The translations under genes and the position numbers were made by a program. Under the pieces are notes generated by a model. The model saw nothing but the letters and a program-made list of their open reading frames with translations. It ran no database searches and was not told the origin of the DNA. From positions 4,154,001-4,218,000 of the forward strand of contig NZ_CP011114.1 of the NCBI RefSeq assembly GCF_000993825.1: 64,000 nt of DNA, written 5' to 3'. This document shows positions 1 to 64,000 of this stretch, in pieces (position 1 is the first letter of the stretch; each line of letters starts with the position of its first letter). The stretch comes from Paenibacillus durus ATCC 35681 (GTDB lineage: Bacteria > Bacillota > Bacilli > Paenibacillales > Paenibacillaceae).

Positions 1-1
1 A

Positions 2-571
2 TACCGTCTGGCGGCAAAACGGAGCGTACAAGCTGGATTTGATGGAATCGAGATTCATGCGGCGCACGGCTTTCTAATCCATCAATTTATTTCACCTTTG
101 TCCAACAAGCGAACGGATGCCTATGGCCGCACCCCCGAAAACAGAGCACGAATTTTGAAAGACGTGCTCCTGGCGATTAGAGAAGAAGTGGGGAGGGATT
201 ATCCGGTTATCGTTCGCGTTTCTGCCACCGATTATAACGAAGCGGGGCTAACCCCTGAGGATTGGGCGCGAATGTTAAAGCCGCTTGAGTCCGAATTGGA
301 TGCTATCCATGTCTCTACAGGCGGGCTGCTCCCGATACAACCTAGTGATGTATATACTGCCTATCAGCTGCCTCATGCGGCTGCGATCAAACAACATTTC
401 AATATTCCGGTCATTGCCGTCGGAAAGATTTACACCCGCAGTCTCGCAGACCGTATCCTCGAGGATCGATTAGCTGATATGATCGCCATCGGCCGCCCTA
501 TCTTGGAGGAACCGGATTATGCGAAACATTTGTTACTGCCTAAGGAGCACGCTAACGACGGTGTATTTTAA
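2..571 (+). CDS. NADH:flavin oxidoreductase, Old Yellow Enzyme family (C-terminal part)
   Basis: The reading frame is open from the first bases of the window, so the N-terminus lies outside. The visible part is the second half of an FMN-dependent TIM barrel: GIEIHAAHGFLIHQF followed by SPLSNKRTDAYG is the substrate and flavin site signature of OYE-type enzymes, and ADMIAIGRPIL near the end is the phosphate-binding loop. Family members reduce activated C=C bonds with NAD(P)H in the cytoplasm. The last residues do not resemble the YqjM/NamA tail, so I give no gene symbol. The physiological substrate cannot be read from this fragment. Confidence 0.85.
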   Translation, partial: YRLAAKRSVQAGFDGIEIHAAHGFLIHQFISPLSNKRTDAYGRTPENRARILKDVLLAIREEVGRDYPVIVRVSATDYNEAGLTPEDWARMLKPLESELDAIHVSTGGLLPIQPSDVYTAYQLPHAAAIKQHFNIPVIAVGKIYTRSLADRILEDRLADMIAIGRPILEEPDYAKHLLLPKEHANDGVF

Positions 572-600
572 TAATTAACTCCGCTTCGCCCGCAACGGCA

Positions 601-663
601 GCTCCATAACGACGTACAACCAGCCGACCCTTAATAGGATCGGTTGGTTGTACGTTATGGAGC
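601..663. repeat. Long imperfect inverted repeat after the OYE gene
   Basis: Arms 601-627 and 640-663 are complementary except for a three-base bulge and one mismatch, with a loop of about 12 bases. It follows the OYE stop by 30 bases. No T-tract follows on either strand, so it is a weak candidate for an intrinsic terminator; it may only be a transcript-end stem. Confidence 0.55.
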
Positions 664-794
664 CAAGGGGGACCCTCCTCCAGACCTCGACGTCTTGTTA
701 TCGATACGTACTTTAAAGTGCGTACTACCTTAAATATTTTTGCCGCTGTAAACTTATAGAAATAAATTCTATGTACAAAAAAGGAGAAGTGAAA

Positions 795-1694
795 ATGAAA
801 TATACCGGCCCCGTTTACCGTCCGCCTTTTGAAGCAAACTCCCTACTATTACAAGTGACTGTGGGATGCAGCCATAATGAGTGCAGCTTCTGCACCATGT
901 ATAGCGATGTTCCTTTTCATGTCGAAACGATGGAACAAATTGAACAAGATTTGCGGGAAGCGAGACTAATGTACCCTAGAGTAAACCGTATTTTTTTAGT
1001 CAATGCCGACCCTTTTGCTCTAAGTGCGGACCGCCTGAAATCCATTGCTGTTAAAATCAATGAAATCCTCCCCGAAGTTGAGACTATCGCGATGTATGCC
1101 TCCGTTAATAACATCATAAATAAAACAGATGAAGAGCTTAAAGAATTAAGAGCCTTAAAGATTAATGACCTCAATATTGGCCTGGAATCCGGGATGCCGG
1201 AGGTCGTGGAGCATTTTAACAAAGGCTTTACCGTGGATGATGCGAAAGTGCAGTTACAGCGTTTGACCGATGCCGGAATAGACTTCAGTGTTAATATTAT
1301 CATCGGGGGAGCCGGCAGCGAGCAAACACGTGAAAATGCAATAGCAAACAGCAAACTGCTAAATGAAGTTAAACCGAAGCTGATCTTTATTGCCACTTTG
1401 CACGTGGATCCCGGCAGCCCGCTTGATGAAGAAGTAAATGAAGGGCTTTTTATAGAAAATACCTTGCGCCAAAATATTGAAGAGGAAATTGAAATGTTAA
1501 GCGGACTGGACTTAAATCATACGTATTTCTTTGGTCTCCATACCTCCAATGTAATCCCCGTTCACGGTATGCTGCCAGACAAGAAAGATGAACTGATTGC
1601 GGCACTAAAAGAAGGCTTGGACTCCATCGGGGTCGAATATTTAGACGGTCACCTGAAAAAAGGTGTGGAAGGAGCGGTTTCAATCCCTCGATAA
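795..1694 (+). CDS. Radical SAM protein with CX4CX2C cluster motif
   Basis: The start at 795 is chosen because AAGGAG lies 8 bases upstream; an earlier ATG at 771 has no ribosome binding site. The 299-residue product has the sequence GCSHNECSFCTMY near residue 25, where three cysteines should hold a 4Fe-4S cluster for cleaving S-adenosylmethionine. The spacing is CX4CX2C rather than the usual CX3CX2C. A radical SAM barrel follows, with GLESG and a glycine-rich stretch near residue 170. It lies 23 bases before an aminotransferase, so the two are probably cotranscribed. I do not recognise the exact substrate. Confidence 0.8.
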   Translation: MKYTGPVYRPPFEANSLLLQVTVGCSHNECSFCTMYSDVPFHVETMEQIEQDLREARLMYPRVNRIFLVNADPFALSADRLKSIAVKINEILPEVETIAMYASVNNIINKTDEELKELRALKINDLNIGLESGMPEVVEHFNKGFTVDDAKVQLQRLTDAGIDFSVNIIIGGAGSEQTRENAIANSKLLNEVKPKLIFIATLHVDPGSPLDEEVNEGLFIENTLRQNIEEEIEMLSGLDLNHTYFFGLHTSNVIPVHGMLPDKKDELIAALKEGLDSIGVEYLDGHLKKGVEGAVSIPR

Positions 1695-1717
1695 AGGGTG
1701 GCGGAAGGAGATAGTTA

Positions 1718-2902
1718 ATGAAAGAATTATCGTCAAAGATCGCAAACATCGAACCGGCTAAAATCAGAAAAATGTACGATATGGCACAAGGCTTGGACAA
1801 TGTGATTAGTTTTGTCATAGGTGAACCTGAATTTGATACTCCACAGAATATTATAGACGCTGCAAAAAAAGCGATGGATCTCGGGCATACGCATTACACT
1901 CCCAATTCCGGTATTCTTCCTCTGCGTGAAGCGGTAAGCGCACATTTCAGAGATTTTGATAAAGTCAGTTACAATCCGCTTGATGAAATAATGATTACCG
2001 TTGGGGGAATGCAAGGGCTTTACCTGTCCCTGTTGGTCCTTACGAATCCCGGAGATGAGGTCATTGTAAGTGATCCGTGCTACACGAATTACTATGGAAT
2101 GATCGAAATGAATCATGCCGTTCCGGTAACGGTTCCGGTGTACGAAGAAGAAGGGTTCAACTTTACGGAGAAAGGTTTAAGAGCAGCGCTAACCTCAAAA
2201 TCCAAAGCCATCCTATTGAATACTCCATCCAATCCAACGGGAGCCGTGGCTGACCAGGCAACGATAGAAATGATCGCGCGGATAGCTGTTGAACATGATT
2301 TATATGTGATTTTTGACGAGGTGTACAAGCATCTTACCTATGATGATGAAGCTTTTTTCAATATCGCCCGCATTCCCGGCATGAAAGAACGAACCATAAT
2401 CGTTGATTCCGTATCCAAATCCTACGCTATGACCGGGTGGAGAGTTGGATTCTGTCTGGGTCCGGAACCTGTCATCTCTCAAATGCAAAAAATCCAGGAA
2501 TTTATGTTATCCTGCGTGAACACTCCGGCCCAATATGCAGCGATCGAAGCCCTGACGGGACCCCAAGACGCTCTTACATATATGAATGAGCAATATAAAC
2601 AGCGCAGAAGAATTATGGTCGACCGGATTAACAGCATCGATACCTTGTCCTGCCTAATGCCCAAGGGCGCATTTTACGTATTCATGAATATCAAAGAAAC
2701 GGGCCTGACCTCAGACGAATTTGCAATCCAGCTTCTCAAGGATCAGCATGTTGTTGTATCTCCTGGAGATTGCTTTGGAGCTATGGGCGAAGGTTATGTG
2801 AGACTGTCGTATGCCACCTCAGTGGAAAATATTAATGAAGGCTTCGATCGAATCGAGAAATTCGTGAAAAAGGTAAGCGAGCGAAGAGTTCCTGCCAAAT
2901 AG
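1718..2902 (+). CDS. PLP-dependent aminotransferase class I/II
   Basis: Fold-type I aminotransferase of 394 residues, the usual length. The PLP lysine sits in SVSKSYAMTGWRVGF near residue 235, preceded by NTPSNPTGAV and the pyridine-nitrogen aspartate in FDEVY; the closing VRLSYA carries the substrate carboxylate arginine. Such enzymes swap an amino group between an amino acid and a 2-oxo acid in the cytoplasm. The start has GGAGA seven bases upstream. It is close to aspartate and aromatic aminotransferases, but the substrate cannot be fixed from sequence. The preceding radical SAM gene is likely in the same transcript. Confidence 0.85.
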   Translation: MKELSSKIANIEPAKIRKMYDMAQGLDNVISFVIGEPEFDTPQNIIDAAKKAMDLGHTHYTPNSGILPLREAVSAHFRDFDKVSYNPLDEIMITVGGMQGLYLSLLVLTNPGDEVIVSDPCYTNYYGMIEMNHAVPVTVPVYEEEGFNFTEKGLRAALTSKSKAILLNTPSNPTGAVADQATIEMIARIAVEHDLYVIFDEVYKHLTYDDEAFFNIARIPGMKERTIIVDSVSKSYAMTGWRVGFCLGPEPVISQMQKIQEFMLSCVNTPAQYAAIEALTGPQDALTYMNEQYKQRRRIMVDRINSIDTLSCLMPKGAFYVFMNIKETGLTSDEFAIQLLKDQHVVVSPGDCFGAMGEGYVRLSYATSVENINEGFDRIEKFVKKVSERRVPAK

Positions 2903-2918
2903 CGGCCCCCAGGGGGCC

Positions 2919-3956
2919 CTATTCCAATTCCTTAATATCCTTAATTAGCATTTCAACATTCTCTTTTTTTGTAGCCCAACTGGTACAGAATCTCACAACA
3001 CTGTGATTAGCATCGGCTTTTTCCCAGAAGGAAAAAGAATACTTTTCTCCCAATTTCATTAACACCTCATTCGGCAAAATGGGAAACTGTTGATTGGTTT
3101 TGGAATCATATCGTAATGAGAAGCCTTTTTCCACAAATGCCTCTCGAATCCTCATCGCCATTTCTACGGCATGACTGGAAATTTCATAGTATAAGCCATC
3201 TTCAAATAAGGTTTCAAACTGGATTCCGAGTAATCTCCCCTTAGCCAGTAATCCTCCCTTTTGCTTGATCAAATACCGAAAATCTTTTTTCAGCTCATCC
3301 TTTAGGATCACTGCTGCTTCCCCAAACAACGCACCGATTTTCGTTCCCCCGATGTAGAACACATCACAAAGCCTTGCAATATCCGCCAGGGATAAATCGC
3401 TGTCGTTTGAAGCCAGACCATAGCCTAACCTCGCGCCATCCATAAACAATGGCAACCCGCATTCCCGGCAGACTTCGCTTAATTCTTCCAATTCGGATTT
3501 ACTGTAAGTCGTTCCGTTCTCAGTAGGGTGGGATATGTAAACCAAGCCAGGCTGCACCATATGCTCATGAGTGACATCATTCCAGTGGGCTTCATAACAT
3601 TCTCTTACCTGTTTGGCTTGAATTTTTCCATCATCGCTCGGCAAAGTCAGCACTTTATGGCCAGTAGCTTCAATCGCTCCCGATTCATGAACCGCAATAT
3701 GCCCCGTAATCGCAGCAACCGCGCCTTGATGCGGACGTAAAATGGAAGCGATAATCGTAGTATTCGTCTGCGTTCCGCCAACTAAAAAGTGCACATCCGC
3801 ATTCTCGGCACCGCACGCTTTTCTGATATAGGCTCTGGCTTGTTCACAATGTTCGTCCGTACCATACCCGGGTGTCTGCTCTTCATTGGTTTCCACGATC
3901 CGTTTCAAAATACGCTCATGGGCGCCTTCTGTATAATCATTTTCAAATCGTATCAT
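2919..3956 (-). CDS. ltaE: Low-specificity L-threonine aldolase / beta-eliminating lyase family
   Basis: A PLP enzyme of 345 residues that would split L-threonine or allo-threonine into glycine and acetaldehyde. The PLP lysine is in YIGGTKIGALFGEA near residue 205, and FMDGARLGYGL supplies the aspartate that contacts the cofactor. The ATG follows directly on the TGA of the upstream marR-type gene with no spacer, and its GGAGGG lies inside that gene, so translation is probably coupled. The 3' end converges on the aminotransferase with a gap of 16 bases. Another beta-eliminating lyase activity remains possible. Confidence 0.8.
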   Translation of the reverse strand: MIRFENDYTEGAHERILKRIVETNEEQTPGYGTDEHCEQARAYIRKACGAENADVHFLVGGTQTNTTIIASILRPHQGAVAAITGHIAVHESGAIEATGHKVLTLPSDDGKIQAKQVRECYEAHWNDVTHEHMVQPGLVYISHPTENGTTYSKSELEELSEVCRECGLPLFMDGARLGYGLASNDSDLSLADIARLCDVFYIGGTKIGALFGEAAVILKDELKKDFRYLIKQKGGLLAKGRLLGIQFETLFEDGLYYEISSHAVEMAMRIREAFVEKGFSLRYDSKTNQQFPILPNEVLMKLGEKYSFSFWEKADANHSVVRFCTSWATKKENVEMLIKDIKELE

Positions 3957-4400
3957 TCAAATTCCCTCCGCCTTTTCTAATTTCTTCTGAATCGTCAACA
4001 TCGAAGTATGTAATTCTTTAATTTCTTTTTGGGATAAACGTTGCAGCAATCTCACGATTTGTTCATCAGATTTTTCATTCAGCTGGTTAAAAAGAGCGGT
4101 CCCTTCGGCTGTCAATCGAATCAGACTCGTTCTGCTGTCCAAGGCCGAATTTTCCTTAATAATCAGGCCATCTTTACTGAGCTTGGCTAGGATTCTGCTC
4201 ATGTAGCTGCGATCAATATCCAGTTTTTCGACTAAATGGTTGGCGATACACTGTTCCAGGAAACCAATCTCTAAAATTACCCGCGCCTCCGTAAAAGAAT
4301 ATCCGGTATTCAATACGTGCTTATCCAATAAGCCGAGTATATTCGTATAAAACCGGTTAAATTGCCGTATATCAGCTACGATATTATCATCCAGATTCAT
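3957..4400 (-). CDS. MarR family transcriptional regulator
   Basis: A 147-residue winged-helix regulator of normal MarR length. The recognition-helix region ANHLVEKLDIDRSYMSRILAKL lies near residues 55-76 and the wing DGLIIKENSALDSRTS follows. It is the first gene of a two-gene unit with the threonine aldolase. Two copies of a 15-base imperfect palindrome flank its promoter, so it very likely represses its own operon and responds to a small ligand. The ligand is unknown; the aldolase partner hints at an amino acid or aldehyde. Confidence 0.85.
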   Translation of the reverse strand: MNLDDNIVADIRQFNRFYTNILGLLDKHVLNTGYSFTEARVILEIGFLEQCIANHLVEKLDIDRSYMSRILAKLSKDGLIIKENSALDSRTSLIRLTAEGTALFNQLNEKSDEQIVRLLQRLSQKEIKELHTSMLTIQKKLEKAEGI

Positions 4401-4419
4401 TGCAGGCTCCCCGCTTTTT

Positions 4420-4468
4420 GTGGACTATGTCAACAAATAATTTAATCTATTTAGTGGACTATGTCAAC
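4420..4468 (-). promoter_or_regulatory. marR-ltaE promoter with two tandem operator copies
   Basis: Read on the minus strand, GTTGACATAGTCCAC occurs twice, at 4454-4468 and 4420-4434, 34 bases apart. Each copy is a 6-3-6 imperfect palindrome (GTTGAC / GTCCAC), the usual shape of MarR operators. The upstream copy contains a TTGACA -35 box, and TAAATT follows after 17 bases as a -10 box. The second copy lies just downstream, over the expected transcription start. Autorepression is the natural reading. Confidence 0.65.
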
Positions 4469-4524
4469 TTTTTTAAAAAAATTAGCGAAGCCGCTGATCA
4501 TTTCCAAGACAGTCTTAAAAACAG

Positions 4525-4559
4525 ACCTGGAGCAGGCCGCCGTGGCGCCTGCTCCAGGT
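4525..4559. terminator. Bidirectional intrinsic terminator between divergent genes
   Basis: A perfect 13-base stem (4525-4537 with 4547-4559) and a 9-base loop, with T-rich runs after it on both strands. It lies between two genes that point away from each other, so it ends no recognised gene. It could end a short unannotated transcript or insulate the two promoters. Confidence 0.6.
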
Positions 4560-4764
4560 TTTTAGCTGATTTGTTCTACTAACCTGCCCGTTGAGTCACT
4601 ACTGCACTTATTTGTGTATGTTCTTGTCCCTCGACAACGACTCCATCCATCGATTCAATCATGACGACACAAATTTAGTTCGAATGGCATAAATCGGTTT
4701 ACAAATTAATATTCATTGGTAAGACTGGGTTCGGTATTCATACCATATTTTGGGAGGGTCCCGC

Positions 4765-5295
4765 ATGACTCATATCAAATCGCTGATCCAAAACCAGGAT
4801 GGCTGGAAATGGAGCATCAACCCGTCCATCCCTGCTTGTCTTCAACCCCTTGTCTCCAATCTTGACCATTGCCGGATATTGATGTACCAAAGCGTTGAAG
4901 GTTTGCCGGCTGAGTATGTTTGGAAACGTATCTCCCCCACAACCCTATCCATCGGAAACATTTTGATGCATGTATGCGGATCAGAGCACCAATGGATCGG
5001 AAACAAACTGGGGGGCATCACCTTGGAACGTGACCGGGACCTGGAAATGTCCGCAACACGCGGGAAGGATGTAGCGGAGCTCCTCCATGCATGGAGTATC
5101 GTTCAAGCCCAAAGTATAGACGTACTTAGCCAGTTCAACGAATCGGATCTAGACCGGCTGTTTACAGAAGACCGGTTGACCATCCCGTTTGTGCTGCATT
5201 ATTGCGCGCAGCATCTTGCCTTTCATGCCGGACAGCTGGTTTTACTGCGAAAATGGTTCGAACCGTCCTTCCAGTTGTACAAGGACCACGTTTAA
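4765..5295 (+). CDS. DinB-like four-helix protein
   Basis: A 176-residue protein. The histidines in NILMHVCGSEHQWIG near residue 70 and in HYCAQHLAFHAGQL near residue 155 match the metal-binding triad of the DinB/YfiT-like superfamily. These proteins are small cytoplasmic helical bundles; some are bacillithiol- or mycothiol-dependent transferases, but most are uncharacterised. The ATG at 4765 is preferred over a TTG at 4750 because GGAGGG ends six bases before it. It stands alone as a single gene. Confidence 0.75.
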   Translation: MTHIKSLIQNQDGWKWSINPSIPACLQPLVSNLDHCRILMYQSVEGLPAEYVWKRISPTTLSIGNILMHVCGSEHQWIGNKLGGITLERDRDLEMSATRGKDVAELLHAWSIVQAQSIDVLSQFNESDLDRLFTEDRLTIPFVLHYCAQHLAFHAGQLVLLRKWFEPSFQLYKDHV

Positions 5296-5596
5296 TTGAC
5301 AAGCTATTCTGTCCGCTATATAAGCTGAACTTGAATTTTTTACATCAGATATCAGTCGTAACTACGAGGAATGTTTGGACTTCCGGCCGCTGTTGTCCTC
5401 AGATTTCTTCATTAAAACCGCTATTCGCGGATGAAATCCGGTGACAAAGGCGATCGCTATCGCTCCTACAGTTCCAAACTTCCCCTTCGTTACTCCTTAC
5501 CCTGATGCTATTTTTGCAAGTTCATCCTATATAGACGAGGAAAGGCTGCCGGTTCGTCACGCGGCAGCCTCATGATTTCCTAATTGCGCTAAAGTT
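5296..5596. terminator. Convergent intergenic stretch with terminator hairpin at 5543-5570
   Basis: About 300 bases between convergent genes. The only structure I see is a 9-base stem (5543-5551 with 5562-5570, AGGCTGCCG / CGGCAGCCT) that would end the minus-strand arginase-like gene; the following T-rich run on the minus strand is weak. No gene is supported in the rest. Confidence 0.5.
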
Positions 5597-6504
5597 TTAA
5601 AGATTATTAAATGCGAGGCGTTCTTTATTATGGATATCGCCAATCAGAGGTAGGCGGGACAGCATGTTCTGTAGGAATAAAGAGTCCCAAGGGAAATGTT
5701 CAGTGATACCTAAGCCGACTACTTCATATGATTTGGCTGCATCTTGTAATACTCGAATAATGGTTTCCATACTCGAACCTTGGGGAAACCTCTTCTTGTA
5801 TTCCTCATACGTTCCGGGATAAGCAACCAAAAGGGAACGGAACTCTTTCATATCCAATACATCCAGGTCAAAATGAATCATAATTTTTGAAGGTTTTCGC
5901 TCTTCCAACCATTGGAGCACCCTAGAGCTATCCTGTTTAATTTCATCCGGACCGACACGAGCTAATTTCATATGACGCAAAGGTTCGGAGTTTAGAGGTT
6001 CCAACATATCATTCAATCCTACAAACAGCACTTGTTCAGGATTAAAAAAACGAGGGACCTCAGCAACAAATTCCCGATCACCTACCCCCAGCAAATTGGC
6101 AAGGACATGGGCGTGATGGTGTTCAAAATCTTCGGGGATGGAGACATCAGGGTGCGCATCAACCCATAACAACGCTGTATCACCATTATATTTTTCATTC
6201 AAATATGCAAAAGGAGCAAGTTCCACGCTGCAATCTCCTCCTAGAACGACAATACGCTCAGGGTTATGTTTGTGAATGAGTCCTTTGGCAGAACGAGCCT
6301 GTTGCAGTAAGGTGTTTCGGGCCACTATTCCATCTTCTTTTTCCAAGTTGGGATTTAGATCCACCGGTACTTCTTCAAAAGGACCATCTGACTTGGAGCA
6401 AGCCAGTTTAACAGCTGAGCCCCCAGCACGTATGGAGGATTGTTGCCTCCTTGCCACTGGGGAAAAAGCAAACGCAACGTTTGTTTATTGTGAATTCCGA
6501 CCAT
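5597..6504 (-). pseudogene. Arginase/agmatinase/formiminoglutamase family protein, frameshifted
   Basis: Two frames together make one arginase-fold protein of about 300 residues. From ATG 6504 one frame reads LRLLFPQWQGGNN and then GAQLLNWLAP, a typical N-terminus of this family. Near 6394 the similarity moves to a second frame that continues with KSDGPFEEVPVDLNP to the stop at 5597. One missing A at CCAAG would account for the shift. Metal-ligand motifs are partly kept: GGDCS (usually GGDHS), VDAHPD and HFDLDVLD. The family hydrolyses guanidino or ureohydrolase-type substrates with two Mn ions. It is either a broken gene or a base error; a GTG at 6457 could still give a shorter product without the first strand. 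Confidence 0.7.
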
Positions 6505-6537
6505 AAGTAAGACCCTTTCCATACTATGAGTGAATTT

Positions 6538-7506
6538 TTACTTTATAAAATCAGCCATCAATTCATGGATGATTTCTTTACAGCTCTTTACTTCAGTAAT
6601 TAGGTCTATCGCTGTGTTCACCGAAATGATTCCCTCATCAAGTTTTCCTAGCAGCATCCCGGGAAGAAGACCACCTTGCTCGCCTATTTTCTTTTCAATT
6701 TTGTGGGATGGCTCACCATTTCTATACATGGCCTCTAATTCACGAGCAAGTTTATGTGGCGTGGACCGTTGCAGAGACGACACTAGAAGCAGATCTGCAG
6801 CTTTAGAATGAATAATATCTTGTTTCGTGGCATCTGCAGCCGGGCATTCTTCGGATACAATGAAACGCGTTCCTACATAAACTCCTTCAGCTCCAAGAGC
6901 AAAAGCTGCTCTCACGCCGCGGATATCATTAATGCCGCCTGTAGCTAAAACCGGGATATTTACGGCATCTACGATCGTTGGAACGATGGAGAACGTGCCG
7001 ATTCGATTCTGAGGGATCCATCCACCTTCATCATAGCCGGTCGCAATAATGATATCTGCACCATACCCCTCCGCCATTTTTGCACCTTCGACAGTAGGAG
7101 TCAATTCACGAAAAAGTAAAATACCGTTATGGTTCTTGATTTCTTCAATCATCGTTTTATTGACTTCACCAACAGCGACAAAATATTTAACGTCTTCTTC
7201 AAGGGCCACCTCGAAAGTGGTCTTTGAATATATATTCGAGTCTTCTTTTGGCATATATAGGTTTACAGCAAAAGGTTTATCGGTCAATTCTTTTATTTTG
7301 CGGATCTCATTACGAAGCCTTTCACCAACTTCAGTTGGACCACCAGATGGAGCCACATTGTAACCGCCATGGGGACCTAAAACACCCATTCCTCCTGCAT
7401 TGGATACGGCTGCGACCATTTTTGCGTCTGTAATCCAAGACATTGCTGCTTGCACAATCGGATATTTTATACCAAGTATACTTGTGATCCTGTTGTTGTT
7501 TTCCAT
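6538..7506 (-). CDS. FMN-dependent nitronate monooxygenase / FabK-like protein
   Basis: A 322-residue TIM-barrel flavoprotein. PIVQAAMSWITDAKMVAAVSNAGGMG at the N-terminus, VLATGGINDIRG and GAEGVYVGTRF are the FMN-phosphate signatures of the 2-nitropropane dioxygenase/FabK family. The usual catalytic-histidine stretch (GGHxG) is replaced by YDEGGWIPQ, so the activity may differ from classical nitronate monooxygenase. The start at 7506 has AAGGGTG upstream. It is transcribed away from a MerR-type gene, with a MerR-style 19-base-spacer promoter directed at it, so it is probably a ligand-induced detoxification or modification enzyme. Confidence 0.75.
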   Translation of the reverse strand: MENNNRITSILGIKYPIVQAAMSWITDAKMVAAVSNAGGMGVLGPHGGYNVAPSGGPTEVGERLRNEIRKIKELTDKPFAVNLYMPKEDSNIYSKTTFEVALEEDVKYFVAVGEVNKTMIEEIKNHNGILLFRELTPTVEGAKMAEGYGADIIIATGYDEGGWIPQNRIGTFSIVPTIVDAVNIPVLATGGINDIRGVRAAFALGAEGVYVGTRFIVSEECPAADATKQDIIHSKAADLLLVSSLQRSTPHKLARELEAMYRNGEPSHKIEKKIGEQGGLLPGMLLGKLDEGIISVNTAIDLITEVKSCKEIIHELMADFIK

Positions 7507-7621
7507 AACATTCACCCTTCTTATCTGTTTCAAATGGATTGTAGAATTTTTACATTCAATATTCAGCAGGACCGCTTAATAGAATGCGTGCTACTGGTTG
7601 TGCTTCATACTTTCAAATGCA

Positions 7622-7652
7622 ATAATAAACTCTATAGTTACTATATAGTCAA
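7622..7652 (-). promoter_or_regulatory. MerR-type promoter with 19-base spacer and dyad
   Basis: On the minus strand TTGACT (7647-7652) and TATTAT (7622-7627) are separated by 19 bases. The spacer holds TATAGT-T-ACTATA (7633-7645), a perfect 6-1-6 dyad. A long spacer with a central palindrome is the hallmark of promoters activated by MerR regulators through DNA untwisting. It points into the nitronate monooxygenase-like gene. Confidence 0.65.
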
Positions 7653-7683
7653 GACGATAAATTTACTTAAAAGGAGTAAGAGC

Positions 7684-8520
7684 GTGACATATTTATCTAT
7701 AAGTGAGATGGCAAAGTTTAATAATGTATCCATTCAAACTCTTCGTTTTTATGATAAAGTCGACATTTTTAAACCAGAATATGTTAATCCTGATAACCGG
7801 TATCGTTATTATAGTGTGAAGCAAATTTGTGACCTAGACATAATTAAGTACTTAAAGCACATTGGTGTGTCTCTTGAAGAAATCCGCCGCATAATAAAAC
7901 TGCCGCCTGAGTCCATGTGTGAGTTCTTGGATAAACAGGAGCTCATTATAGACGAGCAAATCCAAAAACTAAAGAATACTAAAAAGCTGCTTGCTCACCA
8001 CAAAAACCAGCTCCAAGAGCAAACGCGTCTACTCGATCAGGAACTTGGTGTCGTCTATACCCGCAAAATAGATGAACGATCCGTGTTAAAAGTAGATTGC
8101 AAAAACATAGTGACTCCACTTGATCAACATAATTTAAATTTCAGAGGACTCGCTATAGCACTTGAAAAAGAAGGAACTGCCATGGCTCCTTTATGTGGCT
8201 GCGTTTATCCTTTAAAAGATTATGATTCGACAGAAAAGATACATTACAGTAGTCTTTATACTTCTACTTCTAAAACGGATTTAACTTCCTTACCATTAGA
8301 TGTTTATGTTGATTCGATTCCAGAAGGTACGTATATGTGCATCGCCTTTAAGTGGTCTAAAACAGAATATTACGATCATTTTTGCAAATTAAAAAAAGCC
8401 TACGATTTATTAGGCTCTTCAAACGAAAATAATGTATACGAAGTTTCACTTCCAAATAATTATGCTTCTGCAAACGATGAAGACTTTATTACCGAACTCC
8501 AAATACAAATAAAAGTTTAG
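7684..8520 (+). CDS. MerR family regulator with effector-binding C-terminal domain
   Basis: The GTG at 7684 has AAGGAG eight bases upstream, giving 278 residues; the longer open frame has no start signal. The first 70 residues are a MerR winged helix (LSISEMAKFNNVSIQTLRFYDKV, then NRYRYYS). A dimerising coiled coil lies near residues 80-125, and a BmrR/GyrI-like ligand-binding domain fills the rest. Length and layout match multidrug-sensing MerR proteins such as BmrR. It is divergent to the FMN enzyme and lies before a GyrI-like gene, both plausible targets. Confidence 0.85.
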   Translation: MTYLSISEMAKFNNVSIQTLRFYDKVDIFKPEYVNPDNRYRYYSVKQICDLDIIKYLKHIGVSLEEIRRIIKLPPESMCEFLDKQELIIDEQIQKLKNTKKLLAHHKNQLQEQTRLLDQELGVVYTRKIDERSVLKVDCKNIVTPLDQHNLNFRGLAIALEKEGTAMAPLCGCVYPLKDYDSTEKIHYSSLYTSTSKTDLTSLPLDVYVDSIPEGTYMCIAFKWSKTEYYDHFCKLKKAYDLLGSSNENNVYEVSLPNNYASANDEDFITELQIQIKV

Positions 8521-8620
8521 ATAGTTTGAGACGCGCTCAAAAAAAATGAATGAATATATTTTTATATCATGTTAGCATTCGAAATGTATTGAATCTGAAC
8601 AGAGAAAGGAACAAGAAACC

Positions 8621-9076
8621 ATGAATATTAAAGTCGAAACTCTTCCAAATTATCGCATCGCCTATGTGCGGCAAGTTGGTCCCTATGGTCCTGCTAATAC
8701 TCAAGCCATGGAAAAATTAAAAAAATGGGCGGCGGAGAAAAATCTGCTTACTGAATCAGCAATAATTCTCGGCATTCCACAAGATAACCCTGAAATAACA
8801 CTTCCTGAACACTGTAGATATGATGTATGTATCGTCATTTCAAAAGATTATCCGATGGATGATTCTATTCCCGTAAGTGAACTTCCCGGGGGAAAATATG
8901 TTGTTTTCAAAGTCAAACATACAGCGGAGGATATTCAAAAAGCATGGGCGGAATTTTTTCCAGCCTTACAAAATAGCGGGTATCAAATGGACAACAAACC
9001 GATTATGGAAAGATACGCGGGTGACATGATTAACCATCATTTTTGCGAAATATGTGTTCCTGTAAAACCGTTATAG
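8621..9076 (+). CDS. GyrI-like / AraC effector-binding domain protein
   Basis: A stand-alone ligand-binding domain of 151 residues. VETLPNYRIAYVRQVGPYG is the typical first strand-helix of the SbmC/GyrI family and FCEICVPVKPL is the typical last strand. Some members inhibit gyrase or bind hydrophobic cations; others hydrolyse cyclopropanes. AGAAAGGAACAAG precedes the ATG. It follows the MerR gene by 100 bases on the same strand, and that regulator carries a related C-terminal domain, so both may bind related compounds. Confidence 0.75.
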   Translation: MNIKVETLPNYRIAYVRQVGPYGPANTQAMEKLKKWAAEKNLLTESAIILGIPQDNPEITLPEHCRYDVCIVISKDYPMDDSIPVSELPGGKYVVFKVKHTAEDIQKAWAEFFPALQNSGYQMDNKPIMERYAGDMINHHFCEICVPVKPL

Positions 9077-9363
9077 TCATTGGAGGACGTATCGAGAAAA
9101 AACCTGATTTGAACACTCCCCTCCCTACGCTGATGCTTAGACAAATGAGATTCTTGGTTACGGACAGACAAGTCTTCTATGGCAATCATGTCGTGGTTTT
9201 TGACATAGTAAAGTGGTCCCGAAATATATTTCATCTCAGGGACCATCTAAGGTGCGCTTCACTAACTATAATGTCACTGAATACAATCTCATGAGAAAAT
9301 AAAGTATTAGACGCTCATGCCGCTGACGCGGCACCATCAGAGGATGAAATAAAGTTATTTTGC
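9077..9363. other. Convergent intergenic stretch without a supported gene
   Basis: About 290 bases between two convergent genes. Short frames here lack start signals and family features. I see only a small GCCGC/GCGGC hairpin near 9320 and no convincing terminator. Confidence 0.4.
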
Positions 9364-10383
9364 TTATTTCAGCGCCTCCACAATGCGGGCATCCAGTGTC
9401 ATCGTTGTAAACCAGTTCGGATATAGCGGAGTCGGGCGCGTCAATTGATCCAGTGCCGCGAGCTGTTCCGCCGACAAATTCAGCTCGACGGTGCGCAAAT
9501 TATCTTCCAATTGGGGGATTTTGCTCGAGCCTACTAGCACGCTGCTGACTTGAGGTTGGGCAAGCAGCCAAGCGAGCGAAACTTGTGCCGGCGTTACGTC
9601 ATGTTCCTGAGCAATATCTCGAATCGAATCCAGAACTGTAAAGCCCCACTCCTTGTCATGCGGGAGAAAATCGAAGCCGCTCAGCCGATTATTCGGATCG
9701 TTCAGATTGTCTCGGGTATATTTGCCACTTAAGAAACCGCCGGCCAAGGGGCTCCAAACCGTCAGCCCGACGCCGTTGTTTTTCATGAATGGTATCGTAT
9801 CGTGCTCAATATCACGGCCGACTAAAGAATAGTACATTTGTCCGTTAATAAAAGTAGCCCACCCGCGTTCACGCTGCATCTGAATGGCTTGAGCGGCCAT
9901 CCATGCCGGCCAATTGGAATAGCCGATGTAGCGAACCTTGCCCTGCCGGACCAGATCGTTAAGTGCCTCAAGCGTTTCTTCGAGAGGGGTAAACGGATCG
10001 GTTTTGTGGACGATGTACAAGTCGATATAATCGGTGTTTAACCGGGCTAAGCTCGCCTCGCACGCGTCGAACAAGTGTTTACGGGATAACCCGGTTTGCA
10101 AAAGACCGGGACCGACACGATTGCCGGCTTTGGTAGCGATGATCGTTTCTTTCCGGCGCGTGCCGAGCAGCCTTCCCAGCATTTCTTCGCTTTGTCCGTC
10201 CGCATAAGCGTCCGCCGTGTCGAAGAAATTGATCCCGGCGGCGAGTGCCCGGTCCACCAGCTCCTGCGCCTGATCTTGCCCTACTTTATACACGCTCGGA
10301 ATGTTCCCTGAGCCGAATGTCATTGCCCCGAACGCCAGCTTCGATACGATAAGTCCGGAATTTCCCAATCGCACATATTTCAT
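9364..10383 (-). CDS. Aldo/keto reductase
   Basis: A 339-residue NADPH-dependent barrel oxidoreductase. The catalytic tetrad is visible: Asp and Tyr in FFDTADAYADG near residues 55-61, Lys in IIATKAG near 85 and His in YIVHKTD near 128. VLVGSSKIPQLEDNL near residue 300 is the cofactor-binding signature of the AKR superfamily. The start has TTGGAGGC upstream. It is divergent from an AraC regulator 215 bases away, which probably controls it. The carbonyl substrate is unknown. Confidence 0.85.
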   Translation of the reverse strand: MKYVRLGNSGLIVSKLAFGAMTFGSGNIPSVYKVGQDQAQELVDRALAAGINFFDTADAYADGQSEEMLGRLLGTRRKETIIATKAGNRVGPGLLQTGLSRKHLFDACEASLARLNTDYIDLYIVHKTDPFTPLEETLEALNDLVRQGKVRYIGYSNWPAWMAAQAIQMQRERGWATFINGQMYYSLVGRDIEHDTIPFMKNNGVGLTVWSPLAGGFLSGKYTRDNLNDPNNRLSGFDFLPHDKEWGFTVLDSIRDIAQEHDVTPAQVSLAWLLAQPQVSSVLVGSSKIPQLEDNLRTVELNLSAEQLAALDQLTRPTPLYPNWFTTMTLDARIVEALK

Positions 10384-10598
10384 TTTTCTCAGCCTCCAAG
10401 ACGGATTGTTTGTTTTCTTGACCTAAGTGTATCGCATGGCAGCTCCTTTTTTCTTGAATAAAAAAATCAGGATATTGGATAAAATGCTCATTCCGGGACG
10501 TGCAGCATATTGCTCAACCTCTAAAAATTGGGATACACTTATAAAAACAGCCGATGAGCGACTTGCACTTTGTTTAGATGAAGGGAGGCTTAAGCTCC

Positions 10599-11453
10599 GT
10601 GCCTGATTCACCTGTAGTGACCAGCGACGCCCTGGGTTGGTCCGAGTTAAAATTCTCAGGCTGGGAAGGCGTTTCACCGCAAGCAGCATACGAACCGGCT
10701 TTGTCCGACCACCTGATTGTGATCCATACGACTCCCGAGCCGGTACGGGTGTTCGAGCGGGCGGACGGATATAGCGGAGAAGGGATAGCGATACCGGGCG
10801 ACATCAATCTATTCTCTGCGGGGGATACGTCGTTCTGCAGGTGGGAAGGTGCTCTTTCCTTTCTGCGCCTGGATTTGTCGCCGGCGTTAACCGATAAAGT
10901 CGCGGCTGAGCTGGAACTCCCTCTCGGCGGCGGTAGCGCCATCGATTTCGGCAGACATATACGGTTGAACGACGACCGTGTTTGGCAGGTAGCGCAGTGG
11001 CTGTCCGAAGATTTGAGGAACGGCGGGCCGGGCGGCAGACTCTATGCCGATTCGCTCATCCGGATGCTGTCCGTTCATTTGCTTCATCGTTATGGCATGG
11101 CTTCCGGACGGAAGTCCGCTTTACCGCGGCGGATGGCGCGGAAGCAGTTGGATGGCGCCTTGCAATTCATTCATGCGTTTCTCGAGCAGGACATCTCCTT
11201 GGACGATATTGCGGCTGCGGCGCATGTCAGCTCGTCTCATCTGGTTCGTCTCTTCAAAGAAGCTACAGGACTCCCCCCTCACCAATATGTCATTCAAGAA
11301 AGAATTCGCAAAGCGCAGAAGCTGCTGAGCGAAGGGCAGGCCGTGACTGAAGTAGCGGCCATGCTCGGTTTCAACGATCAGAGCCATTTGCACCGCCATT
11401 TCAAGCGCTTTGTTGGCGTCACCCCGCGCGAGTTTGTACAAAGTATCCGATAA
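10599..11453 (+). CDS. AraC family transcriptional regulator
   Basis: The GTG at 10599 has GGGAGG about ten bases upstream; the ATG at 10578 lacks a binding site, so I prefer the 284-residue form. The N-terminal half is a cupin-like ligand domain. The last 100 residues hold two helix-turn-helix motifs: DISLDDIAAAAHVSSSHLVRLF and AVTEVAAMLGFNDQSHLHRHF, then TPREF, the AraC signature. It is divergent to the aldo/keto reductase and is its likely activator. Confidence 0.85.
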   Translation: MPDSPVVTSDALGWSELKFSGWEGVSPQAAYEPALSDHLIVIHTTPEPVRVFERADGYSGEGIAIPGDINLFSAGDTSFCRWEGALSFLRLDLSPALTDKVAAELELPLGGGSAIDFGRHIRLNDDRVWQVAQWLSEDLRNGGPGGRLYADSLIRMLSVHLLHRYGMASGRKSALPRRMARKQLDGALQFIHAFLEQDISLDDIAAAAHVSSSHLVRLFKEATGLPPHQYVIQERIRKAQKLLSEGQAVTEVAAMLGFNDQSHLHRHFKRFVGVTPREFVQSIR

Positions 11454-11618
11454 TTGCGGTGTTCAATCGTAAATAACGATGTGAATCAAGATGGACGTTC
11501 TCCCCCTGTGGGAGGGATTGGCCAACGCTTAAGGCAAATGTTGACTGGAAGCCTATCATCAACCTGCTAAGGAAGCTCTTCTTAACTCTCAGAATCATGC
11601 CACTTACGCTACAAGCTA

Positions 11619-11653
11619 GTCATCATAATTCAAAATTTTTGAACTATGATGAC
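11619..11653 (-). terminator. Hairpin over the stop codon of the DMT transporter gene
   Basis: Arms 11619-11634 and 11638-11653 match in 15 of 16 positions with a loop of about 3 bases. The stem includes the last codons and TGA stop of the minus-strand gene. It lacks a long T-tract, so its role as terminator is likely but not certain. Confidence 0.5.
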
Positions 11654-12070
11654 CCCTCCAATAACCAAAAGCGCTCCAAATAATCGGGGAATGTTTAATG
11701 TATGCGCATTTGCACCAATTAAACCAAAGTGATCAATTACAATGGAGGCTACTACTTGCCCTGCCAAAATATATCCAACTGTGGCAGCCGCGCCTATTCT
11801 AGGCATAAGTATAGTAGTTGCTAACACATAGGAAGCGCCTAATAATCCCCCTGTCCACATCCACCAAGGTGCTTCAAACCATTCTTTCTTAATAGAAATT
11901 CCTTTTCCAAATAACGATACGATTATTAAAGCCGCAGCTCCAACCGTAAATGAAATGGCAGAAGCTATAATAGGTGAGCCTACTACGGTTCTCAATTGCG
12001 CATTAACACTAAATTGGGTGGGGAGAGCCATGCCTGCCAATACTGCAAATATCATTAATATAATAGCCAT
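11630..12070 (-). CDS. DMT superfamily membrane protein, YdcZ/DUF606 type
   Basis: A 146-residue integral membrane protein with four predicted helices: residues 1-20, about 35-53, about 68-90 and about 124-143. PTQFSVNAQLRTVVGSPIIASAISF is typical of the DUF606 half-size transporters of the drug/metabolite superfamily, which act as dimers in the cytoplasmic membrane. AAAGGAGA lies eight bases before the ATG. A TetR-type gene lies upstream in the same direction and may regulate it. The substrate is unknown. Confidence 0.8.
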   Translation of the reverse strand: MAIILMIFAVLAGMALPTQFSVNAQLRTVVGSPIIASAISFTVGAAALIIVSLFGKGISIKKEWFEAPWWMWTGGLLGASYVLATTILMPRIGAAATVGYILAGQVVASIVIDHFGLIGANAHTLNIPRLFGALLVIGGVIIVQKF

Positions 12071-12235
12071 ACAAATCTCCTTTAAAAAAATTTATGTATC
12101 ATGCTTAATTAAACAATAATTATTCTGACTGGTCAATATGTCATATTATCATAAAAAGGAGTTGGGCAGGTTTATTATTCCGCTCAACTCCCTCTTTCTT
12201 TCTGATTACTATGCTTTCTTGCAGCTGAACCCTAA

Positions 12236-12841
12236 TCAATCGCTAATTCGATTGGTTAGATAACCTAGTATGGTTTGATAACAGGTATCACGATAAAATT
12301 GATGCAATTCAATGCTTTCATCATCTCTCATTAACCACTGTATTAACGAACCGTCAATCATTGCACGTATGGCAGCGGCAGCCTGATCTACATCAACCAC
12401 CGAAAAAACGCCCTCTTGGTTGCCTAATAATACGATCTCTCTACCTAGAGACCAGCAGTTTTCATAAAATTTTAGGTTAATCTCACGTAAGCGGGTATTT
12501 CGGCTCGCCCTTGAAAGGAAATCAAGATAAACTCTAAAAAATCGTTTATTCGCTTTTGGACTGGTAAAGGCGTCGTTTACGTAGGCTTTCAATTTATTGA
12601 CAGCTGAAGTTTCTTTTTCAATAGCTTCATGTTCATTTTGATAAATTTTCTCCGTCAGCCACTCAAAAAGGTGATAGAACACATCATCCTTATTTTCAAA
12701 GTAATAATTGGTTACTCCTTTGCTTACATCAGCATAATCGGCAATATCCTGTAAAGTAACGGCATCATATCCCTTATCCGCAATAGCGTTAAGAGTTGCC
12801 CTCAATATCTGGTTTTTTCGTTGTTCCGCAACACGTCCCAT
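12236..12841 (-). CDS. TetR family transcriptional regulator
   Basis: A 201-residue regulator. Residues 8-50 form the DNA-binding domain, with VTLQDIADYADVSKGVTNYYFENKDDV as the TetR helix-turn-helix signature. The remaining helical domain resembles BetI-like members, with a ligand pocket and dimer interface. ATG 12841 is preferred; a GTG directly before it is equally possible, with GAGGAG upstream of both. It sits between the DMT transporter gene and a decayed symporter, either of which may have been its target. Confidence 0.85.
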   Translation of the reverse strand: MGRVAEQRKNQILRATLNAIADKGYDAVTLQDIADYADVSKGVTNYYFENKDDVFYHLFEWLTEKIYQNEHEAIEKETSAVNKLKAYVNDAFTSPKANKRFFRVYLDFLSRASRNTRLREINLKFYENCWSLGREIVLLGNQEGVFSVVDVDQAAAAIRAMIDGSLIQWLMRDDESIELHQFYRDTCYQTILGYLTNRISD

Positions 12842-12949
12842 CACATCGTACTCCTCAATTTATTATTCCCATCAGAGTTTAATGGTTTTGTCCGCATAAT
12901 CTATAACAAATCATTAATATGATACCCAATTTATATTGCCCGGTCAAAC

Positions 12950-13999
12950 TTGCATTATCCAGCAGGTACGGAGTTCGGTGAATTTCGGCTCGCCCACAAT
13001 CTGTCCATGAATATGACTGTTTTATTGCTTTTTTCTCTAATTGTTGCAGTTACTTTGGTGATTACCTATATCGCGTCCAAGAAAAATAAAACAACGAGTG
13101 AGTTCTATACAGCCGGGGGCGGGCTAACAGGTTGGCAGAACGGCTTTGCTATTGCTGGAGATTATATGTCCGCAGGCGCTTTCCTGGGAGTTACAGGCAT
13201 GATTTCTTTAAATGGTTTCGACGGTTTTTTCTACCCAATAGGGTTTTTGGTCGGATTTCTTGTCGTCATCTATTTCGTTGCGGAACCTTTCCGCAATTTA
13301 GGGAAATATACTGTAGCCGACATGATTGCCTCCCGATTTAAGAGTACAAAAATTCGCGGCATTGTTGCTCTTAACGCCATTACCATCTCTATTTTTTACA
13401 TGATCGCTCAGTTGGTTGGAGCTGGAGCTCTTTTTAAAATGCTCTTGGGTTTGGACTATACTACCTCCGTCATCCTTGTAGGTATTTTAATGACTGTGTA
13501 TGTCTTATTCGGCGGAATGACAGCCACTAGTTGGGTTCAAATCATAAAAGCCGTACTCCTGTTAGGGACAACAATAGTCCTATCCTTGATGGTATTTGCC
13601 AAATTCGATTTAGTATCATTAAAATGTTTGAATATATGAAAACCGCTACCTCTCTCGGAGAAAAATTCTTAAATCCCGGTGTGAAATACAAAAATGGGCT
13701 CGATACCTTATCTTTGAGTCTCGCTCTTGTATTAGGCACAGCCGGCCTCCCTCACATCCTGATTCGATTTTTAACAGTAAGAGATGCAGCAACGGCGAGG
13801 AAGTCGATCATTTATGCAACCTGGCTGATTGGATTATTCTTTGTCTTAACGATATTTTTAGGATTTGGCGCAACTACCTTTGTTGGTTACGACAATATAT
13901 TAACCGCTAATGCCGCAGGAAATATGGCAGCACCGTTACTTGCGTAAATTCTTGGAGGAGATCTATTCTTCGCTTTTGTTTCTGCCGTCGCTTTCAGCT
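12950..13999 (+). pseudogene. ActP-like sodium:solute symporter, multiply disrupted
   Basis: The frame starting near 13010 reads like the first half of an acetate/cation symporter: SEFYTAGGGLTGWQNGFAIAGDYMSAGAFLG is the sodium-site region. Similarity moves to another frame near 13610 ([19 protein letters not shown]). It then meets TAA at 13945 where homologues are expected to have Gln, continues ILGGDLFFAFVSAVAF, and stops again at about 13999. The remaining third of the family's roughly 500 residues is missing. At least three lesions make this a dead gene. No ribosome binding site is obvious at its start. Confidence 0.8.
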
Positions 14000-14232
14000 G
14001 ATTCCATAGTAACTCTAATTAGCCGGCTCCAGTATGATGCTCTCTAGCAGCGCCGCAAGGATGTATTCGATAAGTTCAACATATTTGTCCCTTGGGATCA
14101 AGGAGAAGGAATTAGGCGATTAATGCCCAGAACAGCCGCCCTCGCTGGGATCAGACAGCTTTAGATTACCAAGGCCGTAGTCCTGAACGTAAGAGCTTAA
14201 GCGCTCTAATATTAGTCGCAGGGCAGCCAGAT
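14000..14232. other. Non-coding remnant behind the symporter pseudogene
   Basis: About 230 bases with stop codons in all frames and no recognisable domain, terminator or promoter. It is probably decayed sequence from the symporter gene or a lost neighbour. Confidence 0.35.
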
Positions 14233-15093
14233 TTATTGAATGACAGCGAATTGACGGGATAACCTCCGGTACATGGTCGGGGACATTCCTTTTTTGGCGT
14301 TAAACTGTTTGATCAAATAGGTGTCATACTCAAATCCAGTCGCCTGCGCAATGTCACTCAGACTCATATCCGTATGCGTCAGCAACTCGCTTGCAACCTT
14401 CAAGCGATGCGATTGCAAATAACTAATCGCTGTTTTCCCGCACCTATCCTGAAACAGCTTATTCAGCGTCATACGGTTCAAATGGGCACAGACCGTCAAA
14501 TCCTCCAGCGAAATTTTTCTCGCGTAGTTCGTGTGAATATAATCCAGTACCGCCTCTACGGGCGAGTGCTCCCGGCTTTGATTCAGCTCCTCCAGCAGCC
14601 CCATAATTTGAATGAGGTACTTTTTGATCCGGCATACCCAGAGGTCGTCGCTTTGCGCCTGCACCTCGGTGCCCATAATAAAGAACCATTCAAATAATAA
14701 CGGATACGCTTTTTCGCTTATGCGAGGCACGCCATGATGCGTATATCCGCGCTCAAACAGCGATAGACCAGTTTGTATTCTGGGAGCTGCAGGAAAATGC
14801 GCCTCAGTTTCGGTCAGCCTGATCGTGTTCAGAAACTCGGCATGAAAGCTAAAGGACTGGGCGGATACATCATTCTTTTCCATTACCTGCATCTGATCAT
14901 CCTCGGTCAGACAAAGGATGCCAGGAGCGCTAATGGTTATGGGCCTCTGGTTCAACATCCCCTTCAAGCTGCCGGATGTAATAAACACCAGTGTAGACCG
15001 TTCGGGATAGGGTAGAAGCTTAAGCTCCTCCACTGCAACAAATTCGATATTCACGATACGCTTCTTGTGCCGATCCCATTGCGGCATCTTCAT
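14233..15093 (-). CDS. AraC family transcriptional regulator
   Basis: A 286-residue regulator with an N-terminal cupin-like domain and a C-terminal AraC domain of two helix-turn-helix motifs: KISLEDLTVCAHLNRMTLNKLF near residue 195 and SLSDIAQATGFEYDTYLIKQF near 245, followed by GMSPTMYRR. ATG 15093 is used; a GTG three bases earlier is an alternative and the Shine-Dalgarno sequence is weak. It diverges from the epoxide hydrolase gene with about 100 bases between, so it is probably its regulator. Confidence 0.85.
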   Translation of the reverse strand: MKMPQWDRHKKRIVNIEFVAVEELKLLPYPERSTLVFITSGSLKGMLNQRPITISAPGILCLTEDDQMQVMEKNDVSAQSFSFHAEFLNTIRLTETEAHFPAAPRIQTGLSLFERGYTHHGVPRISEKAYPLLFEWFFIMGTEVQAQSDDLWVCRIKKYLIQIMGLLEELNQSREHSPVEAVLDYIHTNYARKISLEDLTVCAHLNRMTLNKLFQDRCGKTAISYLQSHRLKVASELLTHTDMSLSDIAQATGFEYDTYLIKQFNAKKGMSPTMYRRLSRQFAVIQ

Positions 15094-15197
15094 CACCTAT
15101 CAAATAGTATAGTTAATTGCTGCACATATACCAGTGTAACATACACACCTCAAGGATATAATATCGTTGTGAACCAGCTAAGAAGGGGGATTGCCTC

Positions 15198-16355
15198 ATG
15201 ACAGTTGAACGCTTTCGCATTCATGTCTCCGATAATATTCTTGACGATCTGAAAGAACGGCTCCATCGCGTCCGCTGGCCTGATCAATTAGAAGGCTCAG
15301 AATGGGAGCTAGGAACAGATTTATATGAATTGCAATCACTTGTCTCCTATTGGAGAGATCAGTACGATTGGCGCGCGCAGGAAGCCGAGTTGAACCGCTT
15401 TTCCCAGTATCGCTGCACGATTGACGGCATTGACGTGCATTTCGTCCATGAGCGCGGCAAAGGGCCAAACCCTATCCCTATTATTCTTACCCATGGATGG
15501 CCAGATAGTTATCTTCGTTATCACAAAATCATTCCACTGCTGACGGATCCGGCGAGTTACGGCGGTCGTCCGGAGGACGCATTTGATGTCATTGTCCCTT
15601 CGCTTCCGGGCTTTGGCTTCTCCGGCCGTCCAACCCAGCCTGGCTTCAACAATTTGACCGTTTCCGAAATGTGGGCAAAGCTCATGACATCCGTATTAGG
15701 CTACAGCCGCTTTGTCGCTGCAGGCGGGGATGTTGGCTCGGGGGTTACCCGCTATCTGGCTGCCAATCATCCAGAGCTTCTATACGGCATCCATTTAACG
15801 GATGTTGGCATTATTAGAGATCTCTTGTCTGCTCATAATGAGGATGCGCTTACGGAAGAAGAACGGCAGTATAAAATCAGTGCTTCCAGATGGATTGCGC
15901 AGGAGGGAGGCTATATGTCGCTTCAGTCGACGAAGCCTCAGACGCTTGCTTATGGACTTTCAGATTCTCCTGCAGGCTTGGCCGGCTGGATTCTCGAGAA
16001 ATTTCGCGCATGGAGCGACTGTAAGGATAACCTTCTACAGAAGTTTAGCGAGGATGATCTGCTGACTGCGATTATGATCTATTGGGTGACGAACACGATT
16101 GGATCGTCCACGCGCATCTATTATGAGAATTCCCATACGCTGCCGCCGCTAGGACGAATAGAGGTCCCTGCCGGCATCGCCATTTTCCCTGCAGATATCG
16201 CGCTTCCGCCTAAGTCATGGATCATGCGCAATCTGAATGTGACTCGCTGGACGGAAATGCCTTCCGGCGGCCATTTCACGGCGATGGAAGAGCCTGAGCG
16301 GATGGCCGATGACATTCGCGGGTTTTGCAGGCCCTTCAGGGCGGAAAACAACTAA
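15198..16355 (+). CDS. Epoxide hydrolase, microsomal (EHN) type alpha/beta hydrolase
   Basis: A 385-residue enzyme. The first 110 residues form the EHN domain (RFRIHVSDNILDDLKERL, and WPDQLEGSEWELGTDL). The alpha/beta hydrolase core has the oxyanion loop HGWPDS near residue 100, the nucleophile Asp in AAGGDVGSGV near 180, and the catalytic His in GGHFTAMEEPE near 365. The family opens epoxides to diols through an aspartyl ester. AGAAGGGGGA precedes the start. It is probably induced through the divergent AraC regulator. Confidence 0.85.
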   Translation: MTVERFRIHVSDNILDDLKERLHRVRWPDQLEGSEWELGTDLYELQSLVSYWRDQYDWRAQEAELNRFSQYRCTIDGIDVHFVHERGKGPNPIPIILTHGWPDSYLRYHKIIPLLTDPASYGGRPEDAFDVIVPSLPGFGFSGRPTQPGFNNLTVSEMWAKLMTSVLGYSRFVAAGGDVGSGVTRYLAANHPELLYGIHLTDVGIIRDLLSAHNEDALTEEERQYKISASRWIAQEGGYMSLQSTKPQTLAYGLSDSPAGLAGWILEKFRAWSDCKDNLLQKFSEDDLLTAIMIYWVTNTIGSSTRIYYENSHTLPPLGRIEVPAGIAIFPADIALPPKSWIMRNLNVTRWTEMPSGGHFTAMEEPERMADDIRGFCRPFRAENN

Positions 16356-16380
16356 TAACACGTCTTTCTATTTAACGGCG

Positions 16381-16417
16381 GGGCTGCTGCATCCCACGCA
16401 TTTCTGAGGAGCAGCCC
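16381..16417 (+). terminator. Probable terminator of the epoxide hydrolase gene
   Basis: An 8-base stem, GGGCTGCT (16381-16388) with AGCAGCCC (16410-16417), about 25 bases after the stop codon. The loop is long and the T-tract weak, so it is only a moderate candidate. Confidence 0.45.
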
Positions 16418-16436
16418 TACTTGATTTACATTGCGT

Positions 16437-16547
16437 TTATTTTGAACGCTGAATTTCGCGTATGGTTGCAGCAATTCCTTCCTCTAATGGTTTAGCCGCA
16501 ATATGAGGAAACGCTTCCTCTTTCAGCCTCTTTCCCATTCTCGTCAT
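16437..16547 (-). CDS. Short orphan reading frame, likely C-terminal gene fragment
   Basis: A 36-residue frame (MTRMGKRLKEEAFPHI..., ending in EIQRSK) read toward the epoxide hydrolase. The stretch KPLEEGIAATIREIQ resembles the last helix of NAD-dependent epimerase/SDR proteins, so it may be what remains of a longer gene; an in-frame TAA lies just upstream. An insertion sequence begins 75 bases further up. A genuine small protein cannot be excluded. Confidence 0.3.
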   Translation of the reverse strand: MTRMGKRLKEEAFPHIAAKPLEEGIAATIREIQRSK

Positions 16548-16621
16548 CTCTCCCTTGTCTCCAGTTTAAATTATTGGGTGGGAGGACTCCAGTTTAATTA
16601 GGGAGCCTAAGAGTTTTCCTA

Positions 16622-17452
16622 GGGCCTGTACGCAAACTGTACAACTCGTAGAAATCTAGTAAAATAAGGAACATGAGACGAAGATACGAGTTAACGGATG
16701 AAGAATGGAATATACTTGAACCCCTGTTGCCCCCGGCCCGAAAAAAACAAGGAGGACGTCCGCCTAAGGATCGGCGCCAGATGCTCAATGCGGTGCTCTG
16801 GGTAGCTCGAACGGGAGCGCCATGGCGAGATTTACCGGGTTATTATGGCCCTTGGTCTTCCGCCTACAGTTTTTTCTGGCGATTGCAGAAAGCAAACCTT
16901 TGGGATGAAATATTGAAGCATGTCGCCATCGAACCGGATTGGGAGCAAGTGATGGTCGATGCCACCATCGTCCGCGTCCATCAACATGGAGCGGGCGCAA
17001 AAGGGGGCAGGACCGGCAGGCCATCGGGCGTTCGAGCGGAGGATTAACCACTAAAATTCATGCGATGGTGGACGCGCTCGGCTATCCGCTGCGTTTCGAA
17101 TTGACGCCAGGACAAGACCACGATTCGGTCACCGGCTATCGACTTCTTCATGAATTGGACTTCTGCCCGGGCGAAGTGTTGGCTGATCGCGCCTACGATA
17201 CGAACGCCATTCTGGAGCTTTTGCAAAGCCGAGCGATCACTCCGGTGATCCCAAGCAAACGCAATCGGCGGGTAAAGCGTCCGTTAGATTCTGAAGCGTA
17301 TAAAGAGCGACACTTAATCGAATGCTTTTTCAACAAAGTGAAAAACTATCGAAGACTGGCGACCCGCTATGAAAAAACAGCGAATATGTTCATCGCTTTT
17401 TTGACGTTGCTTTCCATTCGTTTATGGCTCAAATAGGTTTGCGTACAGGCCC
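16622..17452 (+). mobile_element. IS5-family insertion sequence (IS427-like group), complete
   Basis: An 831-base element bounded by perfect inverted repeats; with the flanking base they read AGGGCCTGTACGCAAAC at 16621-16637 and its complement at 17437-17453. TA flanks both ends (16620-16621 and 17453-17454), consistent with a short TA-type target duplication. Size, two overlapping frames and DDE motifs fit the IS427 group. It looks intact and thus potentially active. Confidence 0.85.
16673..17436 (+). CDS. IS5-family transposase made by -1 frameshifting
   Basis: The first frame (16673-17047, 124 residues) carries the DUF4096-type N-terminus (YELTDEEWNILEPLLPP) and the first catalytic Asp in VMVDATIVRVHQHGAGAK. 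The second frame runs on from the overlap to 17436 and carries GGLTTKIHAMVDALG, the second Asp in LADRAYDTNA and the Glu in HLIECFFNKVKNYRRLATRY. The slippery heptamer A-AAA-GGG at 16999-17005 is in register to move ribosomes from the first frame to the second, inside the conserved GAK-GQDRQAIG region. The fused product of about 254 residues would be the active transposase. Confidence 0.8.
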
Positions 17453-17453
17453 T

Positions 17454-17683
17454 AGTCTACAACTATATTTTTCAGTCTACTACTTTATTTTCTTTGAATA
17501 ATATCTTGCACTGCCGTATCATGACAACAAAACTTTCTTACATTAATGACTCACATTAATCACGATGATATTAATTAGCCCAACATATTATTTAGTTTTT
17601 GTTGTACGGGAATTCCATTCCTGTAACGACTGATTTAAACAAGAAGGACTGCCGGCAAATTTCTCCGACAGTCTTTCTCTTCC
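17454..17683. terminator. Intergenic stretch with minus-strand terminator at 17644-17676
   Basis: Behind the IS lies AT-rich sequence with no supported gene. Near its end a 12-base stem with two G-U pairs (17644-17655 with 17665-17676) is followed on the minus strand by a T-rich run. It would end the small gene at 17684-17812. Confidence 0.55.
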
Positions 17684-17812
17684 TTATAAAGTAGTATGCT
17701 TCTCTTCATATTCGCTGGACAATTCCTTGAGCGATTTGATTTTACCATGGGGATGCTGTTCTTGCTTTCGTGACTTCCAGGCAGCTTCGTTCCTTCTCTT
17801 CTGGTGAGCCAT
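17684..17812 (-). CDS. Small basic conserved-looking protein of 42 residues
   Basis: The product begins MAHQKRRNEAAWKSRKQEQ and is rich in Lys, Arg, Gln and Glu. GAGGAGG lies nine bases before the ATG, an excellent ribosome binding site, and a terminator follows the stop. This full transcription-unit layout supports a real gene despite its size. There is no signal peptide or membrane segment; a soluble, helical, possibly nucleic-acid-binding protein is the most that can be said. I recall similar short proteins in Paenibacillus but no function. Confidence 0.6.
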   Translation of the reverse strand: MAHQKRRNEAAWKSRKQEQHPHGKIKSLKELSSEYEEKHTTL

Positions 17813-18577
17813 AAAAGATATCCTCCTCTGGAAACTGAGATGTATACTACTTCCTTATGTTGTCATTCCTGGGCTCCGTTCATTCATATAATTAATTCGT
17901 GTGAACAGAAATGGATAGATTATCACAATTATTTCTTTGTATAAGACATGGGGTTTTGGTATGGCTGTGTGATATCACTGTCCTTTTTTCCGCTCCCTTT
18001 CCTCCCCATACCGTCTATCCCCCCAAGCATTTCGCCAAGAGGCTCCCAGCTAGGAAGGTTCGCCCGATTCCAAACACTCTGTTTTGGGTACATCATCAGG
18101 CTTCTCGGATCATTCATTTTGTTTTCGTAGACTCACCTTGCATTCAATCTGGATAATAATTATCTACTCTGAAATTCTACTCGTTATTCGTATGTGTGAG
18201 AAAGCAGAACTTTGGATTTCAAAATTGATAATCATTGGGTGTCATCTTCTGGAGCGTCATCAATCTTATAGCTGAATTTGTTTTTACTTCATTCAAAAAA
18301 TAAAGCCGTCCATAATGCAGGACGGCCCATGTTATCAAAATTGTAGTTTTAGTTATAGAACAAATCTTTATTGTAATGAATCAATAGGATCGTTCCAGAT
18401 CCACAATTAGTAAAATCTATATTTCCATTAGTGTTTTAAAAACTCCTATATTACCTCAATAAATGGAAGATAGCATGACCAACAACTCTCAATTTTCTCC
18501 AACACGGTTAAAATAAAACCGATCCAACAAAGTGACTTTTAATAAGTGAGATTAATTATCTTCGTCAAATAACCAAT
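17813..18577. other. AT-rich stretch without a convincing gene; one terminator
   Basis: Short frames occur on both strands but lack ribosome binding sites and recognisable features. The one clear element is the hairpin at 18305-18326 (GCCGTCC / GGACGGC), followed on the minus strand by TTTATTTTTT. It probably ends the transcript of the broken Xre gene. Confidence 0.5.
18305..18326 (-). terminator. Intrinsic terminator downstream of the Xre remnant
   Basis: A 7-base stem with an 8-base loop and a strong T-run on the minus strand. Its GCCGTCC core recurs in the hairpin at 18768-18799, so the two may be copies of one terminator. Confidence 0.65.
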
Positions 18578-18744
18578 TTAGGTCAAATTTCTTAATTCTT
18601 TAAGCGTTTCAGCTAATGGTTTGGCCTTTCCTGCTCAATTTCACTAAGCCTACCTTGAGAAATCCCTATTTTTTCTGCAAAAGCAATTTGGTTTAAATTG
18701 TATTTTAAGCGAACTGCTTTCACCTTATCTCCAATGGTTTCCAT
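18578..18744 (-). pseudogene. Cro/C1-type HTH regulator remnant with frameshift
   Basis: From ATG 18744, with GGGGTG upstream, the frame reads a helix-turn-helix of the Xre type: METIGDKVKAVRLKYNLNQ, then FAEKIGISQGRLSEIEQ. It stops at 18613. One base less in the frame count restores GKAKPLAETLKELRN and ends at 18578, exactly how such domains continue, so a base was probably lost after the IEQ codons. Even the restored protein has only about 55 residues. It lies between two similar terminators, next to a repeat array that may be a transposon end. Confidence 0.6.
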
Positions 18745-18767
18745 CAATTTCACCCCATTATAAAAAA

Positions 18768-18799
18768 ATGAGCCGTCCTGCAAATTCAGGACAGCTCAT
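18768..18799 (-). terminator. Intrinsic terminator, probably of the glmS transcript
   Basis: A 13-base imperfect stem (18768-18780 with 18787-18799) followed on the minus strand by seven T. It is the first strong terminator after the glmS stop, about 170 bases downstream and beyond the repeat array. Confidence 0.65.
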
Positions 18800-18813
18800 G
18801 ATGTCTGCATTTT

Positions 18814-18949
18814 GGTTCCAGACTTTTTTTACTGGTTCCACACTTTTTTATCACCAGACAGTTACACACTTTAAAGCTCAGTTACAAGCTTTATTTATTA
18901 GTTACATTATTTATTTTCCAGTTACAAAGTATATTTAACGAATTCAACA
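18814..18949. repeat. 20-base-periodic repeat array beside glmS; possible Tn7-like end
   Basis: AGTTACA starts at 18860, 18880, 18900 and 18920, exactly 20 bases apart. GGTTCCA starts at 18814 and 18834. Each is followed by a T-rich half, so the array has six related units in one orientation. On the minus strand the outer edge reads TGTTGAATTC, starting 21 bases after the glmS stop. Tn7-type transposons insert about 25 bases past glmS, begin with TGT, and carry several TnsB sites of about 20 bases. No tns genes and no opposite end were found in the window, so this would be a remnant. Confidence 0.45.
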
Positions 18950-18970
18950 ACTGTAATTAATCCCTTTCCC

Positions 18971-20803
18971 TTACTCCACCGTCACACTCTTCGCCAGGTT
19001 TCTTGGCTTATCGACATCATGGCCGAGGGCCAGGGAGGCGTAGTAAGCCAGCAATTGGAGGACGACCACGGACAGGGCCGGAGTCAGCATCGGCAAGGTC
19101 TTCGGAATGGCAAAGGCCTGGTCGACGGATTTTAGTAGGTCGGTGACATGCTCTTCATGCGTGATCGCCAGCACGTCAGCGCCGCGGGCTTTCACTTCCT
19201 TGATATTGCTGACGGTCTTCTCCAGAACGGATTCCTGGGTCGCCACAGCGATAACCGGAACGCCTTCCTCGATCAATGCCAGCGTTCCGTGCTTTAATTC
19301 ACCTGCCGCATAGGCTTCGGAATGAATGTAAGAGATCTCTTTAAGCTTGAGCGAGCCTTCCTGGGCAACTGCGTAGTCCACACCGCGGCCAAGGTAGAAC
19401 AAGTGATCATGCTTCGCGATTTGCTCGGCATATGCTTTGATGGCGTCTTTCTTCTCCAGGATGGCTTCCACCTGCTCCGGCAATGACTGCATAGCCGCCA
19501 AAATGTGCGCTATTTCCGCTTCGGACTGCGTACCGCGCACTTCAGCCAGGTACAGAGCTAACAAGCCGAAGGCGATAATCTGTGAAGTGTACGCTTTAGT
19601 TGAAGCTACAGCGATTTCCGGTCCCGCCAGGGTTACGAGCACATCATCCGCTTCGCGGGCAATGGAGCTGCCGACTACGTTCGTTATCGCAAGCACATGA
19701 GCGCCATTAGCGTGACCTTCGCGCAGGGCTGCCAGCGTATCCGCCGTTTCACCCGATTGGCTGACTACGATAACCAGCGTCTCCGGCGATACGATCGGGG
19801 AACGATAACGGTATTCCGATGCGATATCATTCTCAACCGGAATGCGGACCAGTGATTCGATCAGATTTCGTCCGACGAGTCCGGCGTTATACGCGGTGCC
19901 GCAGGCTACGATCTGAATGTTCTTGATGTTCTTGATTTGCTCATTTGTAAGCTTCAGCTCCGGCAGAATCACCTTGGTTCCTTCGGGGCTCATACGGCCG
20001 AGCATTGTATCGCGGTAAGCCTTCGGCTGTTCATAAATTTCTTTCAGCATGAAATGCTCAAATCCGCCTTTTTCCGCGGTTACGGCATCCCAATCGACAG
20101 TAATCATTTCCCGAGAAATAAAATTCCCCTCGATGGTCATCAATTCGACAGCATCTCTTGTAAGTACGGCCATTTCGCCGTCGTTCAAAATATATACGTT
20201 ACGGGTGTATTCTAGCAGAGCCGGAATATCGGACCCGATAAAGTTCTCTCCTTCGCCAAGACCGATAATGAGCGGGCTTGCCTGACGTACAGCAACCAGT
20301 TTATCCGGTTCGTATTCGGTCAGAACTCCCAGCGCAAACGCGCCGCGCATGAATTTGATCGCTTTTTGCACAGCTTTGACGATATCGCCTTCATACTCGC
20401 GCGCGATGAGGTGTGAAATGACCTCAGTGTCGGTTTCGGAAGAAAACTGGCATCCTCCGGCCATCAGTTCCTCTTTCAGTTCCAGATAATTCTCGACAAT
20501 GCCGTTATGAACGACCGAGAATTTATGGCTCTCATCCGTATGCGGATGGGAATTGGCATCCGACGGCTTGCCGTGCGTCGCCCAACGAGTATGACCGATG
20601 CCGGCGCTGCCGACAAGCGGAGAATCCTCCAGTTTAGACTCCAGGTTTGCCAAACGGCCAAGTGCCTTCACGATTTGCAGACCGTCTTTGGTGAACACAG
20701 CAATGCCTGCTGAATCATACCCCCGGTACTCCAGCTTTTTCAAGCCCTCGACCAAGATTCCCTGAGAATTCTGATTGCCGATATATCCCACGATACCACA
20801 CAT
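18971..20803 (-). CDS. glmS: Glutamine-fructose-6-phosphate aminotransferase (isomerizing)
   Basis: A 610-residue enzyme that makes glucosamine-6-phosphate from fructose-6-phosphate and glutamine, the first step toward UDP-GlcNAc for peptidoglycan. The N-terminal nucleophile is Cys2 (MCGIVGYIGN). The glutaminase domain fills about residues 1-240, and two SIS domains follow with SQSGETADT near residue 350. It ends in NLAKSVTVE, the conserved C-terminus. GGAGG lies ahead of the ATG. The leader contains the GlcN6P-sensing ribozyme, so expression falls when product accumulates. It ends the sigW-to-glmS gene series. Confidence 0.97.
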   Translation of the reverse strand: MCGIVGYIGNQNSQGILVEGLKKLEYRGYDSAGIAVFTKDGLQIVKALGRLANLESKLEDSPLVGSAGIGHTRWATHGKPSDANSHPHTDESHKFSVVHNGIVENYLELKEELMAGGCQFSSETDTEVISHLIAREYEGDIVKAVQKAIKFMRGAFALGVLTEYEPDKLVAVRQASPLIIGLGEGENFIGSDIPALLEYTRNVYILNDGEMAVLTRDAVELMTIEGNFISREMITVDWDAVTAEKGGFEHFMLKEIYEQPKAYRDTMLGRMSPEGTKVILPELKLTNEQIKNIKNIQIVACGTAYNAGLVGRNLIESLVRIPVENDIASEYRYRSPIVSPETLVIVVSQSGETADTLAALREGHANGAHVLAITNVVGSSIAREADDVLVTLAGPEIAVASTKAYTSQIIAFGLLALYLAEVRGTQSEAEIAHILAAMQSLPEQVEAILEKKDAIKAYAEQIAKHDHLFYLGRGVDYAVAQEGSLKLKEISYIHSEAYAAGELKHGTLALIEEGVPVIAVATQESVLEKTVSNIKEVKARGADVLAITHEEHVTDLLKSVDQAFAIPKTLPMLTPALSVVVLQLLAYYASLALGHDVDKPRNLAKSVTVE

Positions 20804-20989
20804 AAATAATTTCCTCCGTCCATTGGATTATAATTTAGGCGGCATGAGGAAAGAAACGTGCTTGTGCGGCATGCTTGAGAAAAAGCAAATATTCTGTTGT
20901 CCGATTCTCAACAAAATAACCTGTCACATTGACTTATTTCAGGAAATGCACAGTCTTTTCCTCTGCCACGAGCAGATTTGTTCCGTTCC

Positions 20990-21235
20990 TTATTAGATGC
21001 ACACCCATGAATAAGTTCTTTTTGAGTTGCGCCCACAAAGACGTTGTCTGAACGGTTGCCCTGTTCGATTTCCGTTTCTGTTTACGGCTCTGGCGCTTCA
21101 CCGGGAGGTCCCCGCCGAACATTTCGAACACCTCCACCTCGTCAGCTTGAGTTTGCCGTGATCGGGATCAGCTCTGGCCTATATAGGCGTAAATAACTGT
21201 TCCTTCTCCCCCACGCAGGTTCAAGCTCTGGCGCT
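20990..21235 (-). ncRNA. glmS ribozyme riboswitch
   Basis: Read on the minus strand, the leader contains AGCGCCAGAGCTTGA, with the expected self-cleavage between A21235 and G21234. About 80 bases later comes GACGAGGTGGAGGTG, then TCGAAATGTTCGGCGGGGAC, the conserved catalytic core with P2-P3 and the pseudoknot. The P4 region follows toward 20,990; the 3' boundary is approximate. Glucosamine-6-phosphate acts as a coenzyme for cleavage, and the cleaved mRNA is degraded, giving feedback control of glmS. Confidence 0.92.
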
Positions 21236-21290
21236 TATAATGCGTAACCTCACGACCCCCGCTTTCCTTCTTGAATAATGAATATAGTCT

Positions 21291-21319
21291 ATTATATGCA
21301 GGCTAATGCACTTTTGCAA
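21291..21319 (-). promoter_or_regulatory. Sigma-A-type promoter of glmS
   Basis: On the minus strand TTGCAA (21314-21319) and TATAAT (21291-21296) are separated by 17 bases. The expected transcript start lies about 50 bases before the ribozyme cleavage site, which gives the short 5' leader such ribozymes need. It lies after the glmM terminator, so glmS has its own transcript. Confidence 0.75.
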
Positions 21320-21373
21320 ATGAATTAACCAATCAGCCATAATGAAGATTCCGATGAAATTTACAGAAAAATC

Positions 21374-21403
21374 CGCCTCTGCACAATGTATGCCGCAAAG
21401 GCG
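21374..21403 (-). terminator. Intrinsic terminator of glmM
   Basis: A 9-base stem, CGCCTCTGC with GCAAAGGCG and one mismatch pair, followed on the minus strand by ATTTTTC. It lies about 80 bases past the glmM stop and upstream of the glmS promoter. Confidence 0.7.
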
Positions 21404-21481
21404 AATTTAATTATACAAAGTCGTTGTTGGCAAAAATCTCTAATCAAACGCTGCCTCAATTCACCCGTTCATAGGCCGGTA

Positions 21482-22822
21482 TTATACCAGCTCTCGCTGC
21501 ACAACTTCCACGATCTGTCCCACAAACAGATCCAGATCTTCCTTGACCGGGCCTTCCGCCATCACACGAATCAGCGGCTCGGTTCCAGACGGACGAACAA
21601 GCACTCGGCCGTTACTGCCCAGCTTGTCTTCGATCTCCATGATCGCCGCTTCAATGGCGGAATTATTCGGATAATTTCTCTTATCCTGCACGCGCACATT
21701 GACAAGAACCTGAGGGTATTTAGTCATCATTGACTTCAACTCGCTGAGCTTTTTGCCCGAAGCCACCAATGTATCCACCAACTGAATGGCAGTCAAAATA
21801 CCGTCGCCGGTAGTATTATAGTCGAGAAAAATAACATGGCCCGACTGCTCGCCGCCCAGATTGTAGCCGCCGCGGCGCATTTCTTCCATAACGTAGCGGT
21901 CACCCACCGCCGTCTTCGCCGTCTTGAGGGACAGCTTCTCAGCAGCCTTGTAAAAGCCGATGTTGCTCATCACCGTCGAAACGATCGTTCCATCCTTCAG
22001 CTTGCCCGCACGGTTCATCGCGTCGCCGCAAATGCACAGAATATAGTCGCCGTCTACTTCTTCGCCCCGGTCGTCAATAGCGATCAGGCGGTCGGCATCG
22101 CCATCAAAGGCAAGTCCCAAATCCGCGCCTAGACGCAGCATTTCCTCGCGCAATTTCTGGGGATGCGTGGAGCCGAAGCCGTCATTAATATTCAGACCGT
22201 CCGGTTCCGCACCGATCGCAATCACTTCGGCGCCAAGCTCCCGGAACAGCTTCGGAGCCAGTTCGTATGCCGCGCCGTGCGCGCAGTCCAGCACAACCTT
22301 AAGCCCCTTGAAGCTGTGCGAAACAGTCGTCTTTAAGTAATCTAAATAAACATATTTGGACTCCAAATCCTCTCTCACTGTTCCGAGACCCGAGCCTACA
22401 GGCCGCGGGAGCTCATCGGTCTCGGCGTCCATCAATTCTTCGATGCGCAGCTCCGTCTCATCCGACAGTTTAAAGCCATCGCCGCCGAAGAACTTAATTC
22501 CGTTATCCTCCACCGGATTATGAGAAGCGGAAATCATAACGCCCGCATCAGCCTTCAAGAGGCGCGTAATATAGGCAACGGCAGGCGTCGTCACAACGCC
22601 AAGGCGGATAACCTCCGCACCGATTGACAGCATACCGGCTACGAGCGCCGACTCGAGCAGCGGACCCGAGATCCGCGTATCCATTCCGATAACCACCTTA
22701 GGCTTCTCCACGTTGGCGGTAAGCACATATCCTCCGCAGCGGCCAATGCTGTAGGCCATCTCTGCTGTCAATTCACGATTGGCGACTCCGCGCACACCGT
22801 CAGTTCCAAAATACTTTCCCAT
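21482..22822 (-). CDS. glmM: Phosphoglucosamine mutase
   Basis: A 446-residue enzyme that converts glucosamine-6-phosphate to glucosamine-1-phosphate. The active phosphoserine is in [15 protein letters not shown] near residue 100, the Mg loop is [13 protein letters not shown] near 240, and [12 protein letters not shown] near 405 binds the phosphate. The start at 22822 has AAAAGGAG upstream and gives the conserved [12 protein letters not shown]; a longer in-frame start lacks such a site. It follows cdaR by 91 bases in the conserved cdaA-cdaR-glmM order, where GlmM is known to bind and inhibit CdaA in other Firmicutes. Confidence 0.97.
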
Positions 22823-22913
22823 TTCTTTTCTCCTTTTGCTATGCTGCTGCAGCTTAATATTCATACTATATGATTTCGGGTTTCTCTGTGTTCTAGCACA
22901 CTAAATCAGGGCT

Positions 22914-24338
22914 TTACTGCGCTGGCGGCTCGCTAACTCCGCTTGGACTATCGCCGCCATCCGGCGAAGCAGTCGGTGTCGGTTCCTCCGAGACCCCATT
23001 ATCGGCGCTCGCAGCCGGTTCATCCACGCTTCCGCCGCCGGATACAGGCTCCGTACTCGGTTCCGGTGTAGCTGTAGGCCCGATGACCGGAGTGGCTGAT
23101 GGAGAAGCCGAGGAAGCTGGATTGTACAGTTGAACGGTCACTGTCGTCCTTGAATTATTGCTCAGCTCAATAAAGCTCGGAAGCGATACTTGCAACGGCA
23201 CCACGTGGTTCCCCGCGCTAAGACCGCTTAAATCCGCGACCGCTTTAATATCGTCCTTATTCAACTGGTTCAACAGTGAGCGTGCCCCGGACAGCGTAAG
23301 GGAAATAGTTCTCTCCGCAGGACTTGTAACCGAAGCCGATAGTCCGCTTCGTACTCCCTCCAGCGTTATGGGAATATTCTGTAACGTCCGTTCCGCCATT
23401 TCAGATGCCACAACCGTGACATTGACGGATTTCGGAGCGATATCCTGGATGCCGTCCGGAGGCTTCAGATCCAGCTTGAGCGTTGACGTTCCGGCGCCAA
23501 TGGAACTAAGATCAATTGTGGCTTCATATGAAGCCACAGACGCCAGCGCAGCTTCCTGCCCATAGATTACAACCTTGTCCACCTCCGGCGTTACCTTTGA
23601 CAGCACAAGCGAATCCGGCAGGTTGCCGGTATATCCGATTTTCAGTGGTACGCTTTTGTAGGGAAGCGTGACCGGAATTTCTACAGACACAGATGCAGGC
23701 TCAATCACCGCATCTTTAATCTCTTTGCCGTTTGCGTCGTAGGCCGCAAGCTTCATCCTTTTTTCCGTCACGGTCTCATTCTCGCCATTCAGTTCAATCG
23801 TTCCCTGAACCTTCGCCATACGGGCCATCTCGCCCGCAGCAAGCGTAACCTTGACCGCCCCGGGCTCTGCCACCGGTGTTCCGAGCTGATAGCCTTGCGC
23901 AGGCGTCCCTTTGGCGACAACCGTTACAGGAAATGATTTTGTGACCCGCTGTTCAATATGGACATGAACTTCCTTAGGGGTAATTGAAATCAGCTCCACC
24001 CCGCGAGGGAGCGAGTATTTCAGCGGTATTTCACTCGTTCCCGGCTCCGCTTTGCTCAAATCGATCGTTACTTTATAAGCGTCGGAGAACATATAGGTGA
24101 TATCGCTTCTTTTCCCCATGACTTCCATCCGCACGCTATCCGCGTCCATGGAATATTCATATTTATCATTATCCTGCCCCGTCATCTGAATAGGGATGTT
24201 CTCGATGATCTTCGATTCCAGACGGGCGGTCGACTGAGCGGTAGGGGCACTGTCAATATGGACCATCGCCCACAGAATGATGCTAAAGGCAAGAGCAAGA
24301 ATCTTGTTGAAATTGTTGTTGTTCATCCATTTATCCAT
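22914..24338 (-). CDS. cdaR: CdaR, YbbR-domain regulator of diadenylate cyclase
   Basis: A 474-residue membrane-anchored protein. One N-terminal helix (residues 11-28) is followed by extracytoplasmic YbbR-type domains, seen as repeated units with FPVTVVAKGTPAQGY and KVVIYGQEAAL. The last 70 residues are a Pro/Thr/Ser-rich tail, longer than in Bacillus and probably flexible. It overlaps the 3' end of cdaA by eight bases, so translation is coupled. CdaR binds CdaA and adjusts c-di-AMP synthesis in response to the cell surface. Confidence 0.93.
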   Translation of the reverse strand: MDKWMNNNNFNKILALAFSIILWAMVHIDSAPTAQSTARLESKIIENIPIQMTGQDNDKYEYSMDADSVRMEVMGKRSDITYMFSDAYKVTIDLSKAEPGTSEIPLKYSLPRGVELISITPKEVHVHIEQRVTKSFPVTVVAKGTPAQGYQLGTPVAEPGAVKVTLAAGEMARMAKVQGTIELNGENETVTEKRMKLAAYDANGKEIKDAVIEPASVSVEIPVTLPYKSVPLKIGYTGNLPDSLVLSKVTPEVDKVVIYGQEAALASVASYEATIDLSSIGAGTSTLKLDLKPPDGIQDIAPKSVNVTVVASEMAERTLQNIPITLEGVRSGLSASVTSPAERTISLTLSGARSLLNQLNKDDIKAVADLSGLSAGNHVVPLQVSLPSFIELSNNSRTTVTVQLYNPASSASPSATPVIGPTATPEPSTEPVSGGGSVDEPAASADNGVSEEPTPTASPDGGDSPSGVSEPPAQ

Positions 24339-25164
24339 TCGTCCCGCCGCCCCCCTTCCATTTCCAGAAGACGTTGCGCTTATCCGAGAGAGCCGAATGG
24401 GTTCGCAGCTCTTCGTAAAGCTTGGAAATCAGCGACTCTTCTTTAATGTCCCTAACCACCTGGCCGTTGATCGCTAGTGAAATCTGGCCTGTCTCCTCCG
24501 AGACGATGACGGACACCGCGTCCGTCACTTCGGTAATTCCAATGCCCGCACGGTGCCGGGTTCCGAGCTCTTTGCTGATAAACGGATTCTCGGACAAGGG
24601 CAGGTAACAGGCGGCCGCCGCAATCTGATTGCTCTGCATAATAAGCGCGCCGTCATGCAGCGGTGTGTTGGGTATAAAAATATTGATCAGCAGCTCGGAA
24701 CTTACGATGGAGTTCATCTGAATTCCGGATTCTTTATATTCATTAAGGCCCGTTGCCCGCTCGAAAACAATTAATGCCCCAATTCTTCTGCGTGCTAAAT
24801 AATTTACGGCTTTAATCACTTCGCCGATTAATTTGCTCACTTCCTCATCGTTCTCCGCCGCCCGGCCAAAGAACTTTCCCCTTCCCAGCTGTTCCAGACC
24901 GCGCCGCAGCTCCGGCTGAAAGATAATAAATACAGCCAGCACACCGAAGGTGAACATTTGATTCATCAGCCATTTCAGCGTATACAGATCAAACAGCGTG
25001 CTGAACGCCCAGATGACAATGAGTACCAGAATCCCTTTCAGGAGCTGAATCGCACGGGTGCCGCGAACCATGTTGAGCACTTTATATATAATATAACTGA
25101 CGATCAGTATATCGATAATATCTTTAATAGAATCTTTCCAGGTAAGGTCCGTAAAATAACTCAT
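24331..25164 (-). CDS. cdaA: Diadenylate cyclase CdaA
   Basis: A 277-residue enzyme that joins two ATP into cyclic di-AMP. Three membrane helices occupy about residues 10-80. The DAC domain follows with the catalytic motifs DGA in TPLHDGALIMQ and RHR in GTRHRAGIGITE near residues 170-205. It is first in the cdaA-cdaR-glmM series. The second messenger controls potassium and osmolyte uptake and wall homeostasis. The start is the only good one, with GGGGG upstream at longer spacing. Confidence 0.96.
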   Translation of the reverse strand: MSYFTDLTWKDSIKDIIDILIVSYIIYKVLNMVRGTRAIQLLKGILVLIVIWAFSTLFDLYTLKWLMNQMFTFGVLAVFIIFQPELRRGLEQLGRGKFFGRAAENDEEVSKLIGEVIKAVNYLARRRIGALIVFERATGLNEYKESGIQMNSIVSSELLINIFIPNTPLHDGALIMQSNQIAAAACYLPLSENPFISKELGTRHRAGIGITEVTDAVSVIVSEETGQISLAINGQVVRDIKEESLISKLYEELRTHSALSDKRNVFWKWKGGGGTNG

Positions 25165-25361
25165 TGCAATAAAACCCCCGTCAGTTCATATTAGCTGGGT
25201 TTATGTAAATTATCTGTTAATTCTGTAATACATCTAGGTTATAACGTTCACGCCCATGTTGCAAGTTTACGCTAAAACAGGCCGAATAACCCGCGATTTA
25301 TCAGAAAAAATTCGGAGTTTCACGCACAGTTTCAACTTTATGGGATAAACACACTAAAAAA

Positions 25362-25390
25362 GCGCCGTCTTTTCCGAGAAAAAGAGGCGC
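25362..25390 (-). terminator. Intrinsic terminator after rsiW
   Basis: A stem of about 12 bases (GCGCC at 25362 with GGCGC at 25386-25390) followed on the minus strand by six T. It separates the sigW-rsiW unit from cdaA, so cdaA probably has its own promoter in 25,165-25,360. Confidence 0.7.
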
Positions 25391-25422
25391 GGCAGTCCGT
25401 CATGTCCAGGCCGCCTTTCGTA

Positions 25423-26037
25423 TTAGCGGTAGGCAACGTCGGAGAACATATTGGTGACTTTATACCAGAACCAGCTTAATGCCTGGTCGATGCTTTTGAC
25501 TTGCCCCGAAATGTGGGCGGTCGATGCCTGGTACAGTGAACCGTCAATAACGGTCACATTCCCGTTCACTTCCCCGTACACTTGAGTCTTACCGTTCTCT
25601 ACCGTAAGGTCGCCGGAAACCCGTTTGCCAGAAGGAACGGTAACGGTATCTCCCTTGATCACTACCTGATCGAGATCAGAGCCTTTCACGACAAGCTGTC
25701 CATCCTGTTTCCACAAGGTGACAGAGCTCATCAGCATAACCAGCAGAAACACCGAGGCCGCGGTAAGCGCGGGATGCTTCTTTATCCAGGCAATAAACCG
25801 TCTTTCCTTCTTGGAAGGCGGCAGCGAGCCCATAATGCGTCCCACAAGTTCATCGGAAACAACGGGACTCTGGTGCATAAGGGAAAAAAGCAGCATATCC
25901 GTTTGTTCCAATTCCTTGAATTTCGCTCGGCAGTCCGGACAGGATAGAAGATGCTCCTTCAAGTCCCGCTGCTGCTGTCCGGGCAAGTCGTCATCCAAGT
26001 AATCATGCATCATAGAGACGGCCAGTTTGCATTCCAT
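25423..26037 (-). CDS. rsiW: Anti-sigma-W factor, zinc-finger membrane protein
   Basis: A 204-residue protein. The N-terminal zinc-binding anti-sigma domain has His in MMHDYLDD and two Cys in LLSCPDCR. A single membrane helix spans about residues 88-106. The outer domain contains PSGKRVSGDLTVENGKTQ and VNGNVTVIDG, bactofilin-like beta-repeats. The ATG at 26037 has AAAGGAT at good distance; one six codons earlier does not. It should hold SigW inactive at the membrane until regulated proteolysis releases it. Confidence 0.85.
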   Translation of the reverse strand: MECKLAVSMMHDYLDDDLPGQQQRDLKEHLLSCPDCRAKFKELEQTDMLLFSLMHQSPVVSDELVGRIMGSLPPSKKERRFIAWIKKHPALTAASVFLLVMLMSSVTLWKQDGQLVVKGSDLDQVVIKGDTVTVPSGKRVSGDLTVENGKTQVYGEVNGNVTVIDGSLYQASTAHISGQVKSIDQALSWFWYKVTNMFSDVAYR

Positions 26038-26153
26038 AGGAGCCAATCCTTTCATCAGTGCTATTTAATTCCCCAACAAAATCGGGTACACAACGCTTGC
26101 TAAATTACATACGTGCCAAGTCAACATGCGTTTCACAAAAATAATCGGTTTCT

Positions 26154-26720
26154 TTATAATCTCGGGCCCAATTTTTTGCGCAAAAATTCCCGGCCCCTAT
26201 GTACCCGGGTCTTAATCGTCGTAACGGGCATATTCAGCACATCGCTGATTTCCTGAAGCGACAAATCCTGCAAATACCTTAAGATCATGACCGAGCGGTA
26301 TTTCACAGGCAGTTCGTCAATCGCCTGATAGATCGTTCTCTGCGTCTCGGAGAGAAGGAGCTCGCTTTCGGGCGTTACATTGTCGCTTGGAATAAGAGAA
26401 TAGCCGTCAGTTCCCTCCTGATCGCTAAGTTCAGCATCCAGCGAATACGTCGGCCTGCGCTTGCGCAAGCGGTCGATGCAAAGATTGGTCGCAATCCGGT
26501 AAATCCATGTCGAAAATTTCTGGTTATCGTCGTATCGGTCCAGATTCCGGTAGACGCGCAAAAACGTCTCCTGGACAATATCCTCCGCTTCATGGCGGTT
26601 ATTCAGCATCCGGTAGCCCAGATGATAGATTCTGTCTTTATATAATTCGACAAGTTCGGCAAATGCTCTTTGGTCGCCCTTTAAGGCGAGCTTTGTCAAC
26701 CTGCCTTCCAAATTCTCCAC
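26154..26720 (-). CDS. sigW: RNA polymerase ECF sigma factor SigW
   Basis: A 188-residue group IV sigma factor. Region 2 includes LGYRMLNNRHEAEDIVQETFLRVYRN and FSTWIYRIATNLCIDRLRKR; region 4 includes LPVKYRSVMILRYLQDLSLQEISDVL with TTIKTRVHRGREFL as the recognition helix. The start is a GTG with GGGGAG upstream. The position before rsiW, cdaA, cdaR and glmM matches B. subtilis. It would drive genes that protect against detergents, antimicrobial peptides and wall-active agents. I did not find a convincing autoregulatory ECF promoter upstream. Confidence 0.93.
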   Translation of the reverse strand: MENLEGRLTKLALKGDQRAFAELVELYKDRIYHLGYRMLNNRHEAEDIVQETFLRVYRNLDRYDDNQKFSTWIYRIATNLCIDRLRKRRPTYSLDAELSDQEGTDGYSLIPSDNVTPESELLLSETQRTIYQAIDELPVKYRSVMILRYLQDLSLQEISDVLNMPVTTIKTRVHRGREFLRKKLGPRL

Positions 26721-26861
26721 CAGTTAACTCCCCCAGACTTGCCGCCCTTGGTATGTCATAATCCACTATATTCACGGTACAAGCATTTAAATCGTAATTC
26801 AACAACGGTTAAAAATCAAGGCTTTATCTCAGCATTTCCAGGTTTAGGCAGTATGCAAAAA

Positions 26862-26892
26862 AGCCTGTCTTCCACGCAAGGGAAGACAGGCT
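26862..26892 (-). terminator. Intrinsic terminator of ppc
   Basis: A perfect 12-base stem (AGCCTGTCTTCC / GGAAGACAGGCT) with a 7-base loop, followed on the minus strand by six T. It lies about 35 bases past the ppc stop. Confidence 0.85.
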
Positions 26893-26925
26893 GGAATCAT
26901 TTAAGAAATGAACCGGACCCCGGTA

Positions 26926-29718
26926 TCAGCCGGTATTGCGAAGACCGGCGGCAATTCCGTTGATCGTAAGGAGCACTTCACGCAGCAGCTCAGGGTCGTC
27001 CTGATCCTTATCCCGCAGCGCTCTTAGCTCGGTCAACAGCTGCACCTGCAAATAGCTGAGCGGATCAACATAAGGGTTGCGCAGCCGGATGGACTCCTGA
27101 ATGACCGGTACATTATCCAAAATATCCTGCTGGCCGGTTATCTTCAGGATAAGATCCGAGGTCAGACGGAATTCTTCCTCGATCTGTCCGTAAATCCGGT
27201 TGTGGGCCTCCTTATTCTTGCCCATCTCCGCGTACTCTCTTGCGATAGTGAGATCCGCTTTGGCAATCGCCATTTGCAGCGTATCGATCAGGCTCGTAAA
27301 GAAGGAGAAATTCCCGTACATGTGCTGAAGGATTTTCAAATTCTCTTCCTTGCCTTGATAGAAGCTTTGCAGCCCTGTTCCCGCCGCATACCAAGCTGGC
27401 AGCAGGAAACGGCTCTGGGTCCAGGCGAATACCCACGGAATCGCCCGCAGATCCTCGAACCGGTCGCTGTTCTTGCGCTTGGACGGACGGGAGCCGATGT
27501 TGAGCTCTCCGATTTCCGGCAGCGGTGTGGACTCCTTGAAGAAGCTCAGGAAATCCGGGTCGCGGAAGATCAAATCCTGATATTTGTTCAGCGAAACCTC
27601 CGAAATCTCTCGGCAGATCTCTTCCCATTTGCTAACGTAAAGATCGCTGTGCGGCGTTCTTGCGTTGATTGCCGCAATCACGAGTGCGGAAGTCGCCTGT
27701 TCCAGACTGCGGTAGGCAATCCCCTTCATGGAATACCGGGAGGAAAGAACCTCTCCCTGCTCCGTAATCTTGATGCCGCCTCCGATGGTGGAGGCCGGCT
27801 GAGCCAAAATGCTGCGATTCAGCGGCATACCGCCTCTGCCGAGCGCTCCGCCGCGGCCGTGGAAGAACTTCAGCTTGACGCCGTATTCGTCGGCCATAGC
27901 CGTGAGCCCCTTCAGCGCCACGCGCAGCTCCCAGTTGGCAGTTACCACACCGCCGTCTTTGTTGCTGTCGGAGTAACCAAGCATGATCTCCTGCAGATCA
28001 CTCATTGCCGCAACCGCTTGACGGTAGATCGGCATATTGAAGATTGTGCGCATGATATCCGGCGCCTCGTGAAGATCATCGATCGTCTCGAACAGCGGCA
28101 CCGCCTGCAATGTACAGACAACGGTGCCGTCCGCGTCGCGGCGGAACAGTCCCACTTCCTTGGCGAATACCATAACCTCCAGAATATCGCTTGCCGCCTC
28201 AGCCATACTGATCAGATAGCTGGTAATACACTGCTTGCCGTACTCCGCCTGTGCTTTATATACCGTCCGGTACACTTCCAGGCATTCCTCGGTTCCTTCG
28301 CTGTACTCTTGATAAGGGGAAGTCAGCGGCCGCGGATCGTTGAGCAGCTTCTCCAGAAGCTCAATCTTCTCTTGCTCGGACAGCTTGGAATAATCCGGCG
28401 TAATGTCCATCTTGGCCAGAATTTCCGTCATGGCGTTCTCATGCTCTTTGCTGTGCTGGCGGATATCGAGCGTCGCCGTATGGAAGCCGAACAACTCCAC
28501 CTGGCGGATCAGCTTCTTAATGTATGTGTCCGCAACATAATCAGCGAAGTGATGCCGCAGGCTTCGGTCGATGATATTCAGGTCCTGTATGAGCTCTGCC
28601 GGTGAAGTATAGTACTCCGACGTTCCTCTTTTTTCCTCGTCCAGCACGTTCTGCGTCTTCGAAATCATGTAGCTGAGCTTGATCCGATACGGTTCGTTAT
28701 CGTTGCGCCAAGCGTCGAGGCGGTCCAGTTTAATTGACGCCCGGTCTTTGGCGATGGACTCCAGCAGTTCCGGCGTTACTTTTACAATGCTTGTGTTGAA
28801 GCTTAAATACTGCATCAGCTCGCGCATAATCCGCTGATATTCCCGTACCGCCAGTATGCGCTGCATCTTCAGCGTCTGGAGGGTAACCGAAGACGTAACC
28901 GAAGGATTACCGTCGCGGTCCCCGCCGATCCAAGAGCCGAACCGCAGATAAGTCGGAACATGCCAATTCTGTCCCGGATAATACTTGCTAAGGCACCGTT
29001 CAAGCTCCTGATAGACATCAGGCAGCACGTGAAAAATCGTCTCGTGAAAATAGTACATTCCATTGCGCACTTCATCGAGCACCGTAGGCTTGCGGTCGCG
29101 CAGTTCATCCGTCTGCCACAGGGTAATAACCTCGTTCAACAGCTTCTCCCGAAGCTGCTCGCGTTCCCTAAAGGTCAGTGTCGGGTTATCGAGGCCCGTA
29201 ACATCGTCGGCAATCCGCTTGTGGATGTCAAGAATGGCGCGGCGCATCGCCTCTGTCGGGTGGGCAGTCATGACGAGCTCCAGCGACAGGCCGTTAACAA
29301 TCTCCCACACTTCCTTAGGAGAGAAGTCCCGTTCTCTCAGCTCCTGAATAGCGCTCTCTATAGAACCAGGCTGTACGGTCTCACCCGCCGAGCGCTCATA
29401 GTCTCTTTTGCGACGTATCCGGTGATTCTGTTCGGCGATATTCACCAATTGAAAATAAATGGCAAACGCCCGAATTACCTGATGCCGATTCTCCGGATCC
29501 AGGGAGTCGATTAACTCCTTAAATTCGCTGTGCAGTTCAGGCAAACAAACTGAGCGCAATGACTTACTGGTCTCGCGAATCTTCTCCACAATCTCCAGCA
29601 ATTCATTACCGCCTTGATGAACCAAGACTTCGCCCAAAATGTTCCCCAGGAACCGTACGTCTCTCCGCAGCAGATTATTGGAATTGACTTTGCCTGCGGT
29701 AGTCGTAAGTTCGGTCAT
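26926..29718 (-). CDS. ppc: Phosphoenolpyruvate carboxylase
   Basis: A 930-residue enzyme, normal bacterial length, that adds bicarbonate to phosphoenolpyruvate to form oxaloacetate and refill the TCA cycle. The catalytic His is in [12 protein letters not shown] near residue 150. [24 protein letters not shown] and [12 protein letters not shown] are the active-site loops, and the chain ends in the conserved NTG. ATG 29718 is chosen because GGGGGGAACAGC precedes it; an earlier in-frame start lacks a site. It is a single-gene unit with its own terminator. Confidence 0.96.
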
Positions 29719-30018
29719 GCTGTTCCCCCCATCCTTCTTCCGTATGAATGTCTCATCACAGGTCATGTTAGAGCTTTCCTCATATCATACAATAAAATAA
29801 ATCGAAAATCTCCAACTATCTTTCACGGTGAAGCGACATAGTCTTTTAAGATTATACATCAAAATGATTATTTATACAGGTATATTTTTTTACATTTTTA
29901 TTAAATTATCGAGAAAATAGCTGGTATCGTTCTAAAATGCATATGAAATACGGAAGATAGGGCTTACATTAGAGGGGAGCTTATTCATCGAGAAGACTGA
30001 AATTCGTTTGAAAAAAAT
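29719..30018. other. ppc leader and boundary with the tail cluster
   Basis: About 300 AT-rich bases. It must hold the ppc promoter, read leftward, but I see no box pair good enough to name. No gene and no clear terminator for the tail cluster are visible here; no attachment-site repeat was recognised. Confidence 0.35.
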
Positions 30019-30720
30019 TTAGTTTTTTTCGCCGGGGAGCGTAATGTTTACCGTTCTCGTTTTCGGATCATAGCTTATCTTAGCTCCCATCGCCTCCGCC
30101 AGCATACGTGCCGGAACATAGGTAATGCCTTTATCAAGCACACCGTCGGCCGCCTTGACGCCGTTAACATGAACCGCCACGACAGTTTTATCATCCTTTA
30201 TTGGGGTTTCATTCTTCTTCAAAAGATCGTTTACAGCTGCCATAGCAGCCTCGGAAGGCCGTTCTCCGGCACGCAGCCGATCCAAAGCCAGTCCAAACGT
30301 CATTTGCAAATGGGAAAAATCTTTAAAACCACTCCAGTCGCCGCCCCACTCGAGGCCAAATGTTTTGGCGATTTGGACAACCTGACCCCAGTCCGCAAGC
30401 CGGTCTTCATTGCCGTCGCGCAGCATGTCCCACGAGACATTTTTTCCATCCGGAAGCAGTAGAGCAAAATCAACAGCCAGCCCGTAATTGTGGTAGCTGT
30501 ATCCTCCGCGCGCGTTCGTGACAACGGCCCCCGGCTTGGTTCGTCCCTGAGCGTATAACGCCTCTTGCTCGGCCATCGTTCGCAGCCCTTGGGTAATGAG
30601 GATGGGGATGCCGCAGGCATAGCAGCGCCCGATCAGCGCTTCAGCCGCCGCATGCACAGCCGGATTTAGCCCGGCCAGTTTGGCCGATGATTTATTTTGA
30701 ACCTGTGTCAGAGTCAGCAT
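30019..30720 (-). CDS. M15-type peptidoglycan peptidase with stalk domain (tailocin endolysin)
   Basis: A 233-residue protein. Residues about 10-150 form a VanY/CwlK-like M15 zinc peptidase: QGLRTMAEQEALYAQGRT, the zinc ligands in SYHNYGLAVDFAL, and WGGDWSGFKDFSHLQMT. The last 60 residues are a copper-amine-oxidase-N-like stalk repeat (VHVNGVKAADG, YVPARMLAEAMGA). It should cleave D-Ala or L-Ala-D-Glu peptide bonds and lyse the producer cell. AAAGGAGAAGGGA precedes the ATG. It is the last gene of the tail cluster and overlaps the membrane protein gene upstream. Confidence 0.8.
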   Translation of the reverse strand: MLTLTQVQNKSSAKLAGLNPAVHAAAEALIGRCYACGIPILITQGLRTMAEQEALYAQGRTKPGAVVTNARGGYSYHNYGLAVDFALLLPDGKNVSWDMLRDGNEDRLADWGQVVQIAKTFGLEWGGDWSGFKDFSHLQMTFGLALDRLRAGERPSEAAMAAVNDLLKKNETPIKDDKTVVAVHVNGVKAADGVLDKGITYVPARMLAEAMGAKISYDPKTRTVNITLPGEKN

Positions 30721-31087
30721 TCCCTTCTCCTTTCCGGTCAATCCGTCTGAAATAGACAAATTGGTCGTACCTACCTGAATGCGTCAGCGCGGCCAGGGTA
30801 ATTAATCCCGCAGTCGTTCCGAACTGGGCGAGCGTCCAGCCATACAGCAGCCAGGTTTCAAGCTCCGGAGTGGAGAGTCCGTATATGTCCGCAAAATAGG
30901 CCGCCAGTACAATCAGCATTTTGACCGTATACGCCACAAGAAAAAAGAGCATCGCCAGCATGAACACGCTGACCACGCCCTTTCGGAAACGCTCATGATA
31001 ATAAGCCTTATGGCGGTGAATGATATACAGCGAACAGCCGATGGCGGTGCTGTACAATAAGAGCAGAATGATATCAATTCCTTTCAT
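30692..31087 (-). CDS. Phage-type membrane protein, possible holin component
   Basis: A 131-residue protein with three membrane segments: about residues 4-22, 40-63 and 85-105. The C-terminus is charged. GAGGGGATGCCC precedes ATG 31087. It overlaps the endolysin start by 29 bases and the 66-residue gene upstream by 14, so the four lysis genes are tightly packed. A holin or holin-partner role follows from size, topology and place; I recognise no named family. Confidence 0.6.
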   Translation of the reverse strand: MKGIDIILLLLYSTAIGCSLYIIHRHKAYYHERFRKGVVSVFMLAMLFFLVAYTVKMLIVLAAYFADIYGLSTPELETWLLYGWTLAQFGTTAGLITLAALTHSGRYDQFVYFRRIDRKGEGNADSDTGSK

Positions 31088-31274
31088 GGGCATCCCCTCG
31101 ATCATAAATCAAGTATTGGGCGAACCGGTTGCGCCTGATCTCTTCCTGTATCTCCCGCGATGTGTCACAGTAGCGGCTGATAGCAAGCGTCACACGGGTG
31201 GACGCCTGCCGCAGCTCCCTTTCTTTTTCCGCATGCAGGGGGAGAAAAAAACGCCAAATCCATGGAAACCGCAT
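31074..31274 (-). CDS. Small tail-cluster protein of 66 residues
   Basis: The product starts MRFPWIWRFFLPLHAEKERELRQ, with an amphipathic N-terminus and a charged helical rest. There is no full membrane helix. GGGGGGCTTAAAGC before the ATG gives a good binding site, and it starts three bases after the preceding stop. Packing between two lysis-type genes supports a real gene, perhaps an XhlA-like or holin accessory protein. The function is not known. Confidence 0.55.
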   Translation of the reverse strand: MRFPWIWRFFLPLHAEKERELRQASTRVTLAISRYCDTSREIQEEIRRNRFAQYLIYDRGDAHERN

Positions 31275-31277
31275 GCT

Positions 31278-31559
31278 TTAAGCCCCCCTGTCTTCCGTTT
31301 GATCGACTTTCAATTTTTTGAGCACATCGAGCGTCGGCTGCATGAAATCGGAACGTTCCTTATCGAGAATCGCCTGCAGCCGGTCGCGATCCTCCTCAGC
31401 CTTGTCCAGCAGCTCCCGGGGCACCAAGCTTCCTTTGGCGATCGCCCGCAGCAGCATAATAACCACAATCATCAGAATCAACGCCACAACATAAGCGAGC
31501 CCGTATTTGTCCGCCAGCGGCAGCAGTTTCTCCAACTGCGCAATGTCTCCCTGTTCCAT
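31278..31559 (-). CDS. Holin-like protein with one membrane helix
   Basis: A 93-residue protein. One strong hydrophobic helix (about residues 22-40, AYVVALILMIVVIMLLRAI) is flanked by a charged N-terminus and a long charged C-terminal coil. ATG 31559 has AGGGACGGG upstream. It opens the lysis module. Topology fits small holins or XhlA/BhlA-type proteins; the exact family is uncertain. Confidence 0.6.
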   Translation of the reverse strand: MEQGDIAQLEKLLPLADKYGLAYVVALILMIVVIMLLRAIAKGSLVPRELLDKAEEDRDRLQAILDKERSDFMQPTLDVLKKLKVDQTEDRGA

Positions 31560-31692
31560 TTTCCCGTCCCTTTCTTTCATTTAATTCAAGAAGAAACGCC
31601 TGACGGCGTCCCCAAAGACGCATGTGCGTTTCTCGTAGAAATATAAGGCCATTTATTAGCGTGAAACTTATAAATCCTTATATTTTAAAAAA

Positions 31693-31709
31693 CCCCCGTC
31701 CAGCGGGGG
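31693..31709 (-). terminator. Intrinsic terminator between tail and lysis modules
   Basis: A five-base G/C stem CCCCC / GGGGG with a 7-base loop and a T-run on the minus strand. It follows the small gene at 31782-31886 and precedes the lysis genes, so lysis genes may have their own promoter or depend on read-through. Confidence 0.65.
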
Positions 31710-31781
31710 CGAATAACGCTTATGCAAATTATGCGATGCATGCTTTAAGCCATGAATGATTCATGCCGTAAAAGTAATACT

Positions 31782-31886
31782 TCACGCCATTACAATGATT
31801 TGGCGCACTTCCTCTTGTAATGCTGCTGGGACTTCATCTACCGTCTTTAGTCCCTTACGGATCAAGTCCGCGTATACTTTAGCCAT
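31782..31886 (-). CDS. CD1375-like small phage protein of 34 residues
   Basis: The product begins MAKVYADLIRKGLKTVDEVP, a pattern I know from the short CD1375-type proteins placed behind tail fibre genes in Firmicute prophages. AAGGAGGGGAACCCTA precedes the ATG, which overlaps the end of the xkdW-like gene by eight bases. The function is unknown. Confidence 0.65.
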   Translation of the reverse strand: MAKVYADLIRKGLKTVDEVPAALQEEVRQIIVMA

Positions 31887-32247
31887 TAGGGTTCCCCTCC
31901 TTCAGCGCCAGCAGTTGCTCATACATCTCGGCCAAGGCGAGCTGCACATTCGTTGTCTCCTCCCCGGCGGTTTTCAGCTTGCCGTTCGCATCTTCCAGGG
32001 CAGCCTTGGTATCCGCGAGTTCCTTACGCAGCTGTTCGAGTTCGTCCGGCTCCGCCGGCGGCTTGTTCGCCTCGGCTTCCAGGCACGCTTCCCAGGCGGC
32101 TTGCAGTTCCTCTTCGGTCGGCCGTGGGGCATCCAGGTTCCAGACGGCGATATACGGGCCTTTGCCGTCCGACTTATCAAGTAGCACAAAATCTTTATCC
32201 ACCTGGACAGATGGAAAGATATGTTTTATCGCAAGGTATAGGTCCAC
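31879..32247 (-). CDS. xkdW: XkdW-like tail protein
   Basis: A 122-residue protein in the place of PBSX xkdW, directly after the fibre gene. The first 50 residues form a compact domain (MDLYLAIKHIFPSVQVDKDF, then YIAVWNLDAPRPTEEEL); the rest is a charged coiled coil. AGGAGGATGAAACG precedes the start. In PBSX-like elements this protein is associated with the tail fibre, possibly in attachment or assembly. The gene symbol reflects position and length. Confidence 0.6.
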   Translation of the reverse strand: MDLYLAIKHIFPSVQVDKDFVLLDKSDGKGPYIAVWNLDAPRPTEEELQAAWEACLEAEANKPPAEPDELEQLRKELADTKAALEDANGKLKTAGEETTNVQLALAEMYEQLLALKEGNPNG

Positions 32248-32261
32248 GTTTCATCCTCCTT

Positions 32262-33581
32262 TTAAGCAATCTTTATAACTTGCATATACGTGTAATATCC
32301 GTCCGGGTTTGTTGTTGTTCCGCCCCGGCTAGATGTTACCCACATGGCTAGTTTAGCATTTGCAGATGCTACAATGATGGCGGAGCCAGACAATTGTTGG
32401 TAACCTGATGATCCGGGCCTTTGATGGTCGACATTAAGCAAAACGGCAGCATCCGAACCTACAGCAAGCTTGAGTTCGTCCCCTGTAACTGCGTTTGACA
32501 CTTCGGCAGCCGCATTAACTAGATACATCCCCGCTGTTGGACAAGTGAATAATCCGGTTGATGTATCATAGTTACCTAGATTGTCATTCGACTCCGCGCC
32601 GCAAATAACTCTTAGCCAAGAGTTGGCAGAACTTATTGTTTGTTGCGACGTATGGCTGGCGGATACAAAAGGCCGGGAACCAGTTGTATTATCTCCCCAT
32701 GGATTGAGGACTCCATAGGAAGAAACGGAACCTCCGTTTTGTGAAGCTGTCGGTATAGTTCCGGTTAAAGCATTACCATTCAGCACAACCGAGCCAGCTT
32801 CCGCTCCCATAATGCCAACTGCATTGCCCGAACCAACACAGCTCCACGCGAAAACCTCGCTGTTCTGTCCCCCATAAATTCCCACATATTTATTGGAGAA
32901 ACTACATGTATAGCAGTACACTTTCGAGCTTGTGGAAACCAGTCCGTGATATTGTGTCGTAGAGGCGCTGGCAGAACAGTATAAGAACTCCGCATTTGTG
33001 CAGCTTATCGCTGTGAAAGCCGTTCGTGCCGCTGTCAGAGCGTTGAATCCTTTAACGGAGACCTTTACTGAACAACCAGAAATGTCGAATGATTGAATAT
33101 TACATGACTGTGAGAGGTCATTAATTGACGGATTAAACGAGATGACACCAGATCCGGATATTCCTCCCATTCCTAGGTTTTCATTATAAGTCCCGGCGGC
33201 AACGTTAATGGTGATGGAATGATTAACGACTGGCGGAATCATACTAATCGCCTTACCAATCGTCCTAAACGCCCCCGCCGCCGTATTCGCCAGCCCGTTA
33301 TTACCGTCATTCCCATCTGTACGCACATAATAAGTAATATCCGCCGTAGTTGCTTGTACGGCAGTTCCCGGAAGTTGCCCAGCAGGCAGCTTCGCCGAAG
33401 CGTCCAGCGTGGCTACGCCGTTCGCCGCTCCCTTCTGGGTTAGGGGGACCGAGGCGGCTGTCTGGTCCTGCAGGCTCTTCACCGCAGAATCCAGCGTATC
33501 CATATTGCCGTTAAGATCGGCAATGTCTACAATGTCGGTTCCCTCCGGTTTTTTCAAACCAAGGTTATTAGTCGTTCGCAT
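32262..33581 (-). CDS. xkdV: Tail fibre / receptor-binding protein
   Basis: A 439-residue fibre. Residues 1-75 are an attachment region (KKPEGTDIVDIADLNGNMDTLD and LDASAKLPAGQLPG repeats, common at fibre N-termini). Residues about 85-290 are Gly/Ser/Asn-rich with the periodicity of a right-handed beta-helix. The last 130 residues (SFVSASHTSQQTIS..., SNAVTGDELKLAV) resemble a C1q/TNF-like trimeric head. This protein sets which cells the particle binds. It replaces the longer PBSX XkdV; the symbol is positional. Confidence 0.7.
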   Translation of the reverse strand: MRTTNNLGLKKPEGTDIVDIADLNGNMDTLDSAVKSLQDQTAASVPLTQKGAANGVATLDASAKLPAGQLPGTAVQATTADITYYVRTDGNDGNNGLANTAAGAFRTIGKAISMIPPVVNHSITINVAAGTYNENLGMGGISGSGVISFNPSINDLSQSCNIQSFDISGCSVKVSVKGFNALTAARTAFTAISCTNAEFLYCSASASTTQYHGLVSTSSKVYCYTCSFSNKYVGIYGGQNSEVFAWSCVGSGNAVGIMGAEAGSVVLNGNALTGTIPTASQNGGSVSSYGVLNPWGDNTTGSRPFVSASHTSQQTISSANSWLRVICGAESNDNLGNYDTSTGLFTCPTAGMYLVNAAAEVSNAVTGDELKLAVGSDAAVLLNVDHQRPGSSGYQQLSGSAIIVASANAKLAMWVTSSRGGTTTNPDGYYTYMQVIKIA

Positions 33582-33592
33582 TAGTCACACTC

Positions 33593-34144
33593 CTATTCAT
33601 ATACTCGCAAGTCCTCCCAGGTCTTGGCGTGCGCCGCGTTCCAGGTCAGCGCCTTAAGCGCGGTCCACCAGGTGAAGGTATACTGGAAGCGATAGGTCAG
33701 ATGAGCCGGCTTGATCTCCTCGATGATTTGAATGAGGTCGTCCAGATTGGCCGGAATTCCGAGCGTGCCGACGAATCGGACTTCGAAGCTGTACTCGCCT
33801 GGAACCTCCGTCACCTCAACCTCTCCCCCGGAAAAAGCAGAAGCTGTCCGCCGGATCATGTCCGGCGTCGTCGTTCCCGTACCTCTCAGCTTCGCCGTGA
33901 TTCGCTCCCTGCGGGCAGCGTAAGTCTTGGTCCGGTCGACGTTCAGCCCCAGCTCATTCTCCCACCGGTCCAGCATCCAGGTTGCCGTATCTACATTCAG
34001 CTGGCCGCGATGATCTTCCAGCGTAGACCAGGCGTCCCCGCACTCTGCGGTATGAACGCCTTGCATCGTCTCCATCTCCAGGATGCCACGATAATAATCC
34101 GGCAAATAATCCATGAGGTCAGTAAACAACTCATTAGCTGCCAT
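33593..34144 (-). CDS. xkdU: Baseplate/tail protein XkdU (Mu gp48-like)
   Basis: A 183-residue protein, nearly the same length as PBSX XkdU. It starts LFTDLMDYLPDYYRGILEMETMQG and has DRWENELGL and RRERITAKLRGTGTTT, features of the DUF2313/YmfQ family that joins baseplate and fibre. It overlaps xkdT by 11 bases. It would sit at the baseplate periphery and carry the fibres. Confidence 0.8.
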   Translation of the reverse strand: MAANELFTDLMDYLPDYYRGILEMETMQGVHTAECGDAWSTLEDHRGQLNVDTATWMLDRWENELGLNVDRTKTYAARRERITAKLRGTGTTTPDMIRRTASAFSGGEVEVTEVPGEYSFEVRFVGTLGIPANLDDLIQIIEEIKPAHLTYRFQYTFTWWTALKALTWNAAHAKTWEDLRVYE

Positions 34145-35207
34145 CCTGCACCTCCAACATCACGGCGCCGAATAGCGGCACCTCTTCGGCTCCAAGTGTT
34201 ACGTTACCCACGCCGCCATTCAGCAGCAGGTTCGCATAATCCGCAACCCCCTCGGTGCCTAGCAGCAGAGCGCCGATGACGGATTGGCTGATATATGTCG
34301 CGGTAAATCCTTTTTCCTTGCGGTAGTTCTCAAGAGCCGCTTGAAATCGCTCCTTCACCTCTTGCAGCTCATATCCGGAAGCCAGCGTGACCACTGCGGA
34401 GACCGTTATGGTCTTGCCCTGAACCGAAGCTGCCGTAACCACCGCTCCAACGGGCGCCTGTCCTTCTCCTTGTCCCGGAGCGGGGTCGATATATTGCTGC
34501 ACCTGATCCACAAGCGGCTGGGAGGCCGGTTTTATCTCCGCATCGGCAATCGTTACCTTCACCGTCTTCGGACCATTCCACAGCGGAAATACGCGCGCGC
34601 CGCCCACGCCTGGAATTTGCAGCGCCCATTCCGCATAATGGGCCTTGTTGCCGCTTGTCGCCGGACGTCTGGCCGAATCGAAATAACGCTGCCGCAGCGT
34701 CTCGTCGTCTTCTGCATCCTCTCCGGGAATCAGCAGGCGAACCGCCTCGCCCCGCGACAGCTGCGGAATGTAGTCGATGGGCAGGAGCGCGCCGGAATTA
34801 CGGTTTCCCAACGCTCCGGCCGTTTCGCAGGTGAGCCGGTAATTGCCGGGAGACAGCTTCTCCGCCGCCGTATAGTTCAATTGATCGAGCGAAAAGCGGC
34901 TGCCGATCGGAATATCCAGCCCTCCGCCGCCGTCCGCATAGAACGTCCCTTGAATTTCGGCCGGGCTTGCCGGACGTCTTGTGATGCCCGACCATGCGAT
35001 GCTCCGCTCCAGAAACTCGCCGGTCGCCGTATCGGCAAAGAACAGATTCGTATTCAGCTCAAGCTCGACATACATCTGGGCCAATTCCGCCGCAGCAGGG
35101 GCCAAGGCATCATAAATGATGCTGCCTTCTCTTTTGTCCAGCTCTTCCGGTACACGATCCAGCATCCGCTCCAGAATCGCCCCGAATGATTGGTCAGCCA
35201 TTGGCAT
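34134..35207 (-). CDS. xkdT: Baseplate wedge protein XkdT (gpJ family)
   Basis: A 357-residue baseplate J-like protein. FGAILERMLDRVPEELDKREGSIIYDALAP is the typical N-terminus of this family, and DDETLRQRYFDSARRPATSGNKAHYAEWA the typical centre. It forms the wedges that change shape to trigger sheath contraction. A start two codons later is possible. It overlaps xkdS by 14 bases. Confidence 0.9.
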   Translation of the reverse strand: MPMADQSFGAILERMLDRVPEELDKREGSIIYDALAPAAAELAQMYVELELNTNLFFADTATGEFLERSIAWSGITRRPASPAEIQGTFYADGGGGLDIPIGSRFSLDQLNYTAAEKLSPGNYRLTCETAGALGNRNSGALLPIDYIPQLSRGEAVRLLIPGEDAEDDETLRQRYFDSARRPATSGNKAHYAEWALQIPGVGGARVFPLWNGPKTVKVTIADAEIKPASQPLVDQVQQYIDPAPGQGEGQAPVGAVVTAASVQGKTITVSAVVTLASGYELQEVKERFQAALENYRKEKGFTATYISQSVIGALLLGTEGVADYANLLLNGGVGNVTLGAEEVPLFGAVMLEVQDGS

Positions 35208-35613
35208 TCAGCTCCTTTCTGATTTGGATATCTCCATAGCGTGACCTCGCCGTAATGTCAATTGTTACAGTCTCCCCGTTAAACGAAACCTCCAGCTGCT
35301 CCACTCCCTCAACCCGGTCGTCCTGAAGCAGCGCTTCCGTCACAACCCGCCGAATCTCCGGTCTAGCCAGCAGCCGATCCTGACCCAGCACCAGATTCCA
35401 CTCCGTTCCATAATTGGAGCTGTAAATAAGCTGTTCATACCGGAGCGTGCGCAGCGTCTTATCCACTGCCTGCTTTAGAGCATCCAGACCGTCTACATAG
35501 CCGGTAATCCGCCCCTTTTTCCAGTCGATGCCGTAGGTTAAGCTCGGGGATTCAGCGGCTTCCCCCTCTACCTGTTCTGTAATGTAACCGGACTGTCCCG
35601 CTTCGGGAATCAT
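35194..35613 (-). CDS. xkdS: Baseplate protein XkdS (DUF2634, gp25-like)
   Basis: A 139-residue protein matching XkdS in size and place. TYGIDWKKGRITGYVDGLDALKQAV and YGTEWNLVLGQDRLLARPEIRRVV are the DUF2634 core. Proteins of this kind link the wedge to the first sheath ring. Its start overlaps the end of xkdR by four bases. Confidence 0.85.
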   Translation of the reverse strand: MIPEAGQSGYITEQVEGEAAESPSLTYGIDWKKGRITGYVDGLDALKQAVDKTLRTLRYEQLIYSSNYGTEWNLVLGQDRLLARPEIRRVVTEALLQDDRVEGVEQLEVSFNGETVTIDITARSRYGDIQIRKELNANG

Positions 35614-35906
35614 GGCGACTTCACCAGCCTGTCCAGCACGACATAGCTCTGGCCGCCCTGCATGCGCAGCAGCAGAACACGGTCGCCCGCTTCAAGCCCC
35701 CGCCGCAGCACAACTTCCCCGCCATCCAGCGGGATTTTGCTCTCCATGACCGATTCGGGCAGAACGAGCGCGTTTCCGGGCAAAATAAATTTTTGATCAA
35801 TCTGGATTTGCAGCGGCGCTCCCGCAATTACCGTTCCATAAAAAAAAGCCACCGGATTGCTGCTGTCCACCGCTCCGAGGCTTGCTTTTTTAATAATATC
35901 CAACAC
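35610..35906 (-). CDS. xkdR: Tail protein XkdR (DUF2577)
   Basis: A 98-residue protein, close to PBSX XkdR. The sequence forms a small beta-rich domain (FFYGTVIAGAPLQIQIDQKF, then VLLLRMQGGQSYVVLDRL), typical of the OB-fold-like DUF2577 family near the spike. It lies between the hub gene xkdQ and the wedge gene xkdS. Confidence 0.8.
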   Translation of the reverse strand: MLDIIKKASLGAVDSSNPVAFFYGTVIAGAPLQIQIDQKFILPGNALVLPESVMESKIPLDGGEVVLRRGLEAGDRVLLLRMQGGQSYVVLDRLVKSP

Positions 35907-35909
35907 GGT

Positions 35910-36872
35910 TTACACCACCTTGATATCAAGAGACATGGTATGCTCTTCCCCGGACAGATTGTGGGTACACTGATCGACCAGAAACAGCTGCACCTTAAGC
36001 TCATCCAGCAGCACATAAATGAAGCTGCCTGCGCGCACGCGCAAATCGCCGATGGCCTGTACCGAAAGACTGATCTTTTCCCGGTTATGCAGCTTCAGCA
36101 GCTGCTTCGCCTTCTCCCGGATTTGCGCCGCGTTCGCATTGTCATCCGCCTTCTGGGACAAGTGCAAAATCCCCCACCGTTTGACATTCTCCTTATCACT
36201 GGCCGGGTAGAAATCGCGTTTCCCTGTCTCTTCATTGTTTTTGTACAAAATAATTGTGTTATACGTCTCGTCGTCGATGCTCGTTTTGAGTGAATAGTCA
36301 TATAGAAGGCTGCCCGCTCCGAGCGCCACATTCAGCAGCATGGATTGCGGACCGCGCAGCGTCAGCTTGCCAAAATCATCGTAAAAAGCCAGCAGCCGCC
36401 CCTTCTGCCGAAGCTCGGATTCGATCGCCCCCATTATGATATCGAGCAGCTTCTTATCGTCTTGAATTAATGACGGCTGAACGTACTCCGTCTCTTCCAG
36501 CACGCCGGTCCTGAGTCCGTAATCTGCCGCGATTTTGCGAATGACGCTGGTTGCCGTTACGTTCTCCAAGGCATAGCTGCCGTTGCCAAGCATATACCGG
36601 ATCTGGTCGTAGGCCGTCAGCTTGAGCTGCCGATCCTGGCCGGTCTCCAGACTGAACACAAATCCGTAAAAAACATTAACCCCATCCTTACGGAACTGCA
36701 CAATATCGCCGTTGGTAATTGCAAATTTCGGATGCTGGTAAATCCCTCCGTTCAGGAGCGTGAGTTCCAGTGTAGAAGGCTTCCCGGAGCGGACCGTTTT
36801 CCAGGAAATGTCCGAGACAATCCCGGCGATATCCCATATCCTGCCTTCTTTGTTCTTGACCAGCAGTTCCAT
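35910..36872 (-). CDS. xkdQ: Baseplate hub protein XkdQ
   Basis: A 320-residue protein matching PBSX XkdQ (325). It starts MELLVKNKEGRIWDIAGIVSDI and has a hub-like fold with VTATSVIRKIAADYGL and LLDIIMGAIE; the C-terminal third is beta-rich (VRAGSFIYVLLDELK). Related to gpD/gp44 hub proteins that hold the tube end and spike. It ends three bases before xkdR. Confidence 0.85.
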   Translation of the reverse strand: MELLVKNKEGRIWDIAGIVSDISWKTVRSGKPSTLELTLLNGGIYQHPKFAITNGDIVQFRKDGVNVFYGFVFSLETGQDRQLKLTAYDQIRYMLGNGSYALENVTATSVIRKIAADYGLRTGVLEETEYVQPSLIQDDKKLLDIIMGAIESELRQKGRLLAFYDDFGKLTLRGPQSMLLNVALGAGSLLYDYSLKTSIDDETYNTIILYKNNEETGKRDFYPASDKENVKRWGILHLSQKADDNANAAQIREKAKQLLKLHNREKISLSVQAIGDLRVRAGSFIYVLLDELKVQLFLVDQCTHNLSGEEHTMSLDIKVV

Positions 36873-36911
36873 GGCTTCCTCCTCTCCTACCGGTAAAATA
36901 GCGGGGCCACG

Positions 36912-37661
36912 TCAAGGCAGCTTGATCGTCTTGCCAACCGGAAGCTTCCTCAGCTCACTGTCGGGAATGGCGTTAAGCTTCTGGATTTCCTTCCACCTGC
37001 TGCCGTCGCTCAGTTCCTTTTGCGCGATTTTCCACAGATTGTCGCCCGCTTTCAGCTTATAGACAGCCGGGGCTTTCCGGTCGCCTGCTCTCTTCTGCTG
37101 CGTCTTGGCCGCTCCCTTGACAACTTTTACCGGGGCCGCCTGGTAGAACACATACTTTTTGAGCGAGAGCGAATATTCGATATCTCCTGAAGTACCGGCG
37201 CTGAGCTTCCAGTTGAAGCTCTCAATGCTCATGGCCATGCTCAAGGGTAAATCATTGGAATAAGTGGAATTTTCACTATACCGCGAAGCGTTCAGCCAGC
37301 TTGTCGGTGTCGCCTTCGGTTCCTTGATTTCCAGACCGGAAAAAACAAAACGGATCGGCCTGCGGCTCGTCATCCATTTTTTGATCATCTCCACATATTC
37401 AAAAGGTTTAAGCAACCGGTTCTTCCCTGTCTCCGGCACGAGGACGAACGGATAGCGCTGCGCCGGAAAGATGCTTTCCAGCGTAATCTCGGTCAGCTTG
37501 GGATAGGAAATAGCGTTGATTTCACCCAAATCGATAATGGTATAGCTTTTGCCTTCACCCGCTTCCTTGATCTCCAGCGTCTCGGGATTGACCGGCAGGC
37601 GGAAGATATCCTCCATATTGTTATAGCTGAGAAAAAAACCGTACTCCTGATGCGTGTTCAT
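36912..37661 (-). CDS. xkdP: LysM-containing baseplate protein XkdP
   Basis: A 249-residue protein. The first 170 residues are the XkdP/YqbP domain (FRLPVNPETLEIKEAGEGKSYTI...), and residues about 197-247 are one LysM motif (YKLKAGDNLWKIAQKEL). LysM binds peptidoglycan GlcNAc and may help the tail tip engage the wall. Its start overlaps the tape measure stop by four bases. Confidence 0.88.
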   Translation of the reverse strand: MNTHQEYGFFLSYNNMEDIFRLPVNPETLEIKEAGEGKSYTIIDLGEINAISYPKLTEITLESIFPAQRYPFVLVPETGKNRLLKPFEYVEMIKKWMTSRRPIRFVFSGLEIKEPKATPTSWLNASRYSENSTYSNDLPLSMAMSIESFNWKLSAGTSGDIEYSLSLKKYVFYQAAPVKVVKGAAKTQQKRAGDRKAPAVYKLKAGDNLWKIAQKELSDGSRWKEIQKLNAIPDSELRKLPVGKTIKLP

Positions 37662-39535
37662 GTATATACCCCCTGTGCGGTCGACACGAACTCCTCGCTC
37701 AGCTTTTGATTAATTTTGTTGATAATCGAGTCGATATCTCCGGCGTTGTTAATATTTCCGGTTGTTACCTGCACCGTTGGCGTCAGCTCAACAAAATTTT
37801 GAATCGCCTGGATTTCGGCCAGGTCGCGCAGCATAGCCAAATCATCGCTGGAAATATCCACGTTATCTTTGACGGAGCCGACCTCTCCTACACGGGCGAC
37901 GTTGTTGATGTTACCCATGTTGTTCATGTTGCCCAGGCTGTTCCTATTGCCCTGCCCCGGATTTTGAAGCATTTTCTGCTGCTTCTGGATTTTGGTATCG
38001 TCTTTTAATTCCTTTACCTTGGTGTTGAATTTGTCCACCGTATCTTTTCCTACCTGGCCGTACTGCTTGGCGGCAATGGAAGGATCGACAAAAGCCTTCT
38101 TCTGGCTGTTTATAACTGGCTTATCGCTTACTGGCTCCGGTATCATCTTCCGCACGTTATCAATCATGCCGCTGAACACATGCGGGTCTTCCGGGTCAAG
38201 CAGATTGACTTTTACATTGGCTAGATTTTCAAATCCGGGGATATTGCTCAGAAAATCCGTTACGGCCTTGAATTTGGTTAATACTTTGTTCACCGCCGAA
38301 GCGATTACCTTCACAAACCCGCCGGCAAAGTTCTCCACACCTAGCGCCATTTGATAAATGAAGTTCAGAAAATTCATCGCCAGATCATAGAATAATTTCT
38401 TCACGGCAAAGCTGGGGTCAATGAACAGATTACGGAAGAAGTCCGCAAAAATAATAAAGGTGTTATACAGGCCAATAACAATGTTCTCAATAAAACCCTT
38501 CAGCCAGCCGAAGCCCTCAGCAATGGCGACGACAACTTCTCCCACGGTGACACCCGACTGCATCAGGATATAAATCAGCAGCGCGACCGCGGCGACGATC
38601 AGCAGAATCGGCCAATTGGCTACAAGCCAAGCGGCCGCGAGCGAATACACCTGAACAATCATGGCAGCCAGATAGACAAAGGCGATTGCCGCCAAGATCG
38701 GACCGATAACCGACCAGTTCTGCTGGATAACGCCGCCCATATAGATCAGGCCTTCCACTACCATCGAGATGGCGGTTGCCGCGACTAAGAAGAGATTCGC
38801 CATGAGATTAATTGCAGCCGTCATCTGATCCGATTTAAAGGCATTATTCAGGGCATCAAGCGCGGGTCGCAGCGCCACAAGCGCCTTTTGCCCTATCAAT
38901 GCATAAGCTCCGTTTATATTATCCTGGAGCGTTTTCCAATTGTTCTCGTCTACATCCGTTTTATCACCTTTTGCCGCACCCTTGATCGCTTTCTCGCCCA
39001 GCGATTTCGCCTTGTCAAAGACAGAAGCAACATCCAAGCCCTTCAAAGCGCTGACCGTTTTGGACAGAAAATCACCCTTTTTCTCCGGACCATTCGACGT
39101 GACCGCTCCTCCGGCTGTTGCAGCGCCTCCCCCGGCTTCACCCGCTGATGCCCCCGAAGCAGCCTGCTTTCTGGAAAAAAGCCGGGCTACGGCCTTTTCG
39201 CCAAAATATTTAGCTACTTCAAACGTATTAATGTTTAGGACATCCAGTACATAGCCGAGCTTGTCCATAAAGCTTTTTTTCGCCTTCTCAGCGTCGCCGT
39301 CCGCGCTAGACGATTGTTCAGAGAGCTTACGCGCCGCTTCCTGGGCCTGCATAAAGCCTTCCACTAAGGACTTGTTCTTTTCTTCGATCTGCTCCAGTAT
39401 TTTCTGAAGGTCGTTCAGCGTATTAGCGGCTATTTCTAAGTTCTGATTGAACCGTTCGCATTCCGCATTCACATTGCGCCAGACCGTTAGCGCGCGTACC
39501 GGTACTGATGCGCTGCTTGTTTCCCCGTTATTCAT
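37658..39535 (-). CDS. xkdO: Tail tape measure protein (short XkdO)
   Basis: A 625-residue protein with a coiled-coil N-terminus (about residues 25-110), a helical middle and a strongly hydrophobic block of several helices (about 240-420), as usual for tape measures. It lies between the chaperone and xkdP, where PBSX has XkdO of over 1,300 residues. Since tape length sets tail length, this particle should have a much shorter tail than PBSX. MNNMGNINN-type Asn/Met-rich sequence near residue 535 is low complexity. Confidence 0.85.
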   Translation of the reverse strand: MNNGETSSASVPVRALTVWRNVNAECERFNQNLEIAANTLNDLQKILEQIEEKNKSLVEGFMQAQEAARKLSEQSSSADGDAEKAKKSFMDKLGYVLDVLNINTFEVAKYFGEKAVARLFSRKQAASGASAGEAGGGAATAGGAVTSNGPEKKGDFLSKTVSALKGLDVASVFDKAKSLGEKAIKGAAKGDKTDVDENNWKTLQDNINGAYALIGQKALVALRPALDALNNAFKSDQMTAAINLMANLFLVAATAISMVVEGLIYMGGVIQQNWSVIGPILAAIAFVYLAAMIVQVYSLAAAWLVANWPILLIVAAVALLIYILMQSGVTVGEVVVAIAEGFGWLKGFIENIVIGLYNTFIIFADFFRNLFIDPSFAVKKLFYDLAMNFLNFIYQMALGVENFAGGFVKVIASAVNKVLTKFKAVTDFLSNIPGFENLANVKVNLLDPEDPHVFSGMIDNVRKMIPEPVSDKPVINSQKKAFVDPSIAAKQYGQVGKDTVDKFNTKVKELKDDTKIQKQQKMLQNPGQGNRNSLGNMNNMGNINNVARVGEVGSVKDNVDISSDDLAMLRDLAEIQAIQNFVELTPTVQVTTGNINNAGDIDSIINKINQKLSEEFVSTAQGVYT

Positions 39536-39548
39536 TTATCCACCCCCT

Positions 39549-40150
39549 TCATCTCTTTCTTCCCTTGCCTCTTGAGCGCTCCCGCTTTTCCTTATCCACT
39601 CGGACGGCGATCATCGCGTAGATGGCGGCCCGTTCGCGGACGGAGAGCGCCATAAGCTCATGGGGCAAAATATGCAGCTCATGGAGGGCGTAGTAGGCCA
39701 GATTGGCCTCTCCGTCGCCCTCGTTAATCAGTTTTTTACTTCGTCCACCAATTCGTTCATATCGGTGCCGAAGCCATTAAGCGCCTGCACCCGCTCGCCG
39801 AGCGCGGCGAATTCGCCGGGCAGAAGCATTTTGCGCAGCAGCGCCTCCGCGCCCAGTACGCTGTAAGAGCGCTGCAGCTCCGCATTTTTCAGATCGGGAT
39901 ATACGACGCTCGCCGTCATCAGCTTGGCCATATAATCATTGGCGTCAATTTCCGGCGTGTAGACACCGTTCTTGCCTTTGATCTTCCGAGTCGCCGCCTT
40001 TCGGCATTCCTGATTCTCGTCCTCCGTCATGCTGCGCAGCTTCCAGGCCGCAGGCTTACCGTCCTTATCTTTAAAGCGCGTGGATACGATAAATTCCTCG
40101 GTCGTGTCGCAGTCTACATTTTGTGCAAAAAACAAACTAAATTCACTCAT
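39549..40150 (-). CDS. xkdN: Tail assembly chaperone, long form by -1 frameshift
   Basis: At the end of xkdN the codons GTA AAA AAC TGA contain the slippery heptamer A-AAA-AAC (39731-39737), one codon before the stop. In the -1 frame the sequence continues for 60 residues (LINEGDGEANLAYYALHELH, later ELMALSVRERAAIYAMIAVRV) and stops at 39549, just before the tape measure gene. This matches the gpG/gpGT type of chaperone: the short form coats the tape measure, the long form recruits tube protein. Confidence 0.75.
39728..40150 (-). CDS. xkdN: Tail assembly chaperone, short form (XkdN)
   Basis: A 140-residue protein matching PBSX XkdN (144) in length and place between tube and tape measure genes. 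Features such as FKDKDGKPAAWKLRSMTEDENQECRKAA and ANDYMAKLMTASVVYPDL are typical of this family. AGGAGGATTGG precedes the start. Its stop lies in the frameshift region described for the long form. Confidence 0.85.
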   Translation of the reverse strand: MSEFSLFFAQNVDCDTTEEFIVSTRFKDKDGKPAAWKLRSMTEDENQECRKAATRKIKGKNGVYTPEIDANDYMAKLMTASVVYPDLKNAELQRSYSVLGAEALLRKMLLPGEFAALGERVQALNGFGTDMNELVDEVKN

Positions 40151-40256
40151 TTTCCAATCCTCCTATGATTATTGTGGCCCACAGAGGGCAGGAGCCAGCG
40201 CCATAGACGCCGTCCTCCCCCGCGAGCGAATTCACATGATGCGTATAAATTCCGGC

Positions 40257-40715
40257 TTAAGACGCCGAACCGAACGGCTTGCCAATCTCTACATCCTCGA
40301 ACGTGAAGCTGACCTCTTCCTCCAGCGCATCCGACTCGGTATCAAGCGAAGCCATAATGACGCTGTCGAGGTTGACGCCCTTCAGATTGACCCGCTGGGC
40401 GCCGATGCTGGACGAAGGGTCCTCGTTGATGACTTCGATATCGAAATACTGGTCAACCCCCGTATTCATGTAATCGAGCATCATTTGACGGAAACGGCTG
40501 GTCATATAAAAAATAGTCATCGAACCGCTTCCCGACCACCCCGTCGCTTTATGCTGGACGCCGCGGCGGCCCAGCGTTTTGACTTCCGCTTTTTGCTTCT
40601 CGACCGTAGCCTCCAGCTTTTTCACATAGAACATCTCTTCGATTTGGGTGCCAATCACCGCATAAGCGCGGCCTTCCTGACCGGAAATCGTGTCGCTAGC
40701 TTTCAAGAACGCCAT
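40257..40715 (-). CDS. xkdM: Tail tube protein XkdM
   Basis: A 152-residue tube protein, near PBSX XkdM (147). It begins MAFLKASDTISGQEGRAYAVI and contains GWSGSGSMTIFYMTSRFRQM, and ends in a beta-rich EVSFTFEDVEIGKPF. Hexameric rings of this protein form the inner tube pushed through the target envelope. It follows the sheath gene with one base between. Confidence 0.88.
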   Translation of the reverse strand: MAFLKASDTISGQEGRAYAVIGTQIEEMFYVKKLEATVEKQKAEVKTLGRRGVQHKATGWSGSGSMTIFYMTSRFRQMMLDYMNTGVDQYFDIEVINEDPSSSIGAQRVNLKGVNLDSVIMASLDTESDALEEEVSFTFEDVEIGKPFGSAS

Positions 40716-40716
40716 C

Positions 40717-42039
40717 TTAAACCACCTTCACTTTCAGATATACTTTTTCTACCGAATCCACCGGTTTTACAGCCGTTTCCAGTACTACGCTATCGCTGTC
40801 GACGCCGGCAACGACGGAAATATCCGTCTGCGCGTTGAAGTTCTCAATGGCTCCGATATCCTGGAGATCGTTCATATAGGCAGCGCACTGCGACCAGAAC
40901 AGCGCACGTCCGTCCTCATTATTGGATACTTTGCCCACAAAGTAAGTTTCAAAAATACGCTTCAGATCAACCGCGATACCGTCCAGCACACGGAGAACCC
41001 GGTTCTTCGAGAAAGCCTTGTCTTTTGCCGGTGTGAACGCCGTAAGCGTATTGATATCCTGCTCGACCACCGCCTTTGTGCCGTTGTAAGTAAAGAGCAG
41101 TTCACCATTGAGGAGCGCCGCCGTCGTCTCGGAATGGCTTAAGCGGACATCGGCATCCACCGCATCGTCATAGGCCTGATAGGTCAGCGATTCGTTCACT
41201 GCGGCCGCTGCGGTCGCTCCCGCTGTCCATGCCACCGCATTCGTCTTGTCCACAACGGTTCCATCGCTTAGGATAACACCGTTTTTCACGCTGATGACTC
41301 CTTCGTAACCGGCGGTAGCGTAATCGGACACAACAGCCTGCACCTTCTTACCCTCGGAATCGCGCAGCCGTTTCACATAAGAGGTGTAGAGGGCTTTAAG
41401 CGAGTTGTCCTGCGAGATCAGGCCGACCGTTTGAAAATCCTGCACCTCCAGCGCGGTCAGAAAATCACTGTGGTTCTGATTGGTCACCGTCCCGTTGCTT
41501 CCGCCCGTAAGCGGAATTCCGGCAGACGCTGTCAGTCCCTCCGACCCGTTCGCCGCGAACGTAACATAGACGTTATCCAGCAAATCGGCTGCGGTCGCGA
41601 CCGTCTGTCTGTCCACTTCCGTTCCGTCAAGCAGCGTCTTTACATCGAACTTGGCCGGGTCCTCGATATTGCTTGCAATCACGACCGACAGATCATTGCC
41701 GCGTTCTCCGCCATATTGAGCGGTTGTCTTCAACCCGCTGGCTGTTGCCTCTGCTTTGACGCCGGTATTCAGGCGGTACAGCAGCAGCTTACCCGCACGC
41801 TTGAGCGTTTCGCGCACCGGAAGCAGCGCCTCATGCGTCCAGTCATATCCGAGCAGCTTCGCGATATCTGCCTGAGGCGTAATGCTGATGATTTCACCGG
41901 CAGGCCCCCAAGAGAGCGCCAGAGCCAGTGCGGCGGTGCCGCGTTCTCCCATTTTTCCGATTGCGCCCGATTGGGATGACACATTCACATACACCCCGGG
42001 ACGCACCTTGTTTTGCGTTGTCCATGTTCCTCCAGCCAT
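40717..42039 (-). CDS. xkdK: Contractile tail sheath protein XkdK
   Basis: A 440-residue sheath protein. MAGGTWTTQNKVRPGVYVNVSS and GERGTAALALALSWGPAGEI are the conserved N-terminus of phage sheath proteins; LLLYRLNTG and the C-terminal ISVVAGVDSDSVVLETAVKPVDSVEKVY complete the core. A sheath proves that the tail is contractile (R-type). AAGGAGGTTATCTA precedes the start, overlapping the stop of a small upstream gene. Confidence 0.92.
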   Translation of the reverse strand: MAGGTWTTQNKVRPGVYVNVSSQSGAIGKMGERGTAALALALSWGPAGEIISITPQADIAKLLGYDWTHEALLPVRETLKRAGKLLLYRLNTGVKAEATASGLKTTAQYGGERGNDLSVVIASNIEDPAKFDVKTLLDGTEVDRQTVATAADLLDNVYVTFAANGSEGLTASAGIPLTGGSNGTVTNQNHSDFLTALEVQDFQTVGLISQDNSLKALYTSYVKRLRDSEGKKVQAVVSDYATAGYEGVISVKNGVILSDGTVVDKTNAVAWTAGATAAAAVNESLTYQAYDDAVDADVRLSHSETTAALLNGELLFTYNGTKAVVEQDINTLTAFTPAKDKAFSKNRVLRVLDGIAVDLKRIFETYFVGKVSNNEDGRALFWSQCAAYMNDLQDIGAIENFNAQTDISVVAGVDSDSVVLETAVKPVDSVEKVYLKVKVV

Positions 42040-42215
42040 TAGATAACCTCCTTCGTTAAAAAGAGCTCCAGCTCTTGTCTAGCCTGTTCCAGCGTATAGC
42101 TTTGATCCTGCTGCAAAATCACGTCAAGCACATCCTTTTCCCTTGGCGTAAAAATCGCCGACTCCAGGATCTGGGTTTTGCCGAATACGATATTGTTCTC
42201 AATCATTGCGCTCAT
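42039..42215 (-). CDS. Small tail-cluster protein of 58 residues
   Basis: A 58-residue frame that overlaps its neighbours at both ends: ATGA with the gene before and TAATG with the sheath gene after. It begins MSAMIENNIVFGKTQILES and ends in a charged helix (SYTLEQARQELELFL). PBSX-like clusters have a similarly short gene before the sheath gene. Function unknown; the stop-start overlaps make a real gene very likely. Confidence 0.7.
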   Translation of the reverse strand: MSAMIENNIVFGKTQILESAIFTPREKDVLDVILQQDQSYTLEQARQELELFLTKEVI

Positions 42216-42625
42216 TTTAATCTTCCTTCCTCTGTGAATTGACCCATTCTCACTGCTTCAGGACGCTCGCTTTGCAGGTACAGCGAATACTCTGCCGTGA
42301 ACAGAGCCGCTTCTGCTGCCGCTCCGGCCGTCCAGGTCTGCCGTACACTGCGGTAGCTCACCCCGTCTCCTTCTACGAGGGTAAGAGCATCGCGCAAAGC
42401 GTCCGCCATAACCTCCGCCTCCGATACCGGAACACCTTCATAGCGGACACCGAACCGGTACACCGCCGCATATCGGTCTTCCCGCTGCCGGTCATACGCC
42501 GCCGAAACCAGAAACAGCCGAAAGCCCGGCGTCTGCGGCGGATCGTCACTCGAAATAACGGGAATGTCCGCAAAACGCTGCTCCAGCGCAGCCGTAATGC
42601 AGCTCCGCAAATGCTGTACAGACAT
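42212..42625 (-). CDS. Phage tail terminator-like protein (DUF6838 type)
   Basis: A 137-residue protein in the place of PBSX xkdJ. The pattern FRLFLVSAAYDRQREDRYAAVYRFGVRY and VMADALRDALTLV fits the DUF6838/tail-completion proteins that cap the tube. In a headless particle a cap is needed to finish the tail, which fits its retention here. It overlaps the small gene before the sheath. Confidence 0.65.
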   Translation of the reverse strand: MSVQHLRSCITAALEQRFADIPVISSDDPPQTPGFRLFLVSAAYDRQREDRYAAVYRFGVRYEGVPVSEAEVMADALRDALTLVEGDGVSYRSVRQTWTAGAAAEAALFTAEYSLYLQSERPEAVRMGQFTEEGRLK

Positions 42626-42708
42626 TAGTGCCTTCCTTTCTTGAACCCGGCCGTCAGCCGGTTATTGCCGATCTTTTTCTGCACCCCTATACTTACCTGT
42701 GCCTTCAT
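42625..42708 (-). CDS. Very short first frame of the tail operon, possible remnant
   Basis: A 27-residue frame (MKAQVSIGVQKKIGNN...) with GGGAGGGG just before the ATG and a TAATG overlap with the next gene. The sequence may be the tail of a lost head-tail connector gene that kept translation into the operon. A leader-peptide role is also possible. Confidence 0.4.
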   Translation of the reverse strand: MKAQVSIGVQKKIGNNRLTAGFKKGRH

Positions 42709-43005
42709 CCCCTCCCGTCTATCCCGATAGGCAAAACGGACATCATCCCTATGGATGACATCCGTTTGTTTAGGCAATGACCGAAAGAAACTTTCACCGC
42801 TATCTTGGCTCTACAGGTGTATCTGCGGCTTTGGCTGAAGCATTCATGCTCCTGCGGTGTTCTTTCGCTTCATTTGCCATGGTATAATCATATCTCCTTT
42901 TTTAGCGCATGAAGACGGCGTTCAGGCGAAGTTCGGAAGAAGATTGAGATGAAAAAAGACGCTTTTTCGGCGGCGAATAAATCTCTTCTTATTGAACCCT
43001 TCAAA

Positions 43006-43070
43006 GGGTTCAGATCGTCACGAGACAGTTCTGTCCCTATCTGTCGTGGGCGCAGTCATTTGAAAGGAGC
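43006..43070 (+). other. 23S-rRNA-like 65-base segment
   Basis: In the plus direction the bases match the window's own 23S rRNA (46579-46644, minus) at 57 of 66 hand-aligned positions, including an unbroken TCCCTATCTGTCGTGGGCG. The source lies near the domain V/VI border, just before the sarcin-ricin loop. It lies in the control region of the tail cluster and overlaps a short palindrome at its left edge. Confidence 0.75.
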
Positions 43071-43085
43071 ACACGGTAAGACAAA

Positions 43086-43115
43086 AAGGAGACCGCCCTT
43101 TCGGGCAATCTCCTT
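43086..43115 (-). terminator. Intrinsic terminator of the ArpU-type regulator
   Basis: Stem AAGGAGA / TCTCCTT extended by CCGCCC / GGGCAA with loop CTTTC, followed on the minus strand by five T. It lies 38 bases past the stop of the regulator gene. Confidence 0.75.
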
Positions 43116-43152
43116 CCGCTTACTATTAATTATGGTGACTTGTCTTGGCCTA

Positions 43153-43665
43153 TTATCGGATATTCGACAGTACGCCGGTGTTTGCCTTTTTCGTTTTGGA
43201 CGCCGCTTTAAGCATCGGGCCCAGCGACAGCATGTTCAGCTCCTTGAAAGCGAGAGCCATTTTATAAAAAGCGCGCGTCCGGATTTTTACATAAGTATCC
43301 TTGCTAATGGGCGGGTCGAATACATGATTGTACACCGTATAATCGAATACCTCATCCCTTCGCAAATACCTTTCGCGAACCAGCTGCTGTTCCCGGCTGT
43401 CCAGTCTCTCTACCACCGATTCCACAGCGGCACAGTACGCCCTCCGGGCGGCAGGCACGTCCACATTATGCGCAGCGAGCGAAGCGGTCGGATCTGCAAT
43501 AACATGCGTCGGTCCATGAAAACGTTCCGTGTAAGAATACGTAGTGGAAGCCTCTCTGGCCTCAAAAGTAATCGTTTTGAAAATCCGGTATTTCTCCAGC
43601 ATGCTTTCAATCGCTATTTGAGTTTGGCGCCGGTCAAGTTCAGGCAAGGAAGATAGATTCATCAT
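43153..43665 (-). CDS. ArpU/Xpf-type phage late transcription regulator
   Basis: A 170-residue protein; ATG 43665 has AAAGGAGCGC upstream, whereas longer starts lack a site. The sequence LPELDRRQTQIAIESMLEKYRI, a central TTYSYTERFHGPT and a C-terminal sigma-70-region-4-like part (LDSREQQLVRERYL, then ISKDTYVKIRTRAFYKMAL) match ArpU-type regulators. PBSX uses a similar sigma-like protein (Xpf) for its late operon. It is divergent from the Xre repressor and stands just before the tail operon, so it is the probable activator. Confidence 0.8.
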   Translation of the reverse strand: MMNLSSLPELDRRQTQIAIESMLEKYRIFKTITFEAREASTTYSYTERFHGPTHVIADPTASLAAHNVDVPAARRAYCAAVESVVERLDSREQQLVRERYLRRDEVFDYTVYNHVFDPPISKDTYVKIRTRAFYKMALAFKELNMLSLGPMLKAASKTKKANTGVLSNIR

Positions 43666-43856
43666 CGTGTAGCGCTCCTTTAACGGTTTTCTAGAAATTT
43701 GTTTCAGATGCAAAAGAAAAATGTGGTAGAATATTCTGTGTTCGCATCTTGTTCGTATTTTTCTATAATATACCACCTCGCATTGGGTTTCGTAAAATCC
43801 GGTTTTCAGCCATTTCGCACCGATAATCGCATAATAACTCCCATTTCCTTGTCTTA

Positions 43857-43909
43857 TGGCAAAATGTCCATTACTTTATTTACCTTTTGGCAAAATTAGA
43901 TTATAGTAA
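43857..43909 (+). promoter_or_regulatory. Probable repressor sites and xre promoter
   Basis: TGGCAAAAT occurs at 43857-43865 and 43888-43896, 31 bases apart, about three helical turns. TTGGCA (43887-43892) with a TATTAG after 17 bases could be the promoter of the xre gene. Repeated sites between divergent regulator genes suggest Xre operators. Confidence 0.45.
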
Positions 43910-43946
43910 TATTAGCAGACAATTGAATGCCAAGGAGTGTTACGGG

Positions 43947-44387
43947 ATGGAACATGAGTTTGGATTATATTTAAAACGGCTGCGCGAGAGCAAAGGTCTT
44001 ACCCTTAGCCAATTGGCTGTGGCGGCCGGCATCAGCGGTTCACAGATCTCACGGATCGAGAACGGGCTGCGCGGCGTACCTAAGCCGGCAACCTTGCGCA
44101 GACTGGCAGAAGCCATGAATGCCTCCTACGAAGAGCTTATGGAACGGGCAGGATACTTACAGGAATATGAGCAGATGGCTGAAGCGATACCGGAATGGGC
44201 GACCAGCAAAGACAAGCGCGATTTTAAAAAGATGCTGGAGGATGACGGAGAGCTGATGTTTGACGGAATTCCGCTTAACAAAGAGGACAGACAACGAATA
44301 AAAGACGTGCTGACAGGCTTATTCTGGGAAGCCAAGCAGATGAACAAACGAAAGCCAACTCCCAAACCAGACAAATCGGATAATTAA
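43947..44387 (+). CDS. Xre family repressor of the tail cluster
   Basis: A 146-residue protein; ATG 43947 has AAGGAG upstream. Residues 7-65 form a Cro/C1 helix-turn-helix (LGLYLKRLRESKG-like start, LSQLAVAAGISGSQISRIENG). The rest is helical and acidic and ends in a Lys/Pro-rich tail. It is followed by an ImmA-type protease gene and diverges from the ArpU-type gene. As in PBSX and ICEBs1, it should keep the element silent until cleaved after DNA damage. Confidence 0.85.
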   Translation: MEHEFGLYLKRLRESKGLTLSQLAVAAGISGSQISRIENGLRGVPKPATLRRLAEAMNASYEELMERAGYLQEYEQMAEAIPEWATSKDKRDFKKMLEDDGELMFDGIPLNKEDRQRIKDVLTGLFWEAKQMNKRKPTPKPDKSDN

Positions 44388-44423
44388 TGCCCTTAAACAA
44401 TACCTATGCTGCAGGTGAAGAAA

Positions 44424-44837
44424 ATGGATGAACTGGTCAAAAAGCTAATTAAAAAATATAAAACCAACTGTCCGTTTGAGCTATGCCGGGCTCTAGGTAT
44501 CCATGTCCGATTTATGAACCTGGGCGAAGGAACCAAAGGGTTATACTATCGCAAGCTTCGCAGACGATTTATTGTCATTCATAATGAGCTGTCTTTGGAA
44601 TGGCAGCGATTTGTTTGCGCGCATGAATTGGGCCATGACCGGCTGCATAAAGGCATTAACCGGTTCTTTTTGGAGGAGAGCTCTTATTTCGCCCCGGGCA
44701 AGCTGGAACGTCAGGCTAATCGGTTTGCCGTTCTCTTGTTAAGCGCCGCGGCCTCTCCCGAGCAGGATGAATCTTTGGAGAGTTATTATTCACGTTTAGG
44801 CATCCCGCCGGAAGTCGGCCTTTTTTTAGAGCCTTAA
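44424..44837 (+). CDS. ImmA/IrrE family metallopeptidase
   Basis: A 137-residue zinc protease with HELGH in FVCAHELGHDRLHKG and a later Glu in ESSYFAPGKLERQANRFAVLLL. Such proteins cleave the cognate Xre repressor after DNA damage; PBSX XkdA is of this type. The ATG at 44424 is preferred because AGGTG precedes it; one at 44406 has no site. It lies 36 bases after xre in the same direction, so the pair forms one unit. Confidence 0.85.
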   Translation: MDELVKKLIKKYKTNCPFELCRALGIHVRFMNLGEGTKGLYYRKLRRRFIVIHNELSLEWQRFVCAHELGHDRLHKGINRFFLEESSYFAPGKLERQANRFAVLLLSAAASPEQDESLESYYSRLGIPPEVGLFLEP

Positions 44838-44934
44838 ACCAAACATATATTCTCATCATATTAATTACCTCTGAAATAAATAGACACCCTTGCTGCTGTT
44901 AACAGCACTATGCAGCTTAGGCAAAAACAAAAAA

Positions 44935-44954
44935 ACTCTTACCAAAGTAAGAGT
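44935..44954 (-). terminator. Intrinsic terminator of the rrn-tRNA operon
   Basis: Stem ACTCTTAC / GTAAGAGT with a CAAA loop, followed on the minus strand by eight T. It is the first terminator after the last tRNA. Confidence 0.8.
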
Positions 44955-44997
44955 GTCTGTTCTACATGAATAGTTGCTTATGTAGTTATTTTAAAAC

Positions 44998-45071
44998 TGG
45001 AGCGGGTGATGGGAATCGAACCCACGCTATCAGCTTGGAAGGCTGAAGTTCTACCATTGAACTACACCCGC
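44998..45071 (-). tRNA. tRNA-Gly (anticodon TCC), CCA encoded
   Basis: Cloverleaf with acceptor GCGGGTG/CACCCGC, loop CTTCCAA and encoded CCA. It is the last tRNA of the operon. Confidence 0.95.
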
Positions 45072-45082
45072 AAAGGTGAAAA

Positions 45083-45156
45083 TCGGGATGACACGATTCG
45101 AACATGCGACCCCCTGGTCCCAAACCAGGTGCTCTACCAAGCTGAGCTACATCCCG
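45083..45156 (-). tRNA. tRNA-Pro (anticodon TGG)
   Basis: Acceptor CGGGATG/CATCCCG and loop TTTGGGA. The CCA end is not encoded, so it must be added after transcription. Confidence 0.95.
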
Positions 45157-45165
45157 TTAATATAA

Positions 45166-45242
45166 TGGCGCGCCCTGAGAGATTCGAACTCCCGACCTTT
45201 TGATTCGTAGTCAAACGCTCTATCCAGCTGAGCTAAGGGCGC
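45166..45242 (-). tRNA. tRNA-Arg (anticodon ACG), CCA encoded
   Basis: Acceptor GCGCCCT/AGGGCGC and loop CTACGAA. The first anticodon base should be changed to inosine to read CGU, CGC and CGA. Confidence 0.95.
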
Positions 45243-45248
45243 AAAATA

Positions 45249-45323
45249 TGGAGCGGACGACGGGAATCGAACCCGCGACCCTCGCCTTGGCAAGGCGATG
45301 CTCTACCGCTGAGCCACGTCCGC
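45249..45323 (-). tRNA. tRNA-Gly (anticodon GCC), CCA encoded
   Basis: Acceptor GCGGACG/CGTCCGC and loop TTGCCAA. It is the second glycine tRNA of this cluster. Confidence 0.95.
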
Positions 45324-45330
45324 ATTTAAA

Positions 45331-45414
45331 TGGTGCGCGTGGAGGGACTTGAACCCCCACGTCAAAGACGCTAGATCCTAAGTCTAGTGCGTCTGCCAAT
45401 TCCGCCACACGCGC
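45331..45414 (-). tRNA. tRNA-Leu (anticodon TAG), CCA encoded
   Basis: A class II tRNA with a long variable arm, acceptor GCGCGTG/CACGCGC and loop CTTAGGA. Confidence 0.95.
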
Positions 45415-45428
45415 AAGTTACTTAAAAG

Positions 45429-45501
45429 TGAGCCATGAAGGACTCGAACCTTCGACACCCTGATTAAAAGTCAGGTGCTCTACCAACTGAGCTAATGGCT
45501 C
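45429..45501 (-). tRNA. tRNA-Lys (anticodon TTT)
   Basis: Acceptor GAGCCAT/ATGGCTC and loop CTTTTAA. The CCA end is not encoded. Confidence 0.95.
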
Positions 45502-45510
45502 GCGTAAGAT

Positions 45511-45572
45511 GGGGTCCCCGAAATGTACTCGGAATCATCATCTAAGCTTCACTTCACTTTTTGAGGGTGAAG
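45511..45572. repeat. Spacer copy related to the 5S-23S spacer
   Basis: The sequence from GGGGTCCCCGAAATGTACTC to CTTCACTTTTTGAGGG resembles 46271-46330 between 5S and 23S (GGGGTCCCCGAAAAGTATTC to CTTCACTTTTTGGGG). It suggests that part of the tRNA cluster was joined by recombination between rrn spacers. Confidence 0.6.
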
Positions 45573-45647
45573 TGGCTGGGGATATAGGATTCGAACCTAT
45601 GCATGACGGAGTCAAAGTCCGTTGCCTTACCGCTTGGCTAATCCCCA
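45573..45647 (-). tRNA. tRNA-Gln (anticodon TTG), CCA encoded
   Basis: Acceptor TGGGGAT/ATCCCCA and loop CTTTGAC, which places TTG at the anticodon. Confidence 0.95.
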
Positions 45648-45699
45648 ATAATGGATACCTATATAATGCCCATATAATCCTCAAATATTAAGAAGGATA

Positions 45700-45775
45700 T
45701 GGTGGAGGCTGAGGGGATCGAACCCCCGACCCTCTGCTTGTAAGGCAGATGCTCTCCCAGCTGAGCTAAGCCTCC
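45700..45775 (-). tRNA. tRNA-Val (anticodon TAC), CCA encoded
   Basis: Acceptor GGAGGCT/AGCCTCC and loop CTTACAA. Confidence 0.95.
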
Positions 45776-45840
45776 ATATGTGGCAATCCACTTGAGTTAA
45801 TTAAACCTGCGGGGCTCTCAACCCCAAAAACTAATGATAA

Positions 45841-45915
45841 TGGTGACCCGTAGGGGATTCGAACCCCTGTTACCTCCGTGAAAGGGAGGTGTCTTAACCC
45901 CTTGACCAACGGGCC
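45841..45915 (-). tRNA. tRNA-Glu (anticodon TTC), CCA encoded
   Basis: Acceptor GGCCCGT/ACGGGTC and loop CTTTCAC. It also supplies the glutamyl-tRNA needed for haem precursor synthesis. Confidence 0.95.
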
Positions 45916-45924
45916 GAGCAGATA

Positions 45925-46000
45925 TGGAGCTCTCAACCGGGATCGAACCGGTGACCTCATCCTTACCATGGATGCACTCTACCTACTGAGCTATGAGAGC
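45925..46000 (-). tRNA. tRNA-Thr (anticodon GGT), CCA encoded
   Basis: Acceptor GCTCTCA/TGAGAGC and loop ATGGTAA. Confidence 0.95.
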
Positions 46001-46001
46001 A

Positions 46002-46077
46002 TGGCTCCCCGAACAGGACTCGAACCTGTGACAACTCGATTAACAGTCGAGTGCTCTACCAACTGAGCTATCAGGGA
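46002..46077 (-). tRNA. tRNA-Asn (anticodon GTT), CCA encoded
   Basis: Acceptor TCCCTGA/TCGGGGA with one G-U pair and loop CTGTTAA. It is the first tRNA after 5S rRNA. Confidence 0.95.
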
Positions 46078-46086
46078 ATGGTTGTC

Positions 46087-46203
46087 CGCTTGGCAGCGTC
46101 CTACTCTCCCAGGACCCTTCGGTCCAAGTACCATCGGCGCTGGAGGGCTTAACGGTCGTGTTCGGGATGGGTACGCGTGGAACCCCTCCGCCATCGCCAC
46201 CAA
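46087..46203 (-). rRNA. rrf: 5S ribosomal RNA
   Basis: About 117 bases on the minus strand. It starts near TGGTGGCGATGGCGGAGGGG and ends near GGACGCTGCCAAGC, with the conserved CCCATCCCGAACACG loop. Ends are estimated from known 5S structure to within a few bases. Confidence 0.93.
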
Positions 46204-46335
46204 ACGGCAGGCCTCAATCGCCTGAAAACTGGATCGAAACGAAACATTGCGTCTTACCCCTTCAGTTCCCGGGGTCCCCGAAAAGTATTCGGCATACTCT
46301 TCGAAGCCTCCGCTTCACTTTTTGGGGTGTTTTTT

Positions 46336-49262
<2,927 letters not shown>

Positions 49263-49496
49263 AACGCTCCGATTTTCGTTTGTTTGCTCATCTTGTTTGA
49301 ATGGCCGCTTCCGGATGACTCCGTTCGCTTTCGCCCTTCAAGCCAAAAGTCGCTGCACAAACCGAAAATCTTCGCTTTCAGTTAGCTCATTCAACTTGTT
49401 TGACACAAGTTTCAGCTAAAAGATGTTCTAAAACGCAATTTTCGTTTCGGTATCCAGTTTTCAAGGATCAAGACATAACAAATAGATGAAGTTTGT
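49263..49496 (-). other. 16S-23S spacer with 23S processing stem arm
   Basis: The stretch 49430-49465 (with AAAACTGGATACCGAAACG on the minus strand) pairs with 46221-46256 downstream of 23S (TTTCGATCCAGTTTTCAGG). The two arms form the long stem cut by RNase III-type enzymes to release pre-23S RNA. Confidence 0.75.
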
Positions 49497-49572
49497 TGGT
49501 GGAGCCAAGGAGGATCGAACTCCTGACCTCCTGCTTGCAAGGCAGGCGCTCTCCCAGCTGAGCTATGGCCCC
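49497..49572 (-). tRNA. tRNA-Ala (anticodon TGC), CCA encoded
   Basis: Located in the 16S-23S spacer. Acceptor GGGGCCA/TGGCTCC with a G-U pair, and loop CTTGCAA. No tRNA-Ile accompanies it in this operon. Confidence 0.95.
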
Positions 49573-49588
49573 GCAAATTCCATCAAAA

Positions 49589-49610
49589 CCGAACAAATGG
49601 GAACACGTTA
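49589..49610 (-). other. 16S processing stem, downstream arm
   Basis: CCGAACAAATGGGAACACGTTA is complementary, apart from one extra base, to 51400-51420 upstream of 16S. Together they form the pre-16S processing stem. Confidence 0.75.
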
Positions 49611-49707
49611 GTTCAAAGCTTTGCGAAGCAAAGCTGCTTCGAAAGCATAGGCTTAGAAGCTTACACTTCCGTATTTGAATGTTTCCGCTGCGGGAAACGA
49701 TTCTCCA

Positions 49708-51268
<1,561 letters not shown>

Positions 51269-51757
51269 TGCTGCAGCGCAACATCGGCTGAATAGGAAAT
51301 CGATCCAACTCGGCTGAGCGGATAATTTCGTATTCAGATATCGATAGAGCGATTCGCTCAATTTGAAACTGACGATTCATTTAGATGAATCATTTATATT
51401 AACGTGTTCCATTTGTTCAGTTTTCAAAGAACTTGCACCCGGCATTTTGAATGTTTCGTCTCATGCACAGGAATTATAGAATAACACATTCTCTTTCGTT
51501 CGTCAACTCTTTTTTTCAATCATGATTTTCAACTTCATCACAACCTCGCGAGCGACAAGAAATAATATATCATGCCTAACTCCAACTTGCAACCCTTTTT
51601 TTAAAATAAATGATTTATCTTTCACGCAAAGGTATTAATCGGTCTATATCTCATAGTTTTTGTGGAATGTTCATTGCAGTGAGACAGTAAAACGAGTTAT
51701 CGTAATCTCATCGAGTGCTCGGCTTATTTCCCGGCTTATTTATAGAAAGGAGCTGTT
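51269..51757 (-). promoter_or_regulatory. rrn leader and promoter region
   Basis: On the minus strand TTGACG (51501-51506) is followed after 17 bases by TATTCT (51478-51483); TATAAT overlaps at 51473-51478 but would need a 22-base spacer. The leader then carries TTCTTTGAAAACTGAACAAA, a common antitermination/processing context, and the pre-16S stem arm at 51400-51420. The plus-strand promoter of the next gene must lie in 51,600-51,740. Confidence 0.55.
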
Positions 51758-53014
51758 ATGAGAAATCAATCAACGTCAACCATATCACAGGTAAATGTGG
51801 CAGCCGGAGAGCAGCGCAATCTTCAGCAGGCCACGATCTACCGGATTCTGCTGGCCGTCGGTTTCGTCCACCTGTTCAACGATTCCATTCAGGCGGTTAT
51901 CCCGGCTATTTTTCCTATCCTTAAGAGTAATATGCTGCTCTCCTTTGCCCAAATCGGATGGATTGCGTTTGCGCTCAACGTTACGTCCTCGGTTATTCAG
52001 CCGGTTATCGGCTATGCCGCAGACCGCCATCCGCGTCCGATCCTGCTTCCGCTCGGGATGGGCAGTACTTTAACGGGTGTTCTGCTGCTGGCCTATGCCA
52101 ATAATTATGCCCTGGTGCTGCTCTCCGTTATTCTGATCGGGTTCGGCTCGGCAACCTTTCATCCCGAAGGGATGCGCGTGGCGCATATGGCGGCCGGTCT
52201 TAAAAAGGGCTTGTCCCAATCCATTTTTCAAGTTGGAGGCAACGCGGGGCAGTCGCTCGGTCCGCTGCTGACAAAGTGGATTTTTATCCCGTTCGGGCAG
52301 ATTGGCGCTTTGGGCTTTACGATCATTGCAGCCGCCGGTGTCGTGGTGCAGACCTATGTGGCCCGGTGGTACCGGGAGATGCTGGATGCAGGCTACACGT
52401 TCAGCAAAAAAACCGCGTCGCGCGCAATGGACCCCGCCAGAAGGAAACGCATTTTGAGGGCAACAATCGTTCTGGTCTTAATCGTCTTTGTTCGTTCATG
52501 GTACGGTCAGGCCATCGGAAGCTACTATGCATTCTATCTAATGGAAAAATACGGTCTGGTGCTGGATAGCGCACAGAACTATATTTTTATGTACTTAGCT
52601 GCCGGAGCGCTGGGCACTCTCTTCGGAGGCCCGCTGGCAGACCGGTTCGGACGGCGGAATCTCATCCTCTTTTCCATGGTCGGAACGGTTCCGTTCGGGC
52701 TTGCGCTCCCGTTCGTAGGGCAATTTTGGGCAGGCGTGCTGCTGCTGATCGGCGGATTTATCCTGCTGTCCAGTTTCTCGGTCACCGTCATTTATGCGCA
52801 AATGCTGTATCCCGGCAATATCGGCACCGTCTCCGGGCTTATTACCGGACTGGCTTTCGGCCTTGGCGGCATCGGCTCGCTGTTCATCGGTCGCATGATC
52901 GATATGGTCGGTATCACCCATGTCTTCATTGCTTGCGGCTTCCTACCGCTTCTCGGCCTGCTCGCTCTGCTTCTCCCAGGAGACCGCAAGCTAGAGGAAT
53001 GGGCGGCGGAATAA
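51758..53014 (+). CDS. fsr: MFS exporter, fosmidomycin resistance (Fsr) family
   Basis: A 418-residue transporter with about 12 membrane helices. FVHLFNDSIQAVIPAIFPILKSN and GFGSATFHPEGMRVAHMAAG are characteristic of Fsr-type proteins; GYAADRHPRP is the MFS loop 2-3 motif. AAAGGAGCTGTT precedes the ATG. Family members export fosmidomycin or related small compounds through the cytoplasmic membrane with proton exchange. The gene stands alone behind the rrn promoter region. Confidence 0.85.
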   Translation: MRNQSTSTISQVNVAAGEQRNLQQATIYRILLAVGFVHLFNDSIQAVIPAIFPILKSNMLLSFAQIGWIAFALNVTSSVIQPVIGYAADRHPRPILLPLGMGSTLTGVLLLAYANNYALVLLSVILIGFGSATFHPEGMRVAHMAAGLKKGLSQSIFQVGGNAGQSLGPLLTKWIFIPFGQIGALGFTIIAAAGVVVQTYVARWYREMLDAGYTFSKKTASRAMDPARRKRILRATIVLVLIVFVRSWYGQAIGSYYAFYLMEKYGLVLDSAQNYIFMYLAAGALGTLFGGPLADRFGRRNLILFSMVGTVPFGLALPFVGQFWAGVLLLIGGFILLSSFSVTVIYAQMLYPGNIGTVSGLITGLAFGLGGIGSLFIGRMIDMVGITHVFIACGFLPLLGLLALLLPGDRKLEEWAAE

Positions 53015-53042
53015 GCCATGGGAAGCGGAACCGCCACAAGGA

Positions 53043-53076
53043 GGCTCATGGCTCCTTTTTAAAGGGAGGATGAGCC
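53043..53076 (+). terminator. Intrinsic terminator of the fsr-type gene
   Basis: GGCTCAT (53043-53049) pairs with ATGAGCC (53070-53076), with an inner A/G-T/C extension, followed by four T. It lies 29 bases after the stop. Confidence 0.65.
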
Positions 53077-53160
53077 TTTTCAAGATAAGCGGCATTTTTG
53101 ATGTCCCGGCATGAAAAAGGAGGGGGCATGAAAACTGGGCGCATTAAGGCTTATCAGAGC

Positions 53161-55074
53161 CTATCGCCGCGCCTGATGTAAGGCCGGTTCCATAACTCTG
53201 GCAAATAAGGCGGCTGCCATGCCGCTGCCTGCGGTCATATAGTTATCCTTGTCGGTTCGGTCGAACCCTATCCACACGGCGGCCGTCCATTCCGGCGTAT
53301 AGCCGACAAACCAAATGTCACGATTCGCCTTCTGACCGGTTCCCGGCAGATCCAGTTCCGTCGTGCCGGTCTTTCCGGCGACCGGTCGGTTTATTCGCGC
53401 TTTTATGCCTGTACCGTCTTGGACAACGGTCCGCAGCATGGTGGTCATTTCCCCGGCAGTTCGAGCCGAAATCACCCGGGAAGCAGCCGGAACATGTTCA
53501 TACAACACGGTTCCGTTACGGTCTGTAATTCGGCGTACGGTATAGGCTTCCCGATAGATGCCGCCGCCTGCGAACACACTATAGGCTTGAGCCATCTTCA
53601 GCGGAGATACCCCTTTATGCAGCCCGCCAAGCGCTATCGACAGGTTATTATCCTCATCGGTTAAATCGATGCCAAGCCTGGAAGCAAACTGACGCGCATA
53701 AGCAAGGCCCGTCTGCCTTAGCAGCCATACCGCCGGGGCGTTGGCGGATTTGCGAAGCGCCGCACTCATCGTTAATTGTCCCGCATAGGCGCTGTTTATA
53801 TTTTGGGGCCGGTAGCTTCCATAAGCGTACGGTCGGTCGGGCAGCACGCTCTCAGGCGCGAACCGTCCGCTCTCCAGGGCGGGGCCGTAAACAATAATCG
53901 GCTTAAAAGCTGAGCCAGGCTGGCGGGCGTCGAGTACGGCCCGGTTCAGATCTCCTTCGCGGGGATTGCGTCCGCCGGTCATAGCAACGATCTCGCCGTT
54001 ATGGTGGTCTATAATGACCATGGCGGCTTCCGCCTTGCTGCCCTTACCATCCGGAGGAAAGAGTTCCTTCCTCGAAAAAGCCTTCTCCAACGCCGCCTGG
54101 GCTCCTTTGTTCATCGCGGTTTCAATTATATACCCTCCCGTTCGAAGCTTATTCACCGGTATGCCGGTTACACGCGACGCTTCGCTGAGTGAGGCCTGCA
54201 TATAAGAAACGGCCGACGGTCCGTATTCAGCTTCTTCGGGCGGCTCATACTTGCCGACGGCTGCCTCCCTCATTTCGCCCTCGGTGATTAAACCTTCGCG
54301 CCGCATGATGCCAAGAACAACTCTGCGCCTTTCCAGCGACCTCTCGGCGTTATCTGCCGGATTATAAACGGAAGGCCCTTTTGGAATTCCCGCCAAAACA
54401 GCAATCTGCCAAATCTCCAGCCGATTCAGGTCAGAGACACCGAAATAGCGCTCTGCCGCAGACTTTACGCCATACATCCCTCTCCCCATATAGATTTCAT
54501 TCAAATACAGCTCCAGGATTTCATTCTTGGACAGATGCTTTTCCAGAGCGACGGCGATGGAGGCTTCATTAAGCTTGCGAAAGATCGTTCTGTCTCTGTT
54601 CAGATAGAGACTGCGGGCAAGCTGCTGTGTAATGCTGCTCCCTCCCTCGGAAAGTCTCATCCGAGCGGAATTGTTCACGGCCGCCCGAAGAATTCCTATG
54701 TAATCAAGACCATTGTGGTTATAAAAGCGCTTGTCCTCAACGGCAATAAACGCCTTGATCAGAAGCTCAGGCATTTCCTGCAGCTTGGCCGCTTGTCTGT
54801 AACCGGAGCCGGGTAAAGGAATCCGGCCGATACGCATGCCGTCCGAAGCCGCGATGACGCTGGATTCGGGAAGAATCAGATGATCCGAATGACGATGAAC
54901 AGTATATCTTCCGTAAACGAACATATATATGAGCGCCATTAGTCCCAGTATTACAGCGAGTACTCCCGCGTCAAACAGCCTGCACAGGAAGCGGAGAACA
55001 CCGATGCGCCAGCTCTGAAATTCGTGGTTACGGGGATATGGCATTCCTCTCCAAACGGCGAATATTTTCTTCAT
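53161..55074 (-). CDS. Class A penicillin-binding protein (bifunctional)
   Basis: A 637-residue enzyme that polymerises and cross-links peptidoglycan. One N-terminal membrane helix (about 38-56) is followed by the GT51 domain (AFIAVEDKRFYNHNG with the catalytic Glu, GGSSITQQLARSL, ALEKHLSKNEILELYLN). The transpeptidase has SxxK in PGSAFKPI, SxN in KSANAPAVW and KTG in AGKTGTTEL. It overlaps the HAMP protein gene by four bases and is the last of a regulator-kinase-HAMP-PBP unit, so it may be induced by wall damage. Confidence 0.92.
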   Translation of the reverse strand: MKKIFAVWRGMPYPRNHEFQSWRIGVLRFLCRLFDAGVLAVILGLMALIYMFVYGRYTVHRHSDHLILPESSVIAASDGMRIGRIPLPGSGYRQAAKLQEMPELLIKAFIAVEDKRFYNHNGLDYIGILRAAVNNSARMRLSEGGSSITQQLARSLYLNRDRTIFRKLNEASIAVALEKHLSKNEILELYLNEIYMGRGMYGVKSAAERYFGVSDLNRLEIWQIAVLAGIPKGPSVYNPADNAERSLERRRVVLGIMRREGLITEGEMREAAVGKYEPPEEAEYGPSAVSYMQASLSEASRVTGIPVNKLRTGGYIIETAMNKGAQAALEKAFSRKELFPPDGKGSKAEAAMVIIDHHNGEIVAMTGGRNPREGDLNRAVLDARQPGSAFKPIIVYGPALESGRFAPESVLPDRPYAYGSYRPQNINSAYAGQLTMSAALRKSANAPAVWLLRQTGLAYARQFASRLGIDLTDEDNNLSIALGGLHKGVSPLKMAQAYSVFAGGGIYREAYTVRRITDRNGTVLYEHVPAASRVISARTAGEMTTMLRTVVQDGTGIKARINRPVAGKTGTTELDLPGTGQKANRDIWFVGYTPEWTAAVWIGFDRTDKDNYMTAGSGMAAALFARVMEPALHQARR

Positions 55075-55802
55075 GAGACAATCAGGCTTTCAAGCGAGCG
55101 TTCCATGTCCAGCAATTCCACTTGAACCGATTCCAGATGGGCATATAAAGCACTCTTCCGGTCGGGGACCTCTAATTCCGCTGCCGACAGTTCTCGAATT
55201 ATTCTTCTCGTTCTTAGGACGAGAGCGATAGCCTCCCCGCTGATCCAATCCGCCGTCTCTCCGCATCCGTCCTTCACGCCGCCTGACGGCTTCGGGCAAC
55301 GGGAAGAGTGCGGCGCCGGGGCTACGGATAAGTACGAGCCGGACGGTTCGGGCGATCGCGCCGGAACCACCGACGGGCGGGGACCCTGCAATTCAGGTGA
55401 ACACGCCGGCGCCGATCCGTTTCTGCCGATTCGCTGCAAATTAGCAGCGATTTCCCCTAGTTCTCCTCCGGAGCGCACGGTGACTTCCGAAATTTTGCCG
55501 CCTTCCGCCAGTTCCTCCGATGCCCGCAGGAGCACCTTCATGTCACGGGCTATCATTTCGGATCGTAGCATATATAGAAGGCCGAAGCATGTTAAATACA
55601 AGATGACGGATAAAGGTGTCCGCCCAACAACATTGATGACCCCATTCGACAATCGGGTGAACAGGGCATCCGGTTCCGGCGAATAATATGTATACAGCAG
55701 GGCAAACATCCGGCGGACGACAAACAACAGGACGCCGCTCAGCAGAGCGCATCCGCCGGTGATATATAAATAGCCGAACCGCACCGTATACAATCTTTTC
55801 AT
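55071..55802 (-). CDS. HAMP-type membrane protein without kinase domain
   Basis: A 243-residue protein; ATG 55802 has GGAGG upstream, better than the earlier start. Two membrane helices (about residues 9-32 and 62-80) are followed by a HAMP-like segment (VLLRASEELAEGGKISEVTVRSGGELGEIAANLQRIG). A Pro/Ser-rich linker and a C-terminal helix rich in Glu and Arg follow. No catalytic domain is visible. It overlaps the PBP gene and follows the kinase, and may sense the wall or link the kinase to the PBP. Confidence 0.6.
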   Translation of the reverse strand: MKRLYTVRFGYLYITGGCALLSGVLLFVVRRMFALLYTYYSPEPDALFTRLSNGVINVVGRTPLSVILYLTCFGLLYMLRSEMIARDMKVLLRASEELAEGGKISEVTVRSGGELGEIAANLQRIGRNGSAPACSPELQGPRPSVVPARSPEPSGSYLSVAPAPHSSRCPKPSGGVKDGCGETADWISGEAIALVLRTRRIIRELSAAELEVPDRKSALYAHLESVQVELLDMERSLESLIVS

Positions 55803-55887
55803 GGCTTTTTCCTCCTCGCATTCAGGCAACTGCCAACCTAATGCTAAAGGATAGCGGCTAAATCTTAAGAACCGCCAAGGTCTTTTC

Positions 55888-57027
55888 TTAAGATTTTCTT
55901 AATATTGGTTCGGGCGTCCCTTCCTCACATAAGGGGAATCGGGTAATAAAATCAGTCCGGCTCATATCGCTTTCTGCGGAAATGACGCCGTTGTGACGCT
56001 CAATAATCCCTTGGGCGATGGCGAGGCCCAGCCCCGACCCGCCGGTATGCTGCGAACGGGAGCGCTCAGCCCGGTAAAAGCGTTCAAAAATATGCGGCAG
56101 ATCGCTTTCCGCGATCCGCTCGCCGAAATTGCGGATTCGCACCACCGCTTCATCGCCTTCCCGGCTGAGTCCGATCTCCACTCTCTTGCCCTCTTTTCCA
56201 TAGCGGATTGCATTGGTAATTAAATTCTCATAGGCCCGGACAAGCTCATGGGGGGAAGCCATGATCCACAACCGGTCGGCGTTATCCTCTATTCGATAAG
56301 TCATGCCAGCCTGCTCCAGCGCGGGAACCGATTCCTCCGCCAGTTGGCGCATAAACGCCTTCAAATCAAGCTTTTGCAGCGCCAGCGTCAGTCCTCCGCC
56401 GTGCACACGGGTATATTCGAACAAGTCGTCAATCAGCTTTTGCAGCACCAATGTTTTCTGATAGGCAATGCTGACATAGTAACGCATCTCGGCTTCTTCC
56501 CGGCAGCGATCGCGCTCAATGTATTCCAGAAATCCGAGGATTGAGGTAAGCGGAGTCCGAAGATCATGAGACACACCCGTAATCAGGTCGTTTTTCGCAT
56601 TTTCCGCCCTTCGTTCCTCCTCCAGAGAGTGCTGTAGACGCTTGGCCATTTCGTTGATATTTTCAGCCAGCACCCCCAGTTCGTCTCCTGTACGGACCTC
56701 GATTCTATGCGCCATCCCTATTCTGGTCATTTGCTGAATGCCCTGTGTAATTTCCTCCAGGTACAAGACGATTTTACGTGTATAAATAAAAAAGAAGAGC
56801 AAAAAGCTGGCAATTCCCACCGTCGTCAGTAAAGGAACGGAGCCAATGTGGTTAATGATCCACCGGAGAATCCGGCGGTATGGAGCATTCGGAGGGCCCG
56901 AGTTCATATAAACCATTGAGTTCACCAACTGGTAGCAGGCTGTCAGCAGCGCCGCCGCCGTCACACTGCTAAGCACAAAAGCCAGGATAAACTTCCAGCG
57001 GATCGTTGCGATAAATTTGCCGTTCAT
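55888..57027 (-). CDS. Sensor histidine kinase, VanS/PhoR-like
   Basis: A 379-residue kinase. Two membrane helices (about 12-32 and 58-80) bracket a short outer loop. HAMP follows, then HisKA with the phosphorylated His in GVSHDLRTPLTSILGF near residue 155. The ATP domain has YENLITNAIRYGK (N box) and GGSGLGLAIAQGI; the G1 box reads RNFGERI instead of a DxGxG form. GGAGGG precedes the ATG. It lies 24 bases after its regulator. A short sensor loop suggests sensing inside the membrane. Confidence 0.9.
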   Translation of the reverse strand: MNGKFIATIRWKFILAFVLSSVTAAALLTACYQLVNSMVYMNSGPPNAPYRRILRWIINHIGSVPLLTTVGIASFLLFFFIYTRKIVLYLEEITQGIQQMTRIGMAHRIEVRTGDELGVLAENINEMAKRLQHSLEEERRAENAKNDLITGVSHDLRTPLTSILGFLEYIERDRCREEAEMRYYVSIAYQKTLVLQKLIDDLFEYTRVHGGGLTLALQKLDLKAFMRQLAEESVPALEQAGMTYRIEDNADRLWIMASPHELVRAYENLITNAIRYGKEGKRVEIGLSREGDEAVVRIRNFGERIAESDLPHIFERFYRAERSRSQHTGGSGLGLAIAQGIIERHNGVISAESDMSRTDFITRFPLCEEGTPEPILRKS

Positions 57028-57051
57028 AAGGGTGTCCCTCCTTTCCTCTCT

Positions 57052-57759
57052 CTAGGATGGACCATCCAGCTTATAGCCGACTCCCCAGACTGTTTGAATA
57101 TAACGCGGGCGCTTCGGATTAAGCTCGATTTTTTCCCGGATATTGCGAATATGTACCATTACCGTGTTCCCTCCGTCAAGAAAAGGCTCGTTCCACAGGC
57201 TGCGATAAATCTGCTCCATGCTCAGCACTTGACCCTGATGACGGGCCAGCAGCTCCAGAATAGCGAACTCCCGGGGTGTCAGCTTAACCCTTTGGCCATC
57301 CACGCTGACCTCATGCTTCGCGGTGTCGATAAGCAAATCCTCGAACTGAAGCTCATGATCGCTTTTGCGGGCGGAGAAATCCTTGTTCCATTTATGATAG
57401 CGGCGAAGCTGGGATTTGGCCCGGGCCACGATCTCCAGCGGATTGAACGGCTTGCCGACATAATCGTCCGCGCCAAGGCTGAGACCTGTAATTTTGTCCA
57501 TGTCGGTATTTTTGGCGGACAGCATAATAATCGGCATTTTCCGAGCCTCGCGAATTTTCAGGCATGCGGTAATCCCATCCATATGGGGCATCATGACATC
57601 CAGAATGATCAGATCCACCTCTTCCTGCTCCAGCCATTTCATGGCCTCCAGGCCGTTGTAAGCTTTTAGCAGCCGATAACCCTCATTGTTAAAATAAATC
57701 TCAAGCAGCTCAACAATTTCTTTCTCGTCATCTACCAGCAATATCGTTTCCTGCTTCAC
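57052..57759 (-). CDS. OmpR family response regulator
   Basis: A 235-residue regulator starting at a GTG with GAGGAGG nine bases upstream; an earlier start has no such site. The receiver domain has DD in LLVDDEKEIV, the phosphorylated Asp in LIILDVMMPHMDG and Lys in DYVGKPFNP. The winged-helix output domain ends with NTVMVHIRNIREKIE and YIQTVWGVGYKL. It is the first gene of the unit and probably controls the whole unit, including the PBP. Confidence 0.92.
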   Translation of the reverse strand: MKQETILLVDDEKEIVELLEIYFNNEGYRLLKAYNGLEAMKWLEQEEVDLIILDVMMPHMDGITACLKIREARKMPIIMLSAKNTDMDKITGLSLGADDYVGKPFNPLEIVARAKSQLRRYHKWNKDFSARKSDHELQFEDLLIDTAKHEVSVDGQRVKLTPREFAILELLARHQGQVLSMEQIYRSLWNEPFLDGGNTVMVHIRNIREKIELNPKRPRYIQTVWGVGYKLDGPS

Positions 57760-57928
57760 AGTGGGCAGCCTCCTCTTGTGCCATAGCAATTACCTTCTTC
57801 AATCTTACCAAAAGCTAGGGAGGTTCGCCCTTTGGATCTGTGTCCAAGTATTATTCAACGTCCGTTTTTTGCGTTACAATTAATTAAAACTTGAAATATC
57901 CCAGGACTCTGGGACGGGAGGAAGCACA

Positions 57929-59197
57929 ATGCTAAAACAATCGCTGGCGCGCATTCGGAAAGGCTATGGGAAAAAGCTGGTCTCCATTCACGCATGGAAC
58001 GCCTGGCTTGTGTTGTTCTTGGCTGTAAGCGGTCTGATGCTGCTCGGCGCTTTTTGGCGGGAATGGCTGGGGGAAGGCAGAGTCTGGCTAAAATGGGGGC
58101 ATATCCTGGCCGGGCTGGCCCTGCTTGTTCCGGTTATTTATTACCTGCTGCTGGCGTCCAAGCACTGGAAACGGCTGAAGGGGAGACCCTCGCAAAAAGC
58201 AAATGTCATCACGGTGCTCACGCTGCTGTTCGGCTGGATTGTATCGGGGATTGTGCTTTGGCAGTATAAAGCCTTCGGTCCGCAGGCGGCTAATGCCGCG
58301 CTGCTGGCGCATGATCTCTTCACCTGGATTGGACTGCCGATTATTATTTACCATTCGATTACCCGAACCCGCTGGCTTAAAGAACCGGATAAGCGGTCGA
58401 TTCGGCCGGAGCAGGAAATCAAAGACGCAGCAGTTCCCAATAAAGTGGAAAAAGGGCACGCGCAGCCTCAGCCCATCTATACGCGGCGCGGATTTCTCAA
58501 AGTTGCCGTCGGCGCAGGGCTGGCCGTTACGCTTGGGCCTACCTTTGTCCGCTGGATGGGCCGGTCGCTGCAGCTGCCTTCAGCGGGAGAGTGGCCCGCA
58601 GCCAATGCCAACCACCTTCTACCCGACCCCGTTCCGCTGCCGCAGTCTTCCCCGCCGATCGGCGGAGGCGCTGAAGGGCATTTCCGAGTCTATACGGTGA
58701 CGGATATCCCCTCTTTTGACAATTCCAATTGGTCTTTCAAGGTTGACGGTCTGGTGGACAACAAGCTGAGCTGGAACTGGGAGCAATTCGTCAAGCTCCA
58801 GCGGGAGGTGCAGGTGAGCGATTTTCACTGCATCACAGGCTGGTCGGTCTATAAAAATACATGGGAGGGCATCCCGCTTACGAAGCTTATGGACATGGCC
58901 GGTGTGCAGAGTACAGCCACAAGCGTCAAATTTTATTCGGGAGACGGCGTTTACACCGATTCGCTGACCCTGGAGCAAGCGCGGATGGACGATGTGCTAG
59001 TCGCCGTTATGCACGACGGCAAGCCGATTACAAGTGAACTGGGCGGTCCCGTACGGCTTATCGTTCCGCAAATGTATGCCTATAAATCGGTGAAATGGCT
59101 CAACCGCATTGAGCTGATCAAAGGCGAGCATGTCGGCTACTGGGAACAACGGGGATACGATATCGATGCCTGGCTGCCGGGGAAAGTGAAAATATAA
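57929..59197 (+). CDS. Membrane-anchored molybdopterin oxidoreductase (sulfite oxidase fold)
   Basis: A 422-residue fusion. The first 150 residues are four membrane helices of cytochrome b561 type with histidines (KLVSIHAWNAW, LKWGHILAG, ALLAHDLF, IIIYHSITRTRW). An internal TRRGFLKVAVGAGLAV (about 186-202) resembles a twin-arginine signal. The molybdopterin domain follows, with the Mo-ligand Cys in DFHCITGWSV near 310 and GGPVRLIVPQMYAYKSVKW. The Mo site would face outside and take or give electrons through the haem domain. The substrate is unknown; methionine-sulfoxide-reductase-like roles are possible. Confidence 0.8.
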   Translation: MLKQSLARIRKGYGKKLVSIHAWNAWLVLFLAVSGLMLLGAFWREWLGEGRVWLKWGHILAGLALLVPVIYYLLLASKHWKRLKGRPSQKANVITVLTLLFGWIVSGIVLWQYKAFGPQAANAALLAHDLFTWIGLPIIIYHSITRTRWLKEPDKRSIRPEQEIKDAAVPNKVEKGHAQPQPIYTRRGFLKVAVGAGLAVTLGPTFVRWMGRSLQLPSAGEWPAANANHLLPDPVPLPQSSPPIGGGAEGHFRVYTVTDIPSFDNSNWSFKVDGLVDNKLSWNWEQFVKLQREVQVSDFHCITGWSVYKNTWEGIPLTKLMDMAGVQSTATSVKFYSGDGVYTDSLTLEQARMDDVLVAVMHDGKPITSELGGPVRLIVPQMYAYKSVKWLNRIELIKGEHVGYWEQRGYDIDAWLPGKVKI

Positions 59198-59243
59198 GAC
59201 CAAACGATAGGCACGAAGCTTGAAAAGTCTTACATTTCAAAAA

Positions 59244-59285
59244 AAGGCTTGTCCGCAAGAAGATCTCTCTCCCCGGACAAGCCTT
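59244..59285 (-). terminator. Terminator of the lipoprotein gene
   Basis: A perfect 12-base stem AAGGCTTGTCCG / CGGACAAGCCTT with an 18-base loop. Seven T follow on the minus strand; the plus side, for the oxidoreductase gene, is weaker. Confidence 0.75.
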
Positions 59286-59300
59286 CATGTAGAACCAGTG

Positions 59301-60413
59301 CTACTCCTTAATCTCCTCAAAGGATGCATCGTACAGCCGGAACATCGTCTTATATCCCGACTCGTCGATCTTAATCCCCACCTCAAGCCGTCCCGTCACC
59401 TGCAGCGGACCCGATTTATGCCTCAGCTTAACATCGTCCGGCACAAATACAATCATAATCTTGTTCCAGTACGTTTCGTCGCCGTTGTCAAAAGGACATT
59501 CGGCTCCAGGCTGAGGGATCAGCAGGAACCAGTTCTTCTCGAAGGAAAGCACCTCGCCCATAAAGCCTTTGATGGTCACTGTGCTTTTGCTCTCGCTGAG
59601 GTCCCAGAAACGCTCCGACGGCCGGGTCTGGTCGCCCCCGTCAAAAAATTCCGACCAACCGATCTTTACCGTACCTGACGGGTTCCCGTCATTCGCACTT
59701 TTGGCCGCCTCTTCTCCGGCATTCCCCGGAGCAGCGGAGGCCGTCGCTTCCGTCTTGCCGCTGTTGTCCGCATAAGCGGACGGCGAAGGCGAAGCGGAGA
59801 CCGGCTTCCGCGTAGGGGAAGGAGCGGCGGAAGCAGACGCGTTCCGGTTAGAACCGGGCGGCTTGGCCTCGGCGCTTTGGGCGGGAAGAACCGCTGGCTT
59901 GGAGCTGGCAATAGCCTTCTGCCCTTCCGAAGAAGGCGTTGCTTCGGCCGATTTTGCCGCTGGCGCCGAATCCGAAGCTTCTGCCTTAGGAGCCGGGGTT
60001 GGCTTCGTATCCGGTGTAGCCGGTGTAGCCGACGCCGATGACGCCGGGGATGGCGCCGCAGAGCCGGGAGCAGCGGTAGTGGAGCCCGGGGATGGTACGG
60101 CAGAGCTGATAGCGGCGGTAGCGGCACCCATGGATGGTACGGCAGAGCTGATAGCGGCGGTAGCGGTACCCGGAGAGGATGCAGCGCCCGGTGAAGCCTT
60201 CGGCGAAGCGGAATTTAAGACAGCGGCGGAATCCCCCGCTGCCTTCCTATCCCCGTTCACCTGGGAATGATCTTGTTCTTCAGCAGATACCGAGGTGTTC
60301 TGAACCGACGAAAACGAAGACGCCGACGTCTCTTGCCCATCTTTGCCGCATGCGGACAGCAATAGGGCAAGGCACACAGCCGCAGCGGTCAGAAACTTTT
60401 GTCTTGTCTTCAT
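59301..60413 (-). CDS. Lipoprotein with Ala/Pro/Ser linker and DUF3299-like domain
   Basis: A 370-residue protein. The signal peptide ends in the lipobox LLLSACGK (Cys 22). Residues about 30-245 are low-complexity Ala/Ser/Pro/Thr, including a 14-residue exact repeat. The last 120 residues form a folded domain (KIGWSEFFDG, IKGFMGEVLSFEKNWFLLIP, then a Cys in PGAECPFDNGD) similar to my recollection of DUF3299. It is the last gene of the phosphatase-ABC unit, 15 bases behind the permease. In zinc-responsive operons such a protein accompanies an ABC pair. Confidence 0.65.
   Translation of the reverse strand: MKTRQKFLTAAAVCLALLLSACGKDGQETSASSFSSVQNTSVSAEEQDHSQVNGDRKAAGDSAAVLNSASPKASPGAASSPGTATAAISSAVPSMGAATAAISSAVPSPGSTTAAPGSAAPSPASSASATPATPDTKPTPAPKAEASDSAPAAKSAEATPSSEGQKAIASSKPAVLPAQSAEAKPPGSNRNASASAAPSPTRKPVSASPSPSAYADNSGKTEATASAAPGNAGEEAAKSANDGNPSGTVKIGWSEFFDGGDQTRPSERFWDLSESKSTVTIKGFMGEVLSFEKNWFLLIPQPGAECPFDNGDETYWNKIMIVFVPDDVKLRHKSGPLQVTGRLEVGIKIDESGYKTMFRLYDASFEEIKE
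60091..60166. repeat. Tandem 42-base repeat inside the lipoprotein gene
   Basis: GATGGTACGGCAGAGCTGAT and the next 14 bases occur identically at 60091-60124 and 60133-60166. The unit encodes a 14-residue Ala/Pro/Ser segment and should be prone to slippage between strains. Confidence 0.85.
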
Positions 60414-60428
60414 AAGGCAGCCTACCTC

Positions 60429-61661
60429 CTAAGATTTAAACAAAGCGAGCGGGTGAAGCCGGTACATCCGGAAGGCGGGAATCAGCGAGGCGAGCAGCCC
60501 GATCGCAATCGTTCCCGCAGCAATCCAGCCGTGATCGGCGTTCCACAGATAAGGGTTGATTCGGACTCCCGCTTTGGCAAACAATACTTCTCTAAAGATC
60601 AGCGCGGCCAAGTGTCCCGCAAGAAAGCCTGCGGCCAGTCCTGTCAGCGTCAGGATCATGCCTTCACTAATAAGCGTCATCCATACGTAGCTCTTCGGCT
60701 TGCCCAGCAGCCGCAGCAGACCGGCGTCTTTGGTGCGCTCTCCGGCCGCGGCGATCAAGGACAGCAGAATCGTAATCGCGGCAAGAAGCACGCATAGACC
60801 GGCCAATATTTCGACTAGCTGTGAGCCTTGGTCGACCGCGTTTACCACATCCGACACCGCCTTGCTTGTATAAGCCGCCTGAACTCCGCTATTGCCATCA
60901 AGCGTCTGCTTCAGATTATGAGCGCCAAGCAGAGTTGACGGCTTAACCAGAACGGCCGTAATTTCACGGTCCTCCCCTTGAAGTTCATGAACTGCCCAGG
61001 CATAATCGACGGTCGTGAATACCGCTCTGTCATCCGGTGTGTTCAGCACGGGCAGGATGCCTGTCACCGTATATAAAAAGCCTTCATGCGAATGTTCTTC
61101 CGTTTCCCCTTCACCGGTGTGGCCCCCGGTCTCCTCTTCGCCGGAATGATGCCCCTCTTCCGCCACAAGTCCATGGGCACCCGTGAACGTATCACCCACA
61201 TGCAGACTGAGAGTTTGGGCAACATGCGATCCGACAACCGCTTCGCCCGTCTTGGCATACAGCGCGCCTTCTTTCAGTGTGCGGTCGCCGTACCGTGTCA
61301 GAAAATACTCCGGATCGATGCCGACTACCGGAAAGCCGTTGTAATTATCCCCGGTCGTCATAGCATACGCCTTGTCCACGCCTGAATCGCTTCGCGCCTG
61401 GTCCAGTACGCTTGCCGGAATGTTCCCGGTAGGTGCGCCGATATGATAGAACGTATTCAGTACAAGCTGGGTTTCGCTTCCCTGTGCGCCAAGGACGAGA
61501 TCGAACGGACCGTATCCTTTTTCCGCCCCCTGCTCGACACTGTCCCGGAAAAGCGAAAACAAGACGATAAAAGCGACGGTCGCCCCGATCGCGCAGACGG
61601 TAAGAAAAGAGAGAAAAAGCCGATGGCGGATATTGCGCAGCGACAATGAAAAAAGATTCAT
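60429..61661 (-). CDS. FtsX/MacB-type ABC transporter permease with His-rich loop
   Basis: A 410-residue permease. One N-terminal helix (about residues 15-38) is followed by a large outer domain of MacB type, then three helices in the C-terminal FtsX domain. A segment near residue 175 (EEGHHSGEEETGGHTGEG and TEEHSHEG) is dense in His and Glu, as in metal-binding loops. The ATG overlaps the TGA of the ATPase gene and GGAGG lies before it; a longer upstream frame is not needed. Such complexes move or extract lipoproteins or act in metal-linked stress. Confidence 0.8.
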   Translation of the reverse strand: MNLFSLSLRNIRHRLFLSFLTVCAIGATVAFIVLFSLFRDSVEQGAEKGYGPFDLVLGAQGSETQLVLNTFYHIGAPTGNIPASVLDQARSDSGVDKAYAMTTGDNYNGFPVVGIDPEYFLTRYGDRTLKEGALYAKTGEAVVGSHVAQTLSLHVGDTFTGAHGLVAEEGHHSGEEETGGHTGEGETEEHSHEGFLYTVTGILPVLNTPDDRAVFTTVDYAWAVHELQGEDREITAVLVKPSTLLGAHNLKQTLDGNSGVQAAYTSKAVSDVVNAVDQGSQLVEILAGLCVLLAAITILLSLIAAAGERTKDAGLLRLLGKPKSYVWMTLISEGMILTLTGLAAGFLAGHLAALIFREVLFAKAGVRINPYLWNADHGWIAAGTIAIGLLASLIPAFRMYRLHPLALFKS

Positions 61662-62374
61662 CCGTTGCTTACCTCCTGTGCGCCGCCCCTTCCGGCTTGA
61701 TGCTCCGAATGCTTCCGAACACGGTTCAGCTCCCTTATATCCAGACATTTCGGAAAGCGCTCCGCCATGTTCAGGTCATGCGTGACGACAATCAGGGTCT
61801 GCTGCCCGGAAGAGCTCAGATCGAGCAAAAGCCGCGAAATTTCATCAGCGGTCTCCCAGTCCAGACTGCCGGTGGGCTCATCCGCAAGCACGAGCGGCGG
61901 ATTATTCACAAGCGCGCGGACAATCGCTACCCGCTGCTGCTGACCCCGGGACAGCTGGGAAGGCATATGCTTCGCCCGGTCCGGCAGGCCTACTCTCTCC
62001 AGCCACTCGGAGATGAGCGTCTTCCTCTGCTTCGCCGGCATGCTGGCGTTAATTGCGATTTCGATATTCTGACTGGCGGTAAGAGATGGAATCAGATGGA
62101 AATCCTGCAGCACATAACCGATGCTCCGTGAACGCAGCCGATCCCGCTGGGCCTCCGTCATGGTATGCAGAGGCTGACCCCCCAAGTGAATTTCCCCCTT
62201 GTCCGGTACCGCAATTCCGCTGATTAAATGGAGCAACGTGCTTTTACCGGACCCGCTGGTTCCGGTAATCGCCACCTTTTCACCTTTTTCCACCTGCCAA
62301 GAAGGAATATCCAGAATCGGCAGACTGCGTCCGTCAATTCGGAAGCTTTTGTTCAGGCCGGAAATTTGCAGCAT
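61658..62374 (-). CDS. ABC transporter ATP-binding protein, LolD/MacB type
   Basis: A 238-residue ATPase with Walker A GTSGSGKST, signature LSRGQQQRVAI and Walker B VLADEPTGSLDWE, and a switch His in VVTHD. Its GGAGGGG overlaps the stop of the alkaline phosphatase gene 12 bases upstream and its own stop overlaps the permease start, so three genes are translationally linked. It would power the FtsX-type permease. Confidence 0.92.
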   Translation of the reverse strand: MLQISGLNKSFRIDGRSLPILDIPSWQVEKGEKVAITGTSGSGKSTLLHLISGIAVPDKGEIHLGGQPLHTMTEAQRDRLRSRSIGYVLQDFHLIPSLTASQNIEIAINASMPAKQRKTLISEWLERVGLPDRAKHMPSQLSRGQQQRVAIVRALVNNPPLVLADEPTGSLDWETADEISRLLLDLSSSGQQTLIVVTHDLNMAERFPKCLDIRELNRVRKHSEHQAGRGGAQEVSNG

Positions 62375-62386
62375 GCTTGCCCCTCC

Positions 62387-64000
62387 TTAACGCAGTACAA
62401 TCCGTTCGGAGAGCGAATCCCATTTCAGATTTTTGCCGGTTAACTGGTTGAAAGCAGACAGCGGAAGATATACGGTTCCATTATCGTTATCTACTGTGAA
62501 AGCTACTGCCTTGCCGTTCAGCGTAGCTGTCAGAGCCGACATGTTGATATTCAGCGTATTTTTGCCAAAAGCGGCCTTCGAGACGGATGATCCGCTGCTG
62601 TAGCTTCCTCCAAGGGCTTTGATCAGCGAGGCGACAGGATACAGCACTTCATTCTCGCGGTTGATTTTAAATTTCGGATAAACATATTTCGATTGAAGCT
62701 CAGCGCTTCTCTTATCCAGATTGACCCCTACAATGGCAGCCGAAGCTCTCGCGATCTGGGTGTTGTCCACTTGGCCTTTCACTTTACCCGCGATTGGACC
62801 ATATGCCCATATCCCAACATCAACGGCGGAATGCCCGTGTCCGGACCAGCCGACCAGCAGTCTTTTGGAAATAACGGCATTGTAGGCGCCCTCTTGCTTG
62901 TAGGAGGAACCGTCGCCTGCCAAAATCGCTTGCACCTCTTCGTCGGTCAAATCGTTAATTCCGGTATTCTCCGCCACAATACTGCGAATTTCCTCAGGAG
63001 TCTTGGCCTCGGCGAGCTTGCTGGCAATGGATTCCGAAGAATTCTTCTGCTTATCCCACAGGTCAATGTTCAGCTCATAGATATTGTCGCGCGACAGGGA
63101 CAAACCGCCCGTTTCATGGTCCGCAGTCACGACTACGGATGTATTGCCGTCTTTCTTAGCGAACTCGATTGCGGTCTTAAAGGCGGCGTCGAAATCGAGC
63201 GTCTCCTGGATAAGCGTCGGGAAATCATTGGCATGTCCGGCATGGTCGATCCGGCCGCCTTCGATCATCATGACAAAACCGTCCTTATCCTTGGACAAAA
63301 TCTTCAACGCGGACGACGTCATTGCCGCCAGGCTTGGAATTTCAGCTGTACGGTCCGGGGTATAGGCGACATGGGAGTTGCCGAACAGACCCAGCGCTTT
63401 AGTCGTGGAAGCCGGAAGAGCCTTCAGTGCGCTCGTGCTCTCGACAATGGTGTACCCTTTCGCTTTGAAGTCAGGCAGAATATTTTTATCCGTCCGCTTG
63501 CCTTTCTCATCCTTCGTCACAAAAAATTGCTTGCCCCCGCCGAATAGCACGTCCACGCCGCTCTCCAGATACTGGGAGGCAATGGCCGCTTCGTTATCGC
63601 GGTTGCGGACATGCGACGCATATACGGCAGGCGTTGCATGGGTAATCCGCGCGGTGGTTACGAGACCGGTTGCTTTGCCGCTGCTTACCGCCGCTTCAAT
63701 CACGGAGGCGAAAGGCTTGGACGCATCTTCATTGGATACGCTGATGCCCGCATTGTATGTCTTATGGCCTGTGGCAAAAGCCGTTCCCGCAGAAGCGGAG
63801 TCCGTTACGACACCCGACACCACTTTGCCGCCGTCTTCGCCGCGATCCGCATAGGTAGTGGCCTGTCCCACATAATAAGGGTCGAGATTAAGATGCTTGA
63901 CTCCTTTTTTATACTGTTCATAATAACGTGTCGCCGAGATTTGCGCGGGTCCCATACCGTCGCCAATCAGGACGATCAGATTCTTCGATGGGGCTTTTAC
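62387..64000 (-). CDS. Alkaline phosphatase with C-terminal stalk domain (N-terminus beyond window)
   Basis: At least 537 residues; the frame is open to the window edge with NLIVLIGDGMGPAQIS, so the start and signal peptide lie outside. Metal and catalytic residues are present: the Ser in DSASAGTAFATGHKT, EGGRIDHAGHAND, TADHETGG and GWSGHGHS. The last 90 residues are a copper-amine-oxidase-N-like stalk domain (NREVLYP-type start, LNGKAVAFTVDNDNG, LPLSAFNQL). It hydrolyses phosphate esters outside the cell using two Zn and one Mg ion. The ABC genes follow with 12 bases between. Confidence 0.9.
   Translation of the reverse strand, partial: VKAPSKNLIVLIGDGMGPAQISATRYYEQYKKGVKHLNLDPYYVGQATTYADRGEDGGKVVSGVVTDSASAGTAFATGHKTYNAGISVSNEDASKPFASVIEAAVSSGKATGLVTTARITHATPAVYASHVRNRDNEAAIASQYLESGVDVLFGGGKQFFVTKDEKGKRTDKNILPDFKAKGYTIVESTSALKALPASTTKALGLFGNSHVAYTPDRTAEIPSLAAMTSSALKILSKDKDGFVMMIEGGRIDHAGHANDFPTLIQETLDFDAAFKTAIEFAKKDGNTSVVVTADHETGGLSLSRDNIYELNIDLWDKQKNSSESIASKLAEAKTPEEIRSIVAENTGINDLTDEEVQAILAGDGSSYKQEGAYNAVISKRLLVGWSGHGHSAVDVGIWAYGPIAGKVKGQVDNTQIARASAAIVGVNLDKRSAELQSKYVYPKFKINRENEVLYPVASLIKALGGSYSSGSSVSKAAFGKNTLNINMSALTATLNGKAVAFTVDNDNGTVYLPLSAFNQLTGKNLKWDSLSERIVLR

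What the first reader, a model, noticed from the sequence alone, without database searches (positions are those of the whole stretch)
30019..44837. Compact headless PBSX-type contractile tail system (tailocin) with full control set
Sequence shows sheath, tube, chaperone, tape measure, LysM protein, hub, wedge, fibre, holin-like genes and endolysin in PBSX order, plus an ArpU-type activator, Xre and an ImmA-type protease. No terminase, portal, protease, capsid or integrase frame is present between the regulators and the sheath; only about 440 non-coding bases stand there. Known PBSX keeps its head genes. The natural inference is a domesticated R-type bacteriocin released by lysis after DNA damage.
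Basis: partly seen in the sequence, partly recalled or inferred. Interest (0 to 1): 0.78.

Follow-up and report, generated by a model that had tools for sequence, protein, structure and literature searches.

The report
Headless phage-tail bacteriocin of Paenibacillus
A Paenibacillus bacterium, like about half of the members of its genus examined, carries at one fixed chromosomal spot a complete contractile phage tail with its own switch and lysis genes but no phage head, most likely a domesticated weapon against rival bacteria whose targeting fibre and tape-measure protein are swapped between species.

Summary
Window 30019-44837 encodes a complete contractile tail, lysis genes, an ArpU-family activator and a divergent Xre/ImmA pair, and no head, packaging or integration gene was found. 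The gap where relatives keep the head block is 527 bp. The organism is a Paenibacillus near P. zanthoxyli. Orthologues (sheath at least 71% identical) occur in 48 of 100 genus genomes; ppc lies downstream of the tail in all 45 where both share a contig, tRNA genes beyond ImmA in 45 of 47. In 12 of 20 fetched sites without it, ppc and tRNAs stand 264-773 bp apart. Head proteins find nothing in 47 orthologous loci. Tail genes are under purifying selection. The 46 fibres share one anchor but have 37 C-terminal families; the tape measure is a second traded cassette. A quick tree joins two headless Paenibacillus groups beside headed prophages. Operators and a late-promoter-like element are conserved. 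The sheath is nearer to Jimmer phages than to PBSX-like PBP180: PBSX-like in order, not a PBSX. Best reading: an R-type tailocin switched on through Xre/ImmA and ArpU and released by lysis. Particles, killing and DNA-damage induction are untested.

The parts
30019..30759 (-). endolysin, D-Ala-D-Ala carboxypeptidase/VanY-type with C-terminal Cu_amine_oxidN1 domain
   Evidence: PF13539 8.8e-16, PF02557 2.9e-9; phrog_2649 endolysin 8.4e-43
30692..31105 (-). o137, holin-like membrane protein candidate (two hydrophobic stretches)
   Evidence: no family hit; hydropathy segments 9-30 and 39-74; found in 33 of 57 loci
31074..31274 (-). o66, small protein of the lysis segment without hydrophobic stretch
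   Evidence: no family hit; 92-100% identical in three siblings
31278..31580 (-). o100, holin-like candidate with one strong hydrophobic segment
   Evidence: hydropathy 19-54; 98-100% identical in three siblings; retained at tail-less sites G105, G013, G033, G107
31879..32247 (-). XkdW-like protein, probable fibre partner or chaperone
   Evidence: PF09636 2.7e-19
32262..33581 (-). tail fibre: conserved N-terminal anchor, swapped C-terminal part with weak C1q-like match
   Evidence: phrog_4577 5.8e-14; C1q PF00386 5.4e-4, below cut-off; 37 C-terminal families among 46, one anchor family
33593..34144 (-). baseplate protein, Mu gp48-like
   Evidence: PF10076 8.2e-34, phrog_521 4.8e-57
34134..35207 (-). 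baseplate J wedge
   Evidence: PF04865 1.9e-61
35194..35613 (-). sheath initiator / wedge
   Evidence: PF10934 1.5e-24
35610..35906 (-). DUF2577 protein
   Evidence: PF10844 1.2e-21
35910..36872 (-). hub, YQBQ-like
   Evidence: PF24032 6.3e-110
36912..37661 (-). LysM tail protein
   Evidence: LysM PF01476 1.4e-6; phrog_380 1.2e-61
37658..39535 (-). tape measure, 625 aa; conserved C-terminal end, the rest belongs to an exchangeable cassette (class D)
   Evidence: phrog_1068 1.3e-76; cassette exchange
39728..40150 (-). XkdN-like tail assembly chaperone
   Evidence: PF08890 8e-40
40257..40715 (-). tail tube
   Evidence: PF09393 5.5e-49
40717..42039 (-). contractile sheath
   Evidence: PF04984 1.3e-34 and three more sheath domains; solved relatives 3hxl 4.2e-147, 3lml 5.4e-99
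42039..42215 (-). phrog_966 small protein
   Evidence: 1.3e-14
42212..42625 (-). tail terminator
   Evidence: PF20765 3.5e-10
42836..42905 (-). late-promoter-like element: TATGATTATACC, then CATGGCAAATGAAGC and the GAGCATGAATGC inverted repeat
   Evidence: 47 of 49 gap regions hold CATGGCAAATGAAGC with at most 1 mismatch; the exact words CATGGCAAATGA and GAGCATGAATGC occur in the 48 loci only there; one copy of the 28-base form in the own genome at up to 3 mismatches
43153..43665 (-). ArpU-family late activator (mechanical ORF runs to 43776)
   Evidence: TIGR01637 1.7e-20, phrog_248 1.1e-26; only match in the genome
43735..43780 (-). arpU promoter region: GTGGTATATTAT followed by a GAACA direct repeat
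   Evidence: alignment of window and 21 loci; repeat in 48 of 50 regions, no shuffle control made
43849..43893 (.). paired operator candidates TTGCCAnnAGGYAA, 31 bp apart (second copy 1 mismatch)
   Evidence: two sites (up to 2 mismatches) in 47 of 50 regions, 45 of them 29-32 bp apart; 1 of 1000 mononucleotide shuffles has two
43948..44387 (+). Xre repressor (mechanical ORF from 43887)
   Evidence: PF13560 2.6e-18, PF01381 1.2e-14
44406..44837 (+). ImmA/IrrE-type metallopeptidase (likely anti-repressor)
   Evidence: PF06114 4.6e-18; the only strong of two matches in the genome

Best explanation
An R-type (contractile) tailocin of Paenibacillus, derived from the tail and lysis modules of a Jimmer/EJ-1/PBSX-like temperate myovirus by loss of the terminase-to-neck block, and kept by the host at one chromosomal site between ppc and a tRNA-rRNA array. 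Proposed working: Xre sits on the paired operators and silences the arpU promoter; a stress signal, probably DNA damage, lets ImmA cleave or release Xre; ArpU is made and turns on a late promoter that drives terminator to endolysin; tails assemble on the tape measure, holin-like proteins and endolysin lyse the producer, and the fibre's variable C-terminus picks rival strains whose membrane is breached by the contracted tube. Shown here: gene content, absence of head, site conservation, selection, fibre and tape-measure exchange, conserved control elements. Inferred: repression, cleavage, induction signal, activation, assembly, lysis and killing.
For: Complete tail, lysis and control set. No head-type match in the window or in 47 orthologous loci, all of which answer to tail controls. 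48 of 100 genus genomes carry the orthologue; ppc 12.4-22.7 kb from the sheath, on the downstream side, in 45 of 45 with both on one contig; tRNA within 2 kb of ImmA in 45 of 47, the other two contigs ending first. ppc and tRNAs 264-773 bp apart in 12 of 20 fetched sites without it. In 45 loci, 14 genes each, 2 of 630 length checks fail, both in one locus. dN/dS at most 0.35 for every gene among four siblings. One anchor, 37 C-terminal fibre families in 46. Two headless groups form one clade (SH-aLRT 97) beside five headed prophages. Conserved operators and late element. The same switch logic is shown experimentally for the headless Listeria monocin: CI-like repressor plus DUF955 protease MpaR (PMC6872733, passages).
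Against: No particle, lysis or killing data. No LexA-box-like site in the window, so DNA-damage induction rests on analogy. Among the 42 more distant carriers sheath and ppc scores do not correlate (Spearman 0.17, p 0.28), so strict vertical descent is not shown; the range is narrow. Some relatives show damage: G071 tape measure in two frames, G120 endolysin in three pieces, G034 tube in two overlapping pieces. Several genomes lack the tail but keep regulators, so it is dispensable. The tree is a quick one without bootstrap.
Confidence: 0.85

Rival explanations
1. A decaying prophage that has lost its head genes and persists by chance or hitch-hiking.
For: Regulator-only or tail-less remnants exist in relatives G105, G013, G033, G107, G026; a few relatives carry broken tail or lysis genes.
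Against: Same genes intact in 45 loci with 2 of 630 length checks failing (tape measure, fibre and lysis genes not among the 14 checked); dN/dS far below 1; control elements conserved in 47 of 49 and 47 of 50 regions.
Confidence: 0.04
2. The tail borrows heads from the resident prophage near 3.72-3.74 Mb, giving DNA-packaging PBSX- or GTA-like particles.
For: Terminase, portal and capsid genes exist elsewhere in the genome; Listeria MpaR coordinates monocin and prophages (PMC6872733, passages), and this genome has one strong ImmA, at the tailocin.
Against: That prophage has its own sheath and a 1351-aa protein at the tape-measure position and no tblastn match to any tailocin protein; neck proteins are absent from the tailocin; late element and ArpU were found once each.
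Confidence: 0.04
3. An extracellular contractile injection system that delivers a protein effector.
For: Contractile tail under host control; tape measure has long hydrophobic stretches.
Against: No ATPase or toxin family among the 21 ORFs scanned; lysis gene, ArpU, LysM and XkdW proteins are phage-type. The eCIS definition is recalled, not taken from a call.
Confidence: 0.04
4. Mainly an altruistic or developmental lysis device; the tail is secondary.
For: o100 with Xre and ImmA (with ArpU in G107) survives at tail-less sites.
Against: No endolysin match remains at those four sites, while in carriers sheath, tube and chaperone are among the most conserved genes and fibres diversify.
Confidence: 0.03

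Closest known systems
Listeria monocin (PMC6872733, passages read)
   Same: Gram-positive, capsid genes missing, no early genes and no excision, conserved in most Listeria species, CI-like repressor next to a DUF955 protease, lysis module
   Different: F-type, non-contractile (title of a cited paper and recall); here a contractile sheath, an ArpU activator, the ppc/tRNA site and traded fibre and tape-measure cassettes
Diffocin of Clostridioides difficile (PMC4453579 and PMC6088184, passages read)
   Same: Contractile R-type bacteriocin of a Gram-positive with a separate receptor-binding protein
   Different: Sheath is remote (CD1363 matches only residues 192-439, E 3.7e-16). Absence of head genes from its cluster is recalled; the passages seen do not state it
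PBSX-like elements: PBP180 (record) and B. pumilus Bp15.1PLP (PMC8347963, passages read)
   Same: Order of late activator, tail and lysis genes; XkdN, XkdW, LysM and hub families; locus beside tRNA genes in most Bacillus species
   Different: They keep terminase, portal and capsid, and package host DNA; sheath 39.6% identical to PBP180, whose protein at the tape-measure position is 1288 aa against 625 here
Brevibacillus phage Jimmer2 (L138)
   Same: Nearest phage tail found: sheath 50.5%, tube 62%; terminator family, small protein, sheath, tube, XkdN, tape measure (677 aa), LysM, hub, baseplate in the same order
   Different: Complete phage with gp1-12 packaging, head and connector genes in front of the terminator gp13, and a regulator insert between tube and XkdN genes
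Carotovoricin of Pectobacterium (PMC13195805, abstract and passages read)
   Same: Genus-wide, same neighbourhood, fibres exchanged across species; the authors also note varying conservation of the tape measure
   Different: Gram-negative; DNA-inversion system for fibres; the passages seen focus on fibre loci
R-type tailocins of solvent-producing Clostridium (PMC10538166, abstract and passages read)
   Same: Gram-positive contractile tailocin loci common in a genus
   Different: Those loci keep the full structural set with capsid genes and integrase or resolvase; the review presents retained capsid genes as a Gram-positive feature, which this locus does not follow

Membership tests
R-type tailocin | Contractile sheath, tube, tape measure and baseplate encoded together | tested here: met
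R-type tailocin | No capsid, portal, terminase or neck genes | tested here: met
   527-bp gap only
R-type tailocin | Own lysis genes and regulators | tested here: met
   endolysin, ArpU, Xre, ImmA; holin only by hydropathy
R-type tailocin | Fixed anchor with diversifying receptor-binding part | tested here: met
   1 anchor family, 37 C-terminal families of 46
R-type tailocin | Maintained by selection at a stable site | tested here: met
R-type tailocin | Bactericidal DNA-free particle | not testable with these tools
   needs induction, electron microscopy and spot tests
PBSX | Head and packaging genes, host DNA packaged | tested here: not met
   genes absent; PBP180 has them
PBSX | PBSX-like tail gene order with XkdN, XkdW and LysM proteins | tested here: met
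PBSX | Closest sequence kinship to PBSX-type tails | tested here: not met
   Jimmer and EJ-1 nearer than PBP180 by sheath
Diffocin family | Sheath orthologous to CD1363 | tested here: not met
   partial match E 3.7e-16 against 4.2e-147 for DSY3957
Gene transfer agent | Terminase and capsid, DNA transfer | tested here: not met
   genes absent from the locus; DNA transfer itself not testable here
Extracellular contractile injection system | AAA ATPase and effector genes (recalled definition) | tested here: not met
   no such family among the 21 ORFs scanned

The most novel reading that the evidence does not exclude
The tape measure is a second, independently traded specificity or potency cassette: a few recurrent classes are kept across Paenibacillus species by balancing selection because the ejected tape measure (or the tail length it sets) decides whether a target envelope is breached, or because targets evolve resistance to a class.
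Probability: 0.25. Interest if true: 0.75.

Novelty: new member of a known kind. Interest (0 to 1): 0.52.

Why it matters
It gives a Gram-positive, contractile counterpart of the pattern known from carotovoricin: a head-free tail, one conserved site and traded fibres. A 2023 review (PMC10538166, passages) holds that Gram-positive R-type tailocin loci keep their capsid genes; this lineage does not. Headed sister prophages in the same genus allow the domestication step to be studied, and the tape-measure classes make a question testable that fibre-centred work leaves aside. Searches of the held library listed no paper whose title or abstract start describes a Paenibacillus tailocin; searches list only part of their hits, and the library lacks most subscription journals.

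Tried and rejected
A 26-codon ORF in the ArpU-terminator gap looked conserved, but relatives such as G007 (L040) have a one-base insertion that shifts the frame while the DNA downstream stays the same, so I read it as a DNA or RNA element, not a gene. No LexA box was found (the pattern is recalled). Rfam gave only RT-17 at E 0.038, below its gathering score, over the operator region. The operator pattern TTGCCANNAGGYAA has five exact copies in the genome, one at xre; the other four share one sequence, and one of them lies in the rRNA region of the window, so they look unrelated. Sheath and ppc scores correlate over 47 genomes (0.41, p 0.004) but not without the five nearest (0.17, p 0.28). Exchange of the fibre module between the tailocin and the headed prophage of one genome (G007) was looked for: the Mtd_N-type gene is 79% and gp48 and baseplate J 64-65% identical against 41-47% for hub and LysM, suggestive but not recent; the pair in G095 shows no such excess for gp48 (40%) and baseplate J (51%). 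The genome-contig scan reached only 6 loci, so prevalence rests on the genome search. Choices and dropped rows: G014 was first counted with the tandem headless loci, but its second tail has a neck protein and it was taken out. The tape measure of L070 (G071) is in two frames; it was put in class D by its 87-92% pieces and left out. L037 and L039 (short contigs) were left out of the completeness count. The core distance is built from sheath, tube, chaperone and hub, so low values for these four are by construction. L051 and L053 (other genera) sit on long branches and their place is unsure.
Full report
What is there. The segment 30019-44837 reads, on the minus strand from high to low coordinates: ArpU, a 527-bp gap, tail terminator, a 58-aa small protein, sheath, tube, XkdN chaperone, tape measure, LysM protein, hub, DUF2577, sheath initiator, baseplate J, gp48-like, fibre, XkdW, three small lysis-segment ORFs and an endolysin; Xre and an ImmA-type peptidase lie divergently on the plus strand. 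Seventeen head, packaging and neck proteins from headed relatives find nothing in the 64-kb window (best E 0.12), whereas three of four tail controls do; the short terminator control did not fire. Against all 47 fetched orthologous loci the same queries give no head-type hit at E 1e-3 and a tail-control hit in every one; each of 9 headed loci gives head-type hits, self-matches excluded.

Where it is. The six named hits of the genome collection are all Paenibacillus, the nearest P. zanthoxyli JH29 (98%) and P. forsythiae T98 (91%). A sheath search of 100 genomes of the genus found some match in 79; 48 (own genome included) have a close orthologue of at least 71% identity. ppc lies 12.4-22.7 kb from the sheath in the 45 in which both are on one contig, always on the downstream side; in the other three (G023, G024, G085) the two are on different contigs. 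A tRNA gene lies within 2 kb beyond ImmA in 45 of 47 fetched loci; the other two contigs end first. Of 20 ppc neighbourhoods fetched from genomes without the orthologue (20 of 52 such genomes), 12 have ppc and the tRNA array only 264-773 bp apart. Of the other eight, G105 and G013 keep o100, Xre and ImmA; G033 keeps o100, Xre and part of ImmA; G107 keeps ArpU too; G026 has an ABC transporter, a permease and a metallo-beta-lactamase-fold gene instead of the tail but keeps ArpU, Xre and ImmA; G035 has an endolysin-like fragment; G014 holds other genes; in G061 no tRNA gene was found in the rest of the contig. The simplest reading is gain at a tight ppc-tRNA junction, with later losses.

Domesticated, not decaying. 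In 45 complete loci, 14 genes each (tape measure, fibre, XkdW and lysis genes not among them), 2 of 630 length checks fail, both in one locus. Among G000, G029, G071 and G089 the sheath has dN/dS 0.06-0.07, tube 0-0.04, ArpU 0.04-0.11, ImmA 0.04-0.08, and no gene exceeds 0.35 (for fibre and swapped tape measures synonymous sites are saturated). Along the DNA, three siblings are mostly 93-95% identical to the window (86-87% around XkdW and the fibre edge in G071 and G089), with a break at the fibre's C-terminal part in 3 of 3 and, in G029 alone, at the tape measure, 37915-39534; a fourth, G024, is on a short contig.

Two traded cassettes. All 46 fibres (45 loci and the window) share one N-terminal anchor family but fall into 37 C-terminal families (last 150 residues, 50% identity over 70%), while the 46 sheaths form one family at the same cut-offs. 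The tape measure falls into classes A (14), B (13), C (12) and D (4) plus three single ones among 46; on a quick tree of the core tail they need 16 changes, against 6 at least and 25.4 in shuffles, so classes are partly clustered by descent but change often (17 of 43 inner branches of that tree are weak). Among 79 pairs of loci whose core proteins differ by less than 6%, the fibre differs by more than 35% in 59 and the tape measure in 32; the phrog_966 protein in 4 of 76, XkdW in 2 of 52, and the other 15 genes tested in none. The last 75-85 residues of the tape measure are 71-100% identical between class representatives, the rest 5-71%, so the exchange leaves the C-terminal end in place. A Pectobacterium study (PMC13195805, passages read) also mentions a variable tape measure but concentrates on fibres. 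In 37 of 45 loci an ORF of 317-362 aa lies between baseplate J and gp48 (L038 has a different one of 470 aa); the one tested (L044) has Mtd_N and DUF2793 domains; the window, its three siblings, G088 and three others lack it.

Origin. By sheath the nearest phages in the collection are Brevibacillus Jimmer-type (50.5%) and Streptococcus EJ-1 and kin (45.7-46.6%), against 39.6% for PBSX-like PBP180. In Jimmer2 terminase, portal, head and connector genes gp1-12 precede gp13, gp14 and the sheath gp15; gp13 is of the same terminator family as our 42212-42625. In PBP180 a sigma-like late factor is followed by terminase and head genes. Our locus equals this plan with everything from terminase to neck missing. 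In the same genus, five prophages with sheaths 56-59% identical to ours have capsid genes. On a quick tree of six tail proteins (40 rows) the 23 ppc-site rows form a clade (100), join six rows of another headless group (97), and stand beside the five headed prophages (100); one head loss would explain both headless groups. None of those six rows has a head-type hit. Two headless-looking loci of other genera lie elsewhere on long branches.

Control. Between xre and arpU, 47 of 50 regions have two TTGCCAnnAGGYAA sites (up to 2 mismatches), 45 of them 29-32 bp apart; 1 of 1000 shuffled regions has two. One window copy overlaps the mechanical Xre start, so the true start is likely 43948. Before arpU lie a conserved GTGGTATATTAT and a GAACA direct repeat (48 of 50 regions). 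In the late gap, CATGGCAAATGAAGC occurs with at most one mismatch in 47 of 49 regions, and its 28-base form once in the own genome. ArpU was found once and ImmA once strongly, with one weak second match. No LexA-like box is seen. The closest worked-out parallel is the Listeria monocin, where the DUF955 protease MpaR acts as anti-repressor (PMC6872733, passages).

How it most likely works. Xre represses, ImmA relieves, ArpU activates the late operon, tails assemble, the cell lyses, and the fibre directs killing of near relatives. Everything beyond gene content and conservation is inference from tailocin and ImmR/ImmA biology. A tail of about 94 nm would follow from 625 residues at a recalled 0.15 nm per residue.

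Known or new. It is an R-type tailocin by every feature that sequence could test here; activity could not be tested. It works like pyocins and monocins and is arranged like PBSX, but it is not a PBSX because head and packaging genes are absent, and not a diffocin by descent. The review PMC10538166 (passages) states that Gram-positive R-type tailocin loci retain capsid genes; this lineage is an exception. Whether diffocin clusters are another is recalled, not shown by the passages I read.

Noticed in passing
L054/L055 (G021), L056/L057 (G004), L058/L059 (G010), L060/L061 (G006), L062/L063 (G002): Two different contractile tails in tandem (sheaths about 10-11 kb apart), not at ppc where that could be checked (G006, G010); ArpU/Xre/ImmA found beside four of the five pairs (not in the G010 stretch); no head-type hit in these loci. 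The layout recalls the R/F pyocin pair.
   Followed up: partly
L064/L065 (G014): Two tails about 16 kb apart, but the tail in L064 (sheath 48%) is preceded by a neck protein gene, so at least that one may be a headed prophage.
   Followed up: partly
window 37658-39535 and 45 orthologous loci: Tape measure behaves as an exchangeable cassette with four recurrent classes on the core tree.
   Followed up: yes
L044:5481-6503 and the same place in 36 other ppc-site loci: Extra fibre-like protein (Mtd_N and DUF2793 domains in the one tested) between baseplate J and gp48; absent from the window's clade.
   Followed up: partly
L050:2988-4877 (G019): A pectate-lyase-like tail spike gene sits between ArpU and the tail terminator, where the ppc-site loci have only the late element.
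   Followed up: no
L051 (G056, another genus): A DnaB-like helicase gene is followed within about 0.9 kb by the tail terminator, without head-type hits: a possible separate head loss with a replication gene still present.
   Followed up: partly
L110, L111, L113, L121: Tail-less sites that keep o100 with Xre and all or part of ImmA (ArpU too in L121).
   Followed up: partly
L070 (G071): Tape measure split over two reading frames while the other genes checked are intact; may be sequencing error or loss of function.
   Followed up: no
G000 C1 3716000-3755999 (L034, L035): Separate contractile-tail prophage with terminase, portal, capsid, its own sheath and a 1351-aa protein with peptidase-like matches; the genome has only one strong ImmA, at the tailocin, so cross-control as in Listeria is conceivable.
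   Followed up: partly
window 43845-43922: Weak Rfam match to RT-17 RNA (E 0.038, under gathering score) over the operator region; probably chance.
   Followed up: no
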